From contig JAFZPV010000042.1 in assembly GCA_017552535.1 (NCBI GenBank), forward strand, positions 1-38,176: 38,176 nt of DNA. The letters are read 5' to 3'. Under the pieces are notes generated by a model. It was not told where the DNA came from. It did no database searches and worked only from the letters and a program-made list of their open reading frames with translations. A program made the position numbers and the translations under genes. Position 1 is the stretch's first letter, and the number at the start of each line of letters is the position of its first letter. Below, piece by piece: positions 1 through 38,176 of the stretch. The DNA comes from Clostridia bacterium. GTDB lineage: Bacteria; Bacillota; Clostridia; Christensenellales; Aristaeellaceae.

Positions 1-674
1 GGAGGCACGTTCACCACCGCGCCTTCCAGCATTTTGAGCAGCGCCTGCTGCACGCCCTCGCCGGACACGTCGCGGGTGATGGAGCGGTTCTCGCTCTTGC
101 GGGCGATCTTGTCGATCTCGTCGATGTAGATTATGCCCTTTTCCGCCCGCGCCACGTCGTAATCCGCGTTCTGGATAAGGCGCAGCAGCACGTTTTCCAC
201 GTCCTCGCCCACGTAGCCCGCCTCGGTGATGGAGGTGGCGTCGCCGATGGCGAAGGGCACGTTGAGCACCTTGGCCAGGGTCTGGGCGAGATAGGTCTTG
301 CCGCAGCCGGTGGGGCCGAGCATCACGATGTTGCTCTTCTGCAGCTCCACATCGTTTTTCTTGCCCTTGTAGTTGATGCGCTTATAGTGGTTGTATACGG
401 CAACGCTCAGGGCCTTTTTGGCCTGGTCCTGCCCCACCACGTACTGGTCCAGCACTTCCTTGATCTCAGCGGGCGTCTTCACGTCGATCTCGCTGTGGGA
501 AGACGGACGGGAGGAGGGGTTGGGCGCGATCACGTCGTCGCTCATGATCTCCTGGCACAGAAACACGCACTCGTCGCAGATATACGCGTTCCCGCCGGGA
601 CCGGAGATCAATCGGCGCACGGACGAGCCGGGCTTGCCGCAAAATGAACATCTGGGTTCCTTGTTTGTCGCCAT
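1..674 (-). CDS. clpX: ClpX, ATPase subunit of Clp protease (5' part only)
   Basis: AAA+ unfoldase that recognises substrates and feeds them to ClpP in the cytoplasm. The gene starts at 674 and runs off the left edge after 224 complete codons, so the C-terminal half is missing. Visible features are the N-terminal C4 zinc-binding domain (C9, C12, C33, C36), the Walker A motif GPTGCGKT (about 120-127) and the Walker B motif IIYIDEID (about 181-188). The Walker A has Cys where Ser is usual in the family. An AGGAG-type ribosome site lies just before the ATG. It follows clpP by 16 bases and must be co-transcribed with tig and clpP. Identity is certain from the zinc domain plus the AAA+ core. Confidence 0.97.
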
Positions 675-690
675 GTATCCGTGCTCCTGT

Positions 691-1281
691 TTATCGTCTG
701 GGCGGAATGATGCCGTCGATCAGGCCGTATTCGAGGGCCTGCTGCGCGGTCATAAAATTGTCGCGCTCGGTATCGGCCTCGATGCGGGCCAGCTCGTTGC
801 CGGTGTTTTTGGCCAGTTCCTCATTCATGCGCTGCTTGATGCGCCTGATGTGCTCGGCGTGGATCAGGATATCCGTGGCCTGGCCTTCGGTGCCGCCGAG
901 GGGCTGATGGATCATGATCTCGGAGTTGGGCAGTGCCTTGCGCTTGCCTTTGGCGCCCGCCGCCAGCAAGAATGCCCCCATGGAAGCCGCCATGCCGATG
1001 CACAGGGTGGAGACCTCGCACTTGAGATACTTCATCGTGTCGTAGATCGCCATGCCCGCGCTGATGGAACCGCCCGGAGAGTTGATGTAGAGCATGATGT
1101 CCTTGTCGGGATCTTCCATTTCCAGAAACAGCATCTGCGCGACCACGGTATTGGCAACACCGTCGTCGATGGGGCCGCCCAGAAAGATGATCCTGTCCTT
1201 GAGCAGGCGCGAATAGATGTCGTAGGCGCGCTCGCCCATTTCGCTCTTTTCGATCACAGTGGGAACGAGATAGTTTTTCAT
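691..1281 (-). CDS. clpP: ClpP, ATP-dependent Clp protease proteolytic subunit
   Basis: Serine protease that forms the tetradecameric chamber of ClpXP. The 196-residue length is normal for the family. The catalytic triad is visible: S100 in [10 protein letters not shown]125 in MIHQPLGG, and D174 in TERDNFM. The oligomer/active-site segment YINSPGG is at about 65-71. The start is ATG at 1281 preceded by GGAGG. It sits between tig and clpX in the usual Bacillota order, with a 68-base gap to tig that holds two hairpins and a 16-base gap to clpX. Nothing is odd in the protein. Confidence 0.98.
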
Positions 1282-1289
1282 GGTTCCTC

Positions 1290-1323
1290 CGTTGTTTGAA
1301 CAACGGCGCGGTCATGCCGCGCC
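1290..1323 (-). promoter_or_regulatory. Two adjacent hairpins in the tig-clpP gap
   Basis: A GC stem of 7 bp (1305-1311 with 1317-1323, loop of 5) lies next to a 7-bp stem (1290-1296 with 1299-1305, loop of 2). In the minus-strand mRNA the second hairpin ends directly against the GGAGG ribosome site of clpP. No T-run follows the first, so it is not a standard terminator. It could tune processing or translation between tig and clpP. The structures are visible; the role is inference. Confidence 0.45.
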
Positions 1324-1349
1324 GCGTAAGTCACCGTGCTGTGGGATGG

Positions 1350-2645
1350 TTATTCCGCTTTCTCCTCGGGCTTGGCGTTGTCTTTGAGGAAGGAAACGAC
1401 CTTCTGCATCACGGTCATGTTTTTGAAGTAGTTCAGGCTGCTTTCGCTCATCTGGGCCTTGTAGTCCTCCAGGGACTTTTTGCGCTCCTCGGCCACTTTG
1501 GCGATCTCGGCGTCCACTTCTTCGTCGGTGGCTTCGATGTTCTCCGCCTTCCGGATGGCTTCCAGCACCAGCTGGCCCTTCACGCGGGACACCGCCTGCT
1601 CCCTGTACATCTCGCGCATCTGCTCCACGGTCTGGCCGGTGTACATGCAGTAGTCCTCGATCTTCAGGCCCTGATAGCGCAGGCGCATCTCCATGTCGCG
1701 CATCATGTCGTCGATCTCACCGTTGATCATCGCATCGGGGATGTCCACTTCGCAGCACTCCACGGCCTTTTCGATCACGTCGTTTTCAAAGGCGTTGTCC
1801 GCTTTGGTCTGGGCGTCCTTTTCGAGCTTGGCGCGCACGTCGGCCTTGTACTCGTCCAGGGTGTCGAAGCTCATGTCGTTGGCAAAGTCCTCGTCCAGGG
1901 CGGGAAGCTCTTTCTCCTTGATGGAGTTGACCTTCACCTTGAACACCACGGGATGGCCGGCCAGAGATTTTTCATGGTAATCCTCGGGGAAGGTGACGTT
2001 CACGTCCACTTCGCTGCCCACCTCGGCGCCGATCAGCTGATCTTCGAAGCCGGGAATGAACTGGCCGCTGCCCAGCACCAGGTTGTGGCCCTGCGCAGTG
2101 CCGCCCTCGAACTGCACGTCTCCGTCGAAGCCGGCGTAGTCGATATTGACTTCGTCGTCCAGCTTGGCGGGACGGTCGGTGATGTCGATGAAGCGGGCGT
2201 TGCGCTCGCGGGCGCGCTCGATCTCGGCGTTCACGTCGTCGTCGGTCACTTCGCTCACTTCGCGGGTGGCCTGGATGTTTTTATAGTCGCCCAGCGTCAC
2301 GTCGGGGCGCACGAAGACTTCCACGGAGAACTTCAGTTCCTTGCCGGCTTCCATCTGCTCCACGTCCAGCTCGGGACGGTCCACGGGCTCCAGCTCGTTT
2401 TCCTTCACGGCAGCCTGGTACAGGTCCGGGAACAGGTCGTCCAGCGCGTCCTCGTAGAACACGCCCTTGCCGTAGTGCATCTCGATCACGTGGCGGGGCG
2501 CCTTGCCGCGGCGGAATCCGGGTATATTGATGCGGGAAACGTTCTTTTTATAGGCCTTCGCCACGGCGGCGTCGAACTCTTCGGCGCTGACCGTGAAGGA
2601 AAGCTTGGCTTTGTTGCTTGAAAGCTTCTCGTAAGTGCAGCTCAT
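1350..2645 (-). CDS. tig: Trigger factor, ribosome-bound chaperone/prolyl isomerase
   Basis: Chaperone that docks at the ribosome exit tunnel and holds nascent chains. At 431 residues it is full length. The N-terminal ribosome-docking signature GFRRGKAPR is at 43-51. The FKBP-type PPIase domain spans about 153-245, containing GSGQFIPGFEDQLIG. The rest is the helical substrate-cradle domain with a highly charged acidic tail. The start at 2645 has an AAGGAG ribosome site 7 bases upstream and a well-placed promoter. It is the first gene of the tig-clpP-clpX operon, a common Bacillota arrangement that links folding of new chains with degradation. Confidence 0.98.
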   Translation of the reverse strand: MSCTYEKLSSNKAKLSFTVSAEEFDAAVAKAYKKNVSRINIPGFRRGKAPRHVIEMHYGKGVFYEDALDDLFPDLYQAAVKENELEPVDRPELDVEQMEAGKELKFSVEVFVRPDVTLGDYKNIQATREVSEVTDDDVNAEIERARERNARFIDITDRPAKLDDEVNIDYAGFDGDVQFEGGTAQGHNLVLGSGQFIPGFEDQLIGAEVGSEVDVNVTFPEDYHEKSLAGHPVVFKVKVNSIKEKELPALDEDFANDMSFDTLDEYKADVRAKLEKDAQTKADNAFENDVIEKAVECCEVDIPDAMINGEIDDMMRDMEMRLRYQGLKIEDYCMYTGQTVEQMREMYREQAVSRVKGQLVLEAIRKAENIEATDEEVDAEIAKVAEERKKSLEDYKAQMSESSLNYFKNMTVMQKVVSFLKDNAKPEEKAE

Positions 2646-2681
2646 GGGTATTCTCCTTTATCGCTTTTTACCGTACCCTAT

Positions 2682-2690
2682 ATTATATCA
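2682..2690 (-). promoter_or_regulatory. Extended -10 promoter of tig-clpP-clpX
   Basis: On the minus strand the sequence reads TGATATAAT, a perfect extended -10 (TGnTATAAT), about 37 bases upstream of the tig start. The -35 region is weak. Transcription should start near 2675. The same nine bases recur before the ROK kinase at 11941-11949. Confidence 0.7.
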
Positions 2691-2775
2691 CACCGAATGC
2701 CCCGTTAGATTATTTATGCGTAAAAGCTCGCGCTCAATATATGTTATTTTTTGGAGGGACCGCATATCAGCCTAT

Positions 2776-2909
2776 CGCCGGAAATGAAATGGGATTTCAT
2801 TTCCGGCGGTAAGGGTTTGCTGCGCTCCCGATGAAAATCGCTCCTCGGGCCGGCAAAGCCGGCCCTGCGGATTGAAATTGGAGGGGCGCCGCCCCTCCAA
2901 ACTACCCGG
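2776..2909 (-). repeat. Mosaic palindromic element, copy 1 (inverted relative to copies 2 and 3)
   Basis: Non-coding DNA between tig and fucU. Read on the minus strand, its core closely matches 27912-28000 and 38007-38100. It contains three palindromes: a 15-bp perfect stem with a 3-base loop (2776-2790 with 2794-2808), an 8-bp stem with loop AAA (2847-2854 with 2858-2865), and GGAGGGGCG with its complement (2880-2888 with 2890-2898). The conserved single-strand link reads AATTTCAATCCGCAGG on the minus strand. No ORF or transposase is present. It lies just 3' of fucU, so it could also end or protect that mRNA. Confidence 0.8.
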
Positions 2910-2942
2910 TGGATCCTTCTGCCAAAGCCCCGGAGTAACCCT

Positions 2943-3368
2943 TTACTTTACCACGCCCTTTTTGAGGATGATGTTGGCGTACAGGGCGCTTTCGCCCGTG
3001 GCCACCACGGCGTAGCATTTCTTTGCCCGCTCATAGAAAGCGAAGCGCTCGATGTTCTCGATCTTTTTATCGCCTTCGCGCCGGGCGATCACTTCCTTGT
3101 ATTCGTCCCAGATCACCGGCACCACGTTGTCGCCGGGCACCACTTCCATCAGCGCCACCGGCGCTTCCACGTAGGTGTCCAGCGGGAACAGGGCCAGGAT
3201 CGCGTCCAGCACTTCTGTCACGCCGTGGCCGTCCAGACGCACCAGGCGCTGGGCGATGGACGCGGCGGGAAAGTTGCCGTCGCCGATGCAGATCTCGTCT
3301 CCGTGGCCCATTTCCATCAGGATCTTGATCAGTTCCGGACTGATGACTGGGGATATACCTTTCAGCAT
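2943..3368 (-). CDS. fucU: L-fucose mutarotase (RbsD/FucU family)
   Basis: Interconverts the alpha and beta anomers of L-fucose so that it can enter the fucose pathway. The 141-residue length fits FucU. It opens with MLKGISPVISPELIKIL and has the active-site segment GHGDEICIGDGNFP (H22, D30), then RFAFYERAKK and the typical C-terminal NIILKKGV. These match FucU more closely than ribose-type RbsD. The start at 3368 has an AGGAGG site. It lies 15 bases after the P-type-ATPase-like gene and ends the long minus-strand operon. No other fucose gene is in the window, so the local partner pathway is unseen. Confidence 0.9.
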   Translation of the reverse strand: MLKGISPVISPELIKILMEMGHGDEICIGDGNFPAASIAQRLVRLDGHGVTEVLDAILALFPLDTYVEAPVALMEVVPGDNVVPVIWDEYKEVIARREGDKKIENIERFAFYERAKKCYAVVATGESALYANIILKKGVVK

Positions 3369-3383
3369 AACGTACCTCCTATT

Positions 3384-5240
3384 TCAGCGCGCGGCTGATT
3401 TGCCGCGTTTTTCCCATTTTACGCCCCTGAGCATCAAAAGGTTCACCGCCAGCATGACGGGAGACGCTACGAGCGGGGCCAGGCTGTAGCCCAGGCGGGC
3501 ATGCACGAGACCCGCCGCCAGCGGAAGGCATACAGCTTCGTAAGCCGCCAGACACCAGAGGCGCTTCTTTGCACGCCTGACGGCGGCGCGGGCGAAGCTC
3601 ACCGCAAAGGGGATGCTTTCGACAGCTGCGCCCACGGGCGCGTCTGACCGGCCGGATACGTCCGCCGTGAGCGTTTTGCTTTCCATGGGGCCAGCCCGGT
3701 CGGCGCGGACGTAGAGATAATCTTCTTTTCCAGCCGCCAGCAGGCGCTTTGTCACGTCCGCATCCTGGTCGTAGGTCACGCTGTCCGCGCCGGCGCGCAG
3801 GGCCAGCTCTTCGCTGACCGGTGTCTTTTCTCCGGACGCCATCATAACGGTGAGCCCCATTTCCTTCAGGGCGGAAACGGCGTTTTTCGCGCCCGGCTTC
3901 AGGGCGTCCCTTAAGGCGATGATCCCCTTTACGCGCCCCGCCGTAGCCACGAACAAAGCCGTGCAGCCGTCCCGCGCCAGCTCGGCAGGTTTGTCTTCCC
4001 AGGCCGCCATATCCAGCGCGTTTTTGAGCATGAAACCGTAATCGCCCGCCAGCACCCGCGTTTCGCCGGCCAGGGCGCGCACGTTCGCGCCTTCCCCTTC
4101 CCGGTCCACCAGGGGATCCAGCGGGATATCCATAAAGGCCGCCCGGGCCAGGACCGCCCGCGAAACGGGGTCTTCCCCGCCCTGAAGCGCCGATGCCGCC
4201 AGGGAGAAAAGCATTCTCTCGGACGTGTCCGGCGTAAGCGCGCAGCCTTCCACGGTCTTGTTTCCGCCGTACAAAGCACCTTCCTGCTCCAGAACCGCGC
4301 TTTTGATGCCGGAAAGCATTTCCAGCGTGCGCATGGACTTGATATTTACGCCCTTTTTGTGCAGTTCCGCCAGAGCGCTGAGCAGCACCGCGGAAGCCGC
4401 ACGGCCGGGTATGCCGGGACAGGCGAGGGCCAGCACGCACACGGCGCAGCTCACCGCGAAGGCGGCGCTTTCGCCCTTCATCAGCCAGAACACCGCGCTT
4501 GCCGCGGCAAGCGCCAGCGCGGCCCACGCCAGGATGCGCCCCGCGCGGTACGCCCGCTTTACCAAAAGCGGAGGCTCTTCGTCCGCCTTCGACCGGTCCG
4601 GCGTCTGAAGGATGGCCGCCAGCTTTTTTCTCTGGCGCCTTTCCAGGTCCCGGCCAAGGGTCATCACCACCGGCAGAAGCGCAGCACAGTCAAAAAACAG
4701 GCTCATGCGCAATTCTTCGCCCCGGCTCATCCGGGCCGCGCCCGCGATGAGGGAAGGCACGCTGTACACCGCCGCGCACAGGCTGGCCAGGATCGCAAAC
4801 GCATAGGTATCCGGCGCGTTCCGGCGGGAAAACAGGTTTTTGGGGCGGAAGTATTCCGCGCACAGCGCCCACACAGCCAGCGTGAGAAGCATCTGCGTGA
4901 TGCCCGCGCTGACGGGATATGAAAACGTCCTGGGCAGGGGCAGGCCCCACAGCGCGCCCAGCGTGAGATACACGCCCGCAAGGGCCAGCAGCCACCTGAC
5001 GGGCGCACGAAAGTCAAAGCCGGGCATACTGTCTTCTGCGGGCAGGACGCTGATCCCTTCCCGCAAAAGCGCTTCACCCAATACGCCGGCCTCCGGCCCG
5101 CCTTCACGGCACGATGCGTGCAGAAGGCCGCCCCGCAGGCGCGCGCCAAGCACGCCGGGCTGCTTTTTAAGAAGCTTCACGGCGCGCTTTTCGTCCTCAG
5201 GGGAAACGTCCGGCGGAAAGGTGAAGGCAAAACGCTTCAT
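3384..5240 (-). CDS. P-type-ATPase-like membrane protein lacking catalytic motifs (pseudoenzyme)
   Basis: An intact 618-residue protein with the layout of a heavy-metal (P1B) ATPase: HMA-like fold at about 1-68 without CxxC, paired membrane helices at about 82-190, a helix pair at about 232-295, a P/N-domain-like region at 300-540, and C-terminal helices to 605. Key motifs are altered or absent. The membrane CPC/CPH reads CPG (274-276). The phosphorylation loop DKTGT reads EQEGA (318-322), with no Asp. The TGES actuator domain appears deleted between about 205 and 232. SxHP reads GGEDP, and GDGxND reads VSGRSDAP (528-535). Pumping by the known mechanism is therefore unlikely. The start at 5240 overlaps the preceding stop as ATGA; longer upstream ORF sequence was rejected. 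Function unknown; regulatory or structural roles are possible. Confidence 0.8.
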   Translation of the reverse strand: MKRFAFTFPPDVSPEDEKRAVKLLKKQPGVLGARLRGGLLHASCREGGPEAGVLGEALLREGISVLPAEDSMPGFDFRAPVRWLLALAGVYLTLGALWGLPLPRTFSYPVSAGITQMLLTLAVWALCAEYFRPKNLFSRRNAPDTYAFAILASLCAAVYSVPSLIAGAARMSRGEELRMSLFFDCAALLPVVMTLGRDLERRQRKKLAAILQTPDRSKADEEPPLLVKRAYRAGRILAWAALALAAASAVFWLMKGESAAFAVSCAVCVLALACPGIPGRAASAVLLSALAELHKKGVNIKSMRTLEMLSGIKSAVLEQEGALYGGNKTVEGCALTPDTSERMLFSLAASALQGGEDPVSRAVLARAAFMDIPLDPLVDREGEGANVRALAGETRVLAGDYGFMLKNALDMAAWEDKPAELARDGCTALFVATAGRVKGIIALRDALKPGAKNAVSALKEMGLTVMMASGEKTPVSEELALRAGADSVTYDQDADVTKRLLAAGKEDYLYVRADRAGPMESKTLTADVSGRSDAPVGAAVESIPFAVSFARAAVRRAKKRLWCLAAYEAVCLPLAAGLVHARLGYSLAPLVASPVMLAVNLLMLRGVKWEKRGKSAAR

Positions 5241-6382
5241 GCCGATTTTTCGCCGCCCCGGGCGAGGATCACGGGCACGGTCATTTCTTCTTCGGTGAGG
5301 CCGGCGTGCTGGCCGATCAGGCTGGGCACCTTGCCTTCCATCGTATCGTAGCGGATGAACCGGCTGCCGGTGGCGCAGGCCAGGTAATCGCCCATAAAGT
5401 CCTCCGTGCGGGGATGGGGCGTGCCCCGGCCCAGCAGGTGGTTTTTCAGGGCATCCTCCCGGCTGATCAGCAAAAAGTCCTCCCCGCACACCGCCTGGAA
5501 TTCGCGCTCGAACTGGGCGCGGCGCCAGGGCTTTACGAACATGGCCGACGCGCGCGGCTCCACACAGGGCGGCATCCACAGGCATTCGTCAAGGCTCCTG
5601 ATCTCGTTTACGATCACCGGCTCCACCGCGTCCACCAGGCCGTGGTCGGCGGTGGCGATCAAAAGGGCGTCATCAGGCAGTCTGGATGCGAACAGGCTCA
5701 GCTCCCGGTCTATGCGCTCAAAGTGCGCCTTCGTTTCCGGCGCGTTCACGCCCGCCAGGTGCATGGTGTGGTCCGGTTCACCGGTGTACATGCATATCAG
5801 TTTCGGGCCTTCCTCCCGGCACAGCGAAAGCGCGCAGGTGAGCATGTCGCCGAACTCCCGTATCGTATGGGTCTGACAGCAGCCGTTGGTGGCGTAACTC
5901 ACGAAGGGAAAGATCATATGGGTCTTTGCGCCCTCGGGGCTGCCCAGCGCCGGGGGCAGCGGCATCAGCTTCGGCGCGGGCGAGCCGCCGGGAAACCGGT
6001 CTCCCAGATGGCTCTCCATGCCGCTGAACACGTCCAGCTGCCGGGCGCAGCTTTTGAAATACAGGCTCCAGCCCAGCCAGCCGTGCTCCAGCGGCGAAAG
6101 CCCCGTCCATATGGAGGTGGTGGCGGCGGTGGTGGTGGAAGGATACACGGCGCTGACCGCCGCCCGGTCGTGGGTGCGCAGAAACGAGGTTTCGGGCAGA
6201 TGGCGCTTAAGCAGGTATTCGCCCATGCCGTCGCACAGCACGATCACGATCTTGCTGATCCCGCCTTCTGCGAGCTTTTCGTCGATCTCCCTGAGCGTCG
6301 GGTAGGCGCAGGAGCCGCCGAAATACCTGACCGCGCTGGACGTGAGCGACAGGGAGCTGCGGTCATAATCGGGAAATATCAT
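5237..6382 (-). CDS. Alkaline phosphatase superfamily phosphodiesterase/nucleotide pyrophosphatase
   Basis: Probably a two-metal phosphodiesterase or phosphatase. The 381-residue protein keeps a full set of superfamily metal ligands: D51 (CDGMG), a Thr nucleophile in YPSTTTAATTS (about 83-85), D204 and H208 (GEPDHTMH), D246 and H247 (ADHGL), and H359 (GQHAGL). No signal peptide or membrane helix is seen, so it is likely cytoplasmic. ATG at 6382 was chosen because GGAGAGG lies about 10 bases upstream; a TTG nine bases earlier sits too near that site. It starts one base after the gltX stop, and its own stop overlaps the next start. Substrate unknown. Confidence 0.85.
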   Translation of the reverse strand: MIFPDYDRSSLSLTSSAVRYFGGSCAYPTLREIDEKLAEGGISKIVIVLCDGMGEYLLKRHLPETSFLRTHDRAAVSAVYPSTTTAATTSIWTGLSPLEHGWLGWSLYFKSCARQLDVFSGMESHLGDRFPGGSPAPKLMPLPPALGSPEGAKTHMIFPFVSYATNGCCQTHTIREFGDMLTCALSLCREEGPKLICMYTGEPDHTMHLAGVNAPETKAHFERIDRELSLFASRLPDDALLIATADHGLVDAVEPVIVNEIRSLDECLWMPPCVEPRASAMFVKPWRRAQFEREFQAVCGEDFLLISREDALKNHLLGRGTPHPRTEDFMGDYLACATGSRFIRYDTMEGKVPSLIGQHAGLTEEEMTVPVILARGGEKSA

Positions 6383-6383
6383 T

Positions 6384-7886
6384 TTAACCAAGCCTCTCCA
6401 TGGATGTTTTGAGGCGCGAAAGCGTCTCGTCTTTACCCAGCAGGTACATGATCTCGAAGGCGCCGCCGGGCGTGTTCATCTGTCCGGACACGGCGATGCG
6501 CAGCGGCCAGAGCATCTGGCCGTTCTTCATGCCGCGGCCGGCGATGAAATCAAGCACCGTATCGTGCAGGTTTTCTTCGCTCCAGTCGCCGATGCCCTCC
6601 AGCACGGGCAGAACGCTGTTTAAGGCGTCCCGGGCGCTTTCCACGGTGCTCTTCTGCTTTTTGTTCACGTAGAAATCGTTCGGAAAATCAGGCATCTTCG
6701 CAAGGAACGCCACCATCTCCGGCAGCTGGCCGAAGAACTCGGTGCGGCCCTGCAAAAGCTCGCACAGGCGGCCCAGGTCGAAGCCCTCCGGCAGGACCTT
6801 TTCCAGCCAGGGCCCGGCGTATTCCCGGTACTTCTCCGGCGTCAGGCGGCGGATGTACTCAGCGTTGAACCAGTTGAGCTTCTGCATATCGAAGATGGAG
6901 GGAGACTTGCTGAGGCCCTCCAGGTCGAACAGCTTTTCCAGCTCGTCCAGGGTAAAGAACTCCTCTTCGCCCTTGGGGCTCCAGCCCAGAAGCACCATGT
7001 AGTTGATGACCGCCTCCACCAGGTAGCCCCTGGACAGAAGGTCTTCAAACGTCGGGTCTCCCTTGCGCTTGGAGAGCTTGCGCACGATCTCCACGGGCTG
7101 GCCGTCCTCGCCTGTAACCGGCTGGCCGTTTTCGTCCTTCTGCACGTCGCGGGTCATCACAGGAGTCAGGTGGATGTATACCGGCGGCTCCCAGCCGAAG
7201 GCCTCGTACATGAGGTTGTACTTAGGGGCGCTGGACAGGTATTCGTTGCCGCGCATCACGTGGGTGATGCCCATGGTGTGGTCGTCGATGACGTTGGCGA
7301 AATTGTAGGTGGGCAGGCCGTCCGCCTTGATGAGCACGTTGTCGTCCAGGGTGGAGCAGTCCACCTCCACATGGCCGTAGATCACGTCGTCAAAGCCCGC
7401 CTTGCCCTCCGTGGGCACGTTCTGCCTGATCACGTAGGGCTCGCCCGCATCGAGCTTTTTCTGGATCTCTTCTTTGGAAAGCCCCAGGCAGTGCTTGTCG
7501 TACTTGAAGGTCTCGCCTTTGGCCTCCGCTTCGGCGCGGCACCGGTCCAGGCGCTCCCTGGAGCAGAAGCAGTAGTAGGCTTTTCCCTTTTCGATGAGCT
7601 GTTTGGCGTAGGGCAGGTACATATCCTTCCTCTCGCTCTGCACGTAGGGGCCGTATTCTCCGCCCACGTCGGGACCTTCGTCGTGGGAAAGCCCCGCGAT
7701 CTTCAGGGACTGGTAGATCGCGTCCACCGCGCCGGCGACTTCCCTTTCCTGATCGGTATCCTCTATTCTCAAAATGAATGTGCCGCCGTTTTTGCGCGCC
7801 CAAAGATAGGTATACAGCGCGGTGCGCAGGTTGCCCAGGTGCATATAGCCCGTGGGACTGGGGGCGAAGCGGGTACGAATTTTCAT
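6384..7886 (-). CDS. gltX: Glutamyl-tRNA synthetase
   Basis: Class I aminoacyl-tRNA synthetase that charges tRNA-Glu, in the cytoplasm. The 500 residues show the HIGH-type motif as HLGN (16-19) and the KMSKS-type loop as KLSKR (270-274). A Cys cluster C106, C108, C133 resembles the zinc site of some GluRS proteins, though the fourth ligand is not obvious. A short insertion rich in DENGQPV precedes the KLSKR loop. The anticodon-binding helical domain fills the last third. The start at 7886 has AGAGGTG upstream. It is embedded in the long minus-strand operon, 50 bases after the TerB-like gene and directly before the phosphodiesterase gene. Confidence 0.97.
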
Positions 7887-7936
7887 ATAAAAGCACCTCT
7901 GATCCGTTAGTTTTGAGTCATAGTAGCATATCGGGG

Positions 7937-8542
7937 TTAAGATATCGTGAAGGGCGGCGCGTCCGCGTTTGGGTTTTCCTTATAGTATCTCCATCTTTCG
8001 CCCAGCAGCTCCGCAACGCTTTTTGCGTAAGCCAGATGCAGGCTGTCAGGATCGTATTCGTCCGCGCTCGTCAGAAGCGCGGCCAGGCGGGAGATCATCT
8101 TTTCCAGCATGCCCAGCTCGTCCCGGTCCGAGTCGATAAAATCTCCCACAGCCAGGGGACGGACGAAGGCGTCGCACACGTTTTCCCTGAGCAGCCGGTC
8201 GATATGCTCCATCAGCTGGCCGGCGCTGTCTTTATCCATTCTGCTGAAGTCGTTCCAGCTTAAGTTGATGCGGTTGCCCGTACGCGCCCGCAGGTACGAC
8301 AGGATGTCCGCGCGCTGGGAGATGCGGGCGATGAATTCCTTCTCCGCCGGGTCCACGCGGCCGTTGGACAGGGCGATGTGCATCAGTATCGCCTGCAGGA
8401 TCAGGTCGAATTCCCCCAGCATGGTCTTCGTGTCCCATACGATGTCCGCGCGGGCGCGCACGTATTCTCCCATGGAGGAGATCAGCACGGCGGCTTCGTT
8501 GTATATCCCTGAGGCCTTGTCCAGCCTTTCCTGAACGGTCAT
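7937..8542 (-). CDS. Helical cytoplasmic protein, possibly TerB-like
   Basis: A 201-residue, mostly helical, soluble protein with no signal peptide. The stretch [19 protein letters not shown] (about 51-69) resembles the acidic helix-loop-helix start of TerB/DjlA-type domains, which often bind metal or sense stress. The rest is not recognised. The start at 8542 is supported by AAAGGAG. It lies 22 bases after the secreted beta-lactamase-fold gene and 50 before gltX, so it is in the same operon. The TerB assignment rests on one segment only; a general hypothetical label would also be fair. Confidence 0.6.
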
Positions 8543-8564
8543 GCGGCCTGCTCCTTTCGCGGGG

Positions 8565-10943
8565 TCATTTTCCGTGGCCGCCGAACACCTCGTTGGAGGC
8601 GGCCCAGGCGGCGCGGTTGTCTTCGTACTGCGGTGTGACGGTGATATCCTTTCCGTCGGTATAAAGGGTCACGTTCCCGTTCACGCGCTCGGCGGTGATG
8701 TATATCTCGCTGCCCAGCCTTTCGAACAGCCCCCGGTACCGGTCAGAGGGCAGGCGCAAAGAAGATGTGGAGAATACGGCGATCCGGGGCGCGATCATTT
8801 TGATCTGCTCGTCGTTTAACTCTCCCGCGTGGTGCGTGTTTTTATACACGTCGCACTTGATCTTGTCCGGAAACTCCCGGATGATGGCGTTGAACTCCAC
8901 GATGGTGGCGTCGCCCGTCAGAAGTATGCTCGTTTCGCCCACTTCCGCCCTGAGCACCAGCGAATTGTCGTTTTCGGCATGGTCGGTGGTCTTCACGTTT
9001 TTCACCGTGACCGGCCCGATGCACAAAAACGGCGCGCTGCCAAGATAAATGGTCTCGCCCAGCCTGAGTATGCAGTATACGGCCTTCTGGACCGCCTGCC
9101 TCTCATTGTCCGTCCACACGCTGCCCCGGATGGCGGTCTCCACCAGTGCGTGGGGCATGATCACCATGTCCACGTCAAAGGCTTCCAGAATCACGCAGGC
9201 GCCGCCGATATGGTCCAGGTGGGCGTGGGTGCCGATATAGTATTTGAGGTGGGTGATGCCCCGGGAGCGGATGAATTCCGCGGCCTTTTCGCCGTAGGGA
9301 TGGGAGCCGGAATCGATGAAGGCGTATTCTTCCCCGCTGCGCAAAAGGATGCCGTCGTTGGTGTCGATGTCCATAAACACGATCTCCAATTCCGGCTCAG
9401 CGCCGCTTTCGCCCTCTACGCTCACCAGGCAGGTGGCGGTCTTGCCGTTCAGCGACCGCGCCACCACGGCCGTCGTGCCGAAGCCCACGCCCGTGACCTC
9501 GCCCGTCTCCCTGTCCACTTCGGCGATCGAGGGATCGAGGGAGGAAAAGCTGATCACGGTATAGGCGTTTCTGGAAAACGAGCCGCTTAAGCGCCGGCTT
9601 TCGCCCGGCAAAAGGGATATGAACGTCGCGTCCAGTCTGATCTCGTCCGGCTGGGGCAGCACAGACACGTTCAGGGTGGCTTTCACGCCGTTAAAGCTCA
9701 CGGCGGTGATCACCGAACTGCCCTGAGCCAGCGCCGTCAGCGTACCGGAAGCGTCCGCCTGAACGCAGCGCGGGTTGGAGCTTTTCCACTCCACACCCTC
9801 AAAGCTGCCGTCCGGATGCGCCTTTATGCCAAGCTGAAGCGTCTGGCCCACGCACATGCGGGCCTCTTCGCATACGATCTCTATTTTCCGGGCGGCGGGC
9901 ACGGCTTCAAAAGCCACATCGGCGGATACGTCCGTGCCTTCGGCACGCACGCGCACCGTGCCTTCGCCTTCGTTTTTCATGTGCCAGCGTCCGTCCGCGC
10001 TGATCGATACCACGTCCGGGGTGAGGCTTTCGTATTTCAGGCGCGCCCAGGTGTTTTCGGGCAGGCCGCAGGAAAGCGTCCCCTCCGAACCCACGGCGGC
10101 CCGCACCCTGTCAGGCGCGTCGATCCGGTCCGGCAGCGGCATCACCCGTACGCAGCATACGGCGGAAAGCCCGTTTTCGGCGGTGATGACGATCTCCGTT
10201 TCTCCCTCCGCAAGAGCGGTGAAGCGGCCCGTTTGTTCGTCGAATCTCAGTTTTTCCCGGTCAAAAAAGTAGGTCACGCGGCTGAAGGAATAGGCGGGGG
10301 AAAACTCGTATTCCACCGAAAAGCTCTCGCCCACGCCCGAGTCGATCCTGTCCGCGGAAAGCTGCACCGAAGAGGGCTTGATGCGCACGTACGCCGTATA
10401 CGTGACCTTCAGCCCGTTGTAGCTTTTGAGCGTAACGGTGACGCTGCCGATGTCCGCGCCGTACAGCAGGCCGTCCTTTGTGAGGCGCGCCGCTGTGCCG
10501 CTTACGCGCACCTCCGGCGTGCCGGGCCATTCGCCGGGCCCCGCTTCCCATGTGAGGGGAAGCGCCGATGTGCCCAGCATGATCTCCTGCTTTTTATCCG
10601 GCAGGGTCAGGGAGGAGGGCGCCTTCATCACGCGCAGGGTGCGTGAAAGCAGTTCCTGCCCGTCCGCCTCGGCGTACACGCGGCAGACGCCCGTTTTGAG
10701 CGCCGTGATCTCTCCCGTGGACGCATTCACCTTCGCCACGCTCTCGTCGGAGGAAAAGAACGCCGCGCCGGGCGTATCGCACGCGATGTACACGCCGGGC
10801 TCACCAAGGCCCATTTTCAGTTCGTCTTCGCCAAGCGCCCCCCCGAGAAGCAGGCATAAAAGCGCCGCCCCCAGCAGGGCCAAAAGCCTTTTCAGCATAT
10901 ACGTTCTCACGCGGACGGAAGACCCGTCCGCTTTCCGTTTCAT
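8565..10943 (-). CDS. Secreted protein with Ig-like (Big2) repeats and a metallo-beta-lactamase hydrolase domain
   Basis: A 792-residue exported protein. A hydrophobic signal (about 17-38) follows a 16-residue basic lead. About six bacterial Ig-like repeats cover 50-510, each with the pattern of an S-x-D-x-S-V/I-A edge strand and a G-x-V/I-T turn. A metallo-beta-lactamase domain resembling the ComEC C-terminal hydrolase covers 518-775, with HAHLDH (573-578), TGDA (D678) and THH (H704, H705). The metal site looks complete. The ATG at 10943 has AGGAGAC upstream; the later ATG before the hydrophobic stretch has none. It lies 15 bases after the ROK kinase. Substrate may be an extracellular nucleic acid or phosphodiester, but this is inference. 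Confidence 0.85.
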   Translation of the reverse strand: MKRKADGSSVRVRTYMLKRLLALLGAALLCLLLGGALGEDELKMGLGEPGVYIACDTPGAAFFSSDESVAKVNASTGEITALKTGVCRVYAEADGQELLSRTLRVMKAPSSLTLPDKKQEIMLGTSALPLTWEAGPGEWPGTPEVRVSGTAARLTKDGLLYGADIGSVTVTLKSYNGLKVTYTAYVRIKPSSVQLSADRIDSGVGESFSVEYEFSPAYSFSRVTYFFDREKLRFDEQTGRFTALAEGETEIVITAENGLSAVCCVRVMPLPDRIDAPDRVRAAVGSEGTLSCGLPENTWARLKYESLTPDVVSISADGRWHMKNEGEGTVRVRAEGTDVSADVAFEAVPAARKIEIVCEEARMCVGQTLQLGIKAHPDGSFEGVEWKSSNPRCVQADASGTLTALAQGSSVITAVSFNGVKATLNVSVLPQPDEIRLDATFISLLPGESRRLSGSFSRNAYTVISFSSLDPSIAEVDRETGEVTGVGFGTTAVVARSLNGKTATCLVSVEGESGAEPELEIVFMDIDTNDGILLRSGEEYAFIDSGSHPYGEKAAEFIRSRGITHLKYYIGTHAHLDHIGGACVILEAFDVDMVIMPHALVETAIRGSVWTDNERQAVQKAVYCILRLGETIYLGSAPFLCIGPVTVKNVKTTDHAENDNSLVLRAEVGETSILLTGDATIVEFNAIIREFPDKIKCDVYKNTHHAGELNDEQIKMIAPRIAVFSTSSLRLPSDRYRGLFERLGSEIYITAERVNGNVTLYTDGKDITVTPQYEDNRAAWAASNEVFGGHGK

Positions 10944-10958
10944 GATAATGTCTCCTGC

Positions 10959-11903
10959 TTATTTGCCCAGCATCGCCGCGCCGATGATGCCCGCGTCGTT
11001 GCCCAGCGTGGCCAGCTCCACCCGCGCGTAGGGCATGGTCTTGTAGAACACCATGGAGGGCAGCTTGGCCCTGACCGCGTCCAGAAGGAACTGCCCCGCG
11101 TGGCTCACGCCGCCGCCCAGCACGATGACTTCCGGGTCGATAAAGTTGATGATGCCCACCAGCCCCGCGCACAGATGGTACACGTACAGGTCGAACACCT
11201 TCTTCGCGGTCTCGTCTCCCGCCTTGGCGGCGTCGATCACGGTCTTGGCCTCGATCTTCTCTTCCTCGCCGCCAGCCAGGGTCATGATCATGCTTTCGGG
11301 ATGCTCCTTCACCGCCTGCCGGCCCATGCGGATCAGCGCGGTGGCGCTGGCGTAGCGCTCCCAGCAGCCGCGATTGCCGCAGGAGCACATCTCGCCGTCC
11401 ACCACGGTGATCATGTGGCCCAGCTCGCTGCCCACGCCGTGGGTACCGGAATACACCTTGCCGTCCAGCACGATGCCGCCGCCAACGCCCGTTCCCAGGG
11501 TGATGAACACGCTGTTTTTCACCCCGGCGCTCACGCCCGCCACGCTCTCAGCCAGGCCCGCCACCGTGGCGTCGTTGCCGATAAAGATGGGCTTGTCCAC
11601 CGTTTCGCGCATCCATTCGATCACCGGCACCTCGTGCCAGTAGAGGTTGGTGCAGAAGGGCACGTGCCCGGTACGGGGGTCCTGTATGCCGGGAAGGCCG
11701 ATGCCGATGGCCTTCACATCGTCCATGGACACGTTTTCTTCCTTCGCCACCCTCAGGGCCAGGGCCGCCATGTCGTCCACGATGGGACGGGGTCCCCTCT
11801 CCACCAGCGTGGGGCAGGTCGCCTTGCGCAGGATCTTTCCGTTTTCGTCCACAAGACCCGCTTTGATGCCCGTACCGCCAAGATCGATTCCGATATAATA
11901 CAT
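10959..11903 (-). CDS. ROK family sugar kinase (glucokinase-like)
   Basis: Phosphorylates a hexose with ATP in the cytoplasm; glucose is most likely. The 314 residues contain the phosphate loop DLGGTGIKAG (7-16), the catalytic Asp in GNDA (D111), the second nucleotide motif LGTGVGGG, and the ROK zinc site H163 with C173, C175 and C180 in CSCGNRGC. The start at 11903 has GGAGGCG upstream; a longer reading frame to 12023 has no ribosome site and crosses the promoter. It is the first gene of the minus-strand operon. N-acetylmannosamine or another sugar cannot be excluded by motif alone. Confidence 0.9.
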   Translation of the reverse strand: MYYIGIDLGGTGIKAGLVDENGKILRKATCPTLVERGPRPIVDDMAALALRVAKEENVSMDDVKAIGIGLPGIQDPRTGHVPFCTNLYWHEVPVIEWMRETVDKPIFIGNDATVAGLAESVAGVSAGVKNSVFITLGTGVGGGIVLDGKVYSGTHGVGSELGHMITVVDGEMCSCGNRGCWERYASATALIRMGRQAVKEHPESMIMTLAGGEEEKIEAKTVIDAAKAGDETAKKVFDLYVYHLCAGLVGIINFIDPEVIVLGGGVSHAGQFLLDAVRAKLPSMVFYKTMPYARVELATLGNDAGIIGAAMLGK

Positions 11904-11940
11904 ACCGCGCCTCCATATCTGTTGAATGATGTTTTTTCTG

Positions 11941-11949
11941 ATTATATCA
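11941..11949 (-). promoter_or_regulatory. Extended -10 promoter of the ROK kinase operon
   Basis: The minus strand reads TGATATAAT 38 bases before the kinase start. At the -35 position there is only a run of T. Transcription would start near 11934 and could run to fucU, since gaps between all the following genes are 50 bases or less. Confidence 0.65.
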
Positions 11950-12023
11950 CGTCCCGGAGCCAAAAAAAAGACCGCATGCGCCAAAACCGGCCTTCGTCCA
12001 TGCATATCGGCTGGATTTAACAC

Positions 12024-12109
12024 GGCAGGGAGGTCATTTCCGCATATCCTTCGGGCCGGGCCAATACGTTGTCCGGGAGGTCATGCTTGTTAAATTTCCG
12101 CTCCCTGCC
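12024..12109. repeat. Direct and inverted repeats in the divergent intergenic region
   Basis: The 304-base gap between the ROK kinase and the ABC ATPase has no gene. Apart from the two promoters it holds GGGAGGTCAT twice (12028-12037 and 12075-12084), and GGCAGGGAG (12024-12032) facing its complement CTCCCTGCC (12101-12109). These could be binding sites for a regulator acting on one of the divergent promoters. No known RNA class was recognised. Confidence 0.4.
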
Positions 12110-12118
12110 GCCTGCCCG

Positions 12119-12156
12119 TTGACATGCGCCCGGGCTCGTGATATCATTTTGATATC
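12119..12156 (+). promoter_or_regulatory. Promoter with overlapping palindromic operator, ABC exporter operon
   Basis: TTGACA at 12119-12124, a 17-base spacer ending in TGA, then TATCAT at 12142-12147 form a strong promoter. A perfect palindrome GATATCA-TTT-TGATATC (12140-12156) overlaps the -10 and the expected start region. This placement suits a repressor, such as the GntR or PadR types that often control small ABC exporters. The regulator itself is not next to the operon. Confidence 0.75.
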
Positions 12157-12207
12157 TCAATGATAAACACCATACAAACCATCATTCATGCCTGAAGGAG
12201 CAACGGT

Positions 12208-12921
12208 ATGCTGAGAATCGAACACCTCACCAAGAGCTACGGCGAAAAGAAGGCCGTGGACGATCTGTCCCTCCACATCCAGCCCGGCGAGATCTACGGC
12301 TTTATCGGCCACAACGGCGCCGGCAAGACCACCACCCTCAAAAGCTGCGTGGGCATCCTGCGCTTCGACAGCGGCGAGATTTACGTGGACGGCATATCCG
12401 TGCGCGCAAATCCCCTGGAATGCAAGCGCCGCCTGGCCTTCATCCCGGACAATCCGGACCTGTACGACTTTATGAGCGGCATAAAGTACCTGAACTTCGT
12501 CGCCGACATCTTCGGCGTGGGCGAAAAGGAGCGCGAGGAGCGCATCCACCGCTTTGCCTCCATGCTGGAGCTGGAAAAGGATCTCGCCCAGCCCATCAGC
12601 GCCTATTCCCACGGCATGAAGCAGAAGCTGGCGGTGATATCCGCCTGGCTGCACGCGCCCAGGCTCATCATCATGGACGAACCTTTCGTAGGCCTCGATC
12701 CCATAGCCGCGCACCTGCTCAAAGGCCTGATGCGCGAGCACTGCGACGCGGGCGGCGCCATATTCTTCTCCACCCACGTGCTGGAAGTGGCCGAGAAACT
12801 CTGCGACAAGGTGGCCATCATCAGGGAAGGCCGCCTGGTGGTGAGCGGACCGATGGATGAAGTCAAGGGAAATTCTTCGCTGGAAAGCGTATTCCTGGAG
12901 CTGGAGGATCAACATGCTTAA
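12208..12921 (+). CDS. ABC transporter ATP-binding protein (ABC-2 exporter type)
   Basis: Cytoplasmic ATPase that powers the membrane protein encoded next. The 237 residues show Walker A GHNGAGKT (about 34-41), the signature YSHGMKQ, Walker B LIIMDEPFVGLDP, and the switch His in STHVLE. This set is typical of exporters for peptides, antibiotics or lipids. The start at 12208 is preceded by AAGGAGC. The last 8 bases overlap the permease gene, so translation is coupled. It is the first gene after the operator-bearing promoter. The substrate cannot be told from sequence. Confidence 0.95.
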   Translation: MLRIEHLTKSYGEKKAVDDLSLHIQPGEIYGFIGHNGAGKTTTLKSCVGILRFDSGEIYVDGISVRANPLECKRRLAFIPDNPDLYDFMSGIKYLNFVADIFGVGEKEREERIHRFASMLELEKDLAQPISAYSHGMKQKLAVISAWLHAPRLIIMDEPFVGLDPIAAHLLKGLMREHCDAGGAIFFSTHVLEVAEKLCDKVAIIREGRLVVSGPMDEVKGNSSLESVFLELEDQHA

Positions 12922-14506
12922 GGCTCTGTTCAAAAAGCAGCTGCTGGAGATCCGGGAGATATATACTCCCAAAAAATACCGCGGCCAGAAGCGGAAAGGC
13001 TCCGTGGGCTTCATCATCCTGTACGCCTTCTGCCTTCTGTCCGTCGCGGCGGCCTTCGTGGGCATGGCGGAGCTGGTATGCGGGCCGTTCCACGAGATGG
13101 GCCTGGACTGGCTGTATTACCTGTTTTTCTGCTTTGTAGCCCTCGCGGTGGGCATCATCGGCAGCGTGTTCAGCACCTACTCCACGCTCTACCGGGCCAA
13201 GGACAACGAGCTGCTTCTGTCCATGCCCATACCGCCCATGAAGCTGCTTCTGGTGCGCATGCTGTCGGTGTTCTTCATGGGCTTCCTGTTTGAGGCCGTC
13301 GTGCTGCTGCCGGCCTTCGGGGTGCACATCTACCGCTGCGGTACAGGCGTTTTAAACATCCTGGGCTGCCTGCTCGGCCTCATCTCCACCGGCCTTGTCA
13401 TACTGGCCCTCACATGCCTGCTGGGCTGGGTGGTGGCGCTGGTAGGGTCCCATACCCGCAAAAAGAGCCTGGTCACGGTGCTGGTGTCCCTGCTTTTGAT
13501 GGGCCTGTACTATTTTGTCTACTTCCGCCTGAACAGCCTGCTGCGCTCCCTGGTGGACAACGCGGTCACGATCGGCGATAAGGTCAGCGGAAACGCCTAC
13601 ATCTTGAAGCTCATCGGCATGGGCTTTGCGGGCGACGCATGGGGCATATGCGTATTCGCGCTCATCGCCCTGGCGCTCACCTGCCTTACCGTGTACCTGA
13701 TGAGCGTCAGCTTCGTGCGGCTGACCACCATGAACCGCGGCGAAAAGAAGATCGTCTATGTGCGGCGCAAAATGACCCGCCGCAGCATGCTCAGCGCCCT
13801 GTACGCCAAGGAGCTCACGCGCTTCGGCCAAAGCCCCACGTATCTGCTGAACAACATCCTGGGCGTCATCATCATGCTGGGCGGAAGCGTGTATGTGTGG
13901 ATACGGTTTTCCGCCGCACGGGAGCTCGTAAACTCCCTGCTTGCCCAGGCTCCGCAGGAATGGCTGCGGCTGCTTACAATCGTCCCGGGCGTGGCGGTGA
14001 GCTTCATGTGCTCCATGAACGCGGTCACCGCGCCCAGCATCTCGCTGGAAGGCTCGTCCCTGTGGGTGCTCAAGAGCCTGCCGGTCAAGCTCGGCCGGGC
14101 CTTCACCGCGAAACAGCTTCTGCACTTTACGGTGAACCTGCCCGCCGCCCTCGTGATGTGCTTTACCCTGTGCGCGCTGCTGGGGCTGAACGCGGGCCAG
14201 TGGCTGATGAACCTGCTGTACGCGGCATCGTACACGGCGTTTTCCTCGGCGCTGGGGCTGTTCATGGACCTCAGAAAACCTCATCTGGACTGGACGAACG
14301 AGTCTGTGGCGGTCAAGCAGAGCGCGTCGGTAGCCATTGCGATGTTCGGCGGCTGGGCGCTGATCATACTGAGCTGCCTCGGGGCCTACTTTATGCGCCG
14401 CGTTTTCAACATCGCCCCCCTGCTCTTCCTCGTGCCCGCTCTGGGAGCGCTGGCGCTCGACCGGTGGATATACCGCCGCGGCCCGGACGTGCTGATGAAC
14501 ATATAA
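12914..14506 (+). CDS. ABC-2 type exporter membrane protein
   Basis: A 530-residue membrane protein with about ten to twelve hydrophobic segments in two clusters, separated by a basic cytoplasmic stretch near 290-310. It is the likely partner of the preceding ATPase. ATG at 12914 was chosen because GGAGG sits 6 bases upstream, inside the ATPase gene; a start at 12857 lies deep in the ATPase frame and lacks a site. The large size and the segment LYRAKDNELLLSMPI near residue 100 resemble bacterial putative exporters with fused halves. Substrate unknown. Confidence 0.88.
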   Translation: MLKALFKKQLLEIREIYTPKKYRGQKRKGSVGFIILYAFCLLSVAAAFVGMAELVCGPFHEMGLDWLYYLFFCFVALAVGIIGSVFSTYSTLYRAKDNELLLSMPIPPMKLLLVRMLSVFFMGFLFEAVVLLPAFGVHIYRCGTGVLNILGCLLGLISTGLVILALTCLLGWVVALVGSHTRKKSLVTVLVSLLLMGLYYFVYFRLNSLLRSLVDNAVTIGDKVSGNAYILKLIGMGFAGDAWGICVFALIALALTCLTVYLMSVSFVRLTTMNRGEKKIVYVRRKMTRRSMLSALYAKELTRFGQSPTYLLNNILGVIIMLGGSVYVWIRFSAARELVNSLLAQAPQEWLRLLTIVPGVAVSFMCSMNAVTAPSISLEGSSLWVLKSLPVKLGRAFTAKQLLHFTVNLPAALVMCFTLCALLGLNAGQWLMNLLYAASYTAFSSALGLFMDLRKPHLDWTNESVAVKQSASVAIAMFGGWALIILSCLGAYFMRRVFNIAPLLFLVPALGALALDRWIYRRGPDVLMNI

Positions 14507-14518
14507 AGGAGGGTCTGT

Positions 14519-15109
14519 ATGACGCATCAGGGCAGCCGTACCCTGGAGACCGAACGGCTCACGTTAAGAGCCTTCCGGGCTTCAGACGGCGAAAGCATGT
14601 ACCGCAACTGGGCCGGCGACCCGGAGGTCACGCGCTTTCTGACCTGGCCCACCCATGAAAGCCAGGCGGTGAGCGAGAGCCTCTGCCAAAAGTGGGAAGA
14701 ACGGTCTAACGACCCGTCCTTCTATCAGTGGGCCATCGTGCCCAAAGCCCTGGGAGAGCCCATCGGCAGCATCTCCGCGGTAAAAACGGACGAAGCGACC
14801 CAAAGCGCGGAGATCGGTTACTGCATCGGCAAAAACTGGTGGCATCAGGGCTATACGTCCGAGGCGCTCCGGGCGGTGATCGCATTTATGTTCGATCAGG
14901 CGGGATTTTTCTGCATCCGCGCCTGCCATGACGTGAACAACCCCAACAGCGGCCGGGTGATGGCTTCCGCCGGCATGAAAAAGGACGGTGTCGTCCGCGC
15001 CTTCAGCCGCAACAACACCGGCATCTGCGACATCGTGTTTTATTCCATCCTGCGGGACGAGTACCTGGAGCAGAAGGTGATCTCCTCCGGCGCCGCCGGG
15101 AAAAACTGA
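14519..15109 (+). CDS. GNAT acetyltransferase (RimJ/RimL type)
   Basis: Transfers an acetyl group from acetyl-CoA to an amine. The 196 residues begin with LETERLTLRAF, the hallmark of the RimJ/RimL branch. They include EIGYCIGKNWWHQGYTSEA (the acetyl-CoA loop region) and the segment HDVNNPNSGRVMASAGM. The start at 14519 has AAAGGAGGG. The gene follows the exporter by 12 bases and precedes the dipeptidase by 14. Substrate could be a small molecule or a protein N-terminus. Linkage to an exporter hints at drug modification, which is inference. Confidence 0.9.
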   Translation: MTHQGSRTLETERLTLRAFRASDGESMYRNWAGDPEVTRFLTWPTHESQAVSESLCQKWEERSNDPSFYQWAIVPKALGEPIGSISAVKTDEATQSAEIGYCIGKNWWHQGYTSEALRAVIAFMFDQAGFFCIRACHDVNNPNSGRVMASAGMKKDGVVRAFSRNNTGICDIVFYSILRDEYLEQKVISSGAAGKN

Positions 15110-15123
15110 CGGGGGAAAAAAGT

Positions 15124-15732
15124 ATGCTGCCGGAAGGTTTTGTGTATCTGGACGAAGCCGTGCCCGGCGTCCGCTGGGACGCCAGGTACGCGACAAGCAA
15201 CAACTTTATGGGCCGCCCCGCCGACGGTTACCGGGTGAACCGCGTGGTGTGCTCCCTGGCCTGTGCAGAGGCGCTCATCTCTGCCCAAAGAGCCGCCGAA
15301 AAAAAAGGCCTTGGCCTGTTCGTGTTCGACGCCTACCGGCCCAAACGGGCGGTACGGGATTTCTGCGCCTGGGCGCGGGACGAAAACGATACGCTCCGCA
15401 AAGCCCTGCACTATCCCAACACAGAAAAACGCGATCTGATTCCACAGGGCTACATTGCGGAAAGAAGCGGCCATTCCCGGGGCTCTTCGATAGACCTTAC
15501 TCTGTGCGATGCAAACGGAGCCTTTCTGGACATGGGCGGCAGGTTCGACCTGATGGACCCCAGCTCCTGGCACGATAGTCCTCTCGTCACCCGGGCGCAG
15601 ACCGGAAACCGAGAGCTTTTGCGGAGCATCATGCTGGGAAGCGGTTTTTCCGATTACGACAAGGAATGGTGGCATTACCTTCTGAAAAACGAACCCTTCC
15701 CCAACACGTATTTTGACTTCGTCATCGAATAG
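15124..15732 (+). CDS. VanX-like D-alanyl-D-alanine dipeptidase (peptidase family M15D)
   Basis: Zinc dipeptidase that splits D-Ala-D-Ala. The 202 residues keep the whole VanX active site at almost the same numbering: R72, zinc ligands H117 and D124 in SGHSRGSSID, catalytic E181 and zinc ligand H184 in EWWHY. No signal peptide is visible, so it acts in the cytoplasm. The start at 15124 has GGGGGAA upstream. No vanH, vanA or two-component genes are near, so recycling of wall dipeptide is more likely than glycopeptide resistance. Neighbouring genes are closely packed, implying co-transcription. Confidence 0.92.
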   Translation: MLPEGFVYLDEAVPGVRWDARYATSNNFMGRPADGYRVNRVVCSLACAEALISAQRAAEKKGLGLFVFDAYRPKRAVRDFCAWARDENDTLRKALHYPNTEKRDLIPQGYIAERSGHSRGSSIDLTLCDANGAFLDMGGRFDLMDPSSWHDSPLVTRAQTGNRELLRSIMLGSGFSDYDKEWWHYLLKNEPFPNTYFDFVIE

Positions 15733-15739
15733 GAGCCGT

Positions 15740-16513
15740 ATGGAAAAGATCACGTCCGCGGCGAATCCCGCCGTAAAGCGCTTGAAAGCGCTGTCCGACG
15801 CCAAAGGCCGGAAGGAGCATGGCGCGTTTTTAGTGGAGGGCGAAGTGATGGTCCGCGAGGCGCTGGCCAGCGGCCTGAGTCCCCTGGAGGCGCTCTTTGA
15901 GGCCGAAACGCCGCTTTCAGGCGAGCTTGCGGGGCGGGGCGCTTTCGTCCGCCTGTGCGACCGGCACATACTGGAAACCGTGTGCGATACCAGGACCCCT
16001 CAGGGCTGCTGCGCCGCTTTCACCCTGCCTGACGGACCCGCCATACCGGAAAACGCGTCCCGCCTGCTGGCGCTGGACGGCGTGCAGGACCCCGGCAACC
16101 TGGGAACGATCCTGCGCACCGCGGACGCGGCGGGCTTTGAGGGCGCTTACCTCAGTCCCCTGTGCGCGGACGTGTATTCCCCCAAGGTGCAGCGCGCCGC
16201 CATGGGCAGCGGCTTCCGCGTGCCCGCCCTGCGCTGCCCCCTCGAAGAGACCCTGACCCGTCTGAAAGCCGGTGGCTGGCAGATCGTGGTGTCCGCCCTG
16301 GACGGACTGAACCTGTACGAAAACGAAAAAGCGCTTAAAGGGGATAAGCTGATCCTGGTGATCGGCAACGAGGCCCGGGGCGTATCGCCCGGAGTGCAGA
16401 AGCTTTCGGATATACGCATAAAGATCCCCATGCGGGGAAAAGCGGAATCCCTGAACGCCGCGGTGGCCGCCGGCATCCTGATGTACGAGCTTACCAAAAA
16501 CTTCCCCTGCTGA
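15740..16513 (+). CDS. SpoU/TrmH family RNA 2'-O-methyltransferase
   Basis: Likely methylates a ribose in rRNA or tRNA using S-adenosylmethionine. The 257 residues have an N-terminal substrate-binding domain (1-95) and the knotted SPOUT domain with DPGNLGTILRTADAAGF, VIGNEARGVS, and IPMRGKAESLNAAVAAGI, the three family motifs. The start at 15740 follows AGGAG directly after the dipeptidase stop; the longer frame from 15713 lies inside that gene. The exact target (for example 23S rRNA) cannot be given from sequence. Confidence 0.93.
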   Translation: MEKITSAANPAVKRLKALSDAKGRKEHGAFLVEGEVMVREALASGLSPLEALFEAETPLSGELAGRGAFVRLCDRHILETVCDTRTPQGCCAAFTLPDGPAIPENASRLLALDGVQDPGNLGTILRTADAAGFEGAYLSPLCADVYSPKVQRAAMGSGFRVPALRCPLEETLTRLKAGGWQIVVSALDGLNLYENEKALKGDKLILVIGNEARGVSPGVQKLSDIRIKIPMRGKAESLNAAVAAGILMYELTKNFPC

Positions 16514-16515
16514 CG

Positions 16516-16543
16516 TTGACACTTTTTTCCATAAGAGTATAAT
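16516..16543 (+). promoter_or_regulatory. Promoter of nagB
   Basis: TTGACA (16516-16521), 16-base spacer, TATAAT (16538-16543): consensus at both boxes. It begins just 3 bases after the rRNA methyltransferase stop, so nagB can be expressed apart from the genes upstream. Confidence 0.85.
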
Positions 16544-16548
16544 ATCAG

Positions 16549-16575
16549 GCGGACGGCGCTTTTGCGCCCGTCCGC
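16549..16575 (+). promoter_or_regulatory. GC-rich stem-loop at the 5' end of nagB mRNA
   Basis: An 11-bp GC-rich stem with one bulged base and loop TTTT (16549-16559 with 16564-16575) begins at about the predicted transcription start and is followed by TTT only. It may protect the 5' end, act as a weak attenuator, or end read-through from upstream genes. It does not match the glmS ribozyme or another known leader as far as can be seen. Confidence 0.5.
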
Positions 16576-16617
16576 TTTGACGTGTGATCATATTTCATAA
16601 TAAAGGAGATCGTCATC

Positions 16618-17406
16618 ATGCGCGTAGTCATTCAGGAGAACTATCAGAAGATGTGCCTCTGGGCCGCGAAGTACATCGCCGGCCGCATCAACGCCCACAA
16701 GGGCAGCAAGCCCTTCGTGCTGGGCCTGCCCACGGGCTCCTCGCCGCTGGGCGTGTACGCCGAGCTGATCAAAATGAACAAAGCCGGCGAAGTGACGTTC
16801 AAAAACGTCGTCACCTTCAACATGGACGAATACCTGGGCCTGCCCCGGGAGCACGAGCAGAGCTACTGGCACTTTATGTGGTCCAACTTCTTCGACCACA
16901 TCGACATCCCCAGGGAGAACGTGAATATCTTAAACGGCATGACCGACGATCCCGAAGCCGAGTGCGCCGCGTACGAAGACAAGATCGCTTCCCTGGGCGG
17001 CATCGACCTGTTCCTGGGCGGCATCGGCGTGGACGGACACCTGGCGTTCAACGAGCCCTTCACTTCCCTTACCTCCCGCACGGGCGTACGCGCGCTGACC
17101 ACCGACACCATCATCGTCAATTCCCGCTTCTTCGACTATGACGTGAGCAAGGTGCCCACCAAGGCCCTGAGCGTGGGCGTGGCCACCGTGACAAGCGCCA
17201 AAGAAGTGCTCATCCTCATCAACGGCCACAACAAGGCCCGCGCCCTGGCCGCCAGCGTGGAGGGCGGCGTGAGCCAGAAGTGGACCTGCAGCGCCCTGCA
17301 GATGCACCCTGCCGCCATCATTGCCTGCGACGAGCCTGCCTGCGGCGAACTGACCGTGGACACTTACAAGTACTTCCTGGACGTGGAAAAGGCCGAGAGG
17401 ATCTGA
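16618..17406 (+). CDS. nagB: Glucosamine-6-phosphate deaminase
   Basis: Converts glucosamine 6-phosphate to fructose 6-phosphate and ammonia, the step that moves amino sugars into glycolysis. The 262-residue length matches the short form. Active-site residues align with the E. coli enzyme with an offset of two: D70 (NMDEYLG), D139 and H141 (GVDGHLAFNEP), E146. The start at 16618 has AAAGGAG. It is a single-gene unit with its own promoter and terminator. No nagA is in the window; the GH20 hexosaminidase at 19543 could supply the amino sugar. Confidence 0.97.
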   Translation: MRVVIQENYQKMCLWAAKYIAGRINAHKGSKPFVLGLPTGSSPLGVYAELIKMNKAGEVTFKNVVTFNMDEYLGLPREHEQSYWHFMWSNFFDHIDIPRENVNILNGMTDDPEAECAAYEDKIASLGGIDLFLGGIGVDGHLAFNEPFTSLTSRTGVRALTTDTIIVNSRFFDYDVSKVPTKALSVGVATVTSAKEVLILINGHNKARALAASVEGGVSQKWTCSALQMHPAAIIACDEPACGELTVDTYKYFLDVEKAERI

Positions 17407-17420
17407 CCTTTCATACAGTT

Positions 17421-17452
17421 TCGGGACGGCTTCCGGTGGGAAGCCGTCCCGA
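17421..17452. terminator. Terminator between convergent nagB and the DUF4097 gene
   Basis: A perfect 14-bp stem (17421-17434 with 17439-17452) with loop GGTG, 14 bases after the nagB stop and 25 before the 3' end of the minus-strand gene. The U-tract is weak on both sides, but the position in a convergent gap suits a terminator working both ways. Confidence 0.75.
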
Positions 17453-17477
17453 TCTTTATATCGTCCGTCCTGATTTC

Positions 17478-18446
17478 CTATTTTACGATCTCCATGCGGA
17501 TGCTGCCCGTATCCGTGGTGATTTTGCATCTGCCGCCGCCTGTGGTCTCGGGCACCCGGATGCGCCCCGTATCGCTGTGGGCAATGAATACTTTCTCCGT
17601 CAGCAGCGTGCCGGAAACGTCGCCGGTATCGGTCTTTATCTCCAGTTCGGAGGCGTCGCAGCCCTCCAGCTTCACGTCGCCCGTACTCCTTTTGATATTG
17701 ATCGTCCCTTCGGCGATCACTTTTTTCAGCGTGATGCTGCCCGTGCTCCCATTTGATACGAGGCTAAAGCAGGTCACGTCTTCCAGCACCGTTTTGCCGG
17801 TGGACACCTTTATGCTCAGCTCGCCCGCGCAGGCAGCGCCGATCACCTCCACCCGGCCCGTGGATACGGCAAGCTTCAGTTCCTTGGCAGAAATGCCTTT
17901 AAGGCGGATATCCCCCGTGCTGGCAGCGATGCTGACCTCGCCCAGGGCGGAAGCGGAGCAGTCGACGTCGCCGGTGCTGACTGAAATGTCTATGCTGTCG
18001 AAGGTGAAATCCCCGGGCAGCGTGATGTCGCCGGTGCTCTGGGCGATGCGAAGGGAAGCATATTCGCCCCTGGGCAGGTAGACCGTGATCTTTGCGGATT
18101 TGAACGAAAACAGCGCAAGGTGGTCATACCATTTGCGGCTGTCTTCTTTTTGAATCGTCAGTTCGTTTCCCCGCACTTCGGCTGAATGTCTTTCCTTTTC
18201 CGATTCAAAGAAGATCACCCGGCACCTGCCGTCCTCCGAAGCAGCGAAGGTGATATCCTCCGTATCGGAATCGATGGATATGCTCCGGAAATCCTCACTG
18301 ACCTCATATTCGCGCGTTTCGAATTTTCCCGTGCCCAGCTCGGAAAAGTCCCAGCCCTTCGCCGCCAGGGCGCAGATAAAGGCGATCACACCCAGCGCGA
18401 TCAGGGTCAAAGCAGTACTGAGCCACATATTCTTCTCACCTTTCAT
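17478..18446 (-). CDS. Membrane-anchored DUF4097 beta-repeat protein
   Basis: A 322-residue protein with one N-terminal membrane helix (about 8-28) and an extracellular region made of about ten short repeats centred on STGD, STGR or DTGD. These form the right-handed beta-solenoid typical of DUF4097/adhesin-like proteins of PadR-controlled operons. The start at 18446 overlaps the DUF1700 stop as ATGA; the ATG at 18428 also has a fair site (AAGGTGAG) and cannot be excluded. The third gene of a PadR-DUF1700-DUF4097 operon. Known roles in this family are in envelope stress; a molecular function is not established here. Confidence 0.88.
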   Translation of the reverse strand: MKGEKNMWLSTALTLIALGVIAFICALAAKGWDFSELGTGKFETREYEVSEDFRSISIDSDTEDITFAASEDGRCRVIFFESEKERHSAEVRGNELTIQKEDSRKWYDHLALFSFKSAKITVYLPRGEYASLRIAQSTGDITLPGDFTFDSIDISVSTGDVDCSASALGEVSIAASTGDIRLKGISAKELKLAVSTGRVEVIGAACAGELSIKVSTGKTVLEDVTCFSLVSNGSTGSITLKKVIAEGTINIKRSTGDVKLEGCDASELEIKTDTGDVSGTLLTEKVFIAHSDTGRIRVPETTGGGRCKITTDTGSIRMEIVK

Positions 18447-19045
18447 TTTTGATTCCCCTTTCTGAGAAACAGCTTTTTGATGCCTTTCATGATCTTCTTT
18501 CCCGCGGTCCAGGTGGCTTTGGTCACCGCTTTGCACACCGGATACAGAAGGACCGCAAGGCCCGCGCATACGCAGCCCGCGCCGGCGAGGGCCACGCCCT
18601 GCCAGAAACGGCCCAGGCATATCTGCAGAATCCCCGCCGCGGCGCCGGCAAGCGCACACGCGATCAGGGAGACCTCCGCCGCCCAAAGGCAGATGACCGC
18701 GGCCCAGAACACCACGTACAGGGAAAGCGCCACGGCCAACAGGGCGATCAGAAGCGAGAGCCACACCGGGGAGCCCACTGCCAGAAGCGCGATCTCCCAT
18801 GCCGTCATGCGGCGTTTTGGCTTCACCCTTTCCTTCACGAGCCTAGCGAAGGGCGTTTCTTCCAGGATCTGCGCTGTGATGTCTTCCACAGAACCGATGC
18901 CGGCCACCGCTTCTTCCTCCGTTAGCCCTTCTTCCGCCCGGTCGTCTATCATCTCGCCGTAAAATGTCAGGCGTTCCGAAATATCTTCCTGCGGAAGGCC
19001 GCTCAGGCTTTTCCCCAGGCGGTCCAGAAACTGTTTTTTGGTCAT
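18443..19045 (-). CDS. DUF1700 membrane protein
   Basis: A 200-residue protein with a cytoplasmic N-terminal helical hairpin (MTKKQFLDRLGKSLSGLP..., typical of DUF1700, about 1-65) and then four hydrophobic segments at about 84-165, ending in a basic tail. Members usually sit beside PadR regulators, as here, where the start overlaps the PadR stop as ATGA and the end overlaps the DUF4097 start. This tight coupling implies one functional unit. It may act as a membrane sensor or anti-regulator; this is inference from context. Confidence 0.88.
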   Translation of the reverse strand: MTKKQFLDRLGKSLSGLPQEDISERLTFYGEMIDDRAEEGLTEEEAVAGIGSVEDITAQILEETPFARLVKERVKPKRRMTAWEIALLAVGSPVWLSLLIALLAVALSLYVVFWAAVICLWAAEVSLIACALAGAAAGILQICLGRFWQGVALAGAGCVCAGLAVLLYPVCKAVTKATWTAGKKIMKGIKKLFLRKGNQK

Positions 19046-19356
19046 GGCTGATCCTCCTTGGTCACGAACTGATATATGGACAAAATCTCTTTCCAGTCTT
19101 CCCTGAATTCCTCGATGCGTTTGAGTCCTGCCCGGGTGATATGGTAGTACTTTCTCAGCCGTCCGTCGTGCTCCGCGCTTCGCACGGAAAGCATTTCAGC
19201 CGCTTCCAGCCGTTTCAGTATGGTATACAGTGTGGACTCGGACATCTCGATATACGGCTTCATATCCTTGATGATCTTATAGCCGTAGGAATCTTCGTCC
19301 TTGATGGCCGCGAGCACGCACACGTCCAGCAGACCGCGCTTCAACTGAATATCCAT
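19042..19356 (-). CDS. PadR family transcriptional regulator
   Basis: A 104-residue winged-helix repressor of the short PadR class. It shows the family start KRGLLDVCVLAAI, the motif SYGYKIIKDM (about 23-32), and the recognition segment SESTLYTILKRLEAAEML, followed by the wing with R...RKYYHIT. The start at 19356 has AAAGGAGG. It is the first gene of the operon and its promoter holds a 23-base near-palindrome, so self-repression is likely. Confidence 0.95.
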   Translation of the reverse strand: MDIQLKRGLLDVCVLAAIKDEDSYGYKIIKDMKPYIEMSESTLYTILKRLEAAEMLSVRSAEHDGRLRKYYHITRAGLKRIEEFREDWKEILSIYQFVTKEDQP

Positions 19357-19374
19357 ATATGCCTCCTTTCATGG

Positions 19375-19408
19375 AATACATCGTATCACGAAGTATTGTG
19401 CCTGTCAA
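19375..19408 (-). promoter_or_regulatory. PadR operon promoter with a 23-base operator
   Basis: On the minus strand: TTGACA (19403-19408), 17-base spacer ending TGA, TACGAT (19380-19385). The -10 lies inside a near-perfect palindrome at 19375-19397 with arms AATACWTCGT and ACGAWGTATT around a 3-base centre. PadR proteins bind such dyads and this one would block RNA polymerase. The binding is predicted, not shown. Confidence 0.8.
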
Positions 19409-19473
19409 CAGTTTTTCCAAAAATAAACATTCCCGGTCTTCTTGAAATCGTGAACCGTGCCGTATGCATATGA

Positions 19474-19501
19474 TTTACAAATCCGATTTATCTGGTATAA
19501 T
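19474..19501 (+). promoter_or_regulatory. Promoter of the GH20 gene
   Basis: TTTACA (19474-19479), 16-base spacer ending TGG, TATAAT (19496-19501): near-consensus with an extended -10. It lies 42 bases before the chosen start. Confidence 0.75.
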
Positions 19502-19542
19502 ATACGCGAAAACAAACGATTCTCCAGTCAGGAGGTATGTGT

Positions 19543-21312
19543 ATGATCCTGTATCCGGTCCCCCGCAGCCTTACGCCGGGCGAAGGCGAGTATTTTCTTC
19601 CCGTGAAGGAAGAAACCGGCAGCCTGTTTGCGTTCTGGCAGTCAGTCAGAAACGGCATGGACGGAGTGCGCCTGACGAGGGCGCCGTTTGCCGATCCGGA
19701 AGAGTACCGGCTCATCGTAAGCCCGGGCGGCGTTGAGATCAGCGCCTCCGGCGACGAAGGCTTTTTCCGCGGCGCCACGACCCTGTGGCAGATGGCGCGC
19801 TTTTCGGGCGGCCGCCTGGAGTGCGTGTCGATCCAGGACAAACCGGAGCTCAAAAGGCGCGGCTACATGCTGGATATCAGCCGGGGCCGCAAGCCGAAGG
19901 TGGACACTCTCAAGACCATGATCGATTATCTGGCCGCGCTCAAGTACAACGAACTGCAGCTGTACATGGAGGGCGAGTGCTTCAAATACGAGGCCTATCC
20001 CGAGGAGACCCGCGACTTCGACTGCCTGACGCCCGAGGACATCCGTAAGCTGGACGCCTACTGCCGCGAGCGCTTTATCGACTTGGTGCCCAACCAGAAC
20101 TCCTTCGGCCACATGTACACCTGGCTCAGAAAGCCGCGCTTCCATCACCTGGGGCTGTATGAGGGAGACGAGGTTCCCTCCACCCTGAACCCCATCCTGC
20201 CGGAAAGCTTCGACTTTATGAAAAACCTTTACGCCTCGCTGCTGCCGAATTTTTCCAGCGGATATGTGAACATCGGCCTTGACGAAGCGTACGGCCTTGG
20301 CAAATACCAGATCGAGGAATACTGCCGCGAAAAAGGCAAAGACATCGTGTTCATGGAGTGGCTGAACAAGCTGAATGACCATATCCGTGACACCTACGGC
20401 AAAAAGGTCATGTTCTGGGCGGACATGATATACAACTATCCCCAGAGCTACCACCTGGTGCCCAGGGATGCCGTGGCCCTGGAATGGGGCTACGAGCTGA
20501 TCCAGTCCCAGCGCATGACCGCCCACTGCATCGCCTACCGCGACGCGGGCGTGCGCTACTACCTGTGCCCCTCCACCAACACCCACGGCTGCTTCACAGG
20601 CCGCATGGACGTGACCACCTTCAACATCCGCACCTGCGGGGAACTGGCGAAGGAATACGGCGCCGAGGGCATGCTGCTCACGGACTGGGGCGACGGCGGG
20701 CACCCGCAAAGCTGGCTGTGGAGCGTGAACCCAATCGCCCTGAGCGGACAGTACGCCTGGAACAGCGGCGCGCCGCAGGACGGCGAAAGCTTCAAGGCGG
20801 ATTTCATACGCCAGGCCGAGAGGTTCGCGGACGCGTATTTCTTCGGCGGCGCGCCTTTGTCCCGCCTGATGTACCGCATGGCCAACTACTATCTGCTGGA
20901 GCCCGAGCGCGTGCACGTTTGCACCATGAGCTTCAAAGAGCTCACCCTGCCCCTGAACACCACCCGCTACGCCCACCTGTTCGACATGAAGGACAGCGGC
21001 GATGACTTCTATTTTGACAACGTGACCGCCTACGTGCGCAAAGTCATGGCGGACATCGAAAAGCTGGACTTTGACGAACAGTACAAGCGCGAGATCCGCC
21101 TGACCGCCGACCTCGTAGTGCTGGGCAGCGAGTTCTGCAAGGTCAAGCTGCACCCCGAAGCCTCCAGAGAGAAGGCGAAGGAGCTGATCTCGATGATCGA
21201 CGCCATTTTGCCCGAATACCTGGACCAGTGGAACCGGCGCAATTACGAAAGGGGCGCGGAGAAATTCGCCTCTATCCTTTCCGACCGCCGCAGGGAACTG
21301 GAAGAAATGTAA
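19543..21312 (+). CDS. GH20 family beta-N-acetylhexosaminidase (cytoplasmic type)
   Basis: Predicted to release terminal GlcNAc or GalNAc by substrate-assisted catalysis. The 589 residues hold an N-terminal alpha/beta domain (about 1-100) and a TIM barrel with the catalytic Asp-Glu pair D247-E248 in NIGLDEAYGLG. Other barrel motifs are RGYMLDISRGR (106-116), NQNSFGH (184-190) and LTDWGDGGHPQ. The GLDE form marks the divergent GH20 branch rather than the usual GGDE. No signal peptide is seen. ATG at 19543 was chosen because GGAGG at 19531 is 7 bases away; the ATG at 19537 is too close. The exact substrate is not known. Confidence 0.9.
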   Translation: MILYPVPRSLTPGEGEYFLPVKEETGSLFAFWQSVRNGMDGVRLTRAPFADPEEYRLIVSPGGVEISASGDEGFFRGATTLWQMARFSGGRLECVSIQDKPELKRRGYMLDISRGRKPKVDTLKTMIDYLAALKYNELQLYMEGECFKYEAYPEETRDFDCLTPEDIRKLDAYCRERFIDLVPNQNSFGHMYTWLRKPRFHHLGLYEGDEVPSTLNPILPESFDFMKNLYASLLPNFSSGYVNIGLDEAYGLGKYQIEEYCREKGKDIVFMEWLNKLNDHIRDTYGKKVMFWADMIYNYPQSYHLVPRDAVALEWGYELIQSQRMTAHCIAYRDAGVRYYLCPSTNTHGCFTGRMDVTTFNIRTCGELAKEYGAEGMLLTDWGDGGHPQSWLWSVNPIALSGQYAWNSGAPQDGESFKADFIRQAERFADAYFFGGAPLSRLMYRMANYYLLEPERVHVCTMSFKELTLPLNTTRYAHLFDMKDSGDDFYFDNVTAYVRKVMADIEKLDFDEQYKREIRLTADLVVLGSEFCKVKLHPEASREKAKELISMIDAILPEYLDQWNRRNYERGAEKFASILSDRRRELEEM

Positions 21313-21325
21313 AAGAGGAAATTGG

Positions 21326-21389
21326 AAAGAGGAAAGAGGAAATCGGTTTGTTGGGTGCTCCCAACCAGATCATTTCCTCTTTCCTCTTT
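21326..21389 (+). repeat. Purine-rich inverted repeat downstream of GH20
   Basis: Fourteen bases after the GH20 stop, an 18-base arm made of GAGGAAA units (21326-21343) faces its exact complement (21372-21389). A smaller 6-bp stem (GTTGGG/CCCAAC, 21350-21365) sits in the loop. Further GAGGAAA and TTTCCTC units flank it from 21314 to 21405. Transcripts would form a long hairpin followed by a pyrimidine-rich tract, so it may end GH20 transcription. Each arm is almost pure purine or pyrimidine. Confidence 0.75.
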
Positions 21390-21436
21390 TTCTCTTTCCT
21401 CTTTCCCCGTCCGGCGTTGATTTTCCTTTAAAACCC

Positions 21437-21470
21437 TTGCAATAAACGGAGCTTTGGTTTATTATATAAT
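21437..21470 (+). promoter_or_regulatory. Promoter of the phosphodiester glycosidase gene cluster
   Basis: TTGCAA (21437-21442), 17-base spacer, TATTAT (21460-21465); TATAAT also occurs at 21465-21470. It lies 45 bases before the next start and follows the purine-rich hairpin, so the cluster from 21515 can be transcribed on its own. Confidence 0.65.
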
Positions 21471-21514
21471 AAGTTGAAAATGGATGATTATGCATTTCAC
21501 GCGGAGGAATACGG

Positions 21515-22597
21515 ATGGCTCATCATACGGACGCGGGCGGGCTGAGCGAAAAAGAGCTCGAGCGCAGAGAACGCAGACATATACGCAGAAAGTGGCACTG
21601 GGGCACCTTCAAGCACACGCTCGTGGTGATCTTCACGCTGCTTCTGGCCGTCGTCGCCACGGTAGTCATGGTGGCGGGCCAGTACTTCCTGGGGCCCTCC
21701 CAGGCGGCCAGCGACAAGCTTACCCAGACGCTGCACCAGTCCAGCGCGCTGAAGTTCATCCCCTACCTGTATCTCTATGAGCACGTAGGCGAGGCTTTGG
21801 AGCGCGGCGAGACGCTGTCTCCCGACGAAGTGACCGATTCTTCCCTGGTCACGGTGGTAGCGCGCCAGCCCAAGGAATACGCAAGCGACGACAGCGAGCA
21901 GGAACAGTTTGACGAAAACGGCATCCGCCTGGTGGAAGTGAACGGCGCGACCTTCCACGGCTATATGATGATCGTGCAGGATCCCTCCCGGGTGAAGCTG
22001 GGCGTGTGCGCCACGCCCTTCAGCGACGCCAGGCCCGGCAGGCGCGTGGACGAGATCATGAAGGATTACGGCGCCATCGCGGGCATGAACGGCGGCGCGT
22101 TCCACGATTCCAACGGCTCCGGCACCGGCGGCCTGGCGGAGGGCCTGGTGATCTCCGACGGCAAGCTTCTGCGCCACGTGAGCAGGACCTACTCGGTGGT
22201 GGCGGGCTTCGACAAAAACGACATCCTGCACGTGGGAAAGATCTCGGAGGAAGAAGCCAAAAAGATCGGCCTGCGCGACGCCTGCGCCTTCGGCCCTGCC
22301 CTGGTGGTGAACGGCGAACCCGCCATGGCCAACGACAAGGGCCTCAACCCCCGCTCCGCCATCGGCCAGCGGGCGGACGGCGCGGTGCTGATGCTGGTGA
22401 TCGACGGGCGCCAAGCCAACAGCCTGGGCGCTACCCTCTCGGACGTGATCGAAGTCATGCTGGATTTCGGCGCGGTGAACGCCTGCAATATGGACGGCGG
22501 CTCCTCCACCATCATGTATTACGGCGATGAAAAGATCAACGACGGCATGACGATCACCGTGTCGCGGCGCATGCCCACGGCCTGGATCGTGAAATAG
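21515..22597 (+). CDS. Membrane-anchored phosphodiester glycosidase (NAGPA-like), first copy
   Basis: A 360-residue protein with one N-terminal membrane helix (about 34-57) and an outer catalytic domain of the phosphodiester alpha-GlcNAc-ase family. The family signatures are GMNGGAF (about 190), NPRSAIGQRADGAVLMLVIDGR, and NMDGGSSTIMYY near the end. Such enzymes cleave sugar-phosphodiester bonds; in bacteria they have been linked to surface polymers. The start at 21515 has GGAGG 7 bases upstream. It shares fold and orientation with the gene at 25106 but the two are clearly diverged. Substrate unknown. Confidence 0.9.
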   Translation: MAHHTDAGGLSEKELERRERRHIRRKWHWGTFKHTLVVIFTLLLAVVATVVMVAGQYFLGPSQAASDKLTQTLHQSSALKFIPYLYLYEHVGEALERGETLSPDEVTDSSLVTVVARQPKEYASDDSEQEQFDENGIRLVEVNGATFHGYMMIVQDPSRVKLGVCATPFSDARPGRRVDEIMKDYGAIAGMNGGAFHDSNGSGTGGLAEGLVISDGKLLRHVSRTYSVVAGFDKNDILHVGKISEEEAKKIGLRDACAFGPALVVNGEPAMANDKGLNPRSAIGQRADGAVLMLVIDGRQANSLGATLSDVIEVMLDFGAVNACNMDGGSSTIMYYGDEKINDGMTITVSRRMPTAWIVK

Positions 22598-22608
22598 GAG
22601 AAAAGCAC

Positions 22609-23817
22609 ATGGCGAAAACGAACGAACCCGCCGATATCGAAGTGCGCGGCGCGAAAGGCGGCAAAAAGCGCAGATATACCAAATACACCCGCACGCATCT
22701 GAAGCTTCGTAACCTTCGCTTCTTCATCATGTGGGCAGCGCTGGTGGCGCTGCTGGTGGTCGGCATGATACGCATCCACGCCTATTTCGACAGGTGCCTG
22801 ACGGAACTGGAAGCCATGCAGTATACCTACGTGGCCGACGAGATGGCGAAGATCTTTACCGAGAAGCGCTTTGACGAGCTGTTTGAGTACGAGACCTGCG
22901 ACGCCGAATACCTGGAGACCAGGCAGGATTACGTGGAGTATCTGAACAAGCTGGCCGGCGACGCCGTGATCGAATACACGCAGACCAGCTCCGTCAACCC
23001 CAGAGAAAAGCGCTATTTGGTCACGGCGGACGGCAAGGCCTTCGCGGAGTTCACCCTGAAGGAGACGGGCAAGGAATACACCTACGAGATCATCCCGCTG
23101 ATCGGCTATACCGACGGCGACAAGTATTACGAGCCCGGTGACATCTACATCAACATCCTGCAGCCTGTGGTGTACGATTATATCATTCCTTCCAACGCCA
23201 CCATATCCGTGAACGGCCAGACGCTGGGCGAGGAGCACGCGGTGGGCCAGGACGAAGAACTGTTCTTTGAGGGCCATCTGTACAAGGGCGTGGAGGGCTA
23301 CAAGCTGCGTTCCTACCGCTTTACCTGCGCCCTGGGCGAGCCCGAAGTGGTCGTGACCGGCGCGGACGGCAGCGACCTCACCGGCGTTCTGCAGGAAGTG
23401 GGCCAGGACACCTGGAAATACGAGTTTGCTTACCAGGACGAAGAGCTCAAGCCCATGTTCGAAAACCCCGCCGTGGAATTCGTAAAGCAGTGGTGCCTGT
23501 TCTCCACTCACAACACCAAGCGCGCCAACGTGACCAGCCTCACGCTGGAAGGCTCCAGCGCCTACACTTTCATCCAGAACTATGAAAACACCTGGATCAC
23601 CACCGCCGACAAGTACGAATTCCAGAACATCTCCACCAGCAACTACGCCATGATCGGCGACAAGGTGCTCACCTGCGAGGTGTTCATCAACTACCACACC
23701 ACCTCCAAGAAGAAAGTGAACGATTACCCCACCCGCTGCCGGCTCTACGTGGTGAACACCGGCAAGAACTGGCGCGTGTACGACTTTGAGCTTCTGTCCA
23801 CCACAGAGCAGGATTGA
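22609..23817 (+). CDS. Membrane-anchored protein of unknown function
   Basis: A 402-residue protein with a basic cytoplasmic lead (KKRRYTKYTRTHLKLR), one membrane helix (about 37-55), and a large outer domain. The C-terminal end (CRLYVVNTGKNWRVYDFEL) looks like the last strands of an NTF2-like fold, and IYINILQPVVYDYIIPSNA suggests a beta-rich middle part. I do not recognise a named family. The start at 22609 has AGGAGAAA, 11 bases after the preceding stop. Its place between a phosphodiester glycosidase and a NYN protein suggests an envelope role, which is only inference. Confidence 0.85.
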   Translation: MAKTNEPADIEVRGAKGGKKRRYTKYTRTHLKLRNLRFFIMWAALVALLVVGMIRIHAYFDRCLTELEAMQYTYVADEMAKIFTEKRFDELFEYETCDAEYLETRQDYVEYLNKLAGDAVIEYTQTSSVNPREKRYLVTADGKAFAEFTLKETGKEYTYEIIPLIGYTDGDKYYEPGDIYINILQPVVYDYIIPSNATISVNGQTLGEEHAVGQDEELFFEGHLYKGVEGYKLRSYRFTCALGEPEVVVTGADGSDLTGVLQEVGQDTWKYEFAYQDEELKPMFENPAVEFVKQWCLFSTHNTKRANVTSLTLEGSSAYTFIQNYENTWITTADKYEFQNISTSNYAMIGDKVLTCEVFINYHTTSKKKVNDYPTRCRLYVVNTGKNWRVYDFELLSTTEQD

Positions 23818-23841
23818 CCAAACAGGAAAGGACATTATCTT

Positions 23842-24957
23842 TTGAATATCGCAGTATTGATAGACGCCGAAAACGTGCTGCCCGCCTTCGCGGAGCAGAT
23901 CTTTGAACACGCCGCTTCCCTGGGCACCGTAGTGCGCCGGGAGATATACGGCGCGGCACAGTCGCTGAACACTTGGGTGGAGCCGGTGCTGAAATACGCC
24001 ATCCACTCCAACCTCACCATCCGCCCCACCAAGTATAAAAACAGCTCCGACATCGCGCTGGTGATCGGCGCCATGGACATGATCGGCGAAGCAGACGCCA
24101 TGGTGATCGCCTCGTCGGATTCCGACTTTTCCTCCCTGGCCGTGCGCCTGCGCTCCGCGGGCACGGAAGTGATCGGCATGGGCACGGAAAAGGCCAACCC
24201 CCTCTGGAAGACCGCCTGCTCTTCCTTTGTGACCCTCACCGCCAAGCCCGCCGCCGGCAAGAACCAGCAGCCCGCGAAGCAGCCGGCAAAGCCCGTACAG
24301 CCCGCGCCTCAGCCCGCAAAGACGGCTCAGTCCGCCCAGGCACAGCAGCCGGCTGCGCAGCCCGCTAAAGCTCCCGCGCCGGCGCCTGCGGCCCAGCCTG
24401 CCCAGGCGCAGCAGCCCGCAAAGCCGCAGCCCAAAGTGGCCGCCACCCACACCGAGCGCGCCGCCATCATACGCGCCTGCATCGCCGCGCAGATGGAAGC
24501 CGCGGGCGACAGGCTCAATTCCAACGTGCTGTTCACAGCCCTGAACAATCTGCCGGAATACCGGGTGGACCAGCAGCGTTCCAAGCGCAAGCCCATGAAT
24601 TATCTGCTTAGGCAGTTCGGCGATATGATCCGCTTTGAGGAAGACGAAGAGGGCATGAGCTGGTGCCTGCGCGCTTCCGCGCAGCCTGCCGAAAGCCCGG
24701 CAAAGGAAGGTCAGCCCGCGGAAGCCAAACAGGCGCCTGACGCTCCTCAGGCCCAAGGCGCGCCCGATGAGCCTTCCCGGGAAGTGGCGCTGCTCATGGA
24801 GCAGGGCCTTGACAGGAACGTGGCCGAGCGCATCGCGTCCGTATTCAGCTCCAGCGGCAGCCTTCGCGCCGCCTACAACAAGCTGCGCGCCGAGTTCGGC
24901 GCCACCACGGGCCGCGAGTACTACCTGCTGGTAAAGGACATCGCCGAAAAACAGTAA
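23842..24957 (+). CDS. NYN domain protein with LOTUS/OST-HTH-like domain
   Basis: A likely RNA-acting cytoplasmic protein. Residues 1-132 form a NYN (PIN-like nuclease) domain with the acidic set D8, D70, D93 and D95 (LIDAENV, SSDIAL, SSDSDFS). A flexible Pro/Ala/Gln-rich linker (about 136-202) leads to a winged-helix region (about 203-278) that resembles OST-HTH/LOTUS, often found with NYN in bacteria. A helical tail follows (312-371). The start is TTG at 23842, ten bases after AAAGGA; no ATG fits the conserved N-terminus. Target RNA unknown. The LOTUS call is less sure than NYN. Confidence 0.85.
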   Translation: MNIAVLIDAENVLPAFAEQIFEHAASLGTVVRREIYGAAQSLNTWVEPVLKYAIHSNLTIRPTKYKNSSDIALVIGAMDMIGEADAMVIASSDSDFSSLAVRLRSAGTEVIGMGTEKANPLWKTACSSFVTLTAKPAAGKNQQPAKQPAKPVQPAPQPAKTAQSAQAQQPAAQPAKAPAPAPAAQPAQAQQPAKPQPKVAATHTERAAIIRACIAAQMEAAGDRLNSNVLFTALNNLPEYRVDQQRSKRKPMNYLLRQFGDMIRFEEDEEGMSWCLRASAQPAESPAKEGQPAEAKQAPDAPQAQGAPDEPSREVALLMEQGLDRNVAERIASVFSSSGSLRAAYNKLRAEFGATTGREYYLLVKDIAEKQ

Positions 24958-24970
24958 ACAACCAAAAATC

Positions 24971-25027
24971 GCCGCCGTCCTGGCGGCATATCGCTGACTT
25001 CGCCGCCTTTCCCTTAGGAAGGCGGCG
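24971..25027 (+). other. Two GC-rich hairpins inside the operon
   Basis: In the 148-base gap between the NYN gene and the second phosphodiester glycosidase are a 6-bp stem (24971-24976 with 24982-24987) and a 9-bp stem CGCCGCCTT/AAGGCGGCG (25001-25009 with 25019-25027). No U-tract follows. They could mark an RNA-processing or stability site. The gap carries no ORF or clear promoter. Confidence 0.4.
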
Positions 25028-25105
25028 TACCCAGCCCCGGAGCAATGCAAAGCGCACCGGGTGCACAGACCGATCAACGCCTGCGGGCGGCAAGGAGCCT
25101 GATTC

Positions 25106-26176
25106 ATGCGCGCAAGAGTACCGCGTCCTTTGTGGATGCAGCTGATCGCGGACGTACTGATCACCGGCATCGCGCTGGTGGTCTTTGCCTATTTCCATCA
25201 CGTGCGCCCCACGCAGCTGCAAAGTGAAAACGTGATCATTCCCCGGCCCACCGCTCCCGCGGTCACGCCCGCTCCCACCCCGGAGACTGCCTCCGATCCC
25301 GCCTTAAGCCCTGCCGTGCAGACGCAGACCCCCGAGCCGCAGCCCGCCGCAAATGACTGGGGCAGCTTCGCGGGACGCTTTCCGGACAAGTTCACCTCCG
25401 GCGCGGTGGAGAGCGGAGAGGAAGACGGCGTATACTATTACCGCAGCCCCAATCTCGATATCACCGTCACCGTTTCCCGGGCAGAAGCCAAAAGCACCTC
25501 GGGCACCTACGAGACCACCTGTTACGTGACGGACTTCTATATCCGGGACATCAGCTGCCTGTCCACGGGCATGGCCAAGGGCAAATACGGCACAGGGCAG
25601 TATGAATGGCTCAAGGACATGGCTTCCCGCGCGGGCGCCGTGGTCGCCATCAACGGCGACTTTTACGGGGCGCGCAAAAACGGCGTGGTGATCCGAAACG
25701 GCGAGCTGTTCCGCAGCAACCACTCCACCTTCGACGCCTGCGTGATCTACTGGGACGGCGTGATGGCCACCTATGCGCCCAGCCAGTGGGACGCCAAGAC
25801 TTTGGCAAAAGACGGCGCGTATCAGGCTTGGAGCTTCGGCCCGCGGCTGCTGGACGAAAACGGACAGCCCATGACCAGCTTCAACACCACCAAGGCCGTA
25901 AAGGAGCGCAATCCACGCACTGCCATCGGCTACTTTGAGCCGGGCCACTACTGCTTCGTAACGGTGGACGGACGCACCACAGAGTCCCGGGGCATGACGC
26001 TGGAAGCCCTGGCGGAGTTCATGTATGGCCTGGGCTGCAAGGCCGCCTACAATCTGGACGGCGGCGAATCCTCGTGTCTGATGTGGCAGGACAGCGTGAT
26101 TTCCAAGCCCTACAAGGACGGCCGCAAGATATCAGACGCCGTTTTCCTGGTGGAGCCGGGGGAGGTGCAGCCATGA
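25106..26176 (+). CDS. Membrane-anchored phosphodiester glycosidase (NAGPA-like), second copy
   Basis: A 356-residue protein with a membrane helix at about 12-30, a Pro/Thr-rich spacer (about 45-85) typical of wall-spanning linkers, and a phosphodiester glycosidase domain with AINGDFYG, NPRTAIGYF, VDGRTTESRGMTLEALAEFM and NLDGGESSCLMW. It has the same catalytic fold as the gene at 21515, but here the first signature is NGDF rather than NGGAF. The start at 25106 has AGGAG. Its stop overlaps the next start as ATGA. Substrate unknown; wall or surface polymer is plausible. Confidence 0.9.
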   Translation: MRARVPRPLWMQLIADVLITGIALVVFAYFHHVRPTQLQSENVIIPRPTAPAVTPAPTPETASDPALSPAVQTQTPEPQPAANDWGSFAGRFPDKFTSGAVESGEEDGVYYYRSPNLDITVTVSRAEAKSTSGTYETTCYVTDFYIRDISCLSTGMAKGKYGTGQYEWLKDMASRAGAVVAINGDFYGARKNGVVIRNGELFRSNHSTFDACVIYWDGVMATYAPSQWDAKTLAKDGAYQAWSFGPRLLDENGQPMTSFNTTKAVKERNPRTAIGYFEPGHYCFVTVDGRTTESRGMTLEALAEFMYGLGCKAAYNLDGGESSCLMWQDSVISKPYKDGRKISDAVFLVEPGEVQP

Positions 26177-26445
26177 AAAAGCAAACCGGCGCCGTGGTCC
26201 GGGCGCTGATGTGCCACGTTGCCGTGATCCTGTCGCTGATGTACCTGGTGCTGTTCTTTATCGACCGCGTGAACACCGCCATGGAATTTATCAACAACGA
26301 CGTCACCAAGATCCTTCTGGCCGTTCTGGCCGCCGTGTCCGCCGCAAACGCCGTGATCACTTTGGGCGCGCAGCGCAGGCAGGCCCTGCTGGCGCGGAAA
26401 AAGCAAGCGAAAAAACAGGCGGAAAAACGCGGGAGGGCACGCTGA
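26173..26445 (+). CDS. Small membrane protein of unknown function
   Basis: A 90-residue protein with two membrane helices (about 10-30 and 43-64) and a strongly basic C-terminal tail (RKKQAKKQAEKRGR). The start at 26173 has GGAGGTG and overlaps the preceding stop. This coupling suggests it partners with the phosphodiester glycosidase. No family is recognised. Confidence 0.8.
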   Translation: MKKQTGAVVRALMCHVAVILSLMYLVLFFIDRVNTAMEFINNDVTKILLAVLAAVSAANAVITLGAQRRQALLARKKQAKKQAEKRGRAR

Positions 26446-26446
26446 G

Positions 26447-27049
26447 ATGAGGCTGCTGGTGATCCGTCACGGCGAATCCGAAGCGGACCTGATGGACGTT
26501 CATGAGGGCAGGGCCGATTTTGAGCTCACCCCCAGGGGCCGCCGCCAGGCAGAAGCCATGGCCGGTTTCGTCAAAAGTCATTTTCATGTGACCCGGCTGT
26601 ACGCCAGCACGCTGAAGCGCGCCGCACAGACCGCCAGATACCTCTCTGACGCCGTGAACGTGCCTGTCCGGTTCGACGAACGGCTGATGGAATTCAACAA
26701 CGGCCTGCTGGCCGGCATGCCCAGGGACGAAGCCGCCCGGAAGTATCCCCCTGTCCCTGACCTTCCCATAGACCAGGCCGTATACGGGCAGGAGTCCCGG
26801 CTCGATTTCCGCCGCCGGGCGGAGGCGGTATTCGCCAGCATCCGGGCTGAAGACGATGCCGACGGAGACACGGCTCTCGTCACCCACGGCGGGATGATCA
26901 ACCAGCTGTACCACACCATACTGAAGCTGCCGGTGGCTGCGGATTGCTTTTTCTGCACCGGCGACACCGGCATCCACGTCTGGGAGATCCGGGCCGACTC
27001 GGTCATGATCGTAAAATCCAATCTGTGCGAGCACACTGATGGAATATAG
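26447..27049 (+). CDS. Histidine phosphatase family protein
   Basis: A 200-residue cytoplasmic phosphatase of the phosphoglycerate-mutase-like superfamily. The phospho-accepting His is H8 in VIRHGESEA; the second His is in VTHGGMINQ. The acid/base Glu is probably in RLMEFNNG. The family also includes alpha-ribazole and broad-range sugar phosphatases, and sequence alone does not choose between them. The start at 26447 has GGGAGGG and follows the preceding stop after one base, so it is in the operon. Confidence 0.93.
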   Translation: MRLLVIRHGESEADLMDVHEGRADFELTPRGRRQAEAMAGFVKSHFHVTRLYASTLKRAAQTARYLSDAVNVPVRFDERLMEFNNGLLAGMPRDEAARKYPPVPDLPIDQAVYGQESRLDFRRRAEAVFASIRAEDDADGDTALVTHGGMINQLYHTILKLPVAADCFFCTGDTGIHVWEIRADSVMIVKSNLCEHTDGI

Positions 27050-27112
27050 CCAAGCCGCTGCGCGTGAGGAACGCTGCACGAATAAGAATCCGAGGAAGGA
27101 CGGCATCGAAAA

Positions 27113-27835
27113 ATGGGAAAAATCTCTCCGCAAAACCTCTTCGCAAAACCTCTTCGCAAAACCTCTTCGCTGAAATCCTTTGCCCTGATCCTGCTCCTGG
27201 CAGCCCTGGCTTTGTGTCTGAGCGGCTGTCAGCTTCATGAAAAACTGCTGGATGAGCAGCTGGACCTGTTCGTTTCCAGCATGAACGCCGACGATCCCTC
27301 CCTCCTTTTCAGCGGCATGCACCCGCAGGTCTTCCGGGAGGATTTTGATCCCTTCTATCAGCAGATCAAACCGCTGTGGCGGCCGGCCGGCGCCGAAGAC
27401 TTCAAAATGACCGGTGTGCAGGTGAATACCCGGCAGGTGAACGGCGAACGCTACGGACGCTATACAGGCACGTGGAAAGTAAAGCTCGAAGAAGAGCTGT
27501 ACCAGTTGACCATCGTATACGATGTGGACGAAAAAGGCAGCGGCATAGGCACCCTGTCGTTCTACCGGATCGAGGAAACTCCTTTAGCCGTTTCCGTTAC
27601 CGGGATCGCGCTGGTCATTCTGTGCTTTGCCTTTATCATATACACGGCGGTCGATATCCTTCGCAAAAAGCCGCGCGCGTATATCCTGGTGCTGATCCTG
27701 GCTGTAGCCCTGACGTTTGGCTTCAGGGCAGGCACGGTACAGATCGCTATTCCGCTGGGCAGTATAGGCTACTGGGTCCTGCGCCGCAGGCTTCTGAAAA
27801 AACGGTCCGGTGATCTGGCTTCTCCGCTGTCTTGA
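27113..27835 (+). CDS. Predicted lipoprotein with two membrane helices and an in-frame 13-bp repeat array
   Basis: A 240-residue protein with a long N-terminal lead (1-22), a hydrophobic signal and lipobox LSGC (C39). The outer domain (40-150) is alpha/beta and resembles small DUF3887-type domains, though this is weak. Two membrane helices follow at about 157-178 and 188-215. The lead is encoded by a 13-bp tandem repeat that uses all three frames in turn, so changes in copy number would shift the frame. The start at 27113 follows AAGGA by 12 bases. It is the last gene of the plus-strand cluster and is preceded by a 63-base gap. Confidence 0.8.
   Translation: MGKISPQNLFAKPLRKTSSLKSFALILLLAALALCLSGCQLHEKLLDEQLDLFVSSMNADDPSLLFSGMHPQVFREDFDPFYQQIKPLWRPAGAEDFKMTGVQVNTRQVNGERYGRYTGTWKVKLEEELYQLTIVYDVDEKGSGIGTLSFYRIEETPLAVSVTGIALVILCFAFIIYTAVDILRKKPRAYILVLILAVALTFGFRAGTVQIAIPLGSIGYWVLRRRLLKKRSGDLASPLS
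27123..27170 (+). repeat. 13-bp tandem repeat inside the lipoprotein gene
   Basis: The unit CCTCTTCGCAAAA occurs exactly at 27136-27148 and 27149-27161, partially at 27162-27170 (9 bases), and with two changes at 27123-27135, giving about 3.7 units. Because 13 is not a multiple of 3, each gain or loss moves the reading frame. Located between the start codon and the signal peptide. Confidence 0.92.
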
Positions 27836-27911
27836 ACCGGCTATACTCAGTTTCTTTGATAGCTTTCTTTTTAGAAATCCCGTATTCTAAAAGCTTTGAA
27901 ACGGGGCTGTT

Positions 27912-28268
27912 CCGGGTGGTTTGGAGGAGCAACGCCCCTCCATTTTCAATCCGCAGGGCCAGCTTTGCCGGCCCGAGGAGCGATTTTTGCAAAGGCGAGC
28001 TTGCCCGCCGAAAGCAAAGAATCGCTACTATGCAGTTTGAGGTTGACTTGCCTTTGGCAAGTCAATCCCGCACAAAATGCGGGACGCGCTGCTTCAAATC
28101 AAAGATTTGAAGCAGCGCGCCTTTCGCCCGGAAATGCCCGCAGGCATTTCAGAAAAAACTGAAAGCCTTTTACTGGGATCGGCAAATGGTCCACGTTTCA
28201 GAAGTAATAGGGTTTAAATGTATCCAAAACCAAACCGCTGGAAATGAAATCTTATTTCATTTCCAGCG
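27912..28268 (+). repeat. Mosaic palindromic element, copy 2 (longest)
   Basis: Fills most of the 455-base gene-free gap between the lipoprotein and the HAD gene. After the shared core (27912-28025) comes a block of three abutting hairpins: 10-bp stem, loop TTT (28043-28065); 7-bp stem (28066-28084); 16-bp perfect stem, loop AAA (28085-28119). Then follow an 8-bp stem with loop CGCA (28131-28150) shared with copy 3, about 85 bases without clear structure, and a 15-bp stem (28236-28268) shared with copy 1. The 28026-28125 block is absent from copies 1 and 3. No ORF of note is present. Confidence 0.85.
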
Positions 28269-28270
28269 AG

Positions 28271-28292
28271 AGGCTGCTGAGCAGCCTTTTTT
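28271..28292 (+). terminator. Intrinsic terminator, plus strand
   Basis: AGGCTGCT (28271-28278) faces AGCAGCCT (28280-28287) and is followed by six T. It would stop transcripts from the plus-strand cluster ending with the lipoprotein, and its T-run reaches into the stop codon of the convergent HAD gene. Confidence 0.8.
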
Positions 28293-29196
28293 ATGATTCC
28301 AGGTCGGTGTTTCCGTCGTTCAGCTGCAGCTGCCACTCCGGGATGCCGCCGCGTTTGGTGGCCACGTCCACCTGGCGGGCGTGCAGTTCGCTGCAGGCGT
28401 TTACCGCAGCGATGCGTTTAAGCAGCAGGGAAACGGTCTGCTCGATGGGGCTGCCCTCGGTATAGTCCGCGGGTACGCAGTAATCGCAGCGTCCCTGCAG
28501 AAGCATGTTGTCGCCCAGGGAGTAATTGTCGTTGGCGTACACCGTGATGGAAGTGCCGCCCCGGGAGCGCGTCATCTTCATGCAGGGCACGTCGGTGAGT
28601 CCGTCGCCGATGTAGATCATGTTGGCGAAGGGCACGGGGCGCTTGTATTCGGGCGTAAAGCCGTTCAGGTCCCGGTCGTTGGTCATATCGAGGATGCCTT
28701 TGTTGATGCGGAACAGGTGCTGCGTCTTCTCCGTATAGTTGACCGCGGTGGAGGGCCACATGGCCAGGCCGTCCTCGCCGTACACGAAGCCCGCGGCGAA
28801 TACGGCTTTGAATTCCTTGGCGATGCGGGAGCCGCCGATGATCTCCTTCAGGCCGGAAGAAATGATGTAGTGTTCCACCTGCACGCCGCATTCCAGGCCG
28901 ATGGCGTTGATGCGGCCAAACCAGGACTCCACGCCCGGAAAGAATTCCACCGCCTGCCCGAGCCCTTCCAGAGACTGCCTGGTGAGCATGCGCGTGCCCC
29001 GGGCGCGGCGCACCATGTTGAGCATATAGGCCAGCACGCTGTCCATGCCGTGCTGAAGCTGGATGCGTCGGCATTCCGCCCAGAATTCCTCAGGTTCCGC
29101 GTTGATGCCCGGCAAAAAACTGTATTCCTGCATATCGCGGGGCGAAAGGGTCTTGTCAAAATCATAGATCAGAGCAGCCACCGGCAGCTTTGCCAT
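28291..29196 (-). CDS. HAD superfamily hydrolase
   Basis: A 301-residue phosphatase-like protein, probably of the phosphoserine-phosphatase-like branch. All four motifs are visible: YDFDKT with nucleophile D12 and D14; IISSGL (motif II); a Lys in TEKTQHLFRINKG (motif III); and IGDGLTDVPCM (motif IV). A helical cap lies between about 20 and 105. It is soluble. The start at 29196 has AAGGAGATG. It is downstream of the zinc-ribbon gene with a 112-base gap, so it may have its own promoter. Substrate unknown. Confidence 0.92.
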   Translation of the reverse strand: MAKLPVAALIYDFDKTLSPRDMQEYSFLPGINAEPEEFWAECRRIQLQHGMDSVLAYMLNMVRRARGTRMLTRQSLEGLGQAVEFFPGVESWFGRINAIGLECGVQVEHYIISSGLKEIIGGSRIAKEFKAVFAAGFVYGEDGLAMWPSTAVNYTEKTQHLFRINKGILDMTNDRDLNGFTPEYKRPVPFANMIYIGDGLTDVPCMKMTRSRGGTSITVYANDNYSLGDNMLLQGRCDYCVPADYTEGSPIEQTVSLLLKRIAAVNACSELHARQVDVATKRGGIPEWQLQLNDGNTDLES

Positions 29197-29278
29197 ACAT
29201 TCATCTCCTTGTCAAAAAGGGATTCTTTTGCGGGACCAAGCGTTCTTAAGTGAACTCAAGCCCCGAAGAGTGATTTAT

Positions 29279-29310
29279 GGCGGGGGAAGCCTTCCCCCGC
29301 CAGGTTTTTT
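29279..29310 (+). terminator. Terminator-like hairpin, plus strand orientation
   Basis: A perfect 10-bp stem GGCGGGGGAA/TTCCCCCGCC (29279-29288 with 29292-29301), loop GCC, then AGG and six T at 29305-29310 that run into the stop codon of the minus-strand zinc-ribbon gene. On the minus strand only an A-run precedes the hairpin and no U-tract follows it, so the strong direction is plus, opposite to both neighbours. Confidence 0.65.
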
Positions 29311-31090
29311 ACTTACTCTTAGGCGCGTCCGGCGCGAACAGCTTTTCCTGCGTTTCCACGTCCGCGATGCCGGTGGCCTTGAGGCCCGCCCGTTCCTGGA
29401 ACTTCTGCACAGCGGTCTTGGTCTTGTTGCCGTAGTCGCCGTCGATCGCGCTGTTCAGATAGCCGAGCTCCGTGAGCCGCGCCTGCAGGTTGGTGACCGC
29501 CGGGCCAGTAGAACCCTTCGCCAGCGTCGTATAGGGTTCAGGCGTCGGTGTGGGTTCGGGCTCGGGCGTCGCCTGGGCGATCAGCTCCACCCTCTCCTGC
29601 TTGATGATGGCGTCCAGCATGCCCGTATTGATGGAGCGGGTGAGCTGCGTCACCAGGTCGCGCACGATCTGCCAGCGCGCCTCACTTTCCTGATCCTTTT
29701 GGGTCTTGGTCTTCGAGGTGTCCGTCAGCGCCAGGGCATCGTTGGTCAGGCAGTTGTTGATGTTTTCCTGTATGGCCTTGAGGGCGTTGATGAAGCGGCT
29801 GTCGTTGCGCAGGGGCGAAGCCGGCATAAGCTCGGACAGTGAATCCAGGTCGCTGGTCATCGCGGCGTACAGGTCGGTAAAGGTGGAGGGATCGTTCGTA
29901 TCGTACTTAGCCAGCATGCTCCTGCGGTAGGAACTGCCCACGCGCTCCTGCATCACCTGGATGCCGCTGTCCCACAGCTCGGGCGTTACTTCCTCCACGG
30001 GGGCGGTCTTGGTGTTTTCGCTGATGCGGTTCAGGCCCCATATCGCCAGGCACACCACCAGCACCAGCGTGAGCGCCGCCAGGATGTACCTCAGAACCCG
30101 AAGGCGCTTTTCCCGCCTGAGATCGTCGCCGATGCTCTCGTCGGTGAACTCGTCTTCGTATTCCTTTTCGAAGGCCTCTTCCAGCGTTTCGTCCTCGTCG
30201 TCGTCCAGATCGTCGAAGTCTTCTTCCACCTTGCGCTTTTTGATCTTTTTGGGCTTCGGGGGTTTTTCCTTTTTCGGCTTGGATTTCTTTGCCTTTTCTT
30301 TGGAAGCCTTTTTGTCTTCCTTTTCTTTCTTTTCCTTTTTTTCTTTCTTCTTTTCGGGCTTTGGTTCTTCGTTTTCTTCGTCGTCAGGCTCGGTTTCCGC
30401 GGGGAATTCCTCGCCCTCGCCTTCTTCTTCCATCGCCATGCGTTTGGCGGTCTTGCGGTCCTCTTTGCGCTTTGCTTCCTGGTCCTTCCTGTCGTATTCC
30501 TCGCGCAGGCGCGTCATGAAGGAACGCACTTCTTCGCTGATGCCGGCAGCCGGCGCTGCGGGGGGCGCTTCCTCCGGCCTGATCGCCGCCATCTCTTCCT
30601 CGGTGATCTCGTCGCTGTCGGACAGGGGGACCTCCTCCTGCGCTTCCTGCGCGGCTTTGTTCGCCTCGCGGAAGAACAGGGATCTGAGGGAAGGCCGCTT
30701 CGGTTCCTCATTTTCGGCGGGCTCTTCGGCCTGGGGCTCTTCCGGCTCCGTCTCAGGTTCCGTTTCGGCGGGCTCTTCGCTGTTGAACAGCGGCTCGCGG
30801 TCGTCGTCCTCGCCGTATCCGCTGATGCCCGCGCCGGGAACGGCACGGTAGCCGGAATCGACGTCTGAAGGGACTTCTTCCTTTTTCCGGTCGGATTCCA
30901 CCGTAAAGTCCGTCGTGTAGTGATTGCCGTACGTGTTTGGCACCCGCACAGCCTGTCCCGGACGCAGCTTGGTCTGCGCGCCCGTATAACCGCGGTTGGA
31001 CTCGAAACGGCTTTCTCCCACCGTCATGCCGCAATGGGGGCACTTGGCGGCGGACCGATCAAGGCTCTTTCCGCAATTGGAACAGAACAT
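29309..31090 (-). CDS. Zinc-ribbon transmembrane protein with peptidoglycan-binding domain
   Basis: A 593-residue single-pass protein. It begins with a zinc ribbon (C3, C6, C17, C20), followed by a long disordered acidic stretch (65-245), a Lys/Glu-rich block (246-290), another acidic block (289-325), a membrane helix (332-353), an outer helical domain (about 360-505), a Pro/Thr linker, and a C-terminal PG_binding_1 domain (about 528-588, with LQARLTELGYLNSAIDGDYG). The zinc ribbon should be inside and the binding domain in the wall. It could sense or tether the wall to a cytoplasmic partner; the function is not known. The start at 31090 has GAGGAAA. Confidence 0.9.
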   Translation of the reverse strand: MFCSNCGKSLDRSAAKCPHCGMTVGESRFESNRGYTGAQTKLRPGQAVRVPNTYGNHYTTDFTVESDRKKEEVPSDVDSGYRAVPGAGISGYGEDDDREPLFNSEEPAETEPETEPEEPQAEEPAENEEPKRPSLRSLFFREANKAAQEAQEEVPLSDSDEITEEEMAAIRPEEAPPAAPAAGISEEVRSFMTRLREEYDRKDQEAKRKEDRKTAKRMAMEEEGEGEEFPAETEPDDEENEEPKPEKKKEKKEKKEKEDKKASKEKAKKSKPKKEKPPKPKKIKKRKVEEDFDDLDDDEDETLEEAFEKEYEDEFTDESIGDDLRREKRLRVLRYILAALTLVLVVCLAIWGLNRISENTKTAPVEEVTPELWDSGIQVMQERVGSSYRRSMLAKYDTNDPSTFTDLYAAMTSDLDSLSELMPASPLRNDSRFINALKAIQENINNCLTNDALALTDTSKTKTQKDQESEARWQIVRDLVTQLTRSINTGMLDAIIKQERVELIAQATPEPEPTPTPEPYTTLAKGSTGPAVTNLQARLTELGYLNSAIDGDYGNKTKTAVQKFQERAGLKATGIADVETQEKLFAPDAPKSK

Positions 31091-31100
31091 ATATTTCCTC

Positions 31101-31454
31101 CTAATCCGAAGTCGAGTATACCTCTATGGCCCGGGATCTTGTGGTAGCTATCTCCTGGACCTTCGGTTTTTCGCTCGGGATCATCGCCGAAAACCACAGG
31201 TACATCACAATCACGGCCAGAATGCCGCCCGCTATGCGCACAGCCGGCTCGCATCTGTCCCGCGTGCACACCCGGTAAATGCCGTAGGGCGGCACGAGCA
31301 TGCACCAGAGTATATCGATAACGGCTGAGCGCATCGCGTCGTTTTCCTTTTTGGCCGCGTTCCGGCTCACGTTCTGGGTATAGCTGCCGTGCTTTCCCCC
31401 GGTGCGCCTCTCGCCGCGCCTGAAGCGATCGTAGCTTTCGCGCTTTGTCGCCAT
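31101..31454 (-). CDS. Small membrane protein of unknown function
   Basis: A 117-residue protein with a basic, polar N-terminus (1-40) and two hydrophobic segments (about 42-62 and 72-92). ATG at 31454 was preferred over GTG at 31457 because GGAGG lies six bases upstream. It is encoded 10 bases before the zinc-ribbon gene and shares its promoter at 31514, so the two probably work together. No family recognised. Confidence 0.8.
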   Translation of the reverse strand: MATKRESYDRFRRGERRTGGKHGSYTQNVSRNAAKKENDAMRSAVIDILWCMLVPPYGIYRVCTRDRCEPAVRIAGGILAVIVMYLWFSAMIPSEKPKVQEIATTRSRAIEVYSTSD

Positions 31455-31513
31455 CACATGCCTCCGCCGCTTAAAATGATGCCTGTGTACAGAAATCCTT
31501 CAAAATCGGAGTC

Positions 31514-31542
31514 ATTATATAACGATTGCAGCCAGATGTCAA
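31514..31542 (-). promoter_or_regulatory. Consensus promoter of the small membrane protein/zinc-ribbon operon
   Basis: Minus strand: TTGACA (31537-31542), exactly 17 bases, TATAAT (31514-31519). Both boxes match the sigma-A consensus perfectly, one of the strongest promoters in the window. No operator-like palindrome overlaps it. Confidence 0.88.
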
Positions 31543-31566
31543 GATTTGTGCTTTTTTGGGGCAAAA

Positions 31567-32430
31567 TCATTCATTTTCGCCGCTGGAAACTATGTTTGGC
31601 TCGTAATCGAACAGCTCGTTGAGCGTCACCATGGAGTAGCCGTTTTCACTCAGCACGCGGATCATTTTGGTGAGCTGCTTTACGTCGTAGCTCTCCAGAT
31701 TGACGCCGATGATCTGGCCCGGCCGGATCTGCTCAAAGCGCGTGGGCTGATACACCGCCCAGCGGGCGATGCCCTTGTACCCCTTGCGGGCCAGCAGAGC
31801 GTGTAGCCTGTCGTTTTCGTCGTCCGCCAGGTCGTCGGTGCGCAGGAAGTGCAGCTGGTATTCCTCGCCCATGTAGGAGCGCAGAACAGCCTCCACGTCG
31901 CTTAATTCCTTTTCCATATCCGCGTCGCTCATGTCGCTCAGACGGTTCCCCGTATAGCCCCGGCTCTCGATCTCGTGACCGATCAGCGCAGCCGCGCTCC
32001 AGAAATCCCGCGCGCCGGAAAGCTGCTTGCCGGTGGGGAAAAACGTGAGGTCCGCACCGTATTCCAGCGTGGCGCTCAGAAGCGCGTTCATGTCGTCCTC
32101 GCCCAAAAAGCCCTGCACGGTGATGGCCACCTGGTTTTCCTCCGTATTGGCGGAGTAGAACACGGGCAGGAGCCCTTCCCGTTCCGCGCTGGGTCGCTTG
32201 TCCGGCACGGGCGTGGGCGTGACCGTCACCTGCGGGTGCCCGTATATGTCCGTAACGTCGAACGCCGGCTGCTGTTTTCTCTCCGAAACGATATAATATA
32301 CGATCAGCGCCGCGAACACCAGGATCGCCGCCACAAGCAGCAGCGTTCCCAGGTTGAGCCTGACCCTGCCGGACGGGCGCTTGACGGGCAGCTCCGATCC
32401 GTTATATCCTGTCTGCAAGCGAAAGTACAC
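31567..32430 (-). CDS. Membrane-anchored NodB-like (polysaccharide deacetylase fold) protein without catalytic residues
   Basis: A 287-residue protein with one membrane helix (about 27-48), a Pro/Thr linker and a domain that follows the NodB order: VAITVQGFLGEDDMNALL, then YGADLTFFPTGKQL, then IGHEIESRGYTGNRLSDMS. In active enzymes the first segment is TFDDG and the third has HxxxH; here they read TVQGF (104-108) and R157...G161. Metal binding should be lost. The start is uncertain: GTG at 32430 is the first possible codon in frame, while TTG at 32418 is better spaced from GGGAGG. It has its own promoter. Confidence 0.8.
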   Translation of the reverse strand: MYFRLQTGYNGSELPVKRPSGRVRLNLGTLLLVAAILVFAALIVYYIVSERKQQPAFDVTDIYGHPQVTVTPTPVPDKRPSAEREGLLPVFYSANTEENQVAITVQGFLGEDDMNALLSATLEYGADLTFFPTGKQLSGARDFWSAAALIGHEIESRGYTGNRLSDMSDADMEKELSDVEAVLRSYMGEEYQLHFLRTDDLADDENDRLHALLARKGYKGIARWAVYQPTRFEQIRPGQIIGVNLESYDVKQLTKMIRVLSENGYSMVTLNELFDYEPNIVSSGENE

Positions 32431-32451
32431 CTCCCATACGAATCCGTGTTT

Positions 32452-32480
32452 ATCATATCAGCGTTTGCGTCCTGTGTCAA
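32452..32480 (-). promoter_or_regulatory. Promoter of the NodB-like gene
   Basis: Minus strand: TTGACA (32475-32480), 17-base spacer ending TGA, TATGAT (32452-32457). The predicted start near 32445 leaves a leader of only about 15 bases. Confidence 0.8.
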
Positions 32481-32603
32481 GTACACAAGCGCCTTGACAG
32501 CACCCAAGTGGGTATAAAACGGCAAAAATCCGTCCAAGTTGGCGCAAAAGTGGTAATACATTCCTGCTGTCCGGTTTTTTTTTGCGTTTTTGATTCAAAA
32601 TGC

Positions 32604-32636
32604 AAAACGGAAGGGCGATTTTGTCCCTCCCGTTTT
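32604..32636 (-). terminator. Terminator of the nucleoside transporter operon
   Basis: A 12-bp stem with one G-T wobble (32604-32615 with 32625-32636) and a 9-base loop, 28 bases after the last permease stop. In the minus direction it ends in TTTT, then GCATTTTG. A fair intrinsic terminator. Confidence 0.65.
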
Positions 32637-32663
32637 CGTACAGGTATTTTTGCCAAAGAATCT

Positions 32664-33626
32664 TCATCTTTCCTCGCGGAAGTACGAAAGACCCAGCGAG
32701 GCGGGCGGCTGGTTTTCGCGCTTGTTGCGTATGGAGGAGATGATCAGAACCACGATGGTGAACAGGTACGGCAGCATTTTGAGTATGGGTTTGGCAGCCA
32801 CGGTCACGGTGATCCACGGTATGTTGGCGATATGGGAGGAACAGGAAAACAGCACGCCGAAGATGAACGAGCCGGGGATCGTCATGTGGGGCTTCCACAG
32901 CACGAAGATGACCAGCGCGATGGACAGCCAGCCGTACGCCTCGATGCTCAGGTACGCCTCCTGGGAGGCCATGTAGTCTATGATGTAGTACAGTCCGCCC
33001 AGGCCCGCGATGCCGCTGCCGATGCAGGTAGCCAGGTATTTGTAGCGGGTCACGTTGATGCCCGCGGCGTCCGCGGTGCCGGGGTTTTCGCCTACGGCCC
33101 TCAGGTTCAGGCCCGTGCGCGTGCGGTACAGCACGTAGGAGCTCAGGCAAGCCACGATCACCGCAAGGAAGAACATCACGCCCAGCACCTGCAGCGAATC
33201 CGAGCGCCCCGCGAAGGGAAAGCGGAAGTACTGCTTGGGGGTCACCAGGTAGCGCTTTACGCTGATGCGGGTCTTGTCGCTCATCAGCACCTTCATCAGG
33301 CCCACGCCGAAGGTGGTGAGGGCCAGGCCCGTCACGTTCTGGTTGGCGCGCAGGGTAACGGTGAGAAAGCTGTATATCAGGCCCATCAGCGCACCGGTGA
33401 GAAAAGACGCCAGTATGCCCAGGATCACGATCAGGAACGGGGGCAGCGCGCTTTCACCGATCAGGTTCAGCATCAGGCAGCCGCCCGCGCCGCCCATGCA
33501 CATCACGCCGGGAATGCCAAGGTTCAGGTGACCGGCCTTCTCGGTGAGGATCTCGCCCGTGGAGCCGTACATGAACGTGGCTCCAAAGCCCAGCGAATCC
33601 AGCAGAAAATCGACCCACGGGTTCAT
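32664..33626 (-). CDS. ABC transporter permease, nucleoside (BMP-type) system, second subunit
   Basis: A 320-residue membrane protein of the BPD_transp_2 family, similar to the NupQ-type subunit. The early segment GSTGEILTEKAGHLNLGIPG (about 21-40) and the loop NPGTADAAGINVTRYKY (about 185-200), which docks on the ATPase, are typical. About eight to nine membrane helices. The start at 33626 overlaps the first permease stop as ATGA. Works with the two partner genes upstream and the BMP receptor to import nucleosides. Confidence 0.92.
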   Translation of the reverse strand: MNPWVDFLLDSLGFGATFMYGSTGEILTEKAGHLNLGIPGVMCMGGAGGCLMLNLIGESALPPFLIVILGILASFLTGALMGLIYSFLTVTLRANQNVTGLALTTFGVGLMKVLMSDKTRISVKRYLVTPKQYFRFPFAGRSDSLQVLGVMFFLAVIVACLSSYVLYRTRTGLNLRAVGENPGTADAAGINVTRYKYLATCIGSGIAGLGGLYYIIDYMASQEAYLSIEAYGWLSIALVIFVLWKPHMTIPGSFIFGVLFSCSSHIANIPWITVTVAAKPILKMLPYLFTIVVLIISSIRNKRENQPPASLGLSYFREER

Positions 33627-34780
33627 CGTACCGCCTCCTTGGGCTCCCTTTTGCGGAAGTTGAGCTTGTAATTGATGAAGAATTCACTGCCGATGATAAA
33701 GAACAGAACGATGCCGATGATCACGTTGGGCAGCGCGCCGGAGATCTCAAAGCTTGTGGAGATCTGGTCCGCGCCCTGGTTTAAGAATATGATCACGCCG
33801 GCAGTGAGGATCATCATCAGCGGATCGAATTTGGCCAGCCACGCCACCATGATGGCCGTAAAGCCCTGGCCTCCCACCGAGTCCGTGGTCACGGAGCGGT
33901 CGAGCCCGGCGCCGATCAGGTATCCCGCCAGGCCGCAGAGCAGCCCGCTTACGATCATGGTTCGGATGATGACCTTCTTTACGCTGATGCCCACGTACCT
34001 GGCAGTGCGCACGCTCTCGCCCACCACGCTGATCTCGTAGCCGTGTTTGGTATAGTTGAGGTATATATAGATCAGCGCCGTCGCCGCCAGCACGATCAGG
34101 ATGATCACCAGATAATCGCTGTAGGCGGGCTTGCTCAGGCCCGTAAACACCGTGGGGAATTTGCCGCTGGAAAGTTTGCCCAGGGAAGAGGAACCGCTGG
34201 GCACCCATTTGATCAGGCAGTAGGACACCAGGAACGTGGCCACATAGTTCATCATCAGCGTGAACAGCGTTTCGTTGGTGTTCCACACGGCCTTGAACAG
34301 CGCGGGGATCAGGCCCCACACCGCGCCCGCCAGCAGCGCCGCCGCCAGCATCAGTACCAAAAGCGACCATTCCGGCCAGCGCACCGCGGGATTGTATTTT
34401 CCGCCCAGGTAGAAGTTGACAGCGATGGCCGCCAGTACGCCCATCAGGGTCTGGCCTTCGGCACCGATGTTCCAGAACCGCATGCGGAAGGCGGGCGTCA
34501 GCGCCAGCGCGATGCACAAAAGCACCGCAATATTTTTCAGGAAACTCCACAGCTTGCGCTCGGTGGAAAACGAACCCTTGATAAAGCAGTTGTAGAACTC
34601 CCAGATGCGGCCGGGTTCCTTCTGCAGCTTGCCCACCAGCAGGAACGCCACCAGGCCGCACACCAGCATGCCCAGCACGAAGGCGGCGACGCGTATCAGC
34701 ATGGACGCCGCAAAGCCGGGCGTTTCGCGCTTGGTGAGGTGGACGAGGGGTTCTTTGAGCCGCGTATGCCTGGGCTGCAT
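33623..34780 (-). CDS. ABC transporter permease, nucleoside (BMP-type) system, first subunit
   Basis: A 385-residue membrane protein of the NupP-type BPD_transp_2 family. Signatures are FRMRFWNIGAEGQTLMG (about 103-119), NETLFTLMMNYVA, and the ATPase-docking loop GESVRTARYVGISVKK. About nine to ten helices, the first at about 29-50. The start at 34780 shares one base with the ATPase stop (TGATG). Second of three tightly coupled genes. Confidence 0.92.
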   Translation of the reverse strand: MQPRHTRLKEPLVHLTKRETPGFAASMLIRVAAFVLGMLVCGLVAFLLVGKLQKEPGRIWEFYNCFIKGSFSTERKLWSFLKNIAVLLCIALALTPAFRMRFWNIGAEGQTLMGVLAAIAVNFYLGGKYNPAVRWPEWSLLVLMLAAALLAGAVWGLIPALFKAVWNTNETLFTLMMNYVATFLVSYCLIKWVPSGSSSLGKLSSGKFPTVFTGLSKPAYSDYLVIILIVLAATALIYIYLNYTKHGYEISVVGESVRTARYVGISVKKVIIRTMIVSGLLCGLAGYLIGAGLDRSVTTDSVGGQGFTAIMVAWLAKFDPLMMILTAGVIIFLNQGADQISTSFEISGALPNVIIGIVLFFIIGSEFFINYKLNFRKREPKEAVR

Positions 34781-36477
34781 CAGTCATTCTCTCCTTCCGT
34801 ATGGGTCTTGGTCATAAGATAGCCGAGCTCTTCTTTCTGTACGGTCCTGCCGTCCACCGTGCCGGTGACCGCGCCGGAGTTCATCACCAGTATGCGGTCG
34901 CACAGCGCCATGAGCACATCCAGATCCTCGCCCACGAAGATCACCGCCGTGCCTTTTTCCTTCTGGGTGTTGAGCAGATTGTATATCGTATAGGAGGAAT
35001 TGATGTCCAGTCCCCGCACCGGGTAAGCGGCCATGAGCACCTTCGGGGAGGAAGATATCTCGCGCCCCACCAGCACCTTCTGCACGTTGCCGCCGGAGAG
35101 CCGCCTCACGGGCGTGCGCACGGAGGGCGTTACCACGTCCAAATCGCGCACGATGTCCTCGCCGAGTTTCTTGGGCTTGCTTCGCTCCAGAAAGATGCCC
35201 TGGCCCTTGCGGTAGGAGCGCAGCATCATGTTGTCGCTGATGCCCATACTGCCCACCAGGCCCATGCCCAGCCTGTCTTCGGGCACGAAGGAGAGCTTTA
35301 CGCCCAGATCCCTGATCTCCAGGGGCGTTTTGTCCCTGAGGCTCATGACCTCGTCGTCGTTGAACAGTATCTTCTCGTCCTGAACCAGCTGCCTTACCTG
35401 TTTGTCGCTCAGGCCGCCGAGCTTCACCGCGTTTCCGTCCGGATCGTGGAACAGCCCCTGGGCCGCCATATGGCGGATCTGCCCCAGCTGCTTGTGGAAG
35501 AAGGTCACGGGCCTGTTCTTTTTGGGATTGGTGAATATGATCTCGCCCGATTGGGGCTTTTGCAGGCCGGCGATGCACTCAAGCAGCTCCTTCTGGCCGC
35601 TGCCGGCGATGCCCGCGATGCCCAGGATCTCGCCGCCCCGGGCAGTAAAGGACACGTTTTTCAGGATGCGCACGCCTTCCGCGTCGCTCAGGTTCAGCCC
35701 TTTGACCTCTATGCGGGGCCTGGGATCCACGGGCTCGGAGCGCGCGATGTTCAGGTTCACCTTGCGGCCCACCATCATATCGGTCAGCGCGCCTTCGCTG
35801 GTCTCGGAGGTATTCACGATGTCGATCAGCCTGCCCTTGCGCATGACCGCCACACGGTCGGAGACCTCCATGACCTCGTTTAATTTGTGCGTGATGATGA
35901 TCACGCTCTTTCCGTCCGCCACCATGCGCCTAAGGATCTCGAAAAGCCGCCTGATCTCCTGCAGGGTAAGCACGGCGGTGGGCTCGTCCAGGATCAGGAT
36001 GTCCGCGCCGCGGTACAGCACCTTGATGATCTCTACGGTCTGCTTTTCGCTTACGGACATATCGTATATCTTCTTTTTTGGGTCTATGTGAAAGCCGTAG
36101 CGGCGGGCGATCTCCTCCACTTTGGCGTTTACTTTCTTTATGTCATTGCCGCCTTTGCCCTTCAGGCCCAAAGCCACGTTTTCGGCAGCGGTAAAGATGT
36201 CTACCAGCTTGAAGTGCTGGTGGATCATGCCGATCTTATGGTCGAAGGCGTCCTTGGGGGAGCGTATCACCACCTCGGTGCCGTCTATGCTGATGCTGCC
36301 GGCGTCGGGAAAGTATATGCCCGCCACCATGTTCATCAGCGTCGTCTTGCCGCAGCCGTTTTCGCCCAGTATGGCAAGCACTTCGCCCTTGTATACGTCA
36401 AGGCTCACGTCGTCGTTGGCCAGTACGTCGCGCCCGAAGCGCTTGGTGATGTGTTTCAGCTGTAAAGCAGGCTGCAT
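34780..36477 (-). CDS. ABC transporter ATPase with two nucleotide-binding domains, nucleoside (BMP-type) system
   Basis: A 565-residue NupO/RbsA-type ATPase that drives nucleoside uptake. Domain 1 has GENGCGKT (Walker A), MSVSEKQ (signature) and ILILDEPTAVLT. Domain 2 has the degenerate GIAGSGQK, as usual in this family, with LSGGNVQK and GEDLD. The family is usually near 510 residues; here about 55-60 extra residues are inserted in domain 2, between SGEIIFTNPKK and the VPEDR motif (about 328-395). The start at 36477 has GGAGG. It has its own promoter just upstream, separate from the receptor gene. Confidence 0.93.
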   Translation of the reverse strand: MQPALQLKHITKRFGRDVLANDDVSLDVYKGEVLAILGENGCGKTTLMNMVAGIYFPDAGSISIDGTEVVIRSPKDAFDHKIGMIHQHFKLVDIFTAAENVALGLKGKGGNDIKKVNAKVEEIARRYGFHIDPKKKIYDMSVSEKQTVEIIKVLYRGADILILDEPTAVLTLQEIRRLFEILRRMVADGKSVIIITHKLNEVMEVSDRVAVMRKGRLIDIVNTSETSEGALTDMMVGRKVNLNIARSEPVDPRPRIEVKGLNLSDAEGVRILKNVSFTARGGEILGIAGIAGSGQKELLECIAGLQKPQSGEIIFTNPKKNRPVTFFHKQLGQIRHMAAQGLFHDPDGNAVKLGGLSDKQVRQLVQDEKILFNDDEVMSLRDKTPLEIRDLGVKLSFVPEDRLGMGLVGSMGISDNMMLRSYRKGQGIFLERSKPKKLGEDIVRDLDVVTPSVRTPVRRLSGGNVQKVLVGREISSSPKVLMAAYPVRGLDINSSYTIYNLLNTQKEKGTAVIFVGEDLDVLMALCDRILVMNSGAVTGTVDGRTVQKEELGYLMTKTHTEGEND

Positions 36478-36507
36478 GGTTCCCTCCGATTTGGTCTTTG
36501 TGATGGT

Positions 36508-36537
36508 ATAATATCGGAACAGGTCCTATATCGTCAA
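36508..36537 (-). promoter_or_regulatory. Internal promoter before the transporter ATPase
   Basis: Minus strand: TTGACG (36532-36537), 18-base spacer, TATTAT (36508-36513). It could express the ATPase and permeases apart from the receptor. Confidence 0.6.
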
Positions 36538-36570
36538 TGAGGAGTGAGGCACGAAGCCCCGCTCCCCATT
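36536..36570 (-). promoter_or_regulatory. Long hairpin between the BMP receptor and the ATPase genes
   Basis: A 15-bp stem with two G-U pairs and one mismatch (36536-36550 with 36556-36570), with TTCG in the loop on the minus strand. It begins 27 bases after the receptor stop and touches the -35 of the next promoter. It has no U-tract. Such hairpins often protect the 3' end of a highly expressed receptor mRNA; that role is inference. Confidence 0.55.
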
Positions 36571-36597
36571 GATCACGGTATGTGTATCGTTTTTGGT

Positions 36598-37788
36598 TTA
36601 GAACGCCATGTTCAGCAGCTCGATGCCGTCGATGTTCACATCGAAGTAAGGAGCGGAACGGTATTCGCTCTCGTGGAAGTAGCCGTCGGAAACCACTTCG
36701 GTGTCAGCGGTGTAGGCGGGATCGGTGTCCACGTCGGCCAGATAGCTGGTGAGGGCTTCGCCGTTCACGGTGATGAAGCCTTCGGTGGCGGTGTCGAACA
36801 CGTTCAGGGTGCCCGCTTCGAACGCGGCCTTGAGCTCGGCGATCTTCTCCACAGTGCCCTCGGCGGCCACGGCGGTGTTGATGTCGGTCAGCACGACGGA
36901 GCCGGTGGCAATGGTGCCGGTCCAGTCGGTGTCAACGGCTTCGCCAGCGGCGACCTTGTTGCAGACGTAGATCAGGTAGGGAGCCCAGTCGATTCGGGAA
37001 GAAACGATGAAGGTGTTGGGGCAGCTCTCGATGGTGGAGCCGTTGTAGCTGATGTTGGGGATACCGGCGTTCTCGCAGGCAGTGGGAGCGCCCATGGAGT
37101 CGGCGTGCTGGCTGATCAGGTCGCAGCCGGCGGCGATCAGCGCCTCGGCGGCGGACTTCTCTTCCATCTCGTCGTACCAGGAACCGGTGAACTGCACCTT
37201 CATGGTCACATCGGGGCAAACGCTCTTGGCGCCCAGATAGAAGGAGGTGTAACCGGAGATAACCTCAGCGTAGGTGAAGGCGCCAACGTAGCCCATCAGG
37301 GGCTTTTCGCCCTTCAGCTTGCCGGCGGCGATGATCTCGTTGAGCTTCATTCCGGCAGCGACACCGGCGAGATAACGGCCTTCGTAGATGGCGGCAAAGG
37401 CGTTGTGGAAGTTGGCGAGGCCTTCGGTGTGGGCCATGGTGCCGGTGGCGTGGCAGAACTCCACGTTCTCGTACTCCTTGGCGGCTTCGATCATGTAGGT
37501 CTCATGGCCGAAAGAATCGGCGAACACGATGGTGCAGCCTTCTTCAGCCAGCTCGCAGGCGGCCTCGTAGCAGGCGTTGGACTCGGGGATATTCTTCTTT
37601 ACGATGACCTCGATGCCCAGGGTGTCGCGCACTTCGTAAACGGCATTGAGGAAGTTCAGGTCGTAGGTGGAATCTTCGTCGTGCAGCAGGATGACGCCCA
37701 GCTTCACGGTGTTGCCTTCGGCGACGGTGAAACCGAAGCACACGGCGCACAGCACAACGGCCAGGACCAGACTAAACAGCTTCTTCAT
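36598..37788 (-). CDS. BMP family nucleoside-binding protein of ABC transporter
   Basis: Extracellular receptor that binds the nucleoside and delivers it to the permeases. The 396 residues start with a hydrophobic signal (about 4-22, ending near FTVAEG). The mature part has the BMP pattern: ADSFGHETYMIEAAKEYENVEF, GYVGAFTYAEVISGYTSFYLGA, and WYDEMEEKSAAEALIAAGCD. A clear lipobox is not seen, which is unusual for a Gram-positive receptor. ATG at 37788 was chosen, ten bases from GGAGG; the TTG nine bases earlier is too close. Downstream are the ATPase and two permeases, so nucleoside uptake is the best assignment. Confidence 0.93.
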   Translation of the reverse strand: MKKLFSLVLAVVLCAVCFGFTVAEGNTVKLGVILLHDEDSTYDLNFLNAVYEVRDTLGIEVIVKKNIPESNACYEAACELAEEGCTIVFADSFGHETYMIEAAKEYENVEFCHATGTMAHTEGLANFHNAFAAIYEGRYLAGVAAGMKLNEIIAAGKLKGEKPLMGYVGAFTYAEVISGYTSFYLGAKSVCPDVTMKVQFTGSWYDEMEEKSAAEALIAAGCDLISQHADSMGAPTACENAGIPNISYNGSTIESCPNTFIVSSRIDWAPYLIYVCNKVAAGEAVDTDWTGTIATGSVVLTDINTAVAAEGTVEKIAELKAAFEAGTLNVFDTATEGFITVNGEALTSYLADVDTDPAYTADTEVVSDGYFHESEYRSAPYFDVNIDGIELLNMAF

Positions 37789-37832
37789 AGATCGCAATCC
37801 TCCGTTCGATTTATTCCTGTCGGAATGACATT

Positions 37833-37838
37833 ATTATA
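37833..37838 (-). promoter_or_regulatory. -10 box of the BMP receptor gene
   Basis: Minus strand TATAAT, 44 bases before the start. At the proper distance for a -35 there is only TTTTTT; TTGACA occurs further away, with a 23-base gap. The leader is too short for a purine riboswitch. Confidence 0.55.
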
Positions 37839-38006
37839 TCCCGCACGCGCGGCGCAAAAAATGTCAAAACGGGAAAGAAGCCGTTAATTTCCGAACATTT
37901 TTTGGGAGGACGGCTTTTATTATTCGGATTTTAAAAACCCAGGCCGCAAAACCCGAGCGATCGGGGGCAAAAAACAAGGGTCTGTTGCGTAAGGCGGGAG
38001 TATTCA

Positions 38007-38176
38007 CTGGGTGGTTTTGAAAGGTTGTCCCTCCAATTTCAATCCGCAGGGCCAGCTTTGCCGGCCCGAGGAGCGATTTTTGCGTCGGGAGCGAAGCAAA
38101 GCGGAGACGACCAGAGCAAAGAATCGTTTCCTTGCAGTTTTTTCGCCCGGAAATTTCCGCAGAAATTTCAGAAAAA
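38007..38176 (+). repeat. Mosaic palindromic element, copy 3 (cut by the window edge)
   Basis: Same orientation as copy 2. It shares the core (CAATCCGCAGGGCC...CCGAGGAGCG) with an 8-bp stem carrying the same A-C mismatch as copy 2 (38049-38056 with 38060-38067), the later segment AGCAAAGAATCG, and a final 8-bp stem with loop CGCA (38150-38157 with 38162-38169) before CAGAAAAA-like sequence. It lacks the three-hairpin block of copy 2. The 37839-38006 stretch before it holds no ORF I can support, only a long-loop inverted repeat AAGCCGT/ACGGCTT (about 37880-37917). Confidence 0.8.

What the first reader, a model, noticed from the sequence alone, without database searches (positions are those of the whole stretch)
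2776..38176. A dispersed family of mosaic, palindrome-built intergenic elements (three copies)
Copies at 2776-2909 (inverted), 27912-28268 and 38007-38176 share a core of about 90 bases, carry no gene, and are made almost wholly of short perfect stems with loops of about 1-5 bases. The copies differ by whole modules: one has a three-hairpin block, another a different terminal stem. Modular gain and loss resembles REP/BIME, BOX or RUP-like elements of other bacteria but I do not recognise this family. Three copies in 38 kb implies many per genome.
Basis: seen in the sequence. Interest (0 to 1): 0.75.

Follow-up and report, generated by a model that had tools for sequence, protein, structure and literature searches.

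The report
Dispersed hairpin-built repeats in rumen bacteria
The three copies belong to a family of about sixty gene-free, hairpin-built DNA repeats that sit between genes and seem to move around the genome, but what moves them is not known.

Summary
A covariance model of the core finds 59 places in the 2.39 Mb assembly that holds the window, and more in related gut and rumen Clostridia. Window copy 3 is cut by the contig end, not by biology.

The core is three hairpins whose stems covary strongly: 29 of 45 pairs change on both sides, against 19.5 in shuffles. Copies gain or lose whole modules. No Rfam family reaches its threshold.

The copies look like mobile DNA. In a sister genus one copy is absent from the same gene junction in 6 of 6 related species read. 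Copies lie close to stop codons; the right end faces the 3' end of an antisense gene in 34 of 42 cases.

It fails defining tests of a REP/RAYT system. G002 and G006 carry the element but have no Y1 transposase match. The only Y1 gene found in the window's genome is an IS200 lodged inside one copy. GTAG/CGTC tags are not conserved.

Best reading: a new family of non-autonomous, modular, palindromic mobile elements; the mobilising enzyme is unknown.

The parts
27902..28292 (+). Copy 2, long form, whole element (left end to hpG with its T-run)
   Evidence: one of 59 core places
27902..27919 (+). Left end of copy 2 (CGGGGCTGTT..., a degenerate form of GGGGCTGTTGCATAAG seen in young copies)
27923..27941 (+). 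hpA stem-loop
   Evidence: alignment
27950..27979 (+). hpB with conserved TCCGCAG...CGAGGA flanks (core)
27980..28025 (+). hpC stem-loop (core)
28030..28038 (+). 5' arm of hpD, split here by the three-hairpin block
28039..28121 (+). Three-hairpin block (28043-28065, 28066-28084, 28085-28119), present only in long forms
28122..28161 (+). Rest of hpD (TTTCGCCCGGAAA...TTTCAGAAAAAACTG)
28162..28235 (+). Linker between hpD and hpF
   Evidence: alignment
28236..28268 (+). hpF terminal stem
28270..28292 (+). hpG, terminator-like hairpin with T-run, abutting the stop codon of the - strand gene at 28291
2776..2931 (-). Copy 1, deleted form: left end 2916-2931, hpA 2880-2898, hpB 2842-2871, hpF 2776-2808
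37977..38176 (+). Copy 3, cut by the contig end: left end 37977-37993, hpA 38019-38034, hpB 38043-38072, hpC 38073-38126, part of hpD 38135-38176

Best explanation
A new family of non-autonomous mobile intergenic elements of roughly 250-400 bp, made of a chain of hairpins (left end, hpA, hpB, hpC, hpD, linker, hpF, optional hpG). Shown: many copies with unrelated flanks, presence or absence at the same gene junction between related species, exchange of whole modules, strong stem covariation, and a preferred place just after stop codons. Inferred: an unidentified transposase or HUH-type enzyme acts in trans on the hairpin ends; copies survive (or insert) best at gene 3' ends because hpF/hpG and the left end can act as two-way terminators; stems are kept perfect by selection for a folded DNA or RNA, by template-switch repair of palindromes, or both.
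For: 59 core places in the genome. Flanks differ between copies. Junction empty in 6 of 6 sister species read. Same gene 3' end with a long form, a short form, a remnant or none across six species of the window's genus. Module presence and absence, and standalone right modules. Covariation well above shuffles and slid controls. Convergent gene pairs 21 of 43 with an element against 12 of 125 without, or 11 of 56 when the gap is at least 60 nt. Right neighbour antisense in 34 of 42.
Against: No mobilising enzyme was found: Y1 matches are missing in 5 of 7 genomes of the genus, PF13610 is absent in G000, and other transposase families were not searched. No consistent target duplication: of 59 copies only 12 had both ends recognisable and no length/offset tested stood out, although one copy (C33:3603) has an exact 7-nt direct repeat and a second a near match. 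Ends are variable (hpG-like in 22 of 38 copies). A location at gene 3' ends is also what an RNA or terminator function predicts.
Confidence: 0.6

Rival explanations
1. A structured RNA family: copies are transcribed in the 3' UTRs of neighbouring genes and act as terminators, stability elements or regulators; multiplication is secondary.
For: Strong covariation with invariant unpaired motifs; position just after stop codons; terminator-like hpG with T-runs in many copies; G-T exceeds A-C in the other genomes, 99 to 34, where the + strand also folds better in 58 of 85.
Against: Wobble pairs are few, 1.5-2.3% of cells, against 14 of 135 in a small tRNA control. In the window's genome G-T does not exceed A-C (47 to 53) and the + strand folds better in only 16 of 40, so no strand is consistently favoured. 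Gain and loss at the same junction. No Rfam match.
Confidence: 0.15
2. A mutational origin: palindromes grow and are corrected by template switching during replication and spread by recombination between copies, with no transposase of their own.
For: Many two-sided changes with few wobble intermediates; one copy's hpD is a fully perfect palindrome of 23 pairs (L085:1316-1452); stem arms swapped A5/T5. Template switching can create and repair stems (abstract of PMC8794818).
Against: Does not by itself place similar elements of about 300 bp at dozens of unrelated sites, or explain an insertion at a junction empty in 6 of 6 sister species read.
Confidence: 0.13
3. A REP/RAYT or IS200/IS605-derived system moved by a Y1 transposase.
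For: Hairpin ends, no consistent target duplication, 3'-end location as for REPs (abstract of PMC3733652), and an IS200 gene lying inside one copy.
Against: Only 2 of 7 genomes of the genus have a Y1 match; the G000 gene is IS200, 154.8 bits, and scores 33 bits against a RAYT cut-off of 80; its end hairpins differ from those of the element; no conserved GTAG or CGTC tag.
Confidence: 0.08

Closest known systems
REP / BIME / REPIN elements
   Same: Palindromic, many copies, mosaic, mostly downstream of genes and between convergent or unidirectional genes (abstract of PMC3733652)
   Different: Here 250-400 bp with several different stems rather than 20-40 bp units; no conserved GTAG/CGTC tag; no RAYT found
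MITE-like bacterial intergenic repeats (Correia, ERIC, RUP, BOX; features recalled)
   Same: Non-coding, dispersed, modular or with inverted ends, inserted between genes
   Different: No sequence comparison was made; no parent IS with matching ends was found; target duplication not consistent
Mobile/repeat sequence candidates such as MRSC-65-2 (PMC11109978)
   Same: Multi-copy, covarying stems, possibly relevant as DNA (passages read)
   Different: MRSC-65-2 is described as a single long stem; this element has several hairpins. Its 250 candidates could not be compared (supplements not open to me)
IS200/IS605-derived non-autonomous elements (features recalled)
   Same: Hairpin ends, no consistent target duplication
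   Different: End hairpins differ from those of the resident IS200; 5 of 7 genomes of the genus have no Y1 match

Membership tests
REP/RAYT system | GTAG or CGTC tag at the foot of the palindrome | tested here: not met
   Of 43 full-span copies 7 hold GTAG and 16 CGTC anywhere; the commonest single position has 4 and 2 copies
REP/RAYT system | RAYT-type Y1 transposase in the genome | tested here: not met
   Y1 (PF01797) matched in G000 and G005 only, of 7 genomes of the genus; the G000 gene is IS200, not RAYT; the G005 proteins were not classified
REP/RAYT system | Mostly extragenic, near gene 3' ends | tested here: met
   34 of 42 right neighbours antisense, median 22.5 nt from hpF; 21 of 43 pairs convergent
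MITE of a DDE transposon | Terminal inverted repeats | tested here: inconclusive
   Young copies have GGAGCTGTTGCA on the left and TGCAACAGCCCC on the right; many copies have other or degraded ends
MITE of a DDE transposon | Fixed-length target duplication | tested here: inconclusive
   12 of 59 copies testable, no combination stood out; one exact 7-nt case
MITE of a DDE transposon | Autonomous element with the same ends | tested here: inconclusive
   End-motif scan of G000 gave 47 sites; those inspected were element copies, modules, a terminator-like hairpin or coding sequence; PF13610 absent; other transposase families not searched
Known RNA family (Rfam 15) | Match at gathering score | tested here: not met
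   0 matches in the window; only sub-threshold matches in copy 2
Structured functional RNA | Transcription as a discrete RNA | not testable with these tools
   No expression data
BOX / RUP / ERIC / Correia | Sequence membership | not tested
   No reference copies were compared; features recalled

The most novel reading that the evidence does not exclude
A mobile DNA family whose whole body is a chain of foldback stems, placed mostly in one orientation against the 3' ends of genes, whose stems are renewed as perfect palindromes at the DNA level (single-strand intermediate or template switching) rather than through RNA wobble intermediates, and which is moved by an enzyme that is neither RAYT nor IS200.
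Probability: 0.28. Interest if true: 0.72.

Novelty: new variant of a known kind. Interest (0 to 1): 0.52.

Why it matters
It is an abundant element of poorly studied gut and rumen bacteria. Its copies break assemblies, lie against gene 3' ends, and covary unusually cleanly among copies of one genome. That makes the family a natural test of whether perfect stems are kept by RNA selection or by DNA template switching, and it points to a mobilising enzyme still to be found.

Tried and rejected
RAYT link: not met. IS6-like mobiliser, suggested by the TGTTGCA ends (resemblance recalled): PF13610 absent in G000. Target duplications: none consistent. Carriage on viruses: 0 exact pattern matches in viral contigs; plasmid and phage collections were not searched. 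Rfam: nothing at threshold. A purely symmetric, DNA-level maintenance of stems (equal G-T and A-C) fits the window's genome (47 to 53) but not the other genomes (99 to 34), so it is not claimed; A2 and A3 were fitted to the model. A tRNA control script first failed to parse and then gave only 6 predicted tRNAs, one of them doubtful. All-against-all comparison of held loci for empty sites gave only a partial case and within-locus matches. A query at one locus in the genus gave broken synteny. Pattern hits L106 and L115 look like coding coincidences; they and L105 and L177 were not given, which got 100 of the 104 loci. Literature: eight searches listed no title or abstract start that describes this family; three papers were opened in part (outline with abstract: PMC3733652 and PMC8794818; passages: PMC11109978). 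Most subscription journals are not held.

Full report
WHAT IS THERE. Copy 2 is a long form at about 27902-28292. Copy 1 is a deleted form at about 2776-2931 on the - strand. Copy 3 runs off the contig at 38176. Contig C5 of the same assembly ends with the same last 60 nt, so copy 3 is cut by assembly. The genome is a 2.39 Mb, 62-contig assembly, 77% complete.

COPY NUMBER. BLAST with copy 2 gave 111 matching pieces (40 of 105 candidates scored). A covariance model of the core (R1) gave 68 hits at E <= 0.01, of which 59 are distinct core places at E <= 1.2e-7 (150 of 1768 candidates scored). The other 9 are one opposite-strand hit on a copy, 7 isolated hpD parts, and one weak hit (C20:7868). 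Of the 59, 14 lie within 200 nt of a contig end, so some may be halves of one copy. Further right halves end contigs C20, C30, C43 and C47.

ANATOMY. The order 5' to 3' is: left end, hpA, TCCGCAG-hpB-CGAGGA, hpC, hpD, linker, hpF, hpG. In the long form a block of three hairpins (28039-28121) splits hpD. Standalone right modules exist at C48:22229 and C18:21450. In some other genomes the left end is itself a full hairpin, and further hairpin modules sit inside the hpD loop.

COVARIATION. I aligned 36 diverse cores without structure. 90.9% of cells pair (shuffled mean 74.1%); 29 of 45 pairs have changes on both sides (19.5); 278 cells are two-sided changes (87.3); the covariation score is 0.410 (0.123). 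0 of 500 shuffles reach these four values. A fifth measure, further pair types (59 against 54.9), was reached by 32 of 500. Sliding the partners destroys the signal. I chose the structure by eye from these same sequences, which favours it over the slid versions. Unpaired CCGCAG and CGAGGA flanks are invariant in A1, but all 36 cores were selected by a pattern containing TCCGCAG and CGAGGA, so that invariance is partly by construction.

STRAND. Wobble pairs are few. A1: 23 G-T against 19 A-C of 1578 cells. A2 (111 distinct rows, other genomes): 99 against 34 of 4395. A3 (57 distinct rows, window's genome): 47 against 53 of 2354. In pairs that are at least 80% Watson-Crick the figures are 13:8, 68:28 and 35:20. 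The control of 6 predicted tRNAs gave 14 against 0 of 135. The + strand folds better in 16 of 40 own copies and 58 of 85 others. The evidence does not fix the acting molecule or strand.

MOBILITY. Flanks of the copies differ. Pairwise identity of 49 near-full own cores has a median of 70%, with 17 of 1176 pairs at 97% or more; some of these are contig ends that may be one copy seen twice. In genus g7 a copy of G012 lies between two genes. In the six sister species where the junction was read (G316-G320, G322) it is absent; the genes are nearly adjacent or up to about 82 nt apart. The seventh, G321, gave no listed gene match there. In the window's genus, one gene's 3' end carries a long form (G000), a short form (G002), a remnant (G006) or none (G001, G004, G005); G003 gave no listed match for that gene. 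The far side of that site is not syntenic, so this second case is weaker.

LOCATION. Genes were called by a codon-usage model trained on 19 long ORFs of the window. With an element, 21 of 43 gene pairs are convergent, 17 co-directional and 5 divergent. Without one, 12 of 125 are convergent, or 11 of 56 when the gap is at least 60 nt. Of 42 copies with hpF and a gene call on the right, 34 face the 3' end of an antisense gene, median 22.5 nt from hpF to the stop (range -17 to 255); the other 8 face a gene in the same direction. On the left 32 of 54 neighbours end towards the element. An hpG-like stem follows hpF in 22 of 38 copies.

DISTRIBUTION. BLAST: 12 of 40 relatives, G000 included, all of family f1. 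Model R1: 16 of 297 genomes of the order, G000 included, with only 11 candidates scored per genome, so a lower bound; 9 of the 16 are outside f1, some with weak scores. R1 gave 113 matches at E <= 1e-6 in 100 of those loci. No viral contig matched the pattern.

MOBILISER. The only Y1 match of G000 lies inside a copy. It is IS200 by NCBIfam (154.8 bits, cut-off 55) and scores 33 against the RAYT cut-off of 80; its end hairpins differ from those of the element. Of 7 genomes of the genus only G000 and G005 have a Y1 match; G002 and G006 (both 94% complete) have none, yet gave 25 and 24 element pieces. PF13610 is absent in G000. Other transposase families were not searched, and MAGs often miss repeated genes (general knowledge). 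No consistent target duplication was found.

CONCLUSION. The best reading is a non-autonomous, modular, palindromic mobile element family, close to REP/BIME and MITE units in behaviour but outside the REP/RAYT definition where tested. Terminator function and the enzyme are inferred, not shown.

Noticed in passing
L246:1854-1998 (G000:C9): A second dispersed repeat family beside one copy, matched at 14 other places listed in the window's genome.
   Followed up: partly
L063:about 1650-2375 (G000:C6): An IS200 element with its own CCACCGGC...GCCGGTGG end hairpins has inserted into the linker of one copy.
   Followed up: yes
L085:1316-1452 (G000:C28): hpD of this copy is a perfect palindrome of 23 pairs with no internal loop, as palindrome correction would leave.
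   Followed up: no
L148, near 4346-4348: The stop codon of the gene beside the copy lies inside the copy's outermost stem; the outer part of this stem differs among copies yet stays mostly paired in those I looked at.
   Followed up: no
L173, core on the - strand: The hpC loop holds an unrelated insert with inverted ends of about 16 nt.
   Followed up: no
L111, L113, L153, L161, L167: A further hairpin module with a GCCCGGAAA-type motif sits inside a stem loop of the element.
   Followed up: no
L301:about 1040-1500 (G005): Several GGCGGCA...TGCCGCC repeats lie at the 3' end of the gene where other species have the element.
   Followed up: no
window 27119-27183: A 13-nt tandem repeat at the start of the open frame 27113-27835.
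   Followed up: no
window 38176 and contig C5 end: Two contigs of the assembly end in the same sequence inside the element, showing how the family breaks assemblies.
   Followed up: partly
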